From: a virus
Virus record (IMG/VR): IMGVR_UViG_3300006080_000003
Span: 1-49,366 of that record
Reading direction: 5' to 3' (one strand)
DNA: 49,366 nt
Shown: positions 1-49,366 of the stretch, piece after piece
Layout of the letters: every line of letters starts with the position of its first letter
How positions within the stretch are numbered: the first letter of the stretch is position 1
Program-made: the position numbers and the translations under genes
Notes under the pieces: generated by a model
Told to the model about the DNA's origin: nothing
What the model saw: the letters and a program-made list of their open reading frames with translations, nothing else
The model's database searches: none

Positions 1-23
1 GACCCCTTAATTGGGGTTTTTTA
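1..23 (+). terminator. Rho-independent terminator
   Basis: CCCC at 3-6 pairs with GGGG at 13-16, followed by six T. It would end transcription entering from the left. The same sequence recurs at 49288-49309. Confidence 0.7.
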
Positions 24-49
24 TTGACCAAATGAATGTAAGATAAAGG

Positions 50-78
50 TTGACGAGTAAGATGTATTGTTGTATAAT
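50..78 (+). promoter_or_regulatory. Early sigma70-type promoter P1
   Basis: TTGACG (50-55), 17-bp spacer, TATAAT (73-78), then the shared ATGCATATATTAAATA tail and an AAAGGAG ribosome site. It drives the genes at 110 and 451. The spacer has a degenerate form of the palindrome seen in its sister promoters. Confidence 0.85.
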
Positions 79-109
79 ATGCATATATTAAATAAAAGGA
101 GCAAGTAAG

Positions 110-439
110 ATGATAGTTTTAATGGACATGGCAAACAACGGAGAGTTAGTAGCGTTTAACACAAAAGAGCAGGCTAACTTATGGGATAAGGTAGATTATA
201 TGGTTGACAATATGTATACAGCGAGAGGAGCAACTACTACGTTTAATGATGTTACTGATGCACTTACTGAAGCACAGTTAGTAGAAGCTGAGAAGTATGT
301 GATTGGTGATAAGTTTATGGAAAAGATAGCTAAACTATATGAGAGTCGTGAAGGAGATAAAGATTATCCTGACGCTATTGTATATGCTGATGAAGTATAC
401 GGTGAGTTTAATTTTGAAATAGATGGATTTAATTACTAA
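110..439 (+). CDS. Hypothetical early protein, 109 aa
   Basis: I do not recognise the family. The protein is acidic and soluble, rich in Asp, Glu and Tyr, with no signal peptide or membrane segment. The start follows AAAGGAG, about 25 nt below the predicted transcription start of a strong early promoter, so it is likely made immediately after infection. It is probably co-transcribed with the zinc-ribbon mini-gene at 451. Early expression, small size and acidity suit a host-takeover role, but that is inference only. Confidence 0.8.
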   Translation: MIVLMDMANNGELVAFNTKEQANLWDKVDYMVDNMYTARGATTTFNDVTDALTEAQLVEAEKYVIGDKFMEKIAKLYESREGDKDYPDAIVYADEVYGEFNFEIDGFNY

Positions 440-450
440 GGAGAAATGAT

Positions 451-594
451 ATGAGTGTAGAATATAGTGATTTTATTGATGGTGAAACATTAAGTAATTG
501 TTGTGGAGCGGCAGTGTATACGGAGACGGATATATGTACCGACTGTAAAGAACATTGTGATGTAATGACTGAAGAAGAATACTTTGAAGGTTAA
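451..594 (+). CDS. Small zinc-ribbon-like protein, 47 aa
   Basis: Starts at ATG 451 after AAGGAGAAATGAT, 11 nt below the previous stop. Two cysteine pairs are visible: CC in SNCCGAAV (residues 17-18) and CTDCKEHC (residues 29-36), which would bind one zinc ion. Tiny CCGA...CxxCxxxC proteins are common in T4-like marine phages, and their role is unknown. The tail is acidic (EEEYFEG). It is in the early unit driven from 50-78. Confidence 0.75.
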   Translation: MSVEYSDFIDGETLSNCCGAAVYTETDICTDCKEHCDVMTEEEYFEG

Positions 595-624
595 CGAGTA
601 AGAGTTCTTACGTGTAGTTAATAT
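591..624 (+). promoter_or_regulatory. Decayed copy of the early promoter
   Basis: Resembles the early promoter core, but the -35 reads TTAACG and no good -10 lies at 17 bp. The palindromic element is kept and extended: GTAAGA (598-603), GT, TCTTAC (606-611). Either a dead promoter or an isolated operator. Confidence 0.35.
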
Positions 625-651
625 ACTAATACAGATTAATAGGGTTATTAC

Positions 652-670
652 TTAAATACTGCATTAAATA
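652..670 (+). promoter_or_regulatory. Possible late promoter elements
   Basis: Two late-like boxes, TTAAATA (652-658) and ATTAAATA (663-670), just upstream of the ribosome site of the gene at 685. Confidence 0.4.
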
Positions 671-684
671 CACGGAGATATATC

Positions 685-1401
685 ATGAGCATTATTACAA
701 CACCAGGAGACGGTACAGCATTTACTACAGCTGAATTAATTCTAAACTTTACTAGATTATCATATCTAAGTACACAACATGGTGATGAGCCTGTACCATT
801 GCCAGATCAAGTATATACATTAATTGATGTATATAATCATGTGTTTTGGAATGTACCAAATTATATTGAGAACCACGGAAGAAGATTAATATTCAATGTC
901 AATCGCATACGGAAATCAATACTGGCCTTACCAGGTGTTACTGATGCTGAGTGGGATCAATTAGTAATATTAATATCGACATCAGTTGTAAATGAATCAG
1001 CAATTACTGATTGGTTAAACAATAGTGTAGATGTAAATGGCTTAACATTAACTGTTGTTACAGAGCTTATTATACAAATGACAAAAATCATCAACACTGA
1101 AGTTAGTTTAATGAATAAATGGTTTAGTCTGTCACTTGTTAAATTTGATGAGACCCAATTACTCATAGCAATTGAAACAGAGAATGCCGCATTAGTTGAG
1201 ACAGAACTGGCAAACCTTAATGCAGTTGCTCACGCCATTACAGACTACGCAGTACCTATGTTAGAACCATTAGTTATTATACGCCCGGAAGATTCTGCTG
1301 TGGTTGTTGATAGACTTATTAATTATTCAGATAATATGTATCACCCTGATACGGTTTTAACATCACCTTGGTTACCATCCAGCGCCACTGTTCTGGTCTA
1401 A
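685..1401 (+). CDS. Hypothetical protein, possibly structural, 238 aa
   Basis: No family recognised. The start is supported by CGGAGATATATC. The sequence is mostly alternating hydrophobic and polar residues without membrane segments, and it opens with a Thr/Gly-rich stretch (MSIITTPGDGTAF), a style seen in phage virion proteins. Late-like boxes upstream suggest late expression. It sits directly before the capsid-targeted protein group, so a virion role is plausible but unproven. Confidence 0.8.
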   Translation: MSIITTPGDGTAFTTAELILNFTRLSYLSTQHGDEPVPLPDQVYTLIDVYNHVFWNVPNYIENHGRRLIFNVNRIRKSILALPGVTDAEWDQLVILISTSVVNESAITDWLNNSVDVNGLTLTVVTELIIQMTKIINTEVSLMNKWFSLSLVKFDETQLLIAIETENAALVETELANLNAVAHAITDYAVPMLEPLVIIRPEDSAVVVDRLINYSDNMYHPDTVLTSPWLPSSATVLV

Positions 1402-1418
1402 CTATATAGCGTATAAGA

Positions 1419-1426
1419 TATAAATA
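1419..1426 (+). promoter_or_regulatory. T4-type late promoter
   Basis: Exact TATAAATA, 34 nt before the start of the first capsid-targeted gene at 1461. Confidence 0.75.
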
Positions 1427-1460
1427 CATATAATAAAACAGATTAACCAGAGAGAACGAT

Positions 1461-1757
1461 ATGAGTAACAAAGACTTTGACATGCGAGCATATATTGATA
1501 TTATTAATGAAGTTAATGAGGTTGATATACTTATGGAAGACATCATTAATGAGGAGTGGGATGAAATGAAAGCATTAAAGGCTACTCAGGACTTTAGAAT
1601 GGCATGGCAACAAGTTAAATATGTCGGCACCAGAAACAGTAATTTAAAACTAGCTAAAGAATTATACTATCAATTCGTTATTGGTTGGTGGGGTACTGAA
1701 ATGGCACAAGCAGCTGGCGTTTTAGAATTAGATAGTAACGAACCTTTTAATTCATAA
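1461..1757 (+). CDS. Putative capsid-targeted internal protein, 98 aa
   Basis: The N-terminus contains MRAYIDIINE followed by V, closely resembling the T4 internal-protein capsid-targeting sequence MKTYQEFIAE, which the prohead protease cuts after an (I/L)xE site. Here INE is residues 15-17, and a second site-like IINE follows near residue 32. The remainder is a short, partly helical domain of unknown function. A perfect late promoter (1419) and AGAGAG ribosome site precede it. It starts a run of four such genes to 3178. Packaging and cleavage are inferred by analogy. Confidence 0.8.
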   Translation: MSNKDFDMRAYIDIINEVNEVDILMEDIINEEWDEMKALKATQDFRMAWQQVKYVGTRNSNLKLAKELYYQFVIGWWGTEMAQAAGVLELDSNEPFNS

Positions 1758-1767
1758 GGAGAACAAT

Positions 1768-2391
1768 ATGAGTAACAAAGACTTTAACATGAGAGCATAC
1801 ATTGATATTATTAATGAGGCTAGTGCGATTGATATGATGAATGACCCCGATGGTTTCTTACAACGACAAATGCGAAAGAAGTCTACTTCAGGCAAAACAG
1901 AACAGTTTGGCCAAGATGAGACAGGTCGTATTGTTAAGGTAGATTCTAAACCTATTGTAGCGGGACCATACGATGACATTGGCATGGAAGACCCATACTC
2001 AATATACGGCCCTGAAGAAGACTTTGAGGCTTTAGCTGGGTATGGTGCTGAAGAAGACTTTGAGGCTTTAGCTGGGTATGGTGCTGAAGAAGACTTTGAG
2101 GCGTTAGCTGGATATGTAGAAGGTCCTGAAGAAGACTTTGAGGCGTTAGCTGGACATGTAGAAGGTCCTGAAGAAGACTTTGAGGCGTTAGCTGGACATG
2201 GTAAGTTTTCTAATAACCAAAACGGATACCATAAGAGAGAAGGTCAGAACTTCTGGACTATCGACAACGATGATCCATATTGGGATACACATGATATGGA
2301 AGGCAGCAGCGCATTTGAAGAAGCGCCTCGTACAGATAAAGAAGAGACTCCTAAGTTTGATATGAACTTTTGGACGAGCTTATTTAAATAG
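1768..2391 (+). CDS. Putative capsid-targeted protein with acidic repeats, 207 aa
   Basis: Starts after AAGGAG, 10 nt below the previous stop. Its first 17 residues are nearly identical to those of the gene at 1461 and end in INE followed by A, a good match to the T4 prohead protease rule. Residues about 82-145 hold five copies of EEDFEALAG, spaced 12 or 14 residues apart and strongly acidic. The C-terminus is aromatic and acidic (NFWTIDNDDPYW). Probably a core or internal head protein. Function beyond the leader is unknown. Confidence 0.82.
   Translation: MSNKDFNMRAYIDIINEASAIDMMNDPDGFLQRQMRKKSTSGKTEQFGQDETGRIVKVDSKPIVAGPYDDIGMEDPYSIYGPEEDFEALAGYGAEEDFEALAGYGAEEDFEALAGYVEGPEEDFEALAGHVEGPEEDFEALAGHGKFSNNQNGYHKREGQNFWTIDNDDPYWDTHDMEGSSAFEEAPRTDKEETPKFDMNFWTSLFK
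2011..2199 (+). repeat. In-frame tandem repeat, 5 copies of 36 or 42 nt
   Basis: GAAGAAGACTTTGAGGC begins at 2014, 2050, 2086, 2128 and 2170, so the spacing is 36, 36, 42, 42. It encodes EEDFEALAG plus a short linker. The high nucleotide identity means recent or ongoing copy-number change. Confidence 0.9.
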
Positions 2392-2411
2392 ATATAACAT
2401 AGGAGAACGAC

Positions 2412-2552
2412 ATGAACAACCAAAACTATAACCTTCGAACATACACTGATATTATTGATGAAGCTAATAAAAAGGTAGATGAAAACTGTGGTAAGATTAT
2501 AAAAGGTAAGCGTCACGGTAAAAAGAAAAAAAGTAAGAGCAAAAAGAAATAA
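2412..2552 (+). CDS. Small capsid-targeted basic protein, 46 aa
   Basis: ATG 2412 follows AGGAGAACGAC. The first part (LRTYTDIIDE then A) is a variant of the shared capsid-targeting motif with an IDE cleavage-like site. After the predicted cut, about 30 residues remain, ending in a strongly basic tail of Lys, Arg and Ser. The mature peptide would be a small polycation, fitting a DNA-condensing or DNA-bound internal head peptide. That role is inferred from charge and leader only. Confidence 0.75.
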   Translation: MNNQNYNLRTYTDIIDEANKKVDENCGKIIKGKRHGKKKKSKSKKK

Positions 2553-2566
2553 CGAGAGAGAACGAT

Positions 2567-3178
2567 ATGAAAGACTTTAACATGCGACAATACATTGACA
2601 TAGTTAATGAATCTAATGAGATAGAGGAAGGTATTTGGGGAGGACTTGCTGGAGCAGCTAAAGGCCTAACTAAGGGACTTGATGGAAAAACTGGTATTGC
2701 CGGAGCAAAGCAAGGCTGGAAAAATGGTAGATACACTGACGCTGATATTGATACGTTTAGTAAAATGACCGAGGTTCCACACGAGGAGATGGATGCCGTG
2801 TTTGGCAAAGGCTCTAGAAATAGATTACGTAAGTTTGTAAACGATGTAGATCTAGACGAAATAGATTCCCTAACGGCAGGTAGCACAATGAAAACTACTC
2901 TCGGTAAAAGAATGAAGGCTAGTCTTGTAAATGATTTACATATGAATAAAACGATGGATAATTTAAAAAATGTTCCTGATGACGCTCTTACGGGGATGTC
3001 AGCGGTGATGAAAGATTTAGGAAGGAAGATGGATGCTGATGGCGCATCGTCTATTAATTTTAATGGCCAAGAGGTATCGCGTGCTGAGTTTATTAATATG
3101 ATAAACACTCTTGATAAATCGATTAAACTTAAGGCTAAAGGTCCATTACCAAAACAGCCACGTACTAAGAAATTTTAA
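2567..3178 (+). CDS. Putative capsid-targeted protein with Gly/Ala-rich region, 203 aa
   Basis: The N-terminus MKDFNMRQYIDIVNE matches the shared leader, and a second cleavage-like IEE then G lies at residues 21-24. Next comes a Gly/Ala-rich stretch (GIWGGLAGAAKGL, about residues 24-50) that could be an amphipathic or membrane-active segment. The rest is charged and helical. AGAGAG supplies the ribosome site. Last of the first group of four leader-bearing genes. Likely a processed internal head protein; activity unknown. Confidence 0.8.
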   Translation: MKDFNMRQYIDIVNESNEIEEGIWGGLAGAAKGLTKGLDGKTGIAGAKQGWKNGRYTDADIDTFSKMTEVPHEEMDAVFGKGSRNRLRKFVNDVDLDEIDSLTAGSTMKTTLGKRMKASLVNDLHMNKTMDNLKNVPDDALTGMSAVMKDLGRKMDADGASSINFNGQEVSRAEFINMINTLDKSIKLKAKGPLPKQPRTKKF

Positions 3179-3180
3179 TC

Positions 3181-3402
3181 ATGTGGTTTACGATATACTT
3201 TTTAATTAATACTTCTCTTACTGGTGGGATAGAAACGTGGGTATCTGGTGATGTTGTCGCCCCTGATGGATGGTCCAGTAGATATTATGAAACTGGTTGT
3301 GAATCCCGAGCTAAACGTGCTAATGAATTGATTGAACAGGAGACATCAACCCGAGGTCTAATGAAGGCAGCATGTGGTATGTCTAAACCATCTAATTTGT
3401 AA
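3181..3402 (+). CDS. Hypothetical small protein, 73 aa
   Basis: Begins 3 nt after the previous stop with no clear ribosome site, so translation is probably coupled. The N-terminus is hydrophobic (MWFTIYFLINTSL) and could be a weak signal or anchor, followed by a Trp/Tyr-rich region and two cysteines (ETGCESRAK, AACGM). Family not recognised. Reality as a gene is likely but not certain. Confidence 0.55.
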   Translation: MWFTIYFLINTSLTGGIETWVSGDVVAPDGWSSRYYETGCESRAKRANELIEQETSTRGLMKAACGMSKPSNL

Positions 3403-3414
3403 CTGATATAATAT

Positions 3415-4164
3415 ATGAATGTATACATCTTAACTTATAAGGGTGGCGCTTGTGGTACGTTTATTAATTACTTTATTAATAGACACAAGTCCTTTCCTAA
3501 TCAAATTTGTATTGGTGAGTGCATTAAAGGGAATCTAAATCAATTAGTTGATGATGATGTACATTTCCATCGTATCAGCAGGCACCAACTTTCTGATTAT
3601 GCATATATAAGTGATAACTATGAAGAGATAGTTAAAAATAAAAGGTTAGCCGGACTAGATCTTAAAAAGCTAGATGACATCTGGCGCAGACGAAGTGGAC
3701 CAGGACATGACCATGGGATTTGTGTCACATATGGTGGAATTGATGCCTGGCGCAAATCTCGGATATGTCATGATCATAGGGATATTTTCTTGAACATGGA
3801 ATTTGATAGCATATCATTAACTCCATCACCGGCGCATCATCCGGCATTCTTTGTACATCATCCAAACTATATTGTAGGAAGTGATAGTAATAATATTTAT
3901 AAGCATATATCGATTTTGACTAATAGTAAGTTTAGGCGAATAAAAAATGCTGATAAATATCCTCAAGCATTTGACTTAAAGCAAACAACTTTCAATAAAG
4001 AATTAAGAAAGGCGATGAATGTTCCATTACATACTATTCATTTGTTAAATCTATTAGATTGTGATACTAATGAATACAATAAGTTACTTGACTTTATAGA
4101 GCAACCACCACTTGATAACTGGAAAGAACTAATAACAGATTATCGTACAGCAATTAAATATTAA
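3415..4164 (+). CDS. Sulfotransferase-like P-loop paralogue A, 249 aa
   Basis: First of three tandem paralogues. The N-terminus has a hydrophobic strand, a Gly/Cys loop (YKGGACGTF, residues 8-16) and a helix, an arrangement like the phosphate-binding loop of sulfotransferases and related P-loop enzymes. A central HHPAFFVHHPNYIVG block and a C-terminal EYNKLLDFIEQPPLDNW block are shared by the family. The ends are nearly identical to the neighbour's, while residues about 35-130 differ. The sulfotransferase assignment is inference from motif layout. Substrate unknown. Confidence 0.65.
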   Translation: MNVYILTYKGGACGTFINYFINRHKSFPNQICIGECIKGNLNQLVDDDVHFHRISRHQLSDYAYISDNYEEIVKNKRLAGLDLKKLDDIWRRRSGPGHDHGICVTYGGIDAWRKSRICHDHRDIFLNMEFDSISLTPSPAHHPAFFVHHPNYIVGSDSNNIYKHISILTNSKFRRIKNADKYPQAFDLKQTTFNKELRKAMNVPLHTIHLLNLLDCDTNEYNKLLDFIEQPPLDNWKELITDYRTAIKY

Positions 4165-4165
4165 A

Positions 4166-4172
4166 ATAAATA
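4166..4172 (+). promoter_or_regulatory. Possible late promoter
   Basis: ATAAATA between paralogues A and B, 36 nt before the start at 4209. Confidence 0.45.
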
Positions 4173-4178
4173 TACATT

Positions 4179-4199
4179 ATGGATAAAAACAAAAGGTAA
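4179..4199 (+). pseudogene. Remnant start of the methyltransferase gene
   Basis: ATGGATAAAAACAAAAG followed at once by a stop resembles the first codons of the gene at 5708 (ACATTATGGATAAAAAAAC). It lies between paralogues A and B, as expected if tandem duplication carried the start of the downstream gene along. Confidence 0.4.
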
Positions 4200-4208
4200 G
4201 AAGAAGAT

Positions 4209-4964
4209 ATGAATGTATACATATTAACATATAAGGGTGGCGCTTGTGGTACGTTTATTAATTACTTTATTAATAGACATAAATCATTCCCTAATCCTAT
4301 TCGCATTGGCACACCAATCAAAGGGGATAGATCTAGCTTATCCGATGATTCATCAGTACATTTTACGATGTTCGGTAAGCAACACATTGCCGATGTACTC
4401 TATGTCCGTGATCACTATAACGAGATGACTGAACATCTATATCGCGAGGATGGCGAGATGTCCGAGTACGGCTGTGATAGTTATAAGCTAAATCAAATAA
4501 TAAAATTTAATGAAACAGTCAATGATGAGATGTTTGATAGCTATCATAATACTATTAATGAATGGTTTAATAATGTTAAGGATTCTTATTTAAACCCTGA
4601 CTTTGATAGTATATCATTCACACCGTCACCATCACACGCGCCATCATTTTTTGTACATCATCCAAACTATATTGTAGGTACTGGTGGAGATTATAATTAT
4701 AAACATATAACTGTATTGGTCGATAGTAATTTTAAACGAATAGCGGCTGCTACTAGCAAACCTGAGACTCTGGATACTCATTATTATCATAACGTGGAGG
4801 AAATGTCTAAATGGTCACCAGTACCAATTCATGTTATTGATTTATTAAAACTAATTGAGTGTGATACTAATGAATACAATAATTTACTTGACTTTATAGA
4901 TCAACCACCACTTGATAACTGGAAAGAACTAATAACCGATTATCGTACAGCAATTAAATATTAA
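4209..4964 (+). CDS. Sulfotransferase-like P-loop paralogue B, 251 aa
   Basis: Second tandem copy. The first 29 residues are identical to those of paralogue A, and the last 30 or so are nearly identical at protein and DNA level, but the section from about residue 35 to 130 is unrelated by eye. The central block reads FTPSPSHAPSFFVHHPNYIVG. AAGAAGATAT is a modest ribosome site. The pattern of fixed ends and variable middle points to recombination or diversifying selection. Function as for paralogue A: probably group transfer, substrate unknown. Confidence 0.68.
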   Translation: MNVYILTYKGGACGTFINYFINRHKSFPNPIRIGTPIKGDRSSLSDDSSVHFTMFGKQHIADVLYVRDHYNEMTEHLYREDGEMSEYGCDSYKLNQIIKFNETVNDEMFDSYHNTINEWFNNVKDSYLNPDFDSISFTPSPSHAPSFFVHHPNYIVGTGGDYNYKHITVLVDSNFKRIAAATSKPETLDTHYYHNVEEMSKWSPVPIHVIDLLKLIECDTNEYNNLLDFIDQPPLDNWKELITDYRTAIKY

Positions 4965-4975
4965 ATGGAAACATT

Positions 4976-5695
4976 ATGACAAAAATATATCTATTATGGT
5001 TCAGAGGAGGAACGTGTGGTAATTTTATTAGCCAATTTATTAACACACATACTAATTTTATATCGCAACTGCCTGGGCAAATTATCACATCTGCCAGGCC
5101 ACATATCCCCGCAGGTGGCTCCCATATAGAACGCACTAGCGCAGCAATTGATACTGTCTACATTGCTAAAAATTATGATGCCATCAAGATGTCGACGAGT
5201 GGTAAGTCATATGAAAATAGGAATAATATCACACGAATTAATAACTGTGCAAAAGAAACGGGCAACTGTCCATCATCAATAATGTATGATTATAATCTCA
5301 ACGGCGATATTAATATTCATTATAAAAGCGCCAATGATCGCATTTGTCTAATACCCTATGATCACTCATTTGCGTTTGCAACAGATCACACATCATGCTT
5401 TTCGACATGGCCATATTCTTTATATAATTTAGTAATTACGGTACCACGTACCCCAATGTTTTCTAGGTTTAGTAAATCTAGAAAACAACTAATGATTGAT
5501 AAATTGTTTGATCAGCAAGATAGAGCCTGTCATACGTTTACCAATATGGAACGCCCCTATCATTCTTTAGACATATATGAACTTTTAAAGTGCAATGAAA
5601 ATGAATACAATAAGTTACTTGACTTTATAGAGCAACCACCACTTGATAATTGGAAAGAACTAATAACCGATTATCGTACAGCAATTAAATATTAA
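4976..5695 (+). CDS. Sulfotransferase-like P-loop paralogue C, 239 aa
   Basis: Third copy, with a more divergent N-terminus (FRGGTCGNFISQFINTH, residues 8-24) that keeps the GGxCGxF loop and helix. The central PSP-HAP-FF block is degraded (DHSFAFATDHTSCF). The C-terminal block from EYNKLLDF onward is identical to paralogue A. Together these suggest gene conversion of the 3' ends. Starts 11 nt after paralogue B. Likely the same enzymatic class with altered specificity, or a decaying copy. Confidence 0.65.
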   Translation: MTKIYLLWFRGGTCGNFISQFINTHTNFISQLPGQIITSARPHIPAGGSHIERTSAAIDTVYIAKNYDAIKMSTSGKSYENRNNITRINNCAKETGNCPSSIMYDYNLNGDINIHYKSANDRICLIPYDHSFAFATDHTSCFSTWPYSLYNLVITVPRTPMFSRFSKSRKQLMIDKLFDQQDRACHTFTNMERPYHSLDIYELLKCNENEYNKLLDFIEQPPLDNWKELITDYRTAIKY

Positions 5696-5707
5696 AATGG
5701 ACACATT

Positions 5708-6301
5708 ATGGATAAAAAAACAAAAGAGTTATTGGGTTTAAATTTTGATGCCAAAGGCCGTGAAAAATGGAATGTGATAACACAAGAGAAGCATTCTGAT
5801 GGATATAAACAGTTTAAGAAAGAAGCACTGGCATGGTTTAACAGTTTTAATTGCTCTAACCCGGTTGATATTGGATGCGGATCAAATATATTTAAAGGAA
5901 AAATACCAAATGTAATAGGCTTAGATATGTTTAATGATGATGCTGATATAATAGCATCTATAGAATCAAACCCTTTTGATGTTAATAGTATTGATGGCGC
6001 CATAATATTTGGTAGTATTCAATTTTTAAGTGAAGAATATACATTAGCAAACTTCGATATAGCAATGTCATGGTTAAACCCCAACTCACCTATTCTATTC
6101 AAGTGTAGATCTAAATCTAACTTAGAGTTTGAACGCAATATCAAGAATGACAAGTATACAAAAAGAGCTAAGGTAATACGTGATAGAAATATAGAATGGA
6201 CCGATGAAATGTTTGATTATGTTATTAAAAAATATAACTTAGAAGTTGTACGTTCATTTGAAAATATGAAACACCGTCATTTTTTATTCATAAAAAGGTA
6301 A
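5708..6301 (+). CDS. Class I SAM-dependent methyltransferase-like, 197 aa
   Basis: A Rossmann SAM-binding motif DIGCGSN lies at residues 56-62, followed by an acidic strand end (GLDMFNDDADI) and a later strand with GAIIFGSIQFL. Residues 1-50 are charged and helical. It follows the three sulfotransferase-like genes by 12 nt and is probably co-transcribed. Target unknown: it could modify the same small molecule or glycan as its neighbours, or DNA. No DPPY-type DNA methylase motif is visible. Confidence 0.75.
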   Translation: MDKKTKELLGLNFDAKGREKWNVITQEKHSDGYKQFKKEALAWFNSFNCSNPVDIGCGSNIFKGKIPNVIGLDMFNDDADIIASIESNPFDVNSIDGAIIFGSIQFLSEEYTLANFDIAMSWLNPNSPILFKCRSKSNLEFERNIKNDKYTKRAKVIRDRNIEWTDEMFDYVIKKYNLEVVRSFENMKHRHFLFIKR

Positions 6302-6309
6302 GAAAAAGG

Positions 6310-6338
6310 TTGACAAGTAAGGCGTCTTATGTTATAAT
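6310..6338 (+). promoter_or_regulatory. Early promoter P2
   Basis: TTGACA (6310-6315), 17-bp spacer containing AAGGCGTCTT, TATAAT (6333-6338), then ATGCATATATTAAATAATAA. Drives the genes at 6377, 6764 and the DNA ligase. Confidence 0.88.
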
Positions 6339-6376
6339 ATGCATATATTAAATAATAAAGCTAAGGGGCAAAAGAT

Positions 6377-6751
6377 ATGACAACTACTACTAAAACACAA
6401 ACTACAATTAATTCATTTAATTTAACTGCTGTTGAGAATTCAATTAACAAAACGCTTGAAGAAATTATTGGAGTTAATCCAAACATTACTGTTACTGCTA
6501 AAGAGCCAAGCGAGTATGATGTTATTGAGATCTCAAGTGATGATTTAATTGTTAATGTCATTCCTCGTATGTTTAAGTCATTACATATTGTTTCATGGGG
6601 TTCTACTGTTAATAACGATGGTAATTTATTAGTTAAATTTGATTACAGCTACACACACTTTGATTGTGGCTCTAACGGGTTCTCGGTTGCTGATATTTGG
6701 TTAGATGTTGACGGCAATGTAGTTGATGTTCGTAATTGTTTAGAGAAATAA
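6377..6751 (+). CDS. Hypothetical early protein, 124 aa
   Basis: First gene behind early promoter P2, with AAGGGGC as ribosome site. Thr/Asn-rich N-terminus, then alternating strand-like segments (VIPRMFKSLHIVSWGS, LLVKFDYSYTHFD), suggesting a small beta-rich fold. No known motif recognised. Probably early and linked to takeover or replication because DNA ligase lies two genes downstream. Confidence 0.8.
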   Translation: MTTTTKTQTTINSFNLTAVENSINKTLEEIIGVNPNITVTAKEPSEYDVIEISSDDLIVNVIPRMFKSLHIVSWGSTVNNDGNLLVKFDYSYTHFDCGSNGFSVADIWLDVDGNVVDVRNCLEK

Positions 6752-6763
6752 GGAGTAATTGAT

Positions 6764-6988
6764 ATGGTACAATTTAATACAAAAAATTTAGTTAGAGATG
6801 GAGAGACAATTTATTACAAGACTGATAACGGTAATGAATTCGTTGCTCGATTCAAATATAACTCATGGTTAGCTACAAGATTTATGAAGTTTTTAAGAAG
6901 CAACGTCACTGTCGAACGATACTTTGAGGAATTAAAGTCAGGAGTTGCTCCACTATCAATTATTAAAAAGAGAGGATTTACATTATGA
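6764..6988 (+). CDS. Hypothetical small basic protein, 74 aa
   Basis: Follows AAGGAG 12 nt after the previous stop and overlaps the ligase start by 4 nt (ATGA), so it is translationally coupled to the ligase. The protein is basic with a YYKTDNGNEFVARFKYNSW strand pair. Not recognised. Its coupling to ligase hints at a DNA-related role, but nothing in the sequence proves it. Confidence 0.75.
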   Translation: MVQFNTKNLVRDGETIYYKTDNGNEFVARFKYNSWLATRFMKFLRSNVTVERYFEELKSGVAPLSIIKKRGFTL

Positions 6989-8079
6989 TATTATTACCAA
7001 CATTATATAAACGAGACACTAAAGGCAAAGTTAGAGAGTGGACGATTCAAGTTAAGAACGTCAACGAGACTGGAGCGATTAGAACTGTCGCTGGATTAGT
7101 AGATGGTAAAAAAGTAACAAGTGAATGGAAGACTACTGACGCAAAGAACATAGGTAAAAAGAATTCAACAACAGGCGCAACCCAGGCCGATGCCGAGGCA
7201 CAAGCATCATGGGACAAAAAGGTAGAGAAAGAATACTTCACTGATGTAGCGGCCATTGACACTTATGATAAGTTCAAGCCAATGTTAGCACATGACTACA
7301 CCAAGCGTCCACAATCTTCTGGATGGAGTCAACCAAAATTAGATGGCATTAGGTGTGTAGCAAATGCCAATGGACTGTGGACTCGCAACGGTAAAGCAAT
7401 TACAAGTTGTCCACATATCTGGGAGTCAGTTAAACCGTTTATTGATAACAACCCTGGACTTATTTTAGATGGTGAATTATATAATCATGAATTAAAGGCA
7501 GACTTTAATAAGATCACGAGCTTAGTTCGTAAAGTTAAATGTCGTCCAGAAGAAGTAGCTGAAGCAAAAGAATTGGTCCAGTATCATGTGTATGATGTAT
7601 ATGTTCCTGAAATGTTATTTACTGATAGGATTAAAGTTATTGATGGCATCCAGAGTGATTCGGTTAAGTTAGTACGTACTGATTTTTGTAGCGATCAGGA
7701 AGAATTAGATAAGTTATATTCTGAATACACTGAACAAGGGTACGAAGGACAAATGGTGCGTAACAATGAACCATACGAAAATAAACGCAGTAAGCACCTA
7801 CTCAAACGTAAGGAGTTTATTACTGAAGAGTTTAAAGTAATTAGAGTATTAGAAGGTCAAGGCAATTGGGCAGGCTACGCTAAGAAGTTCAGACTACAGT
7901 TACCTGACGGTAGGGAATTTGGTGGCGGTGTTCGTGGACAACAGGCGCAACTAAAAGAGTTATGGGAGTCACAACAGACTCCTACTTGGGCTACGTGTCG
8001 TTACTTTGAATTAACGCCTGATGGTGTACCACGCTTCCCGGTAGTAATTGATTACGGACAAGGCATGCGTGATGACTAA
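6985..8079 (+). CDS. ATP-dependent DNA ligase
   Basis: Seals nicks during phage replication and recombination. The nucleotidyltransferase core is clear: motif I KLDGIR (residues 118-123, Lys118 would carry AMP), motif III LDGELYNHE, motif IV EGQMVRN, motif V LLKRKEF, and a C-terminal OB-like region. Residues 1-85 form an extra N-terminal region (LYKRDTKGKVREWTI) that may be WGR-like. At 364 aa it is nearer compact T7-type ligases than T4 gp30. Expressed from early promoter P2. Confidence 0.93.
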   Translation: MILLPTLYKRDTKGKVREWTIQVKNVNETGAIRTVAGLVDGKKVTSEWKTTDAKNIGKKNSTTGATQADAEAQASWDKKVEKEYFTDVAAIDTYDKFKPMLAHDYTKRPQSSGWSQPKLDGIRCVANANGLWTRNGKAITSCPHIWESVKPFIDNNPGLILDGELYNHELKADFNKITSLVRKVKCRPEEVAEAKELVQYHVYDVYVPEMLFTDRIKVIDGIQSDSVKLVRTDFCSDQEELDKLYSEYTEQGYEGQMVRNNEPYENKRSKHLLKRKEFITEEFKVIRVLEGQGNWAGYAKKFRLQLPDGREFGGGVRGQQAQLKELWESQQTPTWATCRYFELTPDGVPRFPVVIDYGQGMRDD

Positions 8080-8093
8080 TAAACAGTCATACA

Positions 8094-8101
8094 TATAAAT
8101 A
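8094..8101 (+). promoter_or_regulatory. T4-type late promoter
   Basis: Exact TATAAATA followed by CTAATATTAGATTA; the same downstream sequence recurs at the late promoter 17183-17189. Serves the gene at 8129. Confidence 0.75.
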
Positions 8102-8128
8102 CTAATATTAGATTAACCCGAGAACATT

Positions 8129-8377
8129 ATGGAAAACATGAGAGATATAATTAACAAGATTGAAGAAATCAACGTTGAAGACACTAGTACTATTACAGAG
8201 GCCGAACTAAAGGTTTTTCAAGTTTCATTTAGTGATAAATTTGAGGCAGGATCAAAAGAAGAAGTGTATTCTCAGATTCTAGAGTTTTGCCAAGAGGTAG
8301 TTGATACTGGCGATGTTACAGCATTTAATGTAGCTCCAGAAGTAGAAGGCCGACCTGGAAACTTTAGAATATCATAA
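8129..8377 (+). CDS. Small protein with capsid-targeting-like start, 82 aa
   Basis: MENMRDIINKIEE resembles the shared leader (MR.xIINxxE) with an IEE cleavage-like site at residues 11-13. The rest is an acidic alpha/beta mini-domain (VFQVSFSDKFEAGSKEEVYSQIL) that looks compact and soluble. A perfect late promoter and CCGAGAAC precede it. The leader match is weaker than in the genes at 1461 to 3178, so capsid delivery is less certain. The stop overlaps the next gene's presumed start. Confidence 0.75.
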   Translation: MENMRDIINKIEEINVEDTSTITEAELKVFQVSFSDKFEAGSKEEVYSQILEFCQEVVDTGDVTAFNVAPEVEGRPGNFRIS

Positions 8378-8568
8378 ACACCAAACACCTTAAAGAAGTA
8401 GGTGAGTCATACCTACAGCATTTATTCACCGCGGCTAAGTATGGACTTATCTTCTTCTTGTTGGGGATTGTATCATTTATACACGCATTGATACCATTTG
8501 TGTTTACAACTACTGTATCGTCTGCGATACATAAAATGAGTAATCATATAAAAGAACGAAGCTCTTAA
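8374..8568 (+). CDS. DUF6356-like membrane protein with apparent ATA start, 64 aa
   Basis: The frame encodes HLKEVGESYLQHLFTAAKYG, then one long hydrophobic segment (residues 25-48) and a charged tail. It strongly recalls small bacterial proteins of the DUF6356 type, placed from memory. There is no ATG, GTG or TTG start before the conserved part; the only sensible start is ATA at 8374, overlapping the upstream stop as ATAA where ATGA would be usual. Either a rare AUA start, a mutated start, or a sequence error. Probable inner-membrane protein. Confidence 0.6.
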   Translation: MNTKHLKEVGESYLQHLFTAAKYGLIFFLLGIVSFIHALIPFVFTTTVSSAIHKMSNHIKERSS

Positions 8569-8573
8569 GGGAA

Positions 8574-9170
8574 TTACTTTTTCTTTAGTGCTTTGGCATA
8601 TTCATCTCGAACCTGTGCCATATAATCATCTAAATCTTTAGCGTTTATTGGTTTGAACTCAGGACGAGGGGGATAAGAGTCTGGATAGTCCATCTCGCTT
8701 TTTGACTTGGGTTGGATGTGGTCTTTAGATAGATTCTTATCCCCCTTGCCGAATATTAGTTTACCGTCTCCATGACCTTTAATGCCGGCAAGTTGGTCGC
8801 CAATATCATCTATATTAGTGTATGGACTATTGATTGGATCAATATCGTCTAAATGCTTACTGAACCCTTGCTTAATAAGGCTCCAAATCCCTCCTTCATC
8901 AAGTTGTGATCGTCCAATATTATTTTCAGTAACAAACAAAGATATAATATCATTTAACCAACCATCTTTTTTAAGGGTTGTTTCTGGAGCACCTTTGAAG
9001 TTATCATAATCACGTCTGGTCATTGGTTTATGTATGTCAGACCGTAGACCATATTTATCCATTAAATCGCCGTATCGAGTTGGATTAGTTAATAAATCTA
9101 CTAATTCCTGGGTGTTGTTAAACTGCTCTTGTTCATTGATAATATCAATATATTTTCTCATTTTGTCCAT
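8574..9170 (-). CDS. Putative capsid-targeted internal protein, 198 aa
   Basis: MDKMRKYIDIINE is one of the best matches to the capsid-targeting leader, with INE at residues 11-13 and a second cut-like site LDE then GGIW near residue 90, recalling the EEGIWGG of the gene at 2567. The remainder is hydrophilic with an Asp/Lys-rich C-terminus. Transcribed leftward, against its neighbours, from a late box at 9255-9262. Function after injection unknown. Confidence 0.8.
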   Translation of the reverse strand: MDKMRKYIDIINEQEQFNNTQELVDLLTNPTRYGDLMDKYGLRSDIHKPMTRRDYDNFKGAPETTLKKDGWLNDIISLFVTENNIGRSQLDEGGIWSLIKQGFSKHLDDIDPINSPYTNIDDIGDQLAGIKGHGDGKLIFGKGDKNLSKDHIQPKSKSEMDYPDSYPPRPEFKPINAKDLDDYMAQVRDEYAKALKKK

Positions 9171-9254
9171 CTTAGAAGTTGTCCATTAATTTGTCGAATT
9201 TTCTTTTAAAGTGATATTTCATTGCCTCACCCTTTGCTTTTATAATCATATCTA

Positions 9255-9262
9255 TATTTATA
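9255..9262 (-). promoter_or_regulatory. T4-type late promoter, leftward
   Basis: TATAAATA on the minus strand, 84 nt before the start at 9170. Confidence 0.6.
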
Positions 9263-9307
9263 CTTATACTTATACTCAAAAGATTTACAAATAAAGTAAG
9301 AAAACAC

Positions 9308-9336
9308 TTGACAAGTAAGACATCTTGCTGTATAAT
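9308..9336 (+). promoter_or_regulatory. Early promoter P3
   Basis: TTGACA (9308-9313), 17-bp spacer with AAGACATCTT, TATAAT (9331-9336). Drives the three small genes from 9371 to 9881. Confidence 0.88.
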
Positions 9337-9370
9337 ACATAGTATAAACAATAAAAGATAAGGAGCAAAT

Positions 9371-9448
9371 ATGTTTGAAGAAATGGATAAGTTAGTAGAA
9401 GAGTTTTTTGGTGTTATTGACAAGGTTGTCGAGAAGAAGGAGAAATAA
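9371..9448 (+). CDS. Early micro-protein, 25 aa
   Basis: ATG 9371 follows AAGGAGCAAAT directly behind early promoter P3. The product MFEEMDKLVEEFFGVIDKVV plus a Lys/Glu tail is a single amphipathic helix. It may be a real micro-protein or a leader that sets translation of the gene starting 2 nt after its stop. Its position and strong ribosome site make translation likely. Confidence 0.6.
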   Translation: MFEEMDKLVEEFFGVIDKVVEKKEK

Positions 9449-9450
9449 AG

Positions 9451-9657
9451 ATGACATCAACAGTAGATACTTTAGTTAAAACACTTAGACTTCAATTTAA
9501 CGATGTTAAGACAATGGATCCATCATCACCTGTGTATAAAAAGTTCAGAACTTATATTAATAACTTAGACACTGATACGTTAGAATTATTTAAGGTATCT
9601 AACATTAAGTTTGTTAGTATCCTTGCTGCAAACACATTAAGAAAGAGAACGGCATAA
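9451..9657 (+). CDS. Hypothetical early protein, 68 aa
   Basis: Starts 2 nt after the micro-protein stop, with AAGGAG inside the end of that gene. Small, mixed-charge and mostly helical by appearance. No motif recognised. Part of the early unit from promoter P3. Confidence 0.75.
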   Translation: MTSTVDTLVKTLRLQFNDVKTMDPSSPVYKKFRTYINNLDTDTLELFKVSNIKFVSILAANTLRKRTA

Positions 9658-9659
9658 CA

Positions 9660-9881
9660 TTGAAACCTAGTAATATTGTAACAAATCCATCTAAAAAATT
9701 AGATGTTCAAAAGGTATTCGCTATTCATTCAGATGATGGATCTATAATGGTATCAGCATACATTAATGGCGTAGTAGAGGCTATGGAGTTTCATTCAACA
9801 ACAGATCTTAAACAAGCCAAGAAACTCTTTACACAATACATACACGCCAACGCTAAGTATTATGCAAAATATGAACCATGA
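9660..9881 (+). CDS. Hypothetical protein with TTG start, 73 aa
   Basis: The frame opens at TTG 9660, 2 nt after the previous stop; the first in-frame ATG is far inside the protein, so TTG is preferred. KVFAIHSDDGSIMVSAYINGVVEAM suggests a small beta-hairpin domain followed by a helix (KQAKKLFTQYIHANAKYYAK). Not recognised. Last gene of the P3 unit. Confidence 0.7.
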   Translation: MKPSNIVTNPSKKLDVQKVFAIHSDDGSIMVSAYINGVVEAMEFHSTTDLKQAKKLFTQYIHANAKYYAKYEP

Positions 9882-9909
9882 AGAGTATAGTATTATTCTG
9901 ATGATTATG

Positions 9910-9916
9910 CTAAATA
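9910..9916 (+). promoter_or_regulatory. Late promoter-like box
   Basis: CTAAATA followed by CATAATATAAACAG, 32 nt before the start at 9949. Confidence 0.5.
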
Positions 9917-9948
9917 CATAATATAAACAGTTTACCAAGGAATACACT

Positions 9949-10731
9949 ATGAACAATGATGAAATGAGAAATATAATTAATATATCAGAGGGCATAGTTA
10001 AAAATGTTGATAGCACACCTAAAACATTTAAACGCACAGACCAACTGAAGGCGAAAAACCCAACAGGCATAGATAGATTTCTCGGACGTGGTGAAGATGA
10101 TGACTGGGATGAATATCCAGAATATCCATTACCTAAGGGTAAGGGTGTTGAGCGCCGCACACATGATCATGAAACGAATCACCACCTTAGCGAACATTCA
10201 GCTGAACAATCAATGCGCGATGACGCACAAGAGATATTAAGGTACATAACTGCGTTAGCTAAAGCATCGCGGTATAATTCTAACGGCGCTCTTAAGTTAG
10301 TCAAAAAAATGGAAGCTATCACTAACTTTATTACTAAAGATGAGATGACAGAAGGCTTTGAAGACAGAGATAGATTAGCTAATATTGATGGCGTATTTCC
10401 AGATGGATGGGAAAATCCAGCCGAAGAATATGCTGACCTACCTATAGATATGCAAGCTGTATTAGACCAATTTGTGACTGATATGACACCTGAAGAAAAA
10501 CAAGTATTTATGATGTGGAAGAACAAATCACAGGCCGGAGAAATATATAATGGAGAACCTGTAGACCGCCCTGATGGCATGGAGTTCGATCCAATAGTAC
10601 ATGCTGATGGAGACACAGCGACAGTGCGTTCTATATCTCCAGAAAAATGGGCAGAATTTAAAGAAATTGCCGGTGGTGATGATGAGAAGTTTAGTAAATT
10701 AGTATCTGATATGTTTGGCGCTGATGAATAA
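9949..10731 (+). CDS. Putative capsid-targeted protein, complete copy, 260 aa
   Basis: MNNDEMRNIINISE then G fits the leader plus an ISE cleavage site (residues 12-14). Residues about 44-62 carry DDDWDEYPEYPLPKGKG, a module also found in the protein at 12387-13409. The C-terminal third (YADLPIDMQAVLDQFVTDM to FSKLVSDMFGADE) recurs in the fragment at 12019-12324. Acidic overall, no enzymatic motif seen. Its stop overlaps the start of a truncated second copy, evidence of tandem duplication. Likely a processed internal head protein. Confidence 0.82.
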   Translation: MNNDEMRNIINISEGIVKNVDSTPKTFKRTDQLKAKNPTGIDRFLGRGEDDDWDEYPEYPLPKGKGVERRTHDHETNHHLSEHSAEQSMRDDAQEILRYITALAKASRYNSNGALKLVKKMEAITNFITKDEMTEGFEDRDRLANIDGVFPDGWENPAEEYADLPIDMQAVLDQFVTDMTPEEKQVFMMWKNKSQAGEIYNGEPVDRPDGMEFDPIVHADGDTATVRSISPEKWAEFKEIAGGDDEKFSKLVSDMFGADE

Positions 10732-10804
10732 CGATGAAATGAGAAAGATTATTAATCTATCAGAGGGAATAGTTAAATCACTGCTTAGGAATCAATATGT
10801 ATAA
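10724..10804 (+). pseudogene. Truncated N-terminus of a duplicated capsid-targeted gene
   Basis: A 26-codon frame starting at ATG 10724, inside the end of the preceding gene, reads MNNDEMRKIINLSEGIVKS, almost the same as the start of the 9949 gene, then ends at a TAA at 10802. The matching C-terminal half appears at about 12150-12324, after the halogenase gene. It reads as the 5' piece of a second gene copy split by halogenase insertion. It could still be translated as a short leader peptide. Confidence 0.7.
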
Positions 10805-12059
10805 TATGTTTTTGAATGAGACTATAAACCGGATCACCGTTGTCGGTGGCGGCACCGCGGGATATATGACCGTACTGTTTCTATGTAAGACATTTCCAGA
10901 AAAACAAATAACTTGGATATATCCAGAAGATAACAATCCGATTGGTGTTGGTGAAGCAATTGTACCAGGCGTGTCAATGTTTCTTGCCAAGTTAGGAGTA
11001 ACATCAACTGATATAATTAATAACGCAAATGGGACATTAAAACTTGGTTCAGCGTTTAAAGAATTCAGTATAGGCCAATCATTTACATTTCCCTTTGACA
11101 CCAGGACGTCTTTCATGAAAGACTTAATGGTTGATAACGATATCCTATCAGACTGGTTAGATAGAGGTTGGGCAGTAGCAAATCCAACTCACTTTAGATG
11201 TACTGATTTACTCACTTATTTAGATACTATAATGCCCTCCCTTAAGAATTTAACTATCTTGAGGAAAATAACAACCCTCGAAGAAATTGAAGGGACATAT
11301 GATTTCGTCATTGACTCTACTGGTTTTGGTAGAAGGCTATTAGGTGAAGATAAGGAGTTTGTATCCATTACAGACAAGATACCTAATAACGCTGCTTATG
11401 TCTATAGACATCCATATGTTAATAAAGCAGAACAAATGGTACCTCATACTGTGTTTGAAGGTATGGATTATGGTTGGGTATGGAATATACCATTGAAAGA
11501 TGAAATGGCATATGGATATGTACATGACGATAAGTATGATGTTAAAGATGATTTCGTAAAGCTCATCAGTAGTAAGGTTGGAGTTGATATTGATCCAAAT
11601 GAAGTACGTAAAGTGTCAATGAGAACTGGTAGAAATACAACACACATAACTAAAGATTCAATGTACGTTGGACTATCCTCTAGTTTTATTGAACCATTAG
11701 AATCTACAGGGTTATTAATAACAGTTAGAAGTCTTGAGTTATTAAAGGCATATCTTCAAGGTACTGTAAGTATTGATGAAGCTAATTTTCAGATTAACAA
11801 AGAGTTTGACGCGTTAGTTGATTTTGTAGTAATACATTACAAATATTCAAATAGAGATAATGACTATTGGAACCACTATAAAAACATACCAACAGATGCA
11901 TTTGAAAATGGTATGGCATTCCAATATAGTAAATTAGTAGATTACCTCCTACCTAGGTTTAAGGGGGAAACTCCTGAAGAATTAATGGACGTCCCTGAAG
12001 AACTTAGTAATATCCCTCGTGAACCATATCCAGCCTGGTTTGATGCCGAATTCAATTGA
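10797..12059 (+). CDS. FAD-dependent tryptophan halogenase-like protein
   Basis: Flavin-dependent halogenases chlorinate or brominate tryptophan or indole groups using FADH2, O2 and halide. The FAD loop GGGTAG (residues 17-22), the diagnostic WVWNIP (227-232), a lysine at 82 in TLKLGSAFKEF aligning by eye with the catalytic Lys of PrnA, and Glu302-Ser303 in EPLESTG are all present, so the active site looks intact. At 420 aa it is shorter than PrnA-type enzymes, like other phage relatives. TAGGA precedes the start. It lies between the two halves of a broken gene. Substrate unknown. Confidence 0.88.
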   Translation: MYNMFLNETINRITVVGGGTAGYMTVLFLCKTFPEKQITWIYPEDNNPIGVGEAIVPGVSMFLAKLGVTSTDIINNANGTLKLGSAFKEFSIGQSFTFPFDTRTSFMKDLMVDNDILSDWLDRGWAVANPTHFRCTDLLTYLDTIMPSLKNLTILRKITTLEEIEGTYDFVIDSTGFGRRLLGEDKEFVSITDKIPNNAAYVYRHPYVNKAEQMVPHTVFEGMDYGWVWNIPLKDEMAYGYVHDDKYDVKDDFVKLISSKVGVDIDPNEVRKVSMRTGRNTTHITKDSMYVGLSSSFIEPLESTGLLITVRSLELLKAYLQGTVSIDEANFQINKEFDALVDFVVIHYKYSNRDNDYWNHYKNIPTDAFENGMAFQYSKLVDYLLPRFKGETPEELMDVPEELSNIPREPYPAWFDAEFN

Positions 12060-12324
12060 TCTAGTTGTACCATGGAATCGCGGAAGCGATATGTACGACA
12101 GAAAGCAGCATAAGCGAGAGATGAGAGAGTGGATTCGTAGTTTTGCATCATATGAATATGTGGCCGAAAAATATTCTGAATTGCCGATTGAAGCACAAAC
12201 CACATTAACCCAATATATGGCTAATATGTCGACTACAGAAAAACAATTATTTAAAAAAATTGCCGATGGTGCTGATGAGAAGTTTAGTAAATTAGTATCT
12301 GATATGTTTGGCGATAATGAATAA
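12019..12324 (+). CDS. C-terminal fragment of the duplicated capsid-targeted gene, 101 aa
   Basis: Open from GTG 12019, with ATG choices at 12043 and 12091. From about residue 48 it matches the C-terminus of the 9949 protein: YSELPIEAQTTLTQYMANM against YADLPIDMQAVLDQFVTDM, and both end in EKFSKLVSDMFG. The last 40 or so nucleotides are almost identical to that gene's end. It lacks the leader and is in a different frame from the N-terminal piece at 10724. Probably a remnant; translation from 12091 is possible. Confidence 0.6.
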   Translation: MNHIQPGLMPNSIDLVVPWNRGSDMYDRKQHKREMREWIRSFASYEYVAEKYSELPIEAQTTLTQYMANMSTTEKQLFKKIADGADEKFSKLVSDMFGDNE

Positions 12325-12343
12325 CAGATAATTAAACACATAC

Positions 12344-12372
12344 GCAAGAAGCCGCGTTAAGCGGCTTCTTGC
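12344..12372. terminator. Strong hairpin between convergent genes
   Basis: Perfect 12-bp stem GCAAGAAGCCGC (12344-12355) and GCGGCTTCTTGC (12361-12372) with loop GTTAA. No long T run, but it sits between converging genes and probably halts transcription both ways or protects 3' ends. Confidence 0.7.
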
Positions 12373-12386
12373 TCACTGAAGTAATA

Positions 12387-13409
12387 TTACTTCTTATTCT
12401 TTTTTGCTTTGGCGTCGATGCGTCGTTGCTTTAGTTTAGACACATTTTTGGGTGGTGTGACTTCCGGTAATCCTATATTTCTTCTAAGGTTGGCCTCAAT
12501 GGCATTACTAATCGCATCAACTTTTGTTTTCGGAACAGAGTCAACTCCGAATAATTTGTTTGCATCAGTAATACCAAACTTCTTATCATAATCTCCTATT
12601 GCAATTTGTTGTCTTGATTTTTTAATTTTATTGGCGGCTACATACTCAGCAAATGTCATATTATTAGTTAGTCGCTTAGGTATATCTAATAATTCTGACA
12701 CACTTGTTCCTTTAGGAGGGCCAACACCTATGACTGTAGTGGACACCTTTGGAAGATTAGGATCAGCCATTATTTGGTAGGGGCTGTGATTCTTGCCACT
12801 CATTGGCTTACCTATTCCCAGGCTGTTGCCTTTTGGAATCGCTATATTGCCGCTTGCTTCTATAGGTTTTATTTTATTCCCATAAGCATCAATACCGTGT
12901 ATAGGTTTTATATCTGGAATAACTTTAACGGCATCATCACCGAATCCACCTAATTTACGTAAAAAATTAATCGCACCAGCATAACCCTCATCAATCTCAT
13001 CTTCATTTATATTATCCTTTTTTACCCTGTTGCCTATATATGCCTCAGGATTTTTAGCTATATCATCATCTACCTTTTTATACTCTGATTTCTTGAGTAT
13101 ATCCTGTAATTCTTTCTTATTGATCTTTGATCTCAATTGTTTATTTAGAGCAGCAAGCCATTCAGCAGAGCCATCAAACATCTGTAATAGATTTTTGATT
13201 GGTCCCACTCCTTCATTTAATGGTTTCTCTTCATAATTGTCGTTATCTGACGGCTTAGCTTTTGGCAATGGGTATTCATCCCATTTATCAGCATCATCAT
13301 AGTAATACGGTTTCTTTTCTCTTTCAGAATCGAATTCAAGCTGTTTAGATTGTCTTAGTTTATCTAAAATAGAATACATATCACTTTTATTGCGTTTATC
13401 GATTGGCAT
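12387..13409 (-). CDS. Putative internal head protein with DEYPLPK module, 340 aa
   Basis: No classical leader at the extreme N-terminus, but cleavage-like sites PLNE then G (near residue 66) and IDE then G (near 141) resemble T4 prohead protease sites. Residues about 40-52 (DDADKWDEYPLPKAK) match a module in the 9949 protein. The C-terminus is strongly basic (KLKQRRIDAKAKKNKK). A late box lies 28 nt upstream on the minus strand, with AAGGA as ribosome site. A processed internal protein that binds DNA is plausible. Confidence 0.78.
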   Translation of the reverse strand: MPIDKRNKSDMYSILDKLRQSKQLEFDSEREKKPYYYDDADKWDEYPLPKAKPSDNDNYEEKPLNEGVGPIKNLLQMFDGSAEWLAALNKQLRSKINKKELQDILKKSEYKKVDDDIAKNPEAYIGNRVKKDNINEDEIDEGYAGAINFLRKLGGFGDDAVKVIPDIKPIHGIDAYGNKIKPIEASGNIAIPKGNSLGIGKPMSGKNHSPYQIMADPNLPKVSTTVIGVGPPKGTSVSELLDIPKRLTNNMTFAEYVAANKIKKSRQQIAIGDYDKKFGITDANKLFGVDSVPKTKVDAISNAIEANLRRNIGLPEVTPPKNVSKLKQRRIDAKAKKNKK

Positions 13410-13436
13410 GCTGTATAATCCTTATTGTATATTATG

Positions 13437-13443
13437 TATTTAT
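13437..13443 (-). promoter_or_regulatory. Late promoter, leftward
   Basis: ATAAATA on the minus strand upstream of the gene starting at 13409. Confidence 0.6.
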
Positions 13444-13469
13444 CCTTAGTATTCTTTTGAATATAAAGG

Positions 13470-13498
13470 TTGACAAGTAAGACGTCTTGTAGTATAAT
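13470..13498 (+). promoter_or_regulatory. Early promoter P4
   Basis: TTGACA (13470-13475), spacer of 17 with the perfect palindrome AAGACGTCTT, TATAAT (13493-13498). Drives 13529 to 14567. Divergent from the late promoter at 13437. Confidence 0.9.
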
Positions 13499-13528
13499 TG
13501 CAGTATATTAAATAAAAGGAGCAATTGA

Positions 13529-13711
13529 ATGGTATTAGAAAATTTAACAGAGCAACAAATAGAATTATTAATTAGTTCTCTATCAGTAAATCCCAATATT
13601 GAAAATTGGGATAAGGAAGACACTCTTAAGTGGGTACGATTGCAATTAAGAGAACAACGTGCAGGCGGCGCTTGGAAAAGACGTATAAGAGAGGCAGGCA
13701 ATGTTATCTAA
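13529..13711 (+). CDS. Hypothetical early protein, 60 aa
   Basis: ATG 13529 follows AAAGGAGCAATTGA behind early promoter P4. Acidic N-terminal half, strongly basic C-terminal half (WKRRIREAG). Overlaps the next gene by 11 nt, so translation is coupled. Family not recognised. Confidence 0.75.
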   Translation: MVLENLTEQQIELLISSLSVNPNIENWDKEDTLKWVRLQLREQRAGGAWKRRIREAGNVI

Positions 13712-13949
13712 GGCTAATACTGAATTTCATCGGCAGATACAACAAACTTTACAAGATGAGATCGATGATTTAGAAAACATGGTAGGGTTAATAACTGAAG
13801 AACGCGACGACCTTTCTGCAGAAAACAGTAAACTAACTGTATGGTTGTTTGATGGCGGCCTTACCGAACAAGAAATAAGTGATATCAAGCACGGCAAATT
13901 AACGAAGCGTGATATTATTGAAGATCAATTTAATTTGGAAGGATGCTAA
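13701..13949 (+). CDS. Coiled-coil early protein, 82 aa
   Basis: Residues about 8-45 show heptad-like spacing of Leu, Ile and Val among Glu, Asp and Gln (QQTLQDEIDDLENMVGLI), indicating a coiled coil, followed by a short globular tail. Starts inside the preceding gene and ends 3 nt before the HAD phosphatase. Function unknown. A dimeric regulator or adaptor is possible. Confidence 0.75.
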   Translation: MLSKANTEFHRQIQQTLQDEIDDLENMVGLITEERDDLSAENSKLTVWLFDGGLTEQEISDIKHGKLTKRDIIEDQFNLEGC

Positions 13950-13952
13950 TTA

Positions 13953-14567
13953 GTGGAAATACAATTAAAAGATAAAATTATATTAACAGACTGTGATGGT
14001 GTTCTATTAGATTGGGCTCCACACTTTTATCACTGGGTATATGAAAAGTATGGATGTGAAGTTAAGAATCCTAACGAATATAATATATCTGCATCGTTGG
14101 GCATTAATCCGTCTGACGGTTATGCATATGTTAGAGAATATAACTCTAGCCCACACATGGCTAATATTGGTCCCCTTAGAGATGCTGTTAAGTATGTTCG
14201 TAAATTAAATATTGAACATGGTTATAAATTCCATGTCATATCTAGTCAGACTGATGATGCATCCGCCAAAGAGTTTCGCAAATATAATTTAGAAACTCTA
14301 TTCGGTAAGGAAGTATTTGATAGGTTTAGTCTATTAGCCGCCGGTGATAGTAAGGTAGCAACACTATCAGAGTTTCGTGATTCGAATTGTTATTGGATTG
14401 AGGACAAACCTAAAAATATTAATACCGGATACAACCTGGGATTAAATCCTATTATGATGGCACATGGGCATAATATTGATGTACATGCTGATTATTGTAA
14501 TAATTGTAATGTTCGTGTACAGAATTGGCATGAGATTTATAATATAATTACCGCAGATAATACGTAA
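13953..14567 (+). CDS. HAD-superfamily phosphatase, 5'-deoxynucleotidase-like
   Basis: GTG start 3 nt after the preceding stop, with AAGGATG as the ribosome site. The HAD nucleophile motif DCDGVLLDW is at residues 13-21, with HVISSQTDD as the motif II region and a late acidic EDKPKN as motif IV. The length (204 aa) and DCDGVLLDW context suit NT5C-type 5'(3')-deoxyribonucleotidases, which hydrolyse nucleoside monophosphates. Early expression fits nucleotide salvage from host DNA. Substrate inferred. Confidence 0.8.
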   Translation: MEIQLKDKIILTDCDGVLLDWAPHFYHWVYEKYGCEVKNPNEYNISASLGINPSDGYAYVREYNSSPHMANIGPLRDAVKYVRKLNIEHGYKFHVISSQTDDASAKEFRKYNLETLFGKEVFDRFSLLAAGDSKVATLSEFRDSNCYWIEDKPKNINTGYNLGLNPIMMAHGHNIDVHADYCNNCNVRVQNWHEIYNIITADNT

Positions 14568-14630
14568 TAAAATAGTTTCCTTAAAGAGTTAAATTACGAC
14601 ATTATAATACACTTATATAGATAAATAAAT

Positions 14631-14641
14631 ATATAAGAGAA
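14631..14641 (+). promoter_or_regulatory. Late promoter-like boxes
   Basis: Overlapping ATAAATA and AATAAATA. Downstream a hairpin GAACAC (14639 region) with GTGTTC (about 14660) lies in the leader of the secreted protein gene at 14721. Confidence 0.45.
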
Positions 14642-14720
14642 CACTAATATAGATTAAGGTGTTCATTATAATACGTAATCTAGATATCTAGATATTTAAA
14701 CTAAACTTGAGGAAATTAAA

Positions 14721-15011
14721 ATGAAAAAATTTATAACAATCGCAACATTATTTTTAGCAACATCAATGACAGCTAACGCTGGATTCTTCGATATGGACGA
14801 TATCGAATTTCCGTTTGATGACAACAACAAATACCACAACGGTATGTTTGATCACAACGCATATGATTTATGGGACCCACGTTGGTATGCAAAAGAAACT
14901 GAGAACATGTTTAACAAAATCGACGCTGAGTTCAATGACGATGTTAAGACTCCGTGGGTACATGGTACTACTATAAGTCAATTAGACTTTCCAGCGCAAC
15001 AAGTAAAATAA
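14721..15011 (+). CDS. Exported acidic protein, 96 aa
   Basis: A clear Sec signal peptide: MKKF, a hydrophobic core (ITIATLFLATSMT) and an ANA cut site before G22. The mature part is acidic and aromatic (FFDMDDIEFPFDD, WDPRWYAKETENMFN) without cysteines. GAGGAAATTAAA precedes the start. Family not recognised. A phage-encoded periplasmic protein is unusual and could alter the envelope or block superinfection. It has its own leader region with late-like boxes. Confidence 0.8.
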   Translation: MKKFITIATLFLATSMTANAGFFDMDDIEFPFDDNNKYHNGMFDHNAYDLWDPRWYAKETENMFNKIDAEFNDDVKTPWVHGTTISQLDFPAQQVK

Positions 15012-15018
15012 TTAATAG

Positions 15019-15047
15019 TTGACAGGCAAGGCTTCTTGTTGTATAAT
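15019..15047 (+). promoter_or_regulatory. Early promoter P5
   Basis: TTGACA (15019-15024), 17-bp spacer with AAGGCTTCTT, TATAAT (15042-15047). Drives the gene at 15077 only, before a terminator at 15311. Confidence 0.88.
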
Positions 15048-15076
15048 ATGCATATGTTAAAATAAAGGAGCAACTA

Positions 15077-15286
15077 ATGGCAACAATTGTTACAAAATCC
15101 AACAGAGATTCATACTTGAGATTACGTGATCGCTTTTATCAATGCGGATGGTTAGACGCAGAGCGCGGTGACAACCCACAAGTAGAATTTGGTGATTTAC
15201 ACTCTGACAGAGAATCATACCTAATTGGGTATAATGATAGCATGCATAATTTGTTTGCAATGTCATCATTGCCCAGTGTAAAATAG
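15077..15286 (+). CDS. Hypothetical early protein, 69 aa
   Basis: Follows AAAGGAGCAACTA behind early promoter P5. Charged with a DRFYQCGWLDAERGDNP segment. No known motif. It is a one-gene transcription unit: strong promoter before it, Rho-independent terminator 25 nt after it, then another strong early promoter. Such isolated units often encode takeover proteins, but this is inference. Confidence 0.75.
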   Translation: MATIVTKSNRDSYLRLRDRFYQCGWLDAERGDNPQVEFGDLHSDRESYLIGYNDSMHNLFAMSSLPSVK

Positions 15287-15310
15287 ATAAGTCGGTAAAT
15301 CGCATTTAAA

Positions 15311-15336
15311 ACACCCAAGGCTCAGGGTGTTTTTTA
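15311..15336 (+). terminator. Rho-independent terminator
   Basis: ACACCC (15311-15316) pairs with GGGTGT (15325-15330), followed by six or seven T. Ends the 15077 unit. Confidence 0.85.
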
Positions 15337-15352
15337 TTGACTAAAATAAAGG

Positions 15353-15381
15353 TTGACAAGTAAGACGTCTTATGTTATAAT
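15353..15381 (+). promoter_or_regulatory. Early promoter P6
   Basis: TTGACA (15353-15358), 17-bp spacer with perfect AAGACGTCTT, TATAAT (15376-15381), then ATGCATATATTAAATAATAA as in P2. Confidence 0.9.
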
Positions 15382-15414
15382 ATGCATATATTAAATAATA
15401 ACGGAGCAATTAAT

Positions 15415-15702
15415 ATGACACAAGATTTTAATTTTGATGAGGCATATGCCAAGTATGCACAGGAAACTAGCGATGAGGTATCAGTGGCAATTGCCAAGAA
15501 AACTCTCTTGGATCAACAAGCATTAAATGACGAGGTGTTTCCGAGCGAATTACCAACGATAAACATTGATATTACTGAGTGTGATTTAGATGAACTACGT
15601 TCTGTTATTGATGGGGAAGGATCTGTAGAATGGTCATATACTGACCAGTATGGACAATCAATCCTCGTTAACTTTGTTGCGGCCGAGGACGACGAGGAAT
15701 AA
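15415..15702 (+). CDS. Hypothetical acidic early protein, 95 aa
   Basis: The start at 15415 is preferred over the in-frame ATG at 15382 because the latter lies upstream of the predicted transcription start, while 15415 has GGAGCAATTAAT before it. Very acidic, with a DEE-rich C-terminus. No motif recognised. Acidic early proteins of this size often mimic DNA or bind host enzymes; nothing here proves that. Confidence 0.78.
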   Translation: MTQDFNFDEAYAKYAQETSDEVSVAIAKKTLLDQQALNDEVFPSELPTINIDITECDLDELRSVIDGEGSVEWSYTDQYGQSILVNFVAAEDDEE

Positions 15703-15704
15703 TT

Positions 15705-15812
15705 TTATTCCCACCATTTCTTTGGCGGCGCAACTACTATTCTACCGTCTTCGACAGATAATTCTTCATCTGGATCTTCTAGTCCATTATCGTTCAGTGA
15801 AGATTGATAATC
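15705..15812 (-). other. Coding-like tail frame overlapping the oxygenase end
   Basis: Thirty-five codons on the minus strand, in the +1 frame relative to the oxygenase and overlapping its end, encode an acidic segment then RIVVAPPKKWWE and a stop. It has no ATG, GTG or TTG start. A +1 shift at the oxygenase stop (CGA TAA T) would fuse NGLEDPDEELSVEDGRIVV onto the enzyme. May be programmed frameshifting, a single-base error, or a decayed gene. Confidence 0.4.
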
Positions 15813-16533
15813 CTATCTTTCGATTTATGCCAACGTCTACAAAATTAGCACCACAGTGAAACTGTAGGCTATCAAACGCAATGACCGAACCAATATTCCA
15901 TGGGCATATTTTTTGTATTGATAGCCCACGAGTAAAGCGTGCAGGCATATGTGATAATAACTTTAGTTCGGCAGCAGAGGTAATATGATCATCAACACAG
16001 TAGCCTATGATATCAGATGGATCGGACAATGTTGAGTTGTACCCCAACACTCTCTCCTTATCGAATGTTTTACCATTCTTTCGTGGATGATATTTTACTG
16101 GTCCGCCATAATACCTTTGATTGAAAATAATAAGCGATGTATCTGATGCATTACCACCATAGGCAATCAATGGCATTGTAAATGCCTTCCCTACATTGGG
16201 ATATCGTGTACTATCATCGTTATGTATTCGATGAGGCACAAACGTATCAAATAATGTTAATCTCCATTTACCAAAGTTATCAAATGTGTGATTTAGTTTG
16301 TCAATGATATCATTTATTATATCTGGTATGATAATCTTAGTGTCATTAAATGTAGTATGTCCCTCGTGATTTATTTCAAATACAGTAGGCCCAGTATGTT
16401 TTTTCCAGGTATAAGGTGATTCTCTAAATAATTTTAATAGAGCATCAACTTGTTCGACTGATAGGAAATTATTAATTTGAACTGGTGGCGATTCAAACTC
16501 CTGTATTTTAGCTATTTGTTGTGGTGTTCTCAT
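15787..16533 (-). CDS. 2-oxoglutarate/Fe(II) oxygenase-like protein, 248 aa
   Basis: Contains the iron triad HxD (His104, Asp106 in HRIHNDDST), His226 in QFHCGANF and Arg238 in INRKIGLSIF for 2-oxoglutarate, in the order and spacing of this superfamily. These enzymes hydroxylate or demethylate proteins, nucleic acids or small molecules. T4-like marine phages often carry several. ATG at 16533 is chosen over the upstream TTG because a late box at 16540-16546 puts the transcription start on or beside that ATG. See the possible frameshift tail at 15705. Confidence 0.82.
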   Translation of the reverse strand: MRTPQQIAKIQEFESPPVQINNFLSVEQVDALLKLFRESPYTWKKHTGPTVFEINHEGHTTFNDTKIIIPDIINDIIDKLNHTFDNFGKWRLTLFDTFVPHRIHNDDSTRYPNVGKAFTMPLIAYGGNASDTSLIIFNQRYYGGPVKYHPRKNGKTFDKERVLGYNSTLSDPSDIIGYCVDDHITSAAELKLLSHMPARFTRGLSIQKICPWNIGSVIAFDSLQFHCGANFVDVGINRKIGLSIFTER

Positions 16534-16539
16534 ATACAA

Positions 16540-16546
16540 TATTTAG
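16540..16546 (-). promoter_or_regulatory. Late promoter, leftward, leaderless spacing
   Basis: CTAAATA on the minus strand, only 6 nt from the oxygenase ATG, so the mRNA would begin at or next to the start codon. Confidence 0.55.
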
Positions 16547-16566
16547 TAAGCAATCATAATAAATAC

Positions 16567-16595
16567 TTTACATTCCATACTATATGTGTTATACT
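16567..16595 (+). promoter_or_regulatory. Sigma70-type promoter with leaderless spacing
   Basis: TTTACA (16567-16572), 17-bp spacer, TATACT (16590-16595), then 6 nt and ATG at 16602. Confidence 0.7.
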
Positions 16596-16601
16596 AGTTC
16601 T

Positions 16602-16712
16602 ATGAAGTTAATAAGTAATATTAAAAATTTATATAAGAAGTGGCGTAACCGTCGAAAACTTAAATCAATATTAAAAAAGAAGGGCGATAAAGATCCTTTC
16701 ATCTATGATTAA
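16602..16712 (+). CDS. Small basic protein, 36 aa
   Basis: MKLISNIKNLYKKWRNRRKL then a Lys-rich helix and DPFIYD. Highly basic. The promoter -10 ends 6 nt before the ATG and no ribosome site exists, so it is probably translated from a leaderless mRNA. Tiny basic proteins ending in an acidic-aromatic motif are common in T4-like phages, with unknown function. The next gene begins 19 nt later with a good ribosome site. Confidence 0.65.
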   Translation: MKLISNIKNLYKKWRNRRKLKSILKKKGDKDPFIYD

Positions 16713-16731
16713 TCCAGAGGAGAATTAATTA

Positions 16732-17193
16732 GTGAAGATACTAGTAATGGGACTACCAGGTAGCGGCAAGACTACATTTAGCGAGAAAATGTTCAACGTG
16801 TTAAATCAAGTGTTTCCGGTTACATGGTATAATGCTGATCGGGTGCGCCATCAATTTGATGACTGGGATTTTTCCAAGGAGGGTAGAGTTAGACAAGCCA
16901 AGCGTATGAATAAGTTGGCAAATGATAAATGTAATTCAAATAACCTTAACATTGTTATTGTTGATTTTATTGCTCCAACCGCACATACACGATCACAGTT
17001 TGATGCTGACTATGTAATATGGATGAACACCATTGACAACGGTAGATTTGAAGATACCAATAGTATGTTCACTGAGCCACGGGCGGGTGATGTTGATACG
17101 GTTATTACTACATGGAAGTATGACATGAAGACTATTGATAGAATATGTAATGACATAGTTACCCGTAAATATTTAAAAAGTAATAAATACTAA
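16732..17193 (+). CDS. APS kinase-like P-loop protein, 153 aa
   Basis: Adenylylsulfate kinases phosphorylate APS to PAPS, the sulfate donor for sulfotransferases. The Walker A loop GLPGSGKTT is at residues 7-15, followed by WYNADRVR and a DFIAPT block like the CysC motifs, and IWMNTIDNGRFEDTN. GTG start with AGAGGAGAATT before it. Its location near the sulfotransferase-like pair at 17899 and 18732 supports a PAPS-related role. It could instead be another small-molecule or polynucleotide kinase. Confidence 0.72.
   Translation: MKILVMGLPGSGKTTFSEKMFNVLNQVFPVTWYNADRVRHQFDDWDFSKEGRVRQAKRMNKLANDKCNSNNLNIVIVDFIAPTAHTRSQFDADYVIWMNTIDNGRFEDTNSMFTEPRAGDVDTVITTWKYDMKTIDRICNDIVTRKYLKSNKY
17183..17189 (+). 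promoter_or_regulatory. Late promoter
   Basis: ATAAATA followed by CTAATATTAGATTA, the same downstream sequence as at 8094. Overlaps the end of the kinase gene and serves 17216. Confidence 0.65.
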
Positions 17194-17215
17194 TATTAGA
17201 TTATAGGACAAAGAA

Positions 17216-17803
17216 ATGAGATATTCTGACATACAGTTATTAAATGAAAAACATTGGAAGAAACGCTCGTCCAGTAGCTCTAGTAGTAACTTTAAAGATA
17301 AAAAACACAATCACAACAGCTATAACAGGCATGAACCTGAACATGACGGTAGTGTTCCGCATCGTGACTCCCATAAGAGACATAAGAGACGTATCAAACA
17401 ACGTAAACAACACAACCAACATAACCAACACAATAATCATGAACATAATAAAGGCCGCCACTTTAATAAGAAACGCAGGAATAGTATTAGCATAAATCTA
17501 AATACACCACGTGTTCAGTATAGACGTCCACTCCCACGAACATCATCTACCACTACTACAGAGCGGGTACCACAGGAATGGGATGGTAATCAATGGGTGG
17601 ACGCAAATTCAACAGAGTTTGTAACAACACCCACCCAATCACGCCGTGATAATACATCAAGTGAAAAGTTAGATTGGGATGGTGGTGAATGGAATGCTGA
17701 TGCGGGTGTGACTATGTCAGATTTAAATGCTGCAGATGATACTCAGAGAATGATGCATCAAAACTATGAATTAAACCAGTTTAATAAACGACAAAAAAAA
17801 TAA
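17216..17803 (+). CDS. Putative capsid-targeted His/Arg-rich protein, 195 aa
   Basis: MRYSDIQLLNE then K is a variant leader with LNE at residues 9-11. A Ser run follows, then a strongly basic region (about residues 25-95) rich in His, Arg, Lys and Asn, and a more acidic C-terminus with a repeated WDG(N/G)xW motif (residues about 120 and 158). The basic block would bind DNA in the head. Late promoter upstream, AGGACAAAGAA as ribosome site. Function inferred from leader and composition. Confidence 0.78.
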   Translation: MRYSDIQLLNEKHWKKRSSSSSSSNFKDKKHNHNSYNRHEPEHDGSVPHRDSHKRHKRRIKQRKQHNQHNQHNNHEHNKGRHFNKKRRNSISINLNTPRVQYRRPLPRTSSTTTTERVPQEWDGNQWVDANSTEFVTTPTQSRRDNTSSEKLDWDGGEWNADAGVTMSDLNAADDTQRMMHQNYELNQFNKRQKK

Positions 17804-17815
17804 CCACATACTTTT

Positions 17816-17899
17816 ATGGATTTAAAAAATTTACAATTGATCGCCATTATGGTAGCGGCTAGTTTTATTTTGTCAATTGGTATATTATATCTGAATTAA
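17816..17899 (+). CDS. Single-span membrane micro-protein, 27 aa
   Basis: MDLKNLQLIAIMVAASFILS then IGILYLN: nearly the whole peptide is one membrane helix. Its TAA overlaps the ATG of the next gene (TAATG), so it may also couple translation. No strong ribosome site. Could be a small membrane regulator or a leader peptide. Confidence 0.5.
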   Translation: MDLKNLQLIAIMVAASFILSIGILYLN

Positions 17900-18735
17900 T
17901 GACACCATCGACCACGATTTATTTGGTACTATATGAATCGGGACTATGTGGGAATTTAGTATTACAAATATTAAACGCCCATAATAATTTCCCACAACAA
18001 AAACGGATAGGTTCAATAAATCATAACCCACGTAATTATATGTTTGCCGACCATAAACACTATGATAGAGAGTTCACTATTGTTGATGAAGGATATTTAA
18101 GTGAGCATTACGATGAGATTTTGAATAGCAATGATGGAGTCGAATTCAAAAAACCATTTAATAGCGGATATCGAAGACATTATTCTGATCCACAGACCGC
18201 TGATGAGACGTTGGCTAATTTAGATTATGAAAGCAATGTATTTGTAGCGTTAACAACAAAATATCAATCAGGATTAAATAATTATATTGTTAATTCTGAT
18301 GGCAACATACAACCATGGGCAAACAGCAGATTATTGCCACCGAGGGGTAAAGGAATTAAAGTTTTTAAGAACGATAGGTTTAGTAAAATAGCATTTGTGC
18401 CGAGTCCATTTCATGCTCCTGGATTTTTTGTTGAATTCCCATCATATATTTCTGACAATACGGAATATCAAGTAAAGTATATAATGATTACCGCATCAGC
18501 TGATTTCAATCGCATTAAGAAGGATAAACAATGGAAATTAGAAAGAATGTCAGAGTATGATGACCTAATATCAATATTTGATATAATGGATAAACCTTTA
18601 ATGGAGTTAGATATCGTATCGCTATTGGATAAGTCAGATTCGGAATACCAAAAGCTATTAGATTTTATAGGTGAAGACTCACTTGATAATTGGAAAGATA
18701 TGGTAGATGTGTATAAGGCTGCGGTTAATTTATGA
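17899..18735 (+). CDS. Sulfotransferase-like P-loop paralogue D, 278 aa
   Basis: Same family as the genes at 3415-5695. N-terminal YESGLCGNLVLQILNAHNNF (loop and helix), a central FVPSPFHAPGFFVEFPSYI block, then YQVKYIMITASADFNRI and a C-terminal EYQKLLDFIGEDSLDNW. The middle holds its own variable region. Starts on the stop of the micro-protein and overlaps paralogue E by 4 nt. Assignment rests on motif order and the nearby APS-kinase-like gene; substrate unknown. Confidence 0.67.
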   Translation: MTPSTTIYLVLYESGLCGNLVLQILNAHNNFPQQKRIGSINHNPRNYMFADHKHYDREFTIVDEGYLSEHYDEILNSNDGVEFKKPFNSGYRRHYSDPQTADETLANLDYESNVFVALTTKYQSGLNNYIVNSDGNIQPWANSRLLPPRGKGIKVFKNDRFSKIAFVPSPFHAPGFFVEFPSYISDNTEYQVKYIMITASADFNRIKKDKQWKLERMSEYDDLISIFDIMDKPLMELDIVSLLDKSDSEYQKLLDFIGEDSLDNWKDMVDVYKAAVNL

Positions 18736-19763
18736 AACCCACACTGTATCTATTAGTATATGAATCAGGACTGTGTGGCAATTTCATGATTTACTTTATA
18801 AATCAACATAATAACTTTCCTTTACAATTGTCAATAGGAGCTAGGTCTTCGGCTCAGGGCGATGGCAAGCATCATCGACCAAAGAGATGGTTATCGCCCA
18901 CAGCATACCACTATAGGCCTAGATTTGGGCTCGTTGATTCTAAATTTAAATGTGATTCAACCGTAGTTATATCTAAATATAACGAATATATTAAGTGTGA
19001 TGATTGGCTTAACGAGGTAATAGACCAACCTGCTCTTCAAGTATTAGATATATCTTCTAGTAATATCGATACCACAAAAAAGGCATTTAACATGTGTTTA
19101 AATGCAGAAGTTCCCGGCCACAAGGAGGATGAGAAAGTTATTGGCGCAGCTGATCGATTATGGCGGCCAATGTGGAACACCATAATGCGACATAACACGC
19201 GACAGAGAAAGAAAGACGAACTCATTACATTTGACAGAACCAACATGACATGGGAAAGACCTAGTCCGAAAGATATAATAGATACAGATGATATATATAC
19301 AACTACATTTGTTGGTGGCGCCTGGAGGGATAACAAATCGGAAACACTTGGCATGCCGACAATATTTAATAACGAGAATGCTACAAAGATGGCATCATTT
19401 TCACTGGCACAACATTCAATTGATTTTCATATAGCACATCCTAACTTTTTTAGAAGTAATGAATTTTATGACATTAAGTATGTGGTATTGACTACACTGT
19501 CATCTGACTGGGGCCGCCTTAAATCTGATTTGCAATCATATCATATTAAAATGAATCGTGAATTTACGGATTTGAAATTAGATAAATTTAAGTACTTGCG
19601 GGGTGAAGACAATGTACAAGAAATCTACATTGATCATTTGCTATCTAATCATCAGGCAGACTCTCAGTGTGAATATCAGAAATTACTTGATTTCATAGGT
19701 GAAGACTCACTTGATAATTGGAAAGATATTATTAAGAAATATAAAGAGAGTATTAACTTCTGA
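18732..19763 (+). CDS. Sulfotransferase-like P-loop paralogue E, 343 aa
   Basis: Longest paralogue. YESGLCGNFMIYFINQHNNF at residues 9-28 and EYQKLLDFIGEDSLDNWKD near the C-terminus match paralogue D, and over 30 nt near the 3' ends are identical. The central section is about 90 residues longer, with a charged insertion (residues about 95-190). The HAPGFF block is replaced by DFHIAHPNFF. Same probable fold; the insertion suggests a different acceptor. Confidence 0.67.
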   Translation: MKPTLYLLVYESGLCGNFMIYFINQHNNFPLQLSIGARSSAQGDGKHHRPKRWLSPTAYHYRPRFGLVDSKFKCDSTVVISKYNEYIKCDDWLNEVIDQPALQVLDISSSNIDTTKKAFNMCLNAEVPGHKEDEKVIGAADRLWRPMWNTIMRHNTRQRKKDELITFDRTNMTWERPSPKDIIDTDDIYTTTFVGGAWRDNKSETLGMPTIFNNENATKMASFSLAQHSIDFHIAHPNFFRSNEFYDIKYVVLTTLSSDWGRLKSDLQSYHIKMNREFTDLKLDKFKYLRGEDNVQEIYIDHLLSNHQADSQCEYQKLLDFIGEDSLDNWKDIIKKYKESINF

Positions 19764-19778
19764 ATTCAGTTAAAACGA

Positions 19779-19785
19779 ATAAATA
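19779..19785 (+). promoter_or_regulatory. Late promoter
   Basis: ATAAATA followed by CTATACAATATATAC, 27 nt before the metallopeptidase start at 19813. Confidence 0.6.
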
Positions 19786-19812
19786 CTATACAATATATAC
19801 AATGGTAACATA

Positions 19813-21231
19813 ATGAGATTTAACGACATATCAGAAGATCATAAGTCATATAAAGGAACAAACACATTTCCTGATCCGGACAATAAAGAACTAACAACTA
19901 AATATTACGGTGATATGACAATGGATGAATTGGAAACATATCCAGACCCTGATTGGAAAAATCCAGATCTTAAAATGATAGGTACGCCAGGTACAACACC
20001 AACTATACCAGTAGAGCCAAAGCCAATAGAGCCAATAGAGAAAAAACCCACAGCTACCGCTCCTGATTACGTTACAAATCCAGAATTACTTGGCGACATG
20101 GAGGCTGTGAAACGAGATATAGCAGGCTTTGATCCAGATGCGTACGATAAAAAGACACTAGCTGACCTTATTGCCGTCGGTAATACAGAACCAAAAACTA
20201 GAGATAAAAAATATACCTACTCGAAACCCCACCATGATACTAAACCTAATGCGATAGCAGCAGCTATTGATAATTATTCAACCACAGAGGTGTATGGGTG
20301 GCGTGTAAGAAATGATATACCGGGAAATATTGATCGGGTCAAGCTTGAATTAGAAAGATTCTCTAACGCTACTGGCATTCCACCCCGAGCAATAGCTATG
20401 AGTAGTTCAGCAAGAGATGAATTGAATTACGGTAGCACCACCAGCTCAAATGCGGCCGGTACACACGCAGGCGTATTTCCAGCGTCGCATGCCTCAGCCG
20501 CTCCGTTGGGTTCTAAAATAAAAATTGCAGGAAGTTTCCTTGATTATGATGATGAAGATACCAGAGATACGTTCTATCATGAAATTTGGCACCATTTACA
20601 AATGAAACTAGGAGCAGTTAATGCGGAAGGCGGACAGAGAAACCAATCGTGGAAGAGTCGATTTCCTAAGAATGATATTCTAAATAATTTTGCAAATGGT
20701 GATCAGCGGTTTGATTTAGAGGATCGACTTAATAGCTTTACTGGCTTCGGCAGAGGTAATTATCGTGGACAACATTTTTTAGCTATCGCTGATAAAAGTA
20801 AAAACGCAGATGGAAACATAGACAGAGCAGTATGGAGAAAAAATCTATACGACAATATTGTCAATAGTAAAACAATGCAGCAAGCGCCTGAGATGAAACA
20901 CTTATGGGCTACGGCGTTTTCTAATTTAGCAACAGATCCAAATTTACTAAAGCATTCATCAGATACACTGCATAGACATCTAGCTAACCACGGCAAACAA
21001 AATTATTACAGATTTGACCCTGAAGAGTTAGGAGCAAGAGCCCTTGCCTCATATGTAACATTGGCGAATAAATCAGAATCGGATAGAGAAGCTGAATTTG
21101 CTTCTGGGGGTAGTCGAATAACCTCTACAACGTTTAAGCATATAAAGAAATGGTTAGCGAGTTTACGTGTAATTAATGGTGTTGGATTGGCCACGAATAA
21201 GTATAGAACTAAAGGAATAAGAATGACATGA
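19813..21231 (+). CDS. Putative capsid-targeted zinc metallopeptidase 1, 472 aa
   Basis: N-terminus MRFNDISE then D resembles a short capsid-targeting leader with an ISE site. Residues 55-90 are Pro/Thr-rich linker. The catalytic HEIWHH (256-261) is a zincin HExxH motif. A downstream DPEELGARALASY (402-414) resembles the ExxARAxxxY element of zincin domains in polyvalent phage proteins and could give the third zinc ligand. Late promoter upstream. It overlaps the next, related gene by 4 nt. Probably injected to cut a host protein; target unknown. Confidence 0.8.
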   Translation: MRFNDISEDHKSYKGTNTFPDPDNKELTTKYYGDMTMDELETYPDPDWKNPDLKMIGTPGTTPTIPVEPKPIEPIEKKPTATAPDYVTNPELLGDMEAVKRDIAGFDPDAYDKKTLADLIAVGNTEPKTRDKKYTYSKPHHDTKPNAIAAAIDNYSTTEVYGWRVRNDIPGNIDRVKLELERFSNATGIPPRAIAMSSSARDELNYGSTTSSNAAGTHAGVFPASHASAAPLGSKIKIAGSFLDYDDEDTRDTFYHEIWHHLQMKLGAVNAEGGQRNQSWKSRFPKNDILNNFANGDQRFDLEDRLNSFTGFGRGNYRGQHFLAIADKSKNADGNIDRAVWRKNLYDNIVNSKTMQQAPEMKHLWATAFSNLATDPNLLKHSSDTLHRHLANHGKQNYYRFDPEELGARALASYVTLANKSESDREAEFASGGSRITSTTFKHIKKWLASLRVINGVGLATNKYRTKGIRMT

Positions 21232-22376
21232 GATATAACCAAATTAAAATAAGCGAAACCGAAGATGCTTTAGGTGCTGAAAAACTACCAACTAATCCTG
21301 TAAATTGGATGAAAAGTAATATGGGGAAAACGGCTGATGATATGGCTGATGTTTTCAATATCTTTGGACGCGCCAAGCGCAGAGACAGCGAATACAAATA
21401 CAACCCACCTGGCCCCAATGTGCCTACATTCAAGGAAATAAAAGCCTGGCATTTGGATGGTAAAGACAACTACAAATCAATACCAGATTGGCTCAAGAAA
21501 GAAGAGTGGCACGACATACATGGATTTAACTTTTCCGGTACATCAGAAGAGGCAGACTTATTAAGAAAGGGAATAGAGGACCAGGCTAAAGTTTGGAATG
21601 TTCCACCGAGAGCATTTACAAATAATCAGACAAATCTAATTACGTCTGGCTCAGGTAAACCAAAAAAAGCAAGTGATGGGTTTGGTAAAGACCAAATCAC
21701 ACTAGGATCACAAAAACCAGGATATACAAAAGATATGCCGTTCATGTCCCAAATAGATTTAGGGCAAGTTACTCCTGAATACATGAAGCACACATTCCCA
21801 CATGAATGGGCGCATCATTTAAGTATGAACATAGCCGCAGTTGATGAAAAAGGCGGCGTTCGATATGGAAACAAAGACAGACGCCTTGTACAATTTACAA
21901 GTCCTGAAAATTATATTACAGGTTTTGGTATTGGTGCTAATGCTACTCGTGAATATTTAAATATTTTAGATAGATCAAGAGGACAAGATGGTATAGTTAA
22001 TGCGGATGAGGTAAGAGGTAAACTATTTAATCAATTTATGGCAAGTGATTCAAATAAACAGCGGCCTGAATTAAAGAAAGCAACAGCCTTGATGACTAGT
22101 TTTATTTTATCTGACAATCATTTATTATACGCGGCAGAAACCAGTAAAAATGATTGGCCAAAACAATACAGGTACCATCCTGAAGAACAATTCGCAAGAG
22201 CACTTGCTGAATATTCTCGCTTACAGGCGCTTCCACCTGAGGAAAGATTCAAAGGAAAGACTAAGATTAACAAAGATACATATGATGCCATACAGTACTG
22301 GTCTGATACTAAGAAAGTAATCAACGGTAATACTATTGCTAAAAACAGAACAACAAATAATAATAAACTAGCATAG
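21228..22376 (+). CDS. Putative capsid-targeted zinc metallopeptidase 2, 382 aa
   Basis: Paralogue of the preceding gene. MRYNQIKISE then T is the leader-like start (ISE at 8-10). It shares a PPRA segment (residues 126-129), the catalytic HEWAHHLSMN (192 onward), an AAVDEKGG segment and HPEEQFARALAEY near residue 325. Start overlaps the previous stop (ATGA), so the two are co-translated. Shorter because the Pro/Thr linker is missing. No signal peptide, so action in the cytoplasm after injection is the simplest model. Confidence 0.8.
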   Translation: MRYNQIKISETEDALGAEKLPTNPVNWMKSNMGKTADDMADVFNIFGRAKRRDSEYKYNPPGPNVPTFKEIKAWHLDGKDNYKSIPDWLKKEEWHDIHGFNFSGTSEEADLLRKGIEDQAKVWNVPPRAFTNNQTNLITSGSGKPKKASDGFGKDQITLGSQKPGYTKDMPFMSQIDLGQVTPEYMKHTFPHEWAHHLSMNIAAVDEKGGVRYGNKDRRLVQFTSPENYITGFGIGANATREYLNILDRSRGQDGIVNADEVRGKLFNQFMASDSNKQRPELKKATALMTSFILSDNHLLYAAETSKNDWPKQYRYHPEEQFARALAEYSRLQALPPEERFKGKTKINKDTYDAIQYWSDTKKVINGNTIAKNRTTNNNKLA

Positions 22377-22379
22377 ATC

Positions 22380-22408
22380 TTGACATTGCATGAGAAATCA
22401 TGTATACT
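22380..22408 (+). promoter_or_regulatory. Sigma70-type promoter for tctA
   Basis: TTGACA (22380-22385), 17-bp spacer, TATACT (22403-22408). Lacks the spacer palindrome of the early family, so regulation may differ. Confidence 0.8.
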
Positions 22409-22439
22409 ATAACTTGTATTAACTAACATGTAATAAACT

Positions 22440-23921
22440 ATGGGTATGGAATATATGGGGATACTCCTATTGGGAGTAGTGTACGGGTTTTTTGTAGGAT
22501 TAATACCAGTAGCCGGCGCAACCGTCGGACTAATTGCAGTTTACTCATTCGTTGGATACTTTGAAGATCCATATATGTTAGTAGCATTTACCACTGCCAT
22601 AGTAGTAACCAGTAGTATTGGAGATACATTCTGTGGTGTTGTTATGAATGTACCAGGTGCCGGTGGCGCCGCTGCTACCATGATCGATGGGTTCCCTATG
22701 AGTCGCAAGGGAGAAGCAGCCAGAGCATTATCCGCGGCAATCAGTACAAGTTGGGTTAACGGCTTGATATGGGGCCTACTAGTATTTCTATTCTTACCGT
22801 ACTATACTAAAATTATATTATACTTTGGTGTAAAAGAGATGTTTGCCTTTTTAATATTTGCTATGGCATCAGTAGTCTTTATTAGTAGTAAGTATTATAT
22901 TCGAGGATTCCTAGCATTAATACTTGGAGTTATGGTAGGACACATAGGCGTAGACCCGACAACAAATGCAGCTAGGTGGACAACGATTGAAATTGATGGC
23001 GTTACTTTATTTGATTGGGAATATTTGGGCGGCGGATTCGAGATGATGATGATTCCAATCATGGCTGGTGTCCTTGCGTTCCCTGATCTACTGAGGGCAT
23101 ATAGGCTCCGATCAGAAAAGATAGAGCTAGACGACGCAGTGATAAAATCACAATTGATTCAAGGAGTAAAAGATTCATGGAAGTATAAATGGGATGGCCT
23201 ACGTGGTGGATTCATTGGTGGATTCATTGGACTAATCCCAGGAATAGGTGGTAACATTGCTGATTGGTTCGCGTATAGTCAAACAGTATCTGCCACTAAG
23301 AATGACGACGAGAAGATAGGCAAAGGCCATGTGCGTGGCGTGATTGGATGTGAAGGTGCCAATAATGCACAAAAGGCAACAAGCTATGTTCCAACAGTAT
23401 TGTTTGGTATTCCAGGCGCCCCGTTTGAAGTGATAGTCATGGGACTGTTGATGTATGTTGGATTAGAATTAGGGACTCCAACAGTACTAGCAGACACAAA
23501 ATTCTTTGATGTGTTATTATCTAGTTACATGTGGTCACTGTTTATCATCTTACCAATAGCATATATGTTTATCAAGTATGCAGTTAAAATTACAACCATT
23601 CCGTTTCAATATTACTTCTGGCCAATTATGGCAACACTCGTATGGTCGGCCCAAATGTATTCTGGTACCATAGATGATTATATATTTTTCGCACTGTGCT
23701 GTGTTATTGGATTGCTTCTAAAATATATAAAATTTAGTCGCATTAGCTTCTTAATTGGATTTATACTAAGTGCTAGACTAGAGAAGAGCTACACGCAATT
23801 CACTGGATTGTATGAATGGTCTGACTTGTTAGAAACATTACCTGCAATCTTTATTGGAATGGCAATAGCTACTAGCATCTGGGGAATCTTTTATAATAAA
23901 GCTAGAATTGACTTCGTATAA
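22440..23921 (+). CDS. tctA: Tripartite tricarboxylate transporter, large membrane subunit TctA
   Basis: TctA is the 12-span permease of TTT carboxylate uptake systems. Typical features are present: near-full length (493 aa), many membrane helices, an early block VVMNVPGAGGAAATMIDGFP (residues about 70-89) and a repeat-like GFIGLIPGIGGNIADW in the second half. It works with a small membrane subunit (TctB), absent here, and a binding protein (TctC at 24223). Transcribed from its own sigma70-type promoter; no clear ribosome site. Likely host-derived and meant to raise carboxylate import during infection. Confidence 0.9.
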   Translation: MGMEYMGILLLGVVYGFFVGLIPVAGATVGLIAVYSFVGYFEDPYMLVAFTTAIVVTSSIGDTFCGVVMNVPGAGGAAATMIDGFPMSRKGEAARALSAAISTSWVNGLIWGLLVFLFLPYYTKIILYFGVKEMFAFLIFAMASVVFISSKYYIRGFLALILGVMVGHIGVDPTTNAARWTTIEIDGVTLFDWEYLGGGFEMMMIPIMAGVLAFPDLLRAYRLRSEKIELDDAVIKSQLIQGVKDSWKYKWDGLRGGFIGGFIGLIPGIGGNIADWFAYSQTVSATKNDDEKIGKGHVRGVIGCEGANNAQKATSYVPTVLFGIPGAPFEVIVMGLLMYVGLELGTPTVLADTKFFDVLLSSYMWSLFIILPIAYMFIKYAVKITTIPFQYYFWPIMATLVWSAQMYSGTIDDYIFFALCCVIGLLLKYIKFSRISFLIGFILSARLEKSYTQFTGLYEWSDLLETLPAIFIGMAIATSIWGIFYNKARIDFV

Positions 23922-23924
23922 CAC

Positions 23925-23953
23925 TTGACAAATAATAGGAACTGTAATATAAT
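23925..23953 (+). promoter_or_regulatory. Sigma70-type promoter with leaderless spacing
   Basis: TTGACA (23925-23930), 17-bp spacer, TATAAT (23948-23953), then 6 nt to the rubredoxin ATG. Confidence 0.8.
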
Positions 23954-23959
23954 TAACTT

Positions 23960-24145
23960 ATGAATAAAACAAATAAAGAATATAAAAAACTTATCTGCCG
24001 TATATGCGGTTGGATATATGATGAAGAACTTGGATCGCCTACTGAAGGTATTGATCCAGGCACCCGGTGGGAAGATGTTCCGGAAGACTGGACCTGTCCA
24101 GTCTGTAATGTTCCCAAAAGACAGTTTGATATGATCGATCTGTAA
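23960..24145 (+). CDS. Rubredoxin
   Basis: Small one-electron carrier with one iron held by four cysteines. CRICG (residues 13-17) and CPVC (46-49) give the CxxCG...CPxC ligand set, and WIYDEELGSPTEGIDPGTRW is the standard rubredoxin core. At 61 aa it is full length with an 11-residue N-terminal extension. Likely leaderless mRNA. It lies between tctA and tctC without obvious transporter function; it might feed electrons to phage-modified host metabolism or oxygenase-type enzymes. Partner unknown. Confidence 0.93.
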   Translation: MNKTNKEYKKLICRICGWIYDEELGSPTEGIDPGTRWEDVPEDWTCPVCNVPKRQFDMIDL

Positions 24146-24179
24146 TGATGTAAAATCACCAATTTATAGTATTCTGTAC

Positions 24180-24187
24180 TATAAATA
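24180..24187 (+). promoter_or_regulatory. T4-type late promoter for tctC
   Basis: Exact TATAAATA 35 nt before the tctC start. Confidence 0.7.
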
Positions 24188-24222
24188 AAGACTAGAAGTA
24201 ACAACAACAACAAGGAGAAAGA

Positions 24223-25356
24223 ATGCGAAATCTTAAAAAGGCAGTTGCGGCAGTATTAATGGGAAGTGTTATGACAGCAGCGATTGCTGATTATACCTTT
24301 ATTGTACCACAGAAGCCAGGTTCTGGCACGTCTGTATGGACATCGATTGTAGCAAAAGAGTTAGAACCTCATTTAGGTGAAAAAATTAGAATCCAACATA
24401 TTCCAGGAGCAAACGATATTCCAGGTTTTAATAAATTTCACACTGATTTGAGATTTGATGACAAGACAGTAATGGTATCACATGGCGGCAACGGCGTGAG
24501 TTACTTAGTAGATGATGTTAAGTACGACTACTATCAGTATGATCCAATTGGTATGATGAATCTAACGATTATTAACGGACATCAAGCAGGATTTAATCCA
24601 TATACAGATGAAATTAAATTCTCGGCTGGTTCTGGTATGAATCCAGACATGATGGCACACATCTTATTAAAGGGTGGAGCAAATCTAACAATGGCAGAAG
24701 CTAAAGAGATTTTTGCTAATGAATACAAATACATTGGCGGCATGAGTGGCGGTGAACGACGTCTTAGCTATCAACGTGGTGAATTAAATGTAACTCGTGA
24801 GTCTACAGCGGCGTACAACAAGTACTACACTGGCAAAGATTACTCTAAAGTATGGTTCTCACAAGGTGTATTTAACTTAGAGTCTGGTGAGATCGACGCA
24901 GATCCTAACTGGCCAAACCAATCAATCCATGAGGTTTTTGAACAAGTCCACGGTGTTGCACCAAGCGGTGAGTTCTGGGAAGCTTTTGAATTAGTACGTA
25001 ACTTCCGTGATGTGATGCAAAAAGCGTTATGGGTGAACAAGGACAATCCAAATACTCCTAAGTTAGTTGCGGCATTCAAAGCAATGGCAGCAGATCCTAA
25101 ATCAATGGAGAAGATTTATGTGAAAACTGGCAAGTACGATTGGATTATTGGTGACGACATGGTTTCAGCTTTAGATACATTAAAAGCACAAATCAACCCA
25201 ACAACCCTATCTAACTTAGTTGGATTCCTACAAGCAACTGGTAAGGCAGCAATCTACAAAGAAGCATTAGCAGGTGCTCCGGCCCCAACTGTTATATCTG
25301 GAGATAAAAAATCAGAAAAATCAGAAGGTAACTTTTTTGATAAGTGGTTTAACTAA
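24223..25356 (+). CDS. tctC: TctC-like periplasmic substrate-binding protein
   Basis: Signal peptide MRNLKKAVAAVLMGSVMTAA with cleavage near IAD, then the TTT binding-protein signature: QKPGSGTSVWTSIVAKELEP and IRIQHIPGAND (residues 29-66). It would bind a carboxylate in the periplasm and pass it to TctA. At 377 aa it is longer than the usual 320 or so, with a lysine-rich tail. Strong ribosome site (AAGGAGAAAG). Late promoter upstream and perfect terminator after. Timing thus seems to differ from tctA. Confidence 0.88.
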   Translation: MRNLKKAVAAVLMGSVMTAAIADYTFIVPQKPGSGTSVWTSIVAKELEPHLGEKIRIQHIPGANDIPGFNKFHTDLRFDDKTVMVSHGGNGVSYLVDDVKYDYYQYDPIGMMNLTIINGHQAGFNPYTDEIKFSAGSGMNPDMMAHILLKGGANLTMAEAKEIFANEYKYIGGMSGGERRLSYQRGELNVTRESTAAYNKYYTGKDYSKVWFSQGVFNLESGEIDADPNWPNQSIHEVFEQVHGVAPSGEFWEAFELVRNFRDVMQKALWVNKDNPNTPKLVAAFKAMAADPKSMEKIYVKTGKYDWIIGDDMVSALDTLKAQINPTTLSNLVGFLQATGKAAIYKEALAGAPAPTVISGDKKSEKSEGNFFDKWFN

Positions 25357-25375
25357 AGATTAGTTAAGTAGTATA

Positions 25376-25401
25376 AAAAGGGAGCAATTGCTCCCTTTTT
25401 T
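25376..25401. terminator. Bidirectional Rho-independent terminator
   Basis: Perfect palindrome GGGAGCAATTGCTCCC (25380-25395) flanked by A and T runs, between converging tctC and radical SAM genes. Confidence 0.92.
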
Positions 25402-25408
25402 ATTGACT

Positions 25409-26644
25409 TTATACCGTGGATAATCCTATTTTAGATTTATCTGGTTTTTTACAATGGATGTGGCACGTTGATATCATATCAAAACCATTCATAAGTTTAT
25501 TATATCCAGGTCCAGATACTATTTCTTCTAATGTATGATCTTTTATATTCATGGACTTCATGTCTGATTCAGTTAGATTTAATTCTTTTATTGTTCTTGC
25601 ACAGTGTGATCGAACAAAACAACATGGCCAATAAGTACCATCACTTCCTACGAAACTCGTCCAGGATTTATCATTCATACACTGTGGAACTATATGTGGC
25701 GTTTCAAATAATTGTGATGGTTTAGGCTCGGCTGTCAAACTCTTGCTGTTATTGAATGTTATTTGTTTTGTAACTTTATCGTTTTTAGATACTTTGATAG
25801 TATCCTTCTTGCCCTTTTTTCCTACTATTACTTGTTCAACGTACATTGGTAATACCGATGATCCTGAAGAAGACAACCTTACCCCTTTAGTTCGCTTTAT
25901 GGCGATATGTAGTTCAGGTAATTGTCGGCTGTTTTCAGACTGCATATCTAAACTATATTTGTATTCTTCAAGTAGTGCTAGGTTTTCTTCGAATTCTGAA
26001 GTGGCAATTATCATTTCTTTTGGACCGCGACAAGTATGGATTAAAGTAAATGAATCAATACCTAATGATATAGCTGTATCATAGGCTAACTTTAGATGAT
26101 CAAAGGAACTATTATATTTGAATACTATGTATTTCCATGTCACTTTGTAGTTGCGAGGTACAGGTTGTGTCATGATTTCCATCCCCATACTTATAGATTT
26201 CCAATCACCGTTTACTCTATACGTGTGGAAATTTTCCGGGGTTCCATCTATACTGAATACAAATTGCCTACTAAAATTATTATCAGTAACCTTGTTCATG
26301 GCTCGACTTATCTCCTGCCACTTTTCTTGTTTTACATAACTACCATTAGTATCGATTGTTAGTGTTCCTCCAACTGATCCTGCCGTAGTTAATGACTCGA
26401 CGCATTTTTCTATAATTAAAGGTATGTCTGGATGATAAATGCTATCACCAAACGATCCACATATTATTATTGCATTAAGACTATTGTTATTGAGAAATGC
26501 AATTACATCATCAGTATCTATGTTACCGTGATTCCATTCTATCTCAGAATCTGCTAATTCAACCCGAGGACAACTCGGACACTCAATTGTACAATGACTG
26601 GACAACTCTAACTCTATTCGATTATTTAATGGGAATGATATCAT
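25409..26644 (-). CDS. Radical SAM protein, paralogue 1, 411 aa
   Basis: The CxxxCxxC cluster motif is Cys18, Cys22, Cys25 (CTIECPSC), which binds the 4Fe-4S cluster that cleaves SAM. A GGTLTIDTNGS strand and FSIDGTPENFHTYRVNG follow as in the radical SAM barrel. The C-terminal WPCCFVRSHC and CHIHCKK could hold a second, SPASM-like cluster. It overlaps nothing but starts 2 nt after the stop of its paralogue, without a ribosome site, so translation is coupled. Substrate unknown. Confidence 0.85.
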   Translation of the reverse strand: MISFPLNNRIELELSSHCTIECPSCPRVELADSEIEWNHGNIDTDDVIAFLNNNSLNAIIICGSFGDSIYHPDIPLIIEKCVESLTTAGSVGGTLTIDTNGSYVKQEKWQEISRAMNKVTDNNFSRQFVFSIDGTPENFHTYRVNGDWKSISMGMEIMTQPVPRNYKVTWKYIVFKYNSSFDHLKLAYDTAISLGIDSFTLIHTCRGPKEMIIATSEFEENLALLEEYKYSLDMQSENSRQLPELHIAIKRTKGVRLSSSGSSVLPMYVEQVIVGKKGKKDTIKVSKNDKVTKQITFNNSKSLTAEPKPSQLFETPHIVPQCMNDKSWTSFVGSDGTYWPCCFVRSHCARTIKELNLTESDMKSMNIKDHTLEEIVSGPGYNKLMNGFDMISTCHIHCKKPDKSKIGLSTV

Positions 26645-26645
26645 A

Positions 26646-27851
26646 TCAATGTTCTACCGTAACTAAATCTATTTTAGATTTATCTGTTTTCTTACAATGA
26701 TGTCTACATGTATCAACTTTATCAAACCCATTTATAATTTTAGCATATCCAGGCCCAGCTACTATTTCTTCTGCAGTATAATTTTTAATGTTCATAGATT
26801 CTAAATCAGACGATGACAGGTTTAATTCTTTTATTATTTTAGTGTCAGATGACCGCATGAAACAACACGGCCAAAACGTACCATCGCTCGATATAAAGTT
26901 CATCCATGTTTCCACATTAATGCATAAAGGTAGTGTATGTTCTGTTTCAAAAACTTCTCGAGCCGGCCGAGGCTGATTAGTAAATGTAACCATAGAGTTT
27001 TTAGTGTTATCAAATTTTATTATTTTTTGTAATGCCTTAGGACTATCAAATTTTATATTCTTTTTAAAAGTTTCTTCTCCAGCGGCGTCGAACCTTCTAG
27101 TTCTTGGGTGGATCTGAATATGTAACTTCGGAAGTACTCCAGAGTTAGCACCTAATTCGGCACGTAGATCAGCTGTGTATTCCTCAAGCAGTACTAGGTT
27201 TTCTTCGAATTCTGAAGCTTTGATTAACATTTCTTTTGGACCACGGCCGGTGTGCACCAAAATAAATTGATCAATTCCTAATACCCTAGCATTATCATAT
27301 GCCATCTTTAAGTCGTGAAATGAACTATTGTACTTAAATATTATATATTTCCATCCCACTATATATTTCCTTCGAATCGGCTGCAGCATAGTACTAATGC
27401 CCATACGTATAGAGTTCCAATCACCGTTTACTCTATATGTTGTAAAATTATTAGGAGGACCGTCTATACTAAATGTCATTCTTACTCGACTTCTTCTATC
27501 ATTTCCGGAGTTAAGAGCATAACTTATTTTTTGCCATTTTTCTCGTGTTACATAACTACCATTAGTGTCGATAGTCAGATTTCCCGATAATTTTTCTAAT
27601 GAAGCTATACTCTTTTCTATAATTAAATCAACTACTGGATGATATATACTATCACCAAACGTACCACCAATCACAATTGCAGCATAATCAGTATTACCTA
27701 AAAAGTTAAGCAAATCGCTAGTGTCTATGTTACCATGATTCCAACTAAGTTCACTTTCCTTCATTGTCACTCTAGGACAGCCTGGACATTCAATAGTACA
27801 GTTACTAGATAATTCTAATTCTAATCGATTGTTTAGTGGGAAGGATACCAT
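26646..27851 (-). CDS. Radical SAM protein, paralogue 2, 401 aa
   Basis: Close paralogue of the gene at 25409, with the same Cys18, Cys22, Cys25 motif (CTIECPGC), LTIDTNGSYVTREKW and FSIDGPPNNFTTYRVNGDW, and C-terminal WPCCFMRSS and CRHHCKK. They differ most in residues about 230-300, a likely substrate-facing segment. Its ATG is 5 nt from a leftward late box, so its mRNA is probably leaderless. The pair is transcribed leftward from a compact divergent promoter region at 27857-27893. Confidence 0.85.
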   Translation of the reverse strand: MVSFPLNNRLELELSSNCTIECPGCPRVTMKESELSWNHGNIDTSDLLNFLGNTDYAAIVIGGTFGDSIYHPVVDLIIEKSIASLEKLSGNLTIDTNGSYVTREKWQKISYALNSGNDRRSRVRMTFSIDGPPNNFTTYRVNGDWNSIRMGISTMLQPIRRKYIVGWKYIIFKYNSSFHDLKMAYDNARVLGIDQFILVHTGRGPKEMLIKASEFEENLVLLEEYTADLRAELGANSGVLPKLHIQIHPRTRRFDAAGEETFKKNIKFDSPKALQKIIKFDNTKNSMVTFTNQPRPAREVFETEHTLPLCINVETWMNFISSDGTFWPCCFMRSSDTKIIKELNLSSSDLESMNIKNYTAEEIVAGPGYAKIINGFDKVDTCRHHCKKTDKSKIDLVTVEH

Positions 27852-27856
27852 ATTAT

Positions 27857-27863
27857 TATTTAT
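27857..27863 (-). promoter_or_regulatory. Late promoter, leftward, leaderless spacing
   Basis: ATAAATA on the minus strand, 5 nt from the ATG at 27851. Confidence 0.6.
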
Positions 27864-27864
27864 G

Positions 27865-27893
27865 TTGACATATATTATATAATGCTGTATAAT
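27865..27893 (+). promoter_or_regulatory. Sigma70-type promoter with leaderless spacing
   Basis: TTGACA (27865-27870), 17-bp spacer, TATAAT (27888-27893), then 7 nt and ATG 27901. Divergent from the late promoter beside it. Confidence 0.8.
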
Positions 27894-27900
27894 GTATAGT

Positions 27901-28524
27901 ATGAAGCAACTGTTAATTATAACTGGACCACAGGGTGCAGGAAATCATGTCTTTAGTAAGATTTTATCATTACACGAAAGTGTATACGGTTGGAACAGTC
28001 TGAATGAAACATATTGGGAAGGACATCACGACGAACCATTCTCTAGTATGTGGAAGAATCCAGACGAAGCCCATACCTTTGATTGGGAACAAAGTGATTA
28101 CTATGTAACTAGCATTAGTTGTCCGTACATAAAGAATAAGGTACCACACATTCCAAATTATTCAGAATTCATCCGCAATGTCAACAGGCATTGTGAAGTA
28201 AGTATAGCTGTGATAGGTAGAGATCAAAATATTTTAACACAACAACAAGCTAGATTACGTGGAGAGACAACCACACATATGATGATATCAGAGGTTGACA
28301 AATTGAATAAAGACAATAACTTACATTTTTTAAGTCAAGAGTTATTGTATCTATATAAACATAATTACCTCGAGGAATTAAATCGACAACTACCTATACC
28401 GGTAGAGTACGAATCACCAGATATTTCTGACATACTGGAAGTAGATGCCAATGAAAAATATATACAATTCATTGACACTCATTGGTTAGATAAAGAAGTA
28501 CATCGGGTTATTAAAGACAGCTAA
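27901..28524 (+). CDS. P-loop NTPase or sulfotransferase-like protein, 207 aa
   Basis: MKQLLIITGPQGAGNHVFSK shows a phosphate-binding loop GPQGAGNH at residues 9-16. YVTSISCPYIK and AVIGRDQNILTQQQAR are conserved-looking blocks known to me from similar T4-like marine phage proteins. The start at 27901 is chosen over the ATG at 27892 because the latter lies in the -10 box. Likely leaderless. It may be a kinase or sulfotransferase acting with the neighbouring glycosyltransferase and methyltransferase. Confidence 0.7.
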   Translation: MKQLLIITGPQGAGNHVFSKILSLHESVYGWNSLNETYWEGHHDEPFSSMWKNPDEAHTFDWEQSDYYVTSISCPYIKNKVPHIPNYSEFIRNVNRHCEVSIAVIGRDQNILTQQQARLRGETTTHMMISEVDKLNKDNNLHFLSQELLYLYKHNYLEELNRQLPIPVEYESPDISDILEVDANEKYIQFIDTHWLDKEVHRVIKDS

Positions 28525-28550
28525 AACCGCAATACATATGAATATTAGAA

Positions 28551-28557
28551 ATAAATA
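28551..28557 (+). promoter_or_regulatory. Late promoter, leaderless spacing
   Basis: ATAAATA 5 nt before the ATG at 28563. Confidence 0.55.
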
Positions 28558-28562
28558 GTAGT

Positions 28563-29267
28563 ATGCTAGATACAGTGATGATAACTTTCGGTGAGCCAGA
28601 TGCCGATGAAAACTTTGAGATCTTAAAACAAAAGGCACCGAACGCTAAAAGAGTTGATGGTGTAGTTGGGCTACTCAAAGCACACCAGGCCGCCGCAGAA
28701 GAAGCAAATACTAACTATTTTTATGTGGTCGACGCTGATGCGGTGATCAGTGAGAATTTTGGTTTTAGCTTTTCTCCTGATGCACGCAGAGAAGCATATC
28801 CTGGTGTCAAGGAAACAGAATGTGTGTTCACATATCGTAGTCATAATCCAATTAATGATTTGTTATATGGATATGGCGCTGTAAAGTTATTCCCGAGAAA
28901 GGAATTACTGGCCTGTAAGGATTTTAAAGTAGATATGACTACTAGTATTGGCTGTAAGTTTAAACCATTATATGAAATTTCTAATATCACACAGTTTAAC
29001 ACCGATCCATATAACACTTGGCGCAGTGCGTTTCGTGAATGTGCTAAATTATCGTCTAATATCATTGACAATAGTATACAGGTAGATGACGCATATAGAT
29101 TAGATATATGGTGTACTCGCGGCGAAGATCGTAGATATGGTGAATATGCTTTATTAGGTGCACAGCAAGGCAAGGAGTTTGGAATGCATTATAAAAATGA
29201 TCTCGATTCATTACAGAAAATAAATGATTGGGATTGGTTACGAGGGACATTCAATGAGTCACTCTAA
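28563..29267 (+). CDS. GT-A-type glycosyltransferase-like protein, 234 aa
   Basis: YFYVVDADAVI (residues about 52-62) carries a DxD-type metal and nucleotide-sugar site, and a later NPINDLLYGYGAVKLFPRK block is typical of a phage glycosyltransferase family known to me from T4-like marine phages. A short enzyme with only the catalytic domain. Overlaps the next gene by 14 nt. Acceptor could be DNA, a virion protein or host surface glycan. Confidence 0.75.
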   Translation: MLDTVMITFGEPDADENFEILKQKAPNAKRVDGVVGLLKAHQAAAEEANTNYFYVVDADAVISENFGFSFSPDARREAYPGVKETECVFTYRSHNPINDLLYGYGAVKLFPRKELLACKDFKVDMTTSIGCKFKPLYEISNITQFNTDPYNTWRSAFRECAKLSSNIIDNSIQVDDAYRLDIWCTRGEDRRYGEYALLGAQQGKEFGMHYKNDLDSLQKINDWDWLRGTFNESL

Positions 29268-30225
29268 GTTCCAACAAGAATACTCATGGCTGACGGGCAT
29301 GGATGAATATTTTAAAGAAACTAATTATGTTGCCTATGATCGCTGGCTTATAATGTACCAGGCATTATATCATAATAATTGGTGGCGCAAGCGAGATATT
29401 ATTTCTGATATAATATCTAATAATGATTCTTTTGATTCATTAGATACTAATCAGTCGCATCGGTTACTCAATCTGTTACTGGTTGAAAATTTACCAGAAG
29501 TAGATATAAAATTACAACATATAGTAGAGGCGCTTGATTACTGGCTACGTGGAGATAATGATTTTATAAGTAGATTAAATCGATTTATTAATTATTGGTC
29601 TGGCGATCATTCGGAGTCTGCTGTAATTCCCGATTTAAATGACTTTTTAAGTAGAGGCCAAATTAAAAGTAAGATGTGGTTAATTACTGAATTGATCAAG
29701 GGAACTAATAATGAAAAACTAGACAACGTTATATTTTACGGTGGCTGGTATAACTTTTTGGCATATGACTTCTTTCAACAATTAAACGTAGGTAAAATTT
29801 ATAGCTTGGATGTGAACGCTGATGTAATATCTCCGAGTAAACGACTATGTTATCAGGAAACAAAAGATGAACGATTCTTACCAAAGGCAGTAAATGTAGA
29901 TAAAATAGTCTGGGCAGGGTCAACCATGCGAGTACCAGTTGATCAAGCAGACGATGATTGTTCTGAGTATTGGGACCTAACTGAAAACGCAAGTCTGGTT
30001 GTTAACACCAGTTGTGAACATATGGATAATACTTGGTACAATAATATACCTAAAGGTACATTGGTAGCACTCCAGACAAATGATTATTTTGATAATGAAC
30101 AACATACCAATTGCTGTAAGGATTTGAGAGACGCCAAAAGTAAATATCCAATGTCAAGTATTATGTATTCAGGTGAATTAGAAACTTTTCTCTATAATAG
30201 ATTTATGCTAATAGGAATTAAGTAA
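29254..30225 (+). CDS. SAM-dependent methyltransferase-like protein, 323 aa
   Basis: ATG 29254 is preferred over 29224 because GAGGG lies before it. Residues 1-150 are helical. The C-terminal half has a Rossmann start (NVIFYGGWYNFLAYDFF), an acidic strand end (IYSLDVNADVI) and VVNTSCEHMDNTWYNNIP, similar to a class I methyltransferase family in T4-like phages. Coupled to the glycosyltransferase before it and to the gene after it (TAATG). Methyl acceptor unknown. Confidence 0.72.
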   Translation: MSHSKFQQEYSWLTGMDEYFKETNYVAYDRWLIMYQALYHNNWWRKRDIISDIISNNDSFDSLDTNQSHRLLNLLLVENLPEVDIKLQHIVEALDYWLRGDNDFISRLNRFINYWSGDHSESAVIPDLNDFLSRGQIKSKMWLITELIKGTNNEKLDNVIFYGGWYNFLAYDFFQQLNVGKIYSLDVNADVISPSKRLCYQETKDERFLPKAVNVDKIVWAGSTMRVPVDQADDDCSEYWDLTENASLVVNTSCEHMDNTWYNNIPKGTLVALQTNDYFDNEQHTNCCKDLRDAKSKYPMSSIMYSGELETFLYNRFMLIGIK

Positions 30226-30482
30226 TGGAGCGTGTTTCTTTTCCACTCTCCAATCATGTAGTCCCCCTAACCGACTCTGTCGGAATGTTTGAAGTATATG
30301 CTGCCAGTTCAATCTGTACTCAGCTTGGAAATATGGGTCTCGAGTATGGTAAAGACTTTGAATTTCACGGTTTGGCATTTGAGACAGATGGAGTTAAAAA
30401 TATGCAATATTCATTCCAAGATCCTTCCGATGCGATGCTAGTAAAAATTAAAGGTATAGCGGTCACTCCTCCTTCCAACTAA
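30225..30482 (+). CDS. Hypothetical protein, 85 aa
   Basis: Start overlaps the methyltransferase stop. Small soluble alpha/beta-like sequence (VSFPLSNHVVPLTDSVGMFEVYAAS) without recognised motif. The N-terminal SFPLSNH resembles the SFPLNNR openings of the radical SAM pair, which is probably coincidence. Likely a partner of the operon. Confidence 0.7.
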   Translation: MERVSFPLSNHVVPLTDSVGMFEVYAASSICTQLGNMGLEYGKDFEFHGLAFETDGVKNMQYSFQDPSDAMLVKIKGIAVTPPSN

Positions 30483-30485
30483 ATA
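30479..30485 (+). promoter_or_regulatory. Late promoter-like box
   Basis: CTAAATA at the end of the preceding gene, 28 nt before the ATG at 30514. Confidence 0.45.
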
Positions 30486-30513
30486 CTATTTAGAACAAAT
30501 AAAAGGAGAATGT

Positions 30514-30681
30514 ATGAACACAATTATTAACTTTGTTAAAGATAGATTTACAGAGAGAACATCATTAGACGGCGCTATGTTAATTGCATCGGGTTTGATA
30601 TTTCTTATTATGCCAACTGATCTTATGGCCTATGGTGCGATAGCATATGGTATATGGACATTAATACAACCGGAGGACTAA
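30514..30681 (+). CDS. Small membrane protein, 55 aa
   Basis: ATG 30514 follows AAAAGGAGAATGT. A charged N-terminus (FVKDRFTERTSLDG) precedes two hydrophobic stretches (AMLIASGLIFLIM and AYGAIAYGIWTLI) joined by PTD, forming a hairpin or two short spans. Late-like box upstream. Small late membrane proteins next to each other raise the possibility of a lysis or membrane-modifying role, unproven. Confidence 0.7.
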   Translation: MNTIINFVKDRFTERTSLDGAMLIASGLIFLIMPTDLMAYGAIAYGIWTLIQPED

Positions 30682-30685
30682 TAGT

Positions 30686-31018
30686 ATGAATAAACTTAAA
30701 AACCTATTTGGAGCATCAGTCTTAATTATATCTGGTGTAGCGTTTTCAGTTAGTCATAACGCATTAATTTTTACTGTTGGTAACCCAACTTGTCCAACGT
30801 CACCACAAGAGAGTGAAACTATAACTGTACTTACACAAGACGGCATTTCAGAAATAGATATCAGCATTATTAATACTGCAGTTGAAGTTGGTTTACTTAC
30901 AAAGGAAGAAGGTGAATGGATAAAGGGACAAGTAGCGGCAGGCAACATGGACGTAATAGATACTGTTACTGATGAAGGTATCATATCGTTCTCAACAATC
31001 ACATACGAAGACGAATAA
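30686..31018 (+). CDS. Exported or membrane-anchored protein, 110 aa
   Basis: N-terminal Lys-rich start and hydrophobic segment (NLFGASVLIISGVAFSVSH) form a signal peptide or anchor. The rest is acidic, with one Cys and a helix-turn pattern (IDISIINTAVEVGLLTKEEG). CGGAGG lies before the start. No family recognised. Part of a run of small membrane-related genes 30514-31523. Confidence 0.72.
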   Translation: MNKLKNLFGASVLIISGVAFSVSHNALIFTVGNPTCPTSPQESETITVLTQDGISEIDISIINTAVEVGLLTKEEGEWIKGQVAAGNMDVIDTVTDEGIISFSTITYEDE

Positions 31019-31024
31019 TTTAGT

Positions 31025-31270
31025 ATGGATGATGAACTGTGGGACATAATGTTAGCTGACTTAACTGTCCGTGAGCTACAGCAAGAGTCTGCCAGGGCAA
31101 TAACAACTATGCCCGCAGATAATAACAGTATCCATAAGTTCAACAAGTTAGCACATCATAATAGTCACCTGTGGTATAAAGCTGTCATCAAACATTATAT
31201 AATGGAACACGGCGATCTTCCAAGCGAAGTAGGCCCTGGAGCAACAGTGACGTTTGTTATCGATGAATAG
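31025..31270 (+). CDS. Hypothetical protein, 81 aa
   Basis: Starts 6 nt after the previous stop without a clear ribosome site. Helical N-terminal half, then HHNSHLWYKAVIKHYIMEHG with several histidines, ending in a short strand pair. Not recognised. Overlaps the next gene by 8 nt. Confidence 0.65.
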   Translation: MDDELWDIMLADLTVRELQQESARAITTMPADNNSIHKFNKLAHHNSHLWYKAVIKHYIMEHGDLPSEVGPGATVTFVIDE

Positions 31271-31523
31271 GCATGACGATGAACCACATGTAGTATACAT
31301 CAAGTATGCCAGTGCGATTATTATCCTAATTGCCATGGTCGGACATGTCGCTGGGTTTACTCCATGGAATAGTATATTACAAATGATAGGAGCGACCGGC
31401 TGGATTTACGTTGCTTGGAAGTGGAATGAGAAAGCTATCATGTTAAACTTTATACCTCAATTTTTTATTATCATACCTATGTTATTAATGACATACGTAT
31501 TTGATTATAAAATACCTTTATAA
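31263..31523 (+). CDS. Small membrane protein, 86 aa
   Basis: ATG 31263 is preferred to the TTG at 31254. MNRHDDEPHVVYIKYASAII then three to four membrane segments ending in VFDYKIPL. The MNRHDDEP start and segment layout recall a small bacterial inner-membrane family (DUF6552-like), from memory only. Overlaps the preceding gene. Function unknown. Confidence 0.7.
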   Translation: MNRHDDEPHVVYIKYASAIIILIAMVGHVAGFTPWNSILQMIGATGWIYVAWKWNEKAIMLNFIPQFFIIIPMLLMTYVFDYKIPL

Positions 31524-31528
31524 ATCTA

Positions 31529-31557
31529 TTGACAAACTTCAGTTTTTATTGTACAAT
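31529..31557 (+). promoter_or_regulatory. Sigma70-type early promoter
   Basis: TTGACA (31529-31534), 17-bp spacer, TACAAT (31552-31557), then CATACATAAAACAATAAAAGGAG. Confidence 0.8.
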
Positions 31558-31586
31558 ACATACATAAAACAATAAAAGGAGATCCA

Positions 31587-31733
31587 ATGAGCAAGACAGC
31601 AAAACCATTCGTTAAACGCAGATCAGACGCAAACGGAAACATGATTAGTAAGAAAGCAACAAGTCACGGATTTTATAGATGTAAGCGCAAGCCAAATAGT
31701 AAAATGTGCACAGCAGGTCACCCGAACGCTTAA
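31587..31733 (+). CDS. Small basic protein, 48 aa
   Basis: ATG 31587 follows AAAAGGAGATCCA. MSKTAKPFVKRRSDANGNMI, then FYRCKRKPNSKMC and a GHPNA end: highly basic with two cysteines. First gene behind a strong promoter and ends on the radical SAM start (TAATG). It could bind nucleic acid or, speculatively, be a peptide substrate of the adjacent radical SAM enzyme, a common gene layout in peptide-modifying systems. Confidence 0.65.
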   Translation: MSKTAKPFVKRRSDANGNMISKKATSHGFYRCKRKPNSKMCTAGHPNA

Positions 31734-32824
31734 TGTATAAGTACGAAGATATTCGCACAGTTCATTTAGAAATCACACAGCGATGTAACGCATCGTGTCC
31801 AATGTGTGATCGCAATGAAAATGGTGGTGATGTAAACAAACATATTAAGAGTAATATGGCTGAATTATCACTGTCCGATTGTATAGATATCTTCCCCGCC
31901 GATTTTATAAGTCAATTAAACACTATGTATATGTGTGGCAATTTAGGTGATCCTATAAGCGCCAAGGACACGTTAGAGGTATTTGATTGGTTCAGAGCTT
32001 GCAATGACGAGATGTGGCTGTCTATGAACACTAACGGTGGCGCACGAGATGTGGCCTGGTGGCAGGAATTAGCTAAAGTTATCGGAAATAAAGGTACAGT
32101 TATCTTTTCAGTAGATGGTTTAGAGGATACAAACCATCTGTATCGGCAAGGAGTTCATTGGAAATTGGTCGAACGTAACATGCGAGCGTTTATAGATGCT
32201 GGTGGACGAGCAAGATGGGACTATATTATCTTTGAGCATAACGAACATGATGTTGACCGCGCGGAACAATTAGCTTCTGAATGGGGAGTTGAAAAGTTTA
32301 TTAAAAAGAAGACAGGTAGATTTTTTAGCAGTGCCAAACATACTGGAAAAGAAAGCCATCAAGCAATGAATCGTCGTGGAGAACAAACAGTTACGTTGAC
32401 TAAACCAAAGAGTAAGAAGTATCATAACCTTGCCTTAGCAAAGGAGAAAGAGATAGAAAAGACATACGGAAGTATGATGGATTATTACAACACAGCTACT
32501 ATTGATTGTAAGGTCGAAAAAGAAAAGAATATCTTTATAACTGCTGAAGGTTTGGTTATGCCGTGCTGTTGGACCGCAGGTAGAATGTATAAGTGGTGGC
32601 ACGATGACTTCCGTACAGAACAGGTGTGGGATTTCATTGACCGTGCTGGAGGGGAAGAAGGCATTAATTCATTAAAGCATGGCATACCAAAAGTATTTGA
32701 TAGTGGTATTATGAAAGACATACAAAATAGTTGGAGTCTTCAAAGTATCAAGGAAGGCAAGCTTGGTGTATGTTCACAGAAATGTGGTACTGAATTTGAT
32801 CCGTTCGGAGAACAATTCAAATAA
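31733..32824 (+). CDS. Radical SAM protein, 363 aa
   Basis: Start at 31733 overlaps the stop of the small basic gene and is preferred to an upstream frame extension. The cluster motif is Cys18, Cys22, Cys25 (CNASCPMC), the same positions as in the pair at 25409-27851. MNTNGGARD and FSVDGLEDTNHLYRQG match radical SAM barrel strands, and GLVMPCCWTAGRM plus GVCSQKCGTEF suggest a SPASM-like second cluster site. Possible modifier of the peptide encoded just upstream. Confidence 0.85.
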   Translation: MYKYEDIRTVHLEITQRCNASCPMCDRNENGGDVNKHIKSNMAELSLSDCIDIFPADFISQLNTMYMCGNLGDPISAKDTLEVFDWFRACNDEMWLSMNTNGGARDVAWWQELAKVIGNKGTVIFSVDGLEDTNHLYRQGVHWKLVERNMRAFIDAGGRARWDYIIFEHNEHDVDRAEQLASEWGVEKFIKKKTGRFFSSAKHTGKESHQAMNRRGEQTVTLTKPKSKKYHNLALAKEKEIEKTYGSMMDYYNTATIDCKVEKEKNIFITAEGLVMPCCWTAGRMYKWWHDDFRTEQVWDFIDRAGGEEGINSLKHGIPKVFDSGIMKDIQNSWSLQSIKEGKLGVCSQKCGTEFDPFGEQFK

Positions 32825-32848
32825 ACTTAAAAAAAGTACAAAAATGTA

Positions 32849-32877
32849 TTGACAAATACACGACAATCACGTATAAT
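32849..32877 (+). promoter_or_regulatory. Sigma70-type promoter with long leader
   Basis: TTGACA (32849-32854), 17-bp spacer, TATAAT (32872-32877). The first gene starts only at 33083, leaving a leader of about 200 nt. Confidence 0.82.
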
Positions 32878-32933
32878 TATGGTAAGGTATAATTGAAATG
32901 AACATTAGTAGTCAATAGATTTATACTAAGATT

Positions 32934-33006
32934 ACCAACATATAGTATGGCTAACTAATTATAGCAGCCGTACTATATAATATAATAATATAATTATATT
33001 GTTGGT
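32934..33006 (+). ncRNA. Structured leader RNA candidate
   Basis: ACCAACA (32934-32940) pairs perfectly with TGTTGGT (33000-33006), enclosing a hairpin TAGTATGGCT with AGCAGCCGTACTA. Farther down AAAAGATAAC-ATG-GGTTATCTTTT (about 33038-33063) forms another stem before the ribosome site. May control the gene at 33083 or be a small RNA. Confidence 0.45.
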
Positions 33007-33082
33007 TGTATCCGAAATGATGTAAAACTATTTTTAATAAAAAGATAACATGGGTTATCTTTTATGACATAGGAGAAAAAAT

Positions 33083-33304
33083 ATGTTAGATAAAATCGTA
33101 GGCTGGATCAAGGCCGGAACAGAAGCAGGTGTAGCATTAATCGCACTAGCAATCGTATTACAAGTAATCTTTGGTGGCACAGTGCCATTCATCGGTGGCG
33201 ATATCATCGGCACAATTACTGGTATCATCACAGCACTCGGCAATGCTGGTCTCGTAGGTTTAGCGTCATTAGCTGTAATCTATCATATCTTTACTAAAGA
33301 CTAA
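33083..33304 (+). CDS. Small hydrophobic membrane protein, 73 aa
   Basis: A short charged start (MLDKIVGWIKAGTE) leads into two long hydrophobic, Gly- and Ile-rich segments (residues about 15-33 and 42-68) with a short turn, ending in FTKD. The layout of a class II holin or a small channel. Strong ribosome site TAGGAGAAAA, its own strong promoter and a structured leader imply high, controlled expression. Early-type promoter argues against a simple lysis holin. Family not recognised. Confidence 0.75.
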   Translation: MLDKIVGWIKAGTEAGVALIALAIVLQVIFGGTVPFIGGDIIGTITGIITALGNAGLVGLASLAVIYHIFTKD

Positions 33305-33329
33305 AGATACATGTGTCCGTAGATATTAG

Positions 33330-33449
33330 ATTACTTCGGGCGGGTTTAGTAATTTTCCCTATAACCAAAAAATTACACTAATTATTAAGGCTTTAGGCAG
33401 GACGTGCCTCAAACATCCTCCAACTAATTATTAAACCATTTTACAGGAG
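33330..33449 (+). promoter_or_regulatory. Structured leader of the sliding-clamp gene
   Basis: Hairpin ATTACT (33330-33335) with AGTAAT (33348-33353). Then AGGCA (33395-33399) with TGCCT (33405-33409), whose loop GGA (33400-33402) can pair with TCC (33416-33418), an H-type pseudoknot. CTCC (33418-33421) can instead pair with the ribosome site GGAG (33446-33449). Looks like translational control of the clamp. Confidence 0.45.
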
Positions 33450-33455
33450 TATTAA

Positions 33456-34211
33456 ATGACAAACACACGAGATGCTATTCAAGATATCGTAAAACATACG
33501 GCTGGGTTAGGATTTATTCAGGTAGTTAAACTAACTGGAACAGATACCGAAACACAACTAGATGCTATGGATACAGATAGATCAGTTATCGTAACAGGAG
33601 CACTACATAATCAATTAGAAGATCTAACAAATCATGAAATCGGATTAGGTAATATGGGATTTTTAGGTGGCGTAGTTAGTCTACCTAACTATCAAGAAGA
33701 AGGTGCCACAGTTGATATCATCAGTCGCGAACGCAACGGTGAGACATCTCCTGATCATTTAATGTTCAAAGATACACATGGTAACAAAGATCAATACAGA
33801 TTCATGAGTAAGGAAATTGTAGATCAGGCATTACAGACTGTAAAATTTAAAGGTGTTGAGTGGAACGTAACATTTGAACCAACAAAAGCAAAGGTATCAG
33901 AGTTACAACAGGTAGCTAACATTTACGGTGGCATTGAACCTAACTTTACAGTAAAAGTAAAAGACGGTGACCTAGTAATTACAGTAGGCGCAGCTGACGG
34001 ATCATTTACTGGTACCAGAACATTCGCACAAGATGTAGACGGTGAATTAAATGACGGCTTTGCTTGGCCACTATCACAAGTATTGGCAATCCTAAAATTA
34101 GGAATGGGTGGTGGTTGTGTTATGAATATTTCAAACAAAGGCGCCTTACAAATCAGCGTAGACAGTGGGATTGGTTTATATAACTATATTCTACCAGCAC
34201 AGACTATTTAA
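33456..34211 (+). CDS. Sliding clamp DNA polymerase accessory protein (T4 gp45-like)
   Basis: Forms the ring that tethers phage DNA polymerase to DNA and, in T4, also activates late transcription. GLGNMGFLGGVVSL (residues about 63-76) matches T4 gp45 DLNGFLGILSL, followed by the alternating strands and acidic segments of a clamp subunit. FTVKVKDGDLVITVG and the C-terminal LYNYILPAQ fit too. At 251 aa it is slightly longer than gp45. Strong ribosome site, and a leader able to sequester it. Supports use of the TATAAATA late promoters. Confidence 0.83.
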   Translation: MTNTRDAIQDIVKHTAGLGFIQVVKLTGTDTETQLDAMDTDRSVIVTGALHNQLEDLTNHEIGLGNMGFLGGVVSLPNYQEEGATVDIISRERNGETSPDHLMFKDTHGNKDQYRFMSKEIVDQALQTVKFKGVEWNVTFEPTKAKVSELQQVANIYGGIEPNFTVKVKDGDLVITVGAADGSFTGTRTFAQDVDGELNDGFAWPLSQVLAILKLGMGGGCVMNISNKGALQISVDSGIGLYNYILPAQTI

Positions 34212-34248
34212 TTTTAACAATTTATTAACCTTATAATATCATAAAAAT

Positions 34249-35748
34249 ATGAATACAGTAGATCTTTCAGAGTCAAATAAGGATTATAGTATATTCCTTC
34301 CAAGCATTAGTACTTTTTATAATAATATTTTATCTAAATATAAGCAATATGGGTCAGATTTTATTGCTGATGACCGAGTTCCTGATAAGTTTGAAAAGGG
34401 AATTGACGGGTGTGACTTCTTAAAAAAGGAAGATAGTTATTATTCATACAAGTGGGGACTGTATTCAGCAGGCCACGCTCAGTTGAATTTAGACAAAGCA
34501 GATGTATCCGATAACATGGTACAACAACGTGATAGAAAAAATACGTTTATCCTCGGTGACAGTGGTGGATTCCAGATTATTAAAGGCGTAATCAAATGTG
34601 ATTGGTCAAAGTTTAAGACTGATGATTCATTGCGTAGAACTATTTTAGACTGGTTAGAATACACAGCTGATTACAGTATGATATTAGATATTCCAACCAT
34701 GGCAGCAAGTGATCCGTACAAATCAAAGACTGGCATTCAAGACTTTGGACAGTGTCTAGACTATACATTATTCAACGCTGATTGGTTTGCTAAAAATAGA
34801 ACATACAATACCAAATTGCTTAATGTTTTACAAGGTAGAAACAAACACGAAGCTGATGTATGGTATGATGCGGTAAAACATTTACCATTTGAAGGCTGGG
34901 CATTTGGAGGTAATACTAAATTAGATATCAATATTACACTTAGTCATCTTATTAAAATGCGTGATGATAAATTACTTGAAAAGGGAGAGCGTGATGTATT
35001 GCACTTCCTAGGAACAAGTAAATTAGATTGGGCAGTTGCTCTAACCGCAATTAAACGTGGACTAAGAGAACATGTTAACAGTGATATCGAAGTGATGTAT
35101 GATTGTGCTAGTCCGTTTATTTCTACAGCAATGGGACAGATGTACACACAGCATGTTCATAGAAATAATAAATCTGGATATGTAATGGAACGTGCGGTTG
35201 ATGATAAGCAGTTATCAGGAAGTAAGATACCATTTGGATGGGGCTCACCAGTTGGCGATAGACTAACAATGGGAGACACATGTTGGTACAAACCTGGCAT
35301 GCTTAATAAGAACGGCAAAGAAGGCAAGACAAGTTGGGATAGTTTCTCATACTTCCTAATGATGTCGCACAATGTTTACCAACATATTGAGAGTGTACAA
35401 CGTGCTAACTCATTAGCTGACGTTGCCAATGCTAGATTCAAACCTGATTACACTCAATGGCGCAAGCTAAAACCATCAAGCAAGGAAGAAGTATTTGATC
35501 CATGGGTTCCAAGAAACACAGTGTATCTAACAAACTTCATTGATCAATTATTTAAGAGTGAAACACCATTTACTATGTTAGAAAACGCAGCACCAATGCT
35601 CGCAGACTTTAACGGTAAGAAAACATTAACAAATAGTGAATCTTCTTTTGCTAATTTGTTTGAAGATGCGAATACATCAAATGATGATAGTTGCGATTAT
35701 TCAGATGAAGATTCAGAAGAAGCAACCACATTTTTTAATGCGTTATAA
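34249..35748 (+). CDS. DpdA-like DNA transglycosylase (TGT family)
   Basis: DpdA proteins exchange guanine in DNA for a 7-deazaguanine, as TGT does in tRNA. DSGGFQ (residues 104-109) and LDIPT with Asp147 as the likely nucleophile, VLQGR and GWAFGG match TGT/DpdA signatures. The rest is unlike tRNA TGTs, with a long C-terminus ending in an acidic Ser/Asp tail. At 499 aa it fits phage DpdA forms. FolE, QueE and a possible QueD-like gene lie downstream, supporting DNA modification. Final base unknown because QueC is not in the window. Confidence 0.85.
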   Translation: MNTVDLSESNKDYSIFLPSISTFYNNILSKYKQYGSDFIADDRVPDKFEKGIDGCDFLKKEDSYYSYKWGLYSAGHAQLNLDKADVSDNMVQQRDRKNTFILGDSGGFQIIKGVIKCDWSKFKTDDSLRRTILDWLEYTADYSMILDIPTMAASDPYKSKTGIQDFGQCLDYTLFNADWFAKNRTYNTKLLNVLQGRNKHEADVWYDAVKHLPFEGWAFGGNTKLDINITLSHLIKMRDDKLLEKGERDVLHFLGTSKLDWAVALTAIKRGLREHVNSDIEVMYDCASPFISTAMGQMYTQHVHRNNKSGYVMERAVDDKQLSGSKIPFGWGSPVGDRLTMGDTCWYKPGMLNKNGKEGKTSWDSFSYFLMMSHNVYQHIESVQRANSLADVANARFKPDYTQWRKLKPSSKEEVFDPWVPRNTVYLTNFIDQLFKSETPFTMLENAAPMLADFNGKKTLTNSESSFANLFEDANTSNDDSCDYSDEDSEEATTFFNAL

Positions 35749-35774
35749 ATAGGTATAAAAATGTTAAGTATTGC

Positions 35775-35803
35775 TTGACATATACACAAGACTGTATTAT
35801 AAT
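35775..35803 (+). promoter_or_regulatory. Sigma70-type promoter
   Basis: TTGACA (35775-35780), 17-bp spacer, TATAAT (35798-35803). Drives the group from 35851 into the folE region. Confidence 0.82.
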
Positions 35804-35850
35804 TAATACTTAACATTCAACAATTAAAACAACAACACGGAGAATGCCAC

Positions 35851-36021
35851 ATGGCTAAAAGAATTAGACTAATAGACGAACCAGAACTTACCGAAACAGT
35901 AGAAGCAAATTTGGAGGGATTATCAAGTATCCAGGCAGATAAGTTACTTGAATACGCAGAAGCAATTGATTGGAAATTGTGGCAAATGTTAAAAATTATT
36001 GAAAAAGAAACTGAGAAGTAA
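35851..36021 (+). CDS. Small helical acidic protein, 56 aa
   Basis: ATG 35851 follows CACGGAGAATGCCAC. Helix-rich, with KLLEYAEAIDWKLWQMLKII near the C-terminus. Its TAA overlaps the ATG of the next gene. Similar tiny proteins occur in T4-like marine phages, but I cannot name one. First gene behind a strong promoter. Confidence 0.72.
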   Translation: MAKRIRLIDEPELTETVEANLEGLSSIQADKLLEYAEAIDWKLWQMLKIIEKETEK

Positions 36022-36413
36022 TGCCAATACTGCGTACATCTACATACATTAAAATCTCCTTCCAAAAGGAAGGAGTACACATGTATCCAGGTGCTGACAC
36101 TGATCCAAAGTTAGCAACTGGTGAGTGGGATGACGTTTCGTTTTTAGGAGTACCTCATCGACATTTATTCTATTTCTATGTAAGTATAGAAGTGTATCAT
36201 GATGATAGGGATATTGAGTTTATTCAATTTAAACGATGGTGTGAACGATTGTACGATAAAGGAACTCTAGAATTAAATCATAGAAGTTGTGAAATGATTG
36301 GTGAGGAACTAGCAAATCAAATAGCAGAAAAGTATCCAAATAGAAAGATTAAAATTGGAATCTTTGAAGATGACGAGAATGGCGCGGAGTTAGAATTCAT
36401 ACCAGATAATTAA
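36021..36413 (+). CDS. Possible QueD-like tunnelling-fold protein, 130 aa
   Basis: QueD makes 6-carboxytetrahydropterin, the step between FolE and QueE. The layout here is similar: VPHRHLFYFYVSIEVY (His46, His48 as possible zinc ligands with His20), RDIEFIQFKR in place of the DF..LK strand-helix, ELNHRSCEMIGEELANQI in the place of the LDH...PTxE helix, and IKIGIFEDDENGAEL as the last strand. Length and gene context agree, but no motif is an exact match. Alternative: unrelated phage protein of similar shape. Confidence 0.5.
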   Translation: MPILRTSTYIKISFQKEGVHMYPGADTDPKLATGEWDDVSFLGVPHRHLFYFYVSIEVYHDDRDIEFIQFKRWCERLYDKGTLELNHRSCEMIGEELANQIAEKYPNRKIKIGIFEDDENGAELEFIPDN

Positions 36414-36423
36414 TAAGGATCAT

Positions 36424-37485
36424 ATGATTTATATTGTAGATATTGAAGCTGTAGATACACGATACACATCTCAATGGAAGGAATTCTTACCAAAGCAAAT
36501 GGCAGAGTTTCTAGATCAACCCGTTATAGTTATTTCCGGTGGAGATACTCCACAGGCAACAACCCCTGGAGCATTTTTAAATTTTGGTGGAACTAATGTA
36601 TATAAATCTAATCAACTAGAACAGATTGGGGCATTGTTTTGTGATGGCACAATCAAGGATGGTGATTACTTTTTATATACTGATGCGTGGAATCCAACTG
36701 TAATACAATTAAAGTATATGGCATCATTGCTTGGTGTAGATATTAAAATTGGTGGCATGTGGCATGCTGGTAGTTATGATCCAGCCGACTTCTTAGGTAG
36801 ACTTATTGGTGATGAAAAGTGGGTAAGGCATGCTGAACTAAGTATGTATCATTGCTATGATGATAACTTTTTTGCCAGTGATTTTCATATAGAAATGTTT
36901 ACCAATACATTTTGGCATGATGATCGGGATATAGACAGACAATTATTGCATAGTATTCGTAAAGTTGGATGGCCAATGGAGTATTTAGAAAATGAAATGT
37001 CTAAATATAATAATATAGAGAAAGAAGATATTATATTATTCCCACACAGAATTGCTGATGAGAAACAGCCTGAAATATTTAAAGACCTAGCAAAGGCATT
37101 GCCACAGTATAAATTTATTTTTGCGCAGGATAAACAGTTGACAAAGGACGAGTACCATACACTATTGGCTAAGAGTAAGCTGGTGTTTTCAGCAAACTTA
37201 CAAGAGACATTAGGCATTAGTTGGTACGAAGGTGCACTAGTTAATACATTGCCACTGGTGCCTAATAGATTAAGCTATTCAGAAATGGGGATAGACGACG
37301 TGTTATATCCAAGCGAGTGGACATCATCATGGGACAATTATATCATAAATAAGGATAAACTAATTGGCCGGATCATTAGCATGATGGAACATATTGATCC
37401 AATTACAATTAATCAACAGCTATTAGAGAATACAACAGAGTTCTTTAATGGTGGCAAATTATATAACATTATTAAAGGAACATAG
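36424..37485 (+). CDS. GT-B-type glycosyltransferase-like protein, 353 aa
   Basis: DIILFPHRIADEKQPEIFKD begins a Rossmann-like C-terminal nucleotide-sugar domain, and QETLGISWYEGALVNTLPLV corresponds to the donor-binding E..G...E region of GT4-like enzymes. Residues 1-180 form the acceptor domain (DGDYFLYTDAWNPTVIQLKY). Starts after AAGGATCAT, 10 nt below the QueD-like gene and 3 nt before folE. Placement in the deazaguanine group makes DNA-base glycosylation an option; a cell-surface acceptor is equally possible. Confidence 0.72.
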   Translation: MIYIVDIEAVDTRYTSQWKEFLPKQMAEFLDQPVIVISGGDTPQATTPGAFLNFGGTNVYKSNQLEQIGALFCDGTIKDGDYFLYTDAWNPTVIQLKYMASLLGVDIKIGGMWHAGSYDPADFLGRLIGDEKWVRHAELSMYHCYDDNFFASDFHIEMFTNTFWHDDRDIDRQLLHSIRKVGWPMEYLENEMSKYNNIEKEDIILFPHRIADEKQPEIFKDLAKALPQYKFIFAQDKQLTKDEYHTLLAKSKLVFSANLQETLGISWYEGALVNTLPLVPNRLSYSEMGIDDVLYPSEWTSSWDNYIINKDKLIGRIISMMEHIDPITINQQLLENTTEFFNGGKLYNIIKGT

Positions 37486-37488
37486 TAT

Positions 37489-38184
37489 ATGGCAAAAGCA
37501 AAGACTTCCGATAAAATTATCAAGCGAATTAAGGATTCAAATGCTCGCTTCTTCGCAAATGATAATATTTCTGAATTTATTAAAGACGGTGAAAAGGAGA
37601 GTTTAATTTCTGAATTAGCAGTAAAATTTGAGGGCGTTCTATCAAGTCTAATTATTGATACGAAGAATGATCCTAACAGTGAGGGTACGGCTAAACGATT
37701 AGCTAAGATGTATGTCAACGAGGTAATGAGCGGTAGGTATAATGCGCGGCCGTCGGTCACCGCATTTCCAAACGTAGGCGATGATAGATATGAAGGCATG
37801 CTAGTGGTTAGAAGTGAACTAAAAAGTATGTGTAGTCATCATCACCAACCAGTTACTGGTGTCGCATACATTGGTGTCATTGCCAGTAAGAAGCTAATTG
37901 GATTAAGTAAGTACACAAGAATTGCACAGTGGTGTGCTACACGTGGTACGTTACAAGAAGAGCTTGCGACACAGATCGCTCGTGAAATACAAAAAGCTAC
38001 AGACAGTGATAACGTTGGAGTTTATATTCAAGCAACACATGGCTGTTGTGAGAATAGAGGCATCATGGCACATAGTAGCTTGACCCAAACCACAGTATTA
38101 AAAGGAGTCTTCTTCCACGATGACGGTGTTAAGAAAGAATTCTTTGATAATATCAATCTTCAGCAACAACACACGCCGAGGTAA
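37489..38184 (+). CDS. folE: GTP cyclohydrolase I
   Basis: Converts GTP to dihydroneopterin triphosphate, the first step to folate and to 7-deazaguanines. The zinc-site motif SMCSHHHQP (Cys115, His117-119 region), KLIGLSKYTRIAQWCATRGTLQEEL and GCCENRGI (Cys186-187) are diagnostic. At 231 aa it is the usual length. Next to DpdA and QueE, it most likely feeds preQ0 synthesis for DNA modification. Confidence 0.93.
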   Translation: MAKAKTSDKIIKRIKDSNARFFANDNISEFIKDGEKESLISELAVKFEGVLSSLIIDTKNDPNSEGTAKRLAKMYVNEVMSGRYNARPSVTAFPNVGDDRYEGMLVVRSELKSMCSHHHQPVTGVAYIGVIASKKLIGLSKYTRIAQWCATRGTLQEELATQIAREIQKATDSDNVGVYIQATHGCCENRGIMAHSSLTQTTVLKGVFFHDDGVKKEFFDNINLQQQHTPR

Positions 38185-38236
38185 TTGATAATGAAAGTAA
38201 GTTATTCACATATTTTAAATTAAAGAGGACATAGTA

Positions 38237-38755
38237 ATGAAAAAAGTATTCTATTCATGGACTGATGTTGAACATATGGTAAATTCAATTAATAATCTAA
38301 TGTTCCAATCAGATTGGAAACCAGATTATATTGTAGGCCTAACCCGAGGAGGGTTAACACCGGCTGTTATCATGTCCAATGTTACTGGCATACCAATGTA
38401 TACATTGGATGTTAGATTCAGAGATGTATTATCAGATTATGAGATTTTCGGTCGAGAGTCAAATAAGAAAATGGCACTACAGGCATTAGATGGAAAAAAT
38501 ATATTAATAGTTGATGATATTAATGACACTGGCCGCACGCTTAATTGGATCAAGAAAGACTGGGAAGAAACTACCGATACTAACATGAAGTATTGGGACA
38601 AGATCTGGGGCGAGTCAGTACGTGTTGCGGCACTAGTTGATAATGCTGGAAGTGAATTTGATTGTGTTGATTATACAGCAGTTGAAGTCGATAAGAGAGA
38701 CAACCCGGCGTGGTTTGTATTTCCTTGGGAAGGTGAGAAGAATTTCGGAGTATAA
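38237..38755 (+). CDS. Phosphoribosyltransferase-like protein, 172 aa
   Basis: The PRPP-binding loop [13 protein letters not shown] (residues about 90-102) and [14 protein letters not shown] (residues about 34-47) identify a type I phosphoribosyltransferase, closest in style to hypoxanthine/xanthine-guanine enzymes. Such enzymes salvage purine bases with PRPP. AAAGAGGAC precedes the start, and the stop overlaps the aminotransferase start. A role in salvaging guanine for the deazaguanine route is plausible. Confidence 0.85.
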
Positions 38756-39942
38756 TGAATACACATTTTCCTCGGATCGAATCCCTGCCAGCATATGTAT
38801 TTTCTATTACAAATGATTTAAAAACAAAAGCCAGAGCTCGCGGAGAGGATATCATTGACTTTGGTATGGGTAATCCAGATCAGCCAACTCCAAGACACAT
38901 TGTTGATAAATTGATTGAATGTGTAAATCATGATAACACTCATCGGTATTCAATGTCTAAGGGGATACCGCATCTACGCCGAGCAATCACTAATTGGTAT
39001 AAGACCCGGTTTGACGTTGATCTAGATCCAGAAACTGAAGCAATCGCTACTATGGGGTCTAAAGAGGGCTTGGCAAATTTAGCAAAAGCAATCGTTGCTC
39101 CTGGAGATACTGTTTTGGTACCCAACCCCGCCTATCCAATCCACCCGTATGGGTTTGTGATTGCTGGCGCGGACATTCAGCACGTACCTTGTGGCCCTGA
39201 TACAGATTTTTATAGTAATCTAGAATCAGCAATTCTAGAAGCCGACCCCAAACCAAAGCTTATTGTACTCAACTACCCATCCAACCCAACTACAGAATGT
39301 GTTGAGTTGGAATTCTTTGCTAAAATTATTAAACTAGCAAGAGAGCATGAGATTTGGGTAGCACAGGATTTAGCCTATGCTGATATTACATTTGATGGAT
39401 ATGAGGCTCCAAGCATTCTTCAAGTCGATGGCGCTAAAGATGTAGCAGTTGAGTTCTTTTCACTTTCAAAGAGCTACAACATGCCTGGCTGGCGAGTAGG
39501 ATTTATGGTAGGCAATCCAATACTAGTAGCCGCCCTTACTAAAATTAAGTCTTATCTCGATTATGGTATGTTCACCCCAATCCAAGTAGCCGCCATTGAA
39601 GCACTAGAAGGTGACCAAAGTTGTGTTAAAGAGATTTCAGACATGTATCAAGATCGCCGAGATGTATTGTGTGATGGACTACAATCAATTGGTTGGGATA
39701 TCACACCACCTAAAGCTACTATGTTTGTCTGGGCAAAAATCCCTGAGTTATACCAAGAAATGGGCTCACTTGAATTTACTAAGAAACTACTCAAAGTAGC
39801 AAAAGTAGGCGTTTCTCCTGGCATTGGATTTGGCGACTATGGCGATAACCATGTTCGCTTTGGTTTAATTGAGAACGAACACAGGACACGACAGGCGATA
39901 CGAGGCATTCGAGAAATGTTTAAACAAGATGGACTACTATAA
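38755..39942 (+). CDS. alaC: AlaC-like PLP-dependent aminotransferase
   Basis: Class I aminotransferase with the PLP lysine in [14 protein letters not shown] (Lys239), NYPSNPT (Asn177), QDLAYAD (Asp205) and a C-terminal Arg in HVRFGLIE. From memory it lines up with E. coli glutamate-pyruvate aminotransferase AlaC along the whole chain ([27 protein letters not shown]). Full length (395 aa). Base composition looks richer in GC than neighbours, suggesting recent host origin. Would interconvert alanine and pyruvate. Confidence 0.88.
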
Positions 39943-41197
39943 ATATAACAATAATCAACTTATAAGAATGCCTGATATATCTAACAACATACCACTTAGT
40001 AAAAGATATTGTTCCTCACCTTGGAATAATATTAGTATAAGTAACTTTGGAACCATTAAACCGTGTCCACTTTTCAAAGCAACCTGCGCTCCGGTATACG
40101 ATGAGAATACTAATGATATTAATAACTTTAATGAATTCAGATTTTCAGGTGTAGAGTTATTAGAAAACGAAACATTTATTGATTGGTATTACAGAGTGTA
40201 TGCTGACGTAAGAGAGCATAATTCATTAGATCATCCGGGGTGCTTTACGTGCCAACGTGTGGAATCTGAAGGACAGGTGAGTAGACGTCAACTTAAATTA
40301 AACCCTTCACCGACTGTGCGCGGAATAAATTATATAGATATTAGTTTCGGCAACACCTGTAATTTAAAATGCACAATGTGTAATAGTCACAATAGCACTA
40401 AGTGGATTTCTGATGAGCAAGCTCTGAATGATAATGGATTTAAGATCAAAGTACACAAGAAGCATGAAATTCATCCAACGCTATTAGGCCACCTTATCGA
40501 GTATTGTAATAGCAGTACAGATAGTAAATTTACTATCAACGTAAAGGGTGGGGAGCCACTAGTAACTGATGATTTTTATTCATTCATCTCACAATTAACA
40601 GAGGAATTCAAACGCAAAACTACTATTAAAGTATTCACAAACGCAACAGTGTTTCCTGATAAGTATATCAAAGCATTACAACCATTTAATAAGGTACAAA
40701 TATCGTTTTCAATTGAAGCTGTCGATGATTCTCTTTATAGATATATTCGTGGTGGTGAGTATGGCTTTGATAGAATTGCTACTTTACAGAAAGTATTTAA
40801 ACAATACAGTAACTTTTCGACTGGGTTAAGTTTTACCATATCAAATTATAATATATTCCATTTAAATGAATGTGTTAATCAATTAATTGATATGGGACTT
40901 ATATTGGATGGTACCTTGCCTGATAACATGGTTGAAAATAAACCATACCTATCACCAAGACACTTGCCACTATCTACAAAACATATGTTAGTAGATATGT
41001 ATAAATCAAATCCAGGATTAACTGGTATAACCAATTATTTGACATCAGCAATTAACAATCATAACAATATTATGAGTAATGAAATGATGAAGCAATTTAA
41101 ATTATATTCATCTGTGTTGGATAAGGAACGACATGAGAATTTGTTTGATGTTGCTCCAGAATATGAATCGATATTTGAAAATATAATAGTAATATAA
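39929..41197 (+). CDS. Twitch/SPASM-type radical SAM protein, 422 aa
   Basis: The start at 39929 overlaps the AlaC gene by 14 nt. The core cluster motif is Cys144, Cys148, Cys151 (CNLKCTMC). An N-terminal Cys segment [20 protein letters not shown] (residues 28-47) and GCFTCQR (105-111) precede the barrel, an arrangement seen in phage radical SAM proteins of unknown role. [12 protein letters not shown] and [17 protein letters not shown] are barrel blocks. Substrate unknown. Unlike the other three, it lacks a C-terminal PCC motif. Confidence 0.84.
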
Positions 41198-41204
41198 ATT
41201 AAGA

Positions 41205-41381
41205 AACATCTACGATAGGACCGTAGTGTTACGGCTGATCCCTACCATCAATGTCACTATTGATACTACTCTCGGGAGCAGGCGTCAAGTCGTGGAGGTA
41301 ACTCACCACGCACGATCAGATGGAATATAGTTCTATCGATCCGACCTTCATGTCGTTAAACTGTCCAATCAATTAACGGAG
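41205..41381 (+). promoter_or_regulatory. Switch-like structured leader (riboswitch candidate)
   Basis: CTACG/CGTAG (41210-41214, 41222-41226) competes with CCGTA/TACGG (41221-41225, 41230-41234). ATCAAT/ATTGAT (41247-41252, 41259-41264) follows, then a GTAA-loop hairpin CGTG-GAG/CTC-CACG (41291-41310). CGAC/GTCG (41342-41345, 41352-41355) competes with CGTTAA/TTAACG (41354-41359, 41373-41378), which masks the ACGGAG ribosome site. It is less AT-rich than its surroundings. Confidence 0.55.
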
Positions 41382-41389
41382 AAATAAAA

Positions 41390-41590
41390 ATGAAAGTATT
41401 AAAAATTTTAGAAAATTCAGAATTAATCATAGCCGAATTAGAAGTAATGTTAGGTGATGAATTGCAATCAGCACCAGCATTATGTGTTAAACATGAGGGG
41501 AAGATAATACCACTCAGTACGCCAGATGCCCGTCCAATTCTTATGAATATAGATAATGCTATTGGAGAATATGACGACTGTCCTGTATAA
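41390..41590 (+). CDS. Hypothetical protein, 66 aa
   Basis: First gene below the structured leader; its ribosome site CGGAG can be masked by the leader. Begins MKVLKILENSELIIAELEVM, then a small beta-rich part with one Cys and ends EYDDCPV. Similar tiny proteins occur in T4-like phages, function unknown. The stop is directly next to the following ATG, so the MazG-like gene is coupled to it. Confidence 0.75.
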   Translation: MKVLKILENSELIIAELEVMLGDELQSAPALCVKHEGKIIPLSTPDARPILMNIDNAIGEYDDCPV

Positions 41591-41860
41591 ATGACTACAC
41601 TTACCCACACAGAATTAGAATTAATGACAATCACTGCAGAAGAATGTGGTGAATTAACACAACGGTGTATGAAGACTATTCGATGGGGCATGGAACAACG
41701 GAACATTGATGGATTAATAGAAGAGATTGGAGATGTTCAATGTATGATAAATCTATTAATAGAGCATAAAGTCTTGACAATTGACGATATATGTAGTAGA
41801 ATGCATACTAAGAGAGAGAAATTAAAAAAGTATAGTAATCTAATACAGGAAGATAAATGA
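41591..41860 (+). CDS. MazG-like nucleotide pyrophosphohydrolase, 89 aa
   Basis: EECGELTQ (residues about 14-21) and EEIGDVQCMINLL (about 41-53) give the ExxE...ExxD magnesium motif of the all-alpha NTP pyrophosphohydrolase family. These enzymes hydrolyse NTPs or (p)ppGpp-like nucleotides to monophosphates; phage versions are often linked to nucleotide recycling. Coupled to genes on both sides: start directly after a stop and a 4-nt overlap with queE. Confidence 0.82.
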   Translation: MTTLTHTELELMTITAEECGELTQRCMKTIRWGMEQRNIDGLIEEIGDVQCMINLLIEHKVLTIDDICSRMHTKREKLKKYSNLIQEDK

Positions 41861-42711
41861 AGCAAATGAAAATAAGATATACAGAGGCATTTTATTCAGT
41901 ACAAGGCGAAGGAAAGTATGTAGGTGTACCAAGTGTTTTCCTTAGATTGTTTGGTTGTAATTTCAAGTGTAAGGGCTTTGGAATGCCAAAAGGAATAGAT
42001 AGTCAAGAATATTTAAATATTGACGCCAAGCAATATAACAGTTTCAATGAGTTACCACTAGTAAATACTGGATGTGATAGTTATGCGAGTTGGGCTCCAA
42101 GTTTTAAAAAGTTTGCCTGTGATTCAGACATTGATGAAGTGGTAAATAAGCTAGTGGAGTTAACTCCTACTGGAGAATGGACACTGGCAAATGGACAAGA
42201 TATTCATTTAATTTTAACAGGTGGTGAACCACTATTAGGATGGCAACGTGCCTACTCTGATCTGTTTAATCATCCTAAAATGAAAGGATTGAAAAACGTA
42301 ACGTTTGAAACAAATGGAACACAAAAACTAACGGACGCATTTAAAAAATTTATTGAATCAAATACTGATATCACGATTACTTTCTCATGCTCACCAAAAT
42401 TATCCATATCGGGTGAGGAATGGAGTGAAGCGATTGTACCCGCAGTGGTTAAGGAATACGATGAACTTGGAAATCTATATTTTAAGTTTGTGGTAGAAAC
42501 TCAAGAAGATTTAACTGAAGTCGCAGCAGCGGTTGGAGAATATCAAACTGTTGGAGATATACATTGCCCGGTATATATTATGCCAGTTGGCGGTTGTAAA
42601 GAGAAGTACCAAGGTAATACCTTAGCAGTAGCAAATATGGCAATGGAATATGGTTGGAGATACACTCCCCGATTACACGTTGACATTTTTGGTAACAGTT
42701 GGGGGACATAA
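41857..42711 (+). CDS. queE: 7-carboxy-7-deazaguanine synthase QueE, variant cluster motif
   Basis: Radical SAM enzyme forming the 7-deazaguanine ring. FYSVQGEGKYVGVPSVFLRL and LTGGEPLLGW are classic QueE. However the usual CxxxCxxC is altered: Cys34 and Cys38 are present (GCNFKCKGFG), and the third cysteine seems moved to Cys73 in TGCDSYASW, which parallels the normal WCDTxYxW. So about 34 residues are inserted in the cluster loop. Longer than most QueE (284 aa). Overlaps the MazG-like gene by 4 nt. Product would feed DpdA. Confidence 0.86.
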   Translation: MKQMKIRYTEAFYSVQGEGKYVGVPSVFLRLFGCNFKCKGFGMPKGIDSQEYLNIDAKQYNSFNELPLVNTGCDSYASWAPSFKKFACDSDIDEVVNKLVELTPTGEWTLANGQDIHLILTGGEPLLGWQRAYSDLFNHPKMKGLKNVTFETNGTQKLTDAFKKFIESNTDITITFSCSPKLSISGEEWSEAIVPAVVKEYDELGNLYFKFVVETQEDLTEVAAAVGEYQTVGDIHCPVYIMPVGGCKEKYQGNTLAVANMAMEYGWRYTPRLHVDIFGNSWGT

Positions 42712-42759
42712 GAATTAAAAAACAAAGGAAGATAATGGAAAACAATATAGGAAAACAAA

Positions 42760-43854
42760 ATGAAACAAAGTAATTATATATTTACTAGTGAATCAGTAAG
42801 TAAAGGACATCCAGACAAAGTGGCAGATCAAATTTCTGACGCTATCTTAGATGCTGGACTAAAAGTAGGTGACGAGACTACGCGAGTTGCGTGTGAAACA
42901 ATGGTCACAACAAACAGAGTAATAGTAGCTGGAGAGGTTAAGAACTTTAATGTAACTGACACTGAAGTTGAGATTATCATACGTAAAAAGATTAAAGAGA
43001 TTGGATACGAACAAGATGGATTCCATTGGAGCAATGTTATAATTGAAAATCACCTACATAAGCAGAGTGGTGACATTGCGCTTGGTACAGATGACTTTGG
43101 AGCAGGTGATCAAGGGCTAATGTTTGGTTACGCATGTGATGAAACACCAAGCCTAATGCCAGCACCGATTCATTTTAGTCATGAGATACTTAAAAACTTA
43201 GATAATAAGCGTATCAAGAATCCAGAGATTTTAGGACCAGATGCTAAAAGTCAGGTATCTATTGAGTACGTCGATGGAGCCCCATCAGTAGCAACTGCGG
43301 TAGTTGTGAGTACACAGCATGCTGAAGGGTATATTGATGAAGCAAGAGTACTAGCAATCACAGCCATTAAAGAAGAACTTGGTGAGTTGTACGACAATGA
43401 GAAAACACAATTGTTTATCAATCCAACAGGTAATTTTGTAATTGGTGGACCTGACGGAGACTGTGGACTTACTGGTAGAAAGATCATTGTTGATACATAC
43501 GGTGGCTACGCCCCACATGGCGGAGGCGCGTTCTCGGGCAAGGATCCTACAAAGGTAGATAGATCAGCGGCTTATATGGCTAGATGGTTGGCAAAGCAGG
43601 CAGTGTCTAAAGGCTGGTGTAAATGGGTAACAGTTCAACTAAGTTATGCTATTGGAGTTAAAGAGCCAATGGCAGTATATGTTGACTGTAATGAAGGCGG
43701 AGATGTAGACGCAATTAACGAATGGATTTCAACAATCGATTTAACACCACTAGGTATCATTACACGATTTGATATGTTTAATTTCTATAATTATAGTAGT
43801 GAATGTGTTTACGGCCATTTTGGCAAGAAGGATGTACCATGGGAGAAAGATTAA
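42760..43854 (+). CDS. metK: S-adenosylmethionine synthetase
   Basis: Makes SAM from methionine and ATP. ESVSKGHPDKVADQISDAIL (residues 11-30), GAGDQGLMFGYA and GGGAFSGKDPTKVDRSAAYM are the conserved MAT blocks, and the length (364 aa) is near normal. AGGAAAACAAA precedes the start. Found just after QueE and in a window with several SAM-using enzymes, it probably relieves SAM limitation during infection. Immediately followed by 43855. Confidence 0.95.
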   Translation: MKQSNYIFTSESVSKGHPDKVADQISDAILDAGLKVGDETTRVACETMVTTNRVIVAGEVKNFNVTDTEVEIIIRKKIKEIGYEQDGFHWSNVIIENHLHKQSGDIALGTDDFGAGDQGLMFGYACDETPSLMPAPIHFSHEILKNLDNKRIKNPEILGPDAKSQVSIEYVDGAPSVATAVVVSTQHAEGYIDEARVLAITAIKEELGELYDNEKTQLFINPTGNFVIGGPDGDCGLTGRKIIVDTYGGYAPHGGGAFSGKDPTKVDRSAAYMARWLAKQAVSKGWCKWVTVQLSYAIGVKEPMAVYVDCNEGGDVDAINEWISTIDLTPLGIITRFDMFNFYNYSSECVYGHFGKKDVPWEKD

Positions 43855-44145
43855 ATGATTAAGAAACTCAAGTCACTGTTCAAAACAGAAACAGCCGATA
43901 CTAAAAAGAAAATATCAGATAAGGATCAAGCAACTGCTAAGGGTCAACCATATATTAATGTGATGAATGTTAATATTGACTATGATAATCCAAGCGATGG
44001 TTACTTTGAACTTGAGTGGAATCAAGTATTTGTAAAGCAATTACTCGAAGCAGGATTTACTGGCGACAAGGAAGAACAAATAATTGATCAATGGTTTTCA
44101 GAACTATGTAGGAATTTAAGCGATTCAGATCATACACAATACTAA
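43855..44145 (+). CDS. Hypothetical T4-like phage protein, 96 aa
   Basis: Begins on the base after the metK stop, with GAGAAAG as ribosome site inside metK. Lys/Thr-rich N-terminus, then NVDYDNPSDGYFELEWNQ-type acidic domain with two Trp and a helix (EQIIDQWFSELCRNL). I recall similar small proteins beside replication genes in T4-like marine phages but cannot assign a function. Confidence 0.78.
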   Translation: MIKKLKSLFKTETADTKKKISDKDQATAKGQPYINVMNVNIDYDNPSDGYFELEWNQVFVKQLLEAGFTGDKEEQIIDQWFSELCRNLSDSDHTQY

Positions 44146-44158
44146 CACAGGAGCATAA

Positions 44159-45148
44159 ATGAGTCAAACATATATTTTAGTAGACGCCGCTAACATGTTT
44201 ATGCGTGCACGTCACGTAGTACGTGGTGACGATATGGCAACAAAGATTGGTATGGCATATCATATTATGTTTAATAGCATCAATAAGGTATGGCGAGAGC
44301 AAAATGGAACACATGTAGTAGTTTGTCTGGAAGGACATAGTTGGCGTAAGGATTTTTATACACCATATAAGCGTAACAGAGCTAAACTACTACAAGCCAA
44401 GACAGAACGTGAACAAGACGAGGATAAAGAGTTCTGGGAAGCGTTCAATGAGTTTCAAGACTTTATGCGAGATAGAACTAACTGTACTGTTTTACGTGGG
44501 CCTAATGTAGAGGCTGATGATTTCATAGCACGTTGGGTACAGAATCATCCGGATCATAATCATTGTATTGTTAGTAGCGACAGTGACTTCTATCAATTAC
44601 TCTCAGATAACGTAACACAGTTTAATGGTATATCCGGACAGCTTATAACAAACAAAGGAATCTTTGACCAAAAGGGAAATATGGTTAAAGATAAGAAGAC
44701 TGGCAAGGATAAAGAAATACCAGATCCTGAATGGTTATTGTTTGAGAAATGTGTCAGAGGTGACACTAGTGATAATATATTCTCAGCATATCCAGGCGCC
44801 CGTAAGAAGGGAACTAAAAATAAGGTTGGGCTGTTAGAGGCATTTAAAGATAGAAATACTCAAGGTTACAATTGGAATAACTTTATGCTTCAACGTTGGG
44901 TAGATCACGAGGATATCGAGCATAGAGTGATGGACGATTATCAAAGAAACGTGAAGCTCATTGATTTAACACAGCAACCAACAGAGATTGTAGATGAGTT
45001 AGATACTGAAATTGTATCACAGGTCCAAGTAGACCGAAAGACCAATGTTGGTATTCATTTTATGAAGTTCTGTGGACTACATGATTTACAGAGAATCGTT
45101 GATGGCGCGCAGGATCATGCGGAATACTTGAATGCCAGTTACAACTGA
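44159..45148 (+). CDS. 5'-3' exonuclease / RNase H (T4 Rnh-like FEN family)
   Basis: Removes RNA primers and flaps during lagging-strand synthesis. VDAANMFMRARH (Asp near residue 8), VCLEGHSWRKDFYTPYKRNR, EADDFIARWV and VSSDSDFYQLLS are the acidic-site and helical-arch blocks of the FEN/T4 RNase H family. 329 aa, slightly longer than T4 RNase H. Starts after ACAGGAGCATAA. Overlaps the next gene by 17 nt. Works with the clamp and ligase in this window. Confidence 0.9.
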   Translation: MSQTYILVDAANMFMRARHVVRGDDMATKIGMAYHIMFNSINKVWREQNGTHVVVCLEGHSWRKDFYTPYKRNRAKLLQAKTEREQDEDKEFWEAFNEFQDFMRDRTNCTVLRGPNVEADDFIARWVQNHPDHNHCIVSSDSDFYQLLSDNVTQFNGISGQLITNKGIFDQKGNMVKDKKTGKDKEIPDPEWLLFEKCVRGDTSDNIFSAYPGARKKGTKNKVGLLEAFKDRNTQGYNWNNFMLQRWVDHEDIEHRVMDDYQRNVKLIDLTQQPTEIVDELDTEIVSQVQVDRKTNVGIHFMKFCGLHDLQRIVDGAQDHAEYLNASYN

Positions 45149-45602
45149 TCAACTAACCATACAACAGGTTATTGATAATAAGTTATGGATTGTTTATGAA
45201 TCTAATCGCAAGGTAGGTACATTGCGATCCATAACTGATGGGTATGAATTCTTTGATCAGCGTGACAAATCTAGTAATATAGTTACTGATATAGACCAGT
45301 TTAAACTTATAACTAGTAACAAGGAAGAATTAGATAAGGTTGGAACAATAAAAGGATATAGTACTGAATCATCAAAGCCTGTGATATCAGAACATCATAT
45401 ACTTCCAGCGTTTACTAAAACAAAGAGTAGTAAGACAATATTTGTAGCAGGATTTTATCTTATAAACTTTGATGGTGTTGGGTGGCAAACAGCACACGCT
45501 CCTAAGTTGGCTACGATAGAAAAATACTCGTTTGAAGGACCATTCTTAACTGAATGGGAAGTGAATATAGAACTAAAAAAGGCGAAGAGGGATAGACGGT
45601 AA
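45132..45602 (+). CDS. Hypothetical protein, 156 aa
   Basis: Starts inside the RNase H gene. Residues 1-75 form a small beta-rich section (LWIVYESNRKVGTLRSITDGYEFF). The second half has well-spaced aromatic and Pro blocks (HHILPAFTKTKSSKTIFVAG, FYLINFDGVGWQTAHAPKL, FEGPFLTEWE). It looks like a conserved T4-like phage protein, possibly a replication accessory given the overlap, but I cannot name it. Confidence 0.75.
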   Translation: MPVTTDQLTIQQVIDNKLWIVYESNRKVGTLRSITDGYEFFDQRDKSSNIVTDIDQFKLITSNKEELDKVGTIKGYSTESSKPVISEHHILPAFTKTKSSKTIFVAGFYLINFDGVGWQTAHAPKLATIEKYSFEGPFLTEWEVNIELKKAKRDRR

Positions 45603-45629
45603 GCAACTGCATGTTTTGACTTGTTATAG

Positions 45630-45636
45630 ATAAATA
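45630..45636 (+). promoter_or_regulatory. Late promoter
   Basis: ATAAATA preceded by G, 51 nt before the ATG at 45688. An inverted repeat (AACACATACGTTAATGTGTT) follows in the leader. Confidence 0.5.
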
Positions 45637-45687
45637 CATTAACACATACGTTAATGTGTTATTTATTGCGAGGAGAATACGCAAGCT

Positions 45688-45975
45688 ATGGCAAGACCTA
45701 AACCCACAATATTAACCGAAATATTAGATTCAAATTATAATTCTGAACAAATATTAAAAGCAGACGCAATCTACGCTGTATTTTATGAAGATGCCCCTAT
45801 GAATTTACGGACACTAAATACATTAATAGATTATCCTGGTCCAAAATATAAGAAATCGAGTTTTTCGAATTCTGGACATGCTTTTAATTTAGCACTTAGA
45901 TTAAATAAGAAATTTGATACTGATAAATTTACCGTAATAAAACTAACAGATGGCGAGACAATCACAAAAAATTAA
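45688..45975 (+). CDS. Hypothetical conserved-looking protein, 95 aa
   Basis: GCGAGGAGAATACGC precedes the start. Contains INxKTLN-like RTLNTLIDYPGPKYKKSSFS and SGHAFNLALRLNKKF, an alpha/beta pattern that I associate with small conserved T4-like marine phage proteins. No catalytic motif. Overlaps the next gene by 26 nt. Confidence 0.75.
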   Translation: MARPKPTILTEILDSNYNSEQILKADAIYAVFYEDAPMNLRTLNTLIDYPGPKYKKSSFSNSGHAFNLALRLNKKFDTDKFTVIKLTDGETITKN

Positions 45976-46279
45976 AACGACACAAGACAAACTAATAGAG
46001 CTATTAGAGCAAGGTCATACGGATTCATTAAAGCACAAACGTATATTTTTAAATAAAAATACTTTGCGCCTTACACGAGACGGAGCCAATATATTTAAAA
46101 AGCACTATACTCACTATTCATTTAAGAATGAATTAAATACTTCAGGTGATACTGTATTACTCTTACGTAAAATGGAGAGTCCATACTATACTACCCCTAA
46201 AAAATTAGTATTATTCACTGAAGTAGATGCGTTTATGTGTAAAATGGCTGGCACCAGGGGCTGGATACAAAGCAAATAA
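45950..46279 (+). CDS. Hypothetical protein, 109 aa
   Basis: Starts within the previous gene. Basic N-terminus, a strand-rich centre (FLNKNTLRLTRDGANIFKKH, VLLLRKMESPYYTTPKKLVL) and the ending AGTRGWIQSK. Looks like a small nucleic-acid-binding or scaffold protein, but there is no firm motif. Confidence 0.72.
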   Translation: MARQSQKIKTTQDKLIELLEQGHTDSLKHKRIFLNKNTLRLTRDGANIFKKHYTHYSFKNELNTSGDTVLLLRKMESPYYTTPKKLVLFTEVDAFMCKMAGTRGWIQSK

Positions 46280-46300
46280 CTACAACCAAACTATAGAATA

Positions 46301-46486
46301 ATGAACGGATTAGAATCATATTACGCATTATCTGCGGCTAAAGAAAAAGCTGAGAAGGATAAGAAGAATTGGGATACCCTGAGTCAATCAGAGATTGATA
46401 TATACATAGAATCGCAGATGTCACATCGTGGATTCGTAAAGGGAGACTACCTCGGACAAGGCGCATACAAATGGAATAAGAAATAA
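46301..46486 (+). CDS. Hypothetical protein, 61 aa
   Basis: Short helical acidic/basic protein (YYALSAAKEKAEKDKKNWDT) ending with a GDYLGQGAYKWNKK stretch. No ribosome site is obvious. The stop is 3 nt before the nucleosidase gene. Not recognised. Confidence 0.62.
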   Translation: MNGLESYYALSAAKEKAEKDKKNWDTLSQSEIDIYIESQMSHRGFVKGDYLGQGAYKWNKK

Positions 46487-46489
46487 TAA

Positions 46490-47116
46490 ATGGCCGATAC
46501 AATAAAGTATGGCATCGTATGTGCTATGGCAGAAGAGGTTGTTAAGATTGTTAATGCTTATGATTTGCAACAATCTAATCAACGATGCGAATACAATACA
46601 TATGTAGGCGATAATATAGTTCTCATTGAATCAAGCATTGGCAAAATAGCAAGCTCACTAGCCACTGCTATCTTGATAAATGACTTCAATGTAGATACGA
46701 TTATTAATATTGGTATCGCTGGCGCTCTTAAAGACACCAAGACTGATACCGCTTATTTTATAGAGAGTGTAGCACAGCACGATGTTATTATGCCATTCGC
46801 ACAATATCAAGTTGACATGTTTCAGACTATAGACTGTGTAATTCCACCTAAGTTATTAACCATCAATGATAGTCATAAAAAATTAGCAACAGGCGATCAA
46901 TTCATTACCGATACATCGTCGATTCCAGATGAATATGACTTAGTTGATATGGAAGGATTTGCTGTTGCGTATGTAGCTCAACGATATTCAATCCCTGTCA
47001 TAATAATTAAAGGTGTTTCTGACGATGCAAATAGTCAGAGTGAAGATACCATGTTTGATAATTTAAATAAAGCAATGGATCAAACACTTGCGTTATTATC
47101 AACCATTATTGTATAA
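46490..47116 (+). CDS. MTA/SAH nucleosidase-like protein (Pfs/MtnN family)
   Basis: Hydrolyses methylthioadenosine, S-adenosylhomocysteine and 5'-deoxyadenosine. GIVCAMAEEV (Glu15 as the water-activating Glu), NIGIAGAL, ATGDQFI, DMEGFAVAYVA and GVSDDAN (catalytic Asp) match this nucleoside phosphorylase family in order. 208 aa, slightly shorter than bacterial MtnN. With MetK and radical SAM enzymes in the same window, it would remove inhibitory SAM by-products. Confidence 0.85.
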   Translation: MADTIKYGIVCAMAEEVVKIVNAYDLQQSNQRCEYNTYVGDNIVLIESSIGKIASSLATAILINDFNVDTIINIGIAGALKDTKTDTAYFIESVAQHDVIMPFAQYQVDMFQTIDCVIPPKLLTINDSHKKLATGDQFITDTSSIPDEYDLVDMEGFAVAYVAQRYSIPVIIIKGVSDDANSQSEDTMFDNLNKAMDQTLALLSTIIV

Positions 47117-47119
47117 ATA
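47112..47119 (+). promoter_or_regulatory. T4-type late promoter
   Basis: Exact TATAAATA overlapping the nucleosidase stop, 29 nt before the tail-fibre gene at 47149. Confidence 0.75.
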
Positions 47120-47148
47120 CGTATACTATAATAATTGGAGAAAATAAA

Positions 47149-47532
47149 ATGGCAAAGTTAACACAACAAGGAGTCGTATTTCCGGATGGATCTACACTAA
47201 CATCTGCAACTGGAATCGCGGGCGCAATCGAAGCCACTGGTACTGGAGGCGTAGAATATCTTGAACAAGCATCTGCTCCAGATAGCAATGTAGTCGCAGA
47301 CGGTACAATGTGGTTAGATACTACTGACGATGTATTATATCAGTTACATACTGGTGATTGGATTCAAATATCAGATGATGCAACAGCAGTTAGTGTATTA
47401 TTAGACACGTGGACAATCACAGAAGTTGGTGGCGATATATTATTTGCTAAAGCTGGTGTAAATAAACTAAGAGTTGCACAGAATGGTACTATTACTACGG
47501 TCAATGACGTAGCCGCATTTGGCAGTGTATAA
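47149..47532 (+). CDS. Tail-fibre-type structural protein, 127 aa
   Basis: [20 protein letters not shown] is a typical opening of phage fibre or head-decoration proteins (GVVFPDGS...). [22 protein letters not shown] is a carbohydrate-fibre segment also echoed in the next gene ([13 protein letters not shown]). Perfect late promoter and TTGGAGAAAAT. Stop overlaps the next ATG. Probably part of the distal tail or a short fibre. Confidence 0.78.
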
Positions 47533-48548
47533 TGGCAAGATCAGCAAGTAAAGGAATATTCCCTAGATCAGGAATAGTAGATGGGCATATAATCACCCAC
47601 CCAAACGGGAAAAGATATCAATGGAATTCAAGCAAAGGAGTTTGGAAATTAAAGTCTACGATGATAGACGACAGCAACTTTATTGGTCCACAAGGCGTAC
47701 CAGGTGCAACCGGATCAACAGGATCAACAGGACCAGCAGGCCCAACAGGATCAACTGGTAACACTGGAGCAACTGGTCCACAAGGATCAACAGGAGCAAC
47801 CGGATCACAAGGACCAACAGGCCCTGCCGGTTTAGCAGTAATCAAGCAAACAACAGCACCTGCTGCTGCTAATGGTGATCTTTGGTATGATACAGATGAT
47901 CATTCATTCTCAGTGAGGGCTGATGGTACTTGGTTTGAAATTGTTTCTGCTAAGCCAGATGGTTCTAATTGTGATAATGCAGCTGATTCTGGATGGCAGT
48001 TAAAACAAGACAACCCAGATTTACCGTCAGGCAATTATTCAATTAAACCTGGTGGAACAAGTCCGTGCATTACTATGTATGTTGATATGACTGCTAATGG
48101 CGGTGGATATGATTTTTATAAAGTCACAGGCGGATCATCAGGTAATTATAGAACTAATTCATACAGTTGCCCGGCGGGTACTGATATATCTGCTCCACGA
48201 TCACACGAATGGTGGTTAATAGTTGAAAATGTATATGGTAGAATATATGGTTCATATAATGCCGTGCCTGGGGTCTATAGACCTGATGGTGGTGGTAGTT
48301 ATACTGGATGTATAATGAGAAGCTCACATTACGGTTCTAGTTGTGCGCATTGGCGTGTTGCTGATGGCGGTAGATGGTGGTTAAGAAATGGCACGTTTAG
48401 TGAGCCTAATGGAGATTATCCATTAAATGGTTGGTTAGGCATGTATAACGCATCATATACTGGCGATATTGGATTCAACGACGGTGGTAGCGGATATACA
48501 TCTTCTGGTACATATCTATGTTCAACTAACGTGCACTATAAGGATTAA
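47532..48548 (+). CDS. Collagen-like tail fibre with fibrinogen/COLFI-like C-terminus, 338 aa
   Basis: Residues 1-50 are an N-terminal attachment region. Residues about 54-97 are G-x-y collagen-like repeats ([20 protein letters not shown] and on), which form triple helices. [13 protein letters not shown] follows. The C-terminus has [12 protein letters not shown], then [15 protein letters not shown], recalling the SGxYxIxPxG...YCDMxxxGGGW pattern of fibrinogen-like or fibrillar-collagen C-terminal domains, then a Trp/Gly/Cys-rich receptor-binding tip. Likely host-recognition adhesin. Confidence 0.82.
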
Positions 48549-48550
48549 TT

Positions 48551-48895
48551 ATGAAAGAAAATTATTACATTCCAGCTGCTTTAGACCTAGGTTTAATTGA
48601 TGGCTATGATATATCAATAAATGATACTAATGATACTATAACGAAGGGTGATATTACTATTGATGTCACTCCATCAGTTATATCTAGAGCAGTATATCTA
48701 ATGCATAAAAAGACTATTAGAATGGGAAGGGATTCTGCTTTGAATAACACTGATTGGATTGCATTAGCTGATAATTCTTCATCACAAGAATTAAAAGATA
48801 CCCTTTATGCATACAGACAAGAGTTAAGAGATTGTCCTTCAAATTTAATTGAAGGTGATGAGGATTCATTTGTATTTCCGGTATACCCTATTTAA
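48551..48895 (+). CDS. Tail-fibre assembly chaperone-like protein, 114 aa
   Basis: The C-terminal NNTDWIALADNSSSQELKDT then YAYRQELRDCP fits the tail-assembly chaperone pattern (DWT..D......YRQ.LRD). The N-terminal part (IPAALDLGLIDGYDISIND) is specific. Directly downstream of the fibre gene, as such chaperones usually are. Probably folds or trimerises the adhesin. Confidence 0.75.
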   Translation: MKENYYIPAALDLGLIDGYDISINDTNDTITKGDITIDVTPSVISRAVYLMHKKTIRMGRDSALNNTDWIALADNSSSQELKDTLYAYRQELRDCPSNLIEGDEDSFVFPVYPI

Positions 48896-48898
48896 ATA
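48891..48898 (+). promoter_or_regulatory. Late promoter-like box
   Basis: TTTAAATA overlapping the end of the chaperone gene, 10 nt before ATG 48909. Confidence 0.4.
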
Positions 48899-48908
48899 AA
48901 GATACAGT

Positions 48909-49265
48909 ATGATTGAAGTGACACAATCCACTATTGAGTTAAATGGGCTAACCGCAGTCTTTTGGTATTCGCCTGATTGTCCAGTCTGTGAACAATTCCT
49001 AAATGTAGAAATACCAAAGGTTGAAAAGGTAATGTCTAATTGGACCTTTATGAAAATAAATTTCTTAGATCATGCAAAGGAACATATCATTATGTTTGAA
49101 CCTTCCCGGATGCCTAAGGGCTACTTCTTTAACAATAACAAGCGCCTGTTTGTAGGCGATGGGTTTGTTCCGGCATCAGAAGTTATTAATTTAATGAAAA
49201 CTTTAGAATCACCTGATTTTAAAACAGAGGAAGAGCTAATAGAAGAACAATTTGAACAGATATAA
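48909..49265 (+). CDS. Thioredoxin-fold protein, 118 aa
   Basis: FWYSPDCPVCEQF (residues about 18-30) holds a CPVC redox site at the start of a helix, preceded by a beta strand, and SRMPKGYFFNNNKRLFVGDG contains the cis-Pro loop and following strands. Typical of phage thioredoxin/glutaredoxin-like proteins. No signal peptide, so cytoplasmic. It may reduce ribonucleotide reductase or other enzymes. Almost leaderless spacing to a late box, then a terminator. Confidence 0.85.
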   Translation: MIEVTQSTIELNGLTAVFWYSPDCPVCEQFLNVEIPKVEKVMSNWTFMKINFLDHAKEHIIMFEPSRMPKGYFFNNNKRLFVGDGFVPASEVINLMKTLESPDFKTEEELIEEQFEQI

Positions 49266-49287
49266 ACACATATAGGTATAATTAAAA

Positions 49288-49309
49288 GACCCCTTAATTG
49301 GGGTTTTTT
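49288..49309 (+). terminator. Rho-independent terminator
   Basis: CCCC (49290-49293) with GGGG (49300-49303) and a T run. Same sequence as at 1-23. Confidence 0.82.
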
Positions 49310-49333
49310 ATTGACTACGTAATCTCAGAATCG

Positions 49334-49341
49334 CATAAATA
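49334..49341 (+). promoter_or_regulatory. Late promoter for a gene beyond the window
   Basis: CATAAATA; AGGAG near 49361 would be the ribosome site of a gene starting past the end. Confidence 0.5.
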
Positions 49342-49366
49342 CGACTATGGAAACATATAGGAGTCA

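Follow-up and report, generated by a model that had tools for sequence, protein, structure and literature searches.

Within the window (that is, the whole stretch of viral DNA analysed here, 49 kb in length), eleven open reading frames (ORFs) open with a leader of 8–11 residues that ends in (I/L/V)xE, and ten of the eleven conform to the narrower form (I/L)xE. All eleven starts had been named in an original prediction and all proved to be present; they are listed below with one associated frame (residues preceding the leader in lower case, a slash at the end of the leader).

1461..1757, + strand: leader protein, 98 aa; msnkdfdMRAYIDIINE/V
1768..2391, + strand: leader protein, 207 aa; msnkdfnMRAYIDIINE/A; acidic, with EEDFEALAGY repeats
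2412..2552, + strand: leader protein, 46 aa; mnnqnynLRTYTDIIDE/A
2567..3178, + strand: leader protein, 203 aa; mkdfnMRQYIDIVNE/S
8129..8377, + strand: leader protein, 82 aa; menMRDIINKIEE/I
8574..9170, − strand: leader protein, 198 aa; mdkMRKYIDIINE/Q
9949..10731, + strand: leader protein, 260 aa; mnndeMRNIINISE/G
10724..10804, + strand: truncated leader gene, 26 aa; mnndeMRKIINLSE/GIVKSLLRNQYV
12019..12324, + strand: frame with the 3' remnant of a second copy of the 9949 gene; paralogous to 9949; C terminus DEKFSKLVSDMFG..E
17216..17803, + strand: leader protein, 195 aa; MRYSDIQLLNE/K; polycationic Ser/His/Lys/Arg body
19813..21231, + strand: leader protein, 472 aa; MRFNDISE/D; HEIWHH (likely zinc peptidase)
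21228..22376, + strand: leader protein, 382 aa; MRYNQIKISE/T; HEWAHH; paralogue of 19813

In several of these ORFs 3–7 codons precede the MR (for example, msnkdfnMRAYIDIINE), and in several that open upstream in this manner a Shine-Dalgarno-like GAGA or GGAG sits 5' of the first ATG. The bodies behind the leaders, described as unrelated in the original prediction, are indeed largely dissimilar, with the exception of two paralogous pairs (19813/21228 and 9949/12019–12324). The 19813 and 21228 proteins share 26% identity over 377 aa and retain the leader residues, next to spacers that differ greatly in length. The truncated gene at 10724..10804 is the 5' remnant of the second copy of the 9949 gene, separated from the 3' remnant (12019..12324) by a halogenase gene. 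The first 17 residues of the 1461 and 1768 proteins are identical bar one, and the predicted mature peptide of the 2412 protein is 29 aa long and strongly basic.

Searches of the window leader proteins against Pfam, PHROGs and PADLOC returned nothing significant. Against viral contigs, the 2567 protein had a sole match, to contig G002 over residues 1–41, and a search for related loci with three leader-protein bodies recovered only the leader region of that contig. The 19813 and 21228 proteins are likely metallopeptidases judging from their sequences: the AlphaFold model of 21228, built together with its one paralogue, was poor (pLDDT 46.5) and the PDB search uninformative, so that the assignment to peptidases made in the original prediction, plausible from the HExxH motifs and not confirmed by the fold search, rests on the motif and a conserved downstream E. 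Neither HExxH protein found a counterpart in named phages by tblastn, and profile comparison found no relation between the pair and the HR(F/M/L)xH family of relatives.

The leaders are well in excess of chance expectation. A T4-derived 10-mer, M[KR]xYxx[FILMVWY][ILV]xE, has four matches in six frames of the window, compared with a mean of 0.04 and a maximum of 2 in 200 dinucleotide shuffles, and a leader expression derived from the window itself matches 6 of 74 window ORFs, compared with 0.07 when the N-terminal residues are shuffled. Across 14 genomes and contigs, 80 of 4,866 N-termini match, compared with 26 of 18,013 internal methionines, by the latter expression, which was fitted after the fact, and with matches in Atu_ph07 that partly represent one paralogous family; the corresponding counts in G003 are 13 N-terminal and 9 internal. 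A looser expression, M[RK]x(4,8)[ILV]xE, over-called (likely false positives include 15787 on the − strand and 18732) and was replaced. A search of 257 Gb of bacterial and archaeal genomes for the exact leader DNA pattern came back empty, and we found no description of the leader in jumbo phages in the open-access literature.

The closest known counterpart is the capsid-targeting sequence of phage T4, in which IPII and IPIII begin with MKTYQEFIAE/A. There, targeting needs no more than the first 10 residues, positions 4 and 7 being important for this step and positions 8 and 10 for processing, and the gp21 cleavage site lies behind L/I-x-E (PMC9026906); the proteins that carry such leaders go into the host (PMC9026906, PMC12373910). 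The MRxYIDIINE class of the window carries Y4, I7, I/V8 and E10 (a match at every position shown to matter in T4), whereas the short class (for example, MRFNDISE) aligns only partially to these key residues. When applied to the T4 genome, a slightly wider T4-derived consensus retrieves ipII, ipIII and gp61.1. As with IPI, IPII and IPIII, we observe a 10-residue N-terminal propeptide with a basic residue at position 2, an aromatic one at 4, hydrophobic ones at 7 and 8 and E at 10, an (L/I)xE end that is often followed by Ala, and non-homologous bodies under one leader. In the pooled set, Ala occupies P1' in 21 of 80 leaders, and A, G, S or T account for 50% of P1' residues compared with a background of 25%. 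Unlike the T4 internal proteins, the window and its relatives show leader variants (MRxYIDIINE, MRFNDISE, MRWHQLTE and MRNWINLVE), often 3–7 residues before the MR, eleven genes within 49 kb, likely enzyme cargo and, in one relative, internal leader copies.

Most leader transcription units are preceded by a box like that of T4 late promoters. Such promoters, TATAAATA(C), have TAAATAC as their core, and this heptamer is found, as a consensus match, 32–40 nt 5' of all five leader units that have their own upstream region on the + strand:

1421..1427, + strand: TAAATAC, 40 nt upstream of 1461, the first of four leader genes
8096..8102, + strand: TAAATAC, 33 nt upstream of 8129
9911..9917, + strand: TAAATAC, 38 nt upstream of 9949
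17184..17190, + strand: TAAATAC, 32 nt upstream of 17216
19780..19786, + strand: TAAATAC, 33 nt upstream of 19813

The gene at 8574 on the − strand has no such box at the usual distance, and a further box precedes a tail-fibre-like gene at 47149.

The peptide itself appears to be under selection. Among the leaders, 54 of 113 codon differences are synonymous, and in five viral contigs (L254, L255, L259, L261 and L264) one leader is kept at 85% amino acid identity (46 synonymous versus 28 non-synonymous differences) in front of bodies that fall into two differing groups (54%).

Protease, scaffold and capsid genes are absent from the 49 kb record, which is probably a fragment. Five relatives, G003, G006, G028, G036 and PA5oct, encode a gp21-type (S77) protease. 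Their head genes are arranged as in T4, with the protease flanked on either side by a core protein, the portal and the gp67-position gene ahead of this group and the major capsid protein behind it. The site (L/I)xE/(A/N/S/T)A is common to seven capsid proteins, and in PA5oct, Atu_ph07, Phosso and G028 the product of the gp67-position gene begins in a leader-like manner. Virion mass spectrometry of PA5oct, in which head and tail are not distinguished, detected 4 of 6 leader proteins compared with 89 of 439 others (P = 0.019; P = 0.06 with a paralogous pair merged), these leaders being of the short class and not MRxYIDIINE; applied to PA5oct, the ten-residue model derived from the window yields no convincing leader, so that this phage has the short class only. 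Leader genes of PA5oct include those at 157529, 260677 and 261410. In Atu_ph07, 11 leaders matched by the expression lie within CDS 31–76, most leaders of this phage belonging to one paralogous family, and 29 of the 46 products of that cluster were detected in virions, a cluster-level count (PMC6102473). Leaders of the form MRWxQLxE stand on gp53–gp63 of this phage.

On the basis of these sequence comparisons, we consider it likely that the leader is a T4-type capsid-targeting propeptide and that its bearers are packaged, cleaved and injected in the window phage. This reading, already put forward in the original prediction, is the best supported, given the T4 key residues, the late-type promoters, the exchange of bodies under a kept leader, the protease and cleavage site of the relatives and the virion mass spectrometry of two of them. 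Late in infection, the leader would dock its bearers in the prohead core, where a gp21-type (S77) protease would cut behind (I/L/V)xE and free the bodies inside the head. The freed bodies would then be ejected with the DNA into the next host cell and may act there ahead of any phage gene expression, the polycations and peptides of the window phage by binding DNA, alongside its likely metallopeptidases and further effectors, and those of the jumbo relatives as anti-defence and host-modifying enzymes. Counting against this reading are the lack of a protease, scaffold or capsid gene in the window, the weaker PA5oct enrichment after merging of the paralogous pair and the short class of the leaders there, the single family behind most Atu_ph07 leaders, the internal matches in G003, the leader copies within long ORFs of G002, a homologue in a Salicola phage of one of the basic leader proteins that begins without the leader, and the missing box at 8574.

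Three alternatives deserve consideration. The leader could be a docking and maturation peptide of the prohead core whose bearers never leave the capsid, where they would serve a structural, core or DNA-condensing role in place of that of an injected effector. The leader-like N-termini of the gp67-position gene would fit, as would the several window bodies that are polycations or acidic repeats and not enzymes, and the lack of Pfam, PHROGs or PADLOC matches. However, the leaders of giant relatives stand on domains that make sense inside a host cell, namely Acb1 (anti-CBASS; 2.8e-37), Nudix (8.5e-16), ART-PolyVal (8.7e-12) and GNAT (4.6e-12), and the T4 bearers enter the host, and we regard permanent residence in the capsid as unlikely. 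Less probable still is a leader that directs proteins to, or binds, a target outside the head (tail, baseplate, membrane or a host chaperone) or forms part of a shared fold, with (I/L/V)xE incidental. The leader copies inside long ORFs of G002 could be taken in this sense, as could PA5oct data that are blind to head versus tail, but the leader end always fits the gp21 motif, small residues are enriched at P1', the leader residues are those needed for targeting in T4, and the bodies directly behind it differ widely in size and composition. Finally, the reading, already disfavoured, that the N-termini are alike through recent duplication or recombination of upstream DNA (late promoter and start) and that the peptide is functionless draws on duplicates in or among 1461/1768, 9949/10724 and 19813/21228 and on a long identical stretch common to the upstream regions of 8129 and 17216, but is highly improbable in view of the many synonymous leader differences, the leader kept over divergent contigs while the body was replaced, and the recurrence of this peptide in distant jumbo phages whose upstream DNA differs.

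Returning to the capsid-targeting propeptide, the presence of a T4-like tag on eleven genes and on many more in giant relatives, some of them for host-disarming enzymes, suggests that these phages probably deliver a preloaded protein set together with their DNA. More broadly, we propose, as a model that we hold to be evenly balanced, that jumbo phages of the T4 superfamily have in common a cargo system addressed by the leader, a short cleavable tag that has been attached to many proteins and preloads the head with an anti-defence and host-modifying arsenal (Acb1, Nudix, ADP-ribosyltransferases, GNATs and likely metallopeptidases, the last of which some leader-bearing proteins of giant relatives are likely to be), some bearers being strings of leaders and bodies that the prohead protease would cut apart. 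If so, the tag would offer a sequence-only route to injected proteins across these phages, giving a testable list in which each match predicts a virion protein that acts ahead of phage gene expression, together with the precise N terminus of its mature form. Leaders on the Acb1 and Nudix proteins of a relative (one leader-bearing Acb1 homologue is that of G001 at 315074) would also imply that a phage can bring counter-defence against nucleotide signalling along with its DNA; T4 57B (Acb1) and nudE are without a leader.

Other systems of injected proteins resemble this one in part. T4 Alt, a head-packaged ADP-ribosyltransferase, has a partial parallel in the leaders on ART-PolyVal domains of relatives (no ART was found in the window), but sheds its own 7-residue propeptide and belongs to another ART family (PMC9026906, PMC5512222). 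The polyvalent or head-packaged effectors of Iyer, Burroughs, Aravind and co-workers, for which injection has been proposed, overlap in domains (ART-PolyVal, GNAT, Nudix, 2H phosphoesterase and metallopeptidase); in the parts of that work available to us, they are derived from domain fusions and gene context and a short cleavable leader is not described. Unlike these effectors, which carry several catalytic domains per polypeptide, the window leader proteins are mostly single and orphan, with zero significant Pfam domains. SPN3US and phiKZ provide a precedent for a jumbo phage that ejects processed head proteins (PMC5694885), but most known propeptides of SPN3US, at about 125 residues, are far longer (one has 20), and the enzyme that removes them is of the S80 family and not of the T4 S77 type, whereas the leaders described here span 8–17 residues, including those before the MR.

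All eleven ORFs for which the original prediction had claimed a leader (that is, an N-terminal peptide of 8–11 residues ending in (I/L/V)xE) were located at the predicted positions. Their core leaders fall into a first set of five (MRAYIDIINE twice, LRTYTDIIDE, MRQYIDIVNE and MRKYIDIINE), a second set of three (MRNIINISE, MRKIINLSE and MRDIINKIEE) and three of a shorter kind (MRYSDIQLLNE, MRFNDISE and MRYNQIKISE), and in many of these genes the start codon lies 3–7 codons upstream of MR. Using the consensus M-[KR]-x-Y-x-x-hydrophobic-[ILV]-x-E, which was derived from T4 and not from the window, we found four window occurrences, whereas 200 dinucleotide shuffles averaged 0.04 and never gave more than 2. 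The motif was rightly recognized and exceeds chance; a slightly wider consensus (Y or F at residue 4) retrieved ipII, ipIII and gp61.1 from the T4 genome. Across 14 genomes or contigs, a regular expression fitted to both leader classes, and thus an after-the-fact test in which the share of phage Atu_ph07 includes a paralogous array, matched 80 of 4,866 N termini versus 26 of 18,013 internal methionines. The enrichment is modest in the 499-kb jumbo relative G003 (13/816 versus 9/2,853). The short class is degenerate, and single matches in large genomes may be due to chance. The exact DNA pattern of MRxYIDIINE (second residue R or S) matched three viral contigs but gave no hit in the bacterial and archaeal genomes searched, and a looser pattern yielded 18 stretches, 12 of which lie no more than 20 residues from an ORF start.

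As judged by sequence comparison, conservation concerns the leader peptide, not its DNA. Of the 113 codon differences among leaders of the window and of G002 (the nearest contig carrying the leader), 54 are synonymous. At one syntenic locus shared by five viral contigs, the leader MSNTNTPDMRAYIDIL(S/N)EQ persists at 85% identity (46 synonymous versus 28 non-synonymous differences) and is followed by two different bodies (54% identity). In the 19813/21228 pair, leader residues are retained beside a spacer of very different length.

The bodies had been described as unrelated, which does not hold for two paralogous pairs, 19813/21228 and 9949/12019 fragment. No confident structure prediction was obtained for 21228. 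The second pair involves a further copy of the 9949 gene:

10724, 5′ end (MNNDEMRKIINLSEGIVK) of this second copy, which is truncated
12019-12324, 3′ end related to the second copy of 9949
within 10724-12324, tryptophan halogenase gene (PF04820, 3.7e-56), flanked by the 5′ and 3′ remnants

This arrangement looks as though the 9949 leader gene had been duplicated in tandem and the halogenase gene had then entered one duplicate. The 2412 product has 46 residues, and cleavage after IIDE would leave a strongly basic peptide of 29 residues.

Further leader copies occur within long ORFs of G002:

3933, 6058, 6295, 8949, strand -, leader-like copies inside long ORFs of G002 (L134), for example, TMRNYIDIINGNSLNEG and SMRQYINIANDIITE

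These internal copies suggest fused leader–body units; the long ORFs could encode a polyprotein that is cut several times, or the motif could also function at internal positions.

The ten N-terminal residues of T4 IPIII are enough to carry foreign proteins into the head, targeting depends on residues 4 and 7 and processing on residues 8 and 10, and gp21 cleaves after L/I-x-E, after which the internal proteins are ejected into the host (PMC9026906). The leader is the only common part of T4 Ip1, Ip2 and Ip3, and these proteins block different type IV restriction enzymes (PMC12373910). In the T4 record, IPII and IPIII begin with MKTYQEFIAE|A. At the residues that matter in this capsid-targeting sequence (CTS), the window leader class has Y4, I7, I/V8 and E10. 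The proposed meaning (that is, T4-like capsid targeting) is most probably right, and we infer packaging, cleavage and injection of the window leader proteins. A TAAATAC box (the T4-type late promoter core) lies 32–40 nt upstream of each of five leader units, and also upstream of the tail-fibre-like gene 47149, of 685 and of 13409(-). The last of these (12387-13409(-), 340 residues) has no leader but contains LNE|G and IDE|G sites; a WDEYPLPK-like sequence is common to it and the leader protein of 9949.

No head genes were found in the 49-kb window record. The nearest named phages, by two proteins (37–53% identity), are the PA5oct-group jumbo phages. A gp21-type (S77) protease is present in PA5oct and in four contigs (G003, G006, G028 and G036), with the gene order of T4 (portal, gp67-position gene, core protein, protease, core protein, major capsid protein; for G003 and G028, the gp67-position entry comes from a separate reading). 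In their N-terminal regions, seven capsid proteins have in common (L/I)xE followed by (A/N/S/T)A, and leader-like N termini also occur on the gp67-position gene of PA5oct (MKINDIITE|G), Atu_ph07, Phosso and G028. The six PA5oct leader proteins are all of the short class; four carry an ESI-MS/MS note versus 89 of 439 others (p=0.019, or p=0.06 once a paralogous pair is merged). In Atu_ph07, the leader-gene array gp53–gp63 lies inside CDS 31–76, for which 29 of 46 products were detected in virions (Attai et al., PMC6102473); the chance that all 11 regex-matched leader genes fall among the 17 undetected is ~1e-6, if detection is independent of the leader.

Leaders precede Acb1 (2.8e-37), Nudix (8.5e-16) and ART-PolyVal (8.7e-12) domains in G001 (415 kb), GNAT (4.6e-12) and ART-PolyVal (1.4e-6, narrowly short of the curated cut-off) domains in G003, and a cytidylyltransferase-like domain (2.9e-6) in G006; unlike the Acb1 and Nudix proteins of G001, the Acb1 (57B) and NudE of T4 have no such leader. 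Leaders in G003 (twice), G001 and G033 also precede members of one family, marked by a conserved HR(F/M/L)xH motif and probably made up of metallopeptidases; G033 has five leader genes from 28299 to 36003. In one of the contigs sharing the leader locus (L255, 3180-3446), a strongly basic leader protein of 88 residues (MKINEITLDE) adjoins an MRAYIDILSE gene. The homologue of this basic protein, gene 12 of Salicola phage SCTP-2, has no leader, which fits the leader as a removable module, though it shows too that the body does not need it.

In kind, the system is T4 CTS cargo, which is already known; new are its reach into distant jumbo phages of the T4 superfamily, the number of leader genes, the variant leaders, the extra N-terminal residues, the enzyme cargo (including Acb1) and the internal copies. 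No earlier description of the leader system was found in the searchable open literature.

Other genes of the window and of G002 were also observed. Five paralogues (3415-5695 and 17899-19763; G002 2069-3692) start with M..YIL.Y.GG.CG.FI...IN.H and have a P-loop-like N terminus and variable middles, followed by a C-terminal tail that hardly varies (EYxKLLDFI..xxLDNWKxxxxxYxxAI); none matched Pfam. Immediately after the two HExxH leader genes (19813 and 21228) come auxiliary genes that are unusual in a phage (22440-25356): a gene for a TctA transporter (7.2e-80), a small ORF resembling rubredoxin and a gene for a TctC-like periplasmic protein. Four radical SAM/SPASM-like proteins occur in the 49-kb record (25409-27851, 31706-32824 and 39869-41197). 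GTP cyclohydrolase I, a radical SAM protein resembling QueE and a TGT-like protein of 499 residues shared with PA5oct (34249-47116) form a probable 7-deazaguanine DNA modification set, near which lie genes for SAM synthetase and a nucleosidase (PNP_UDP_1).
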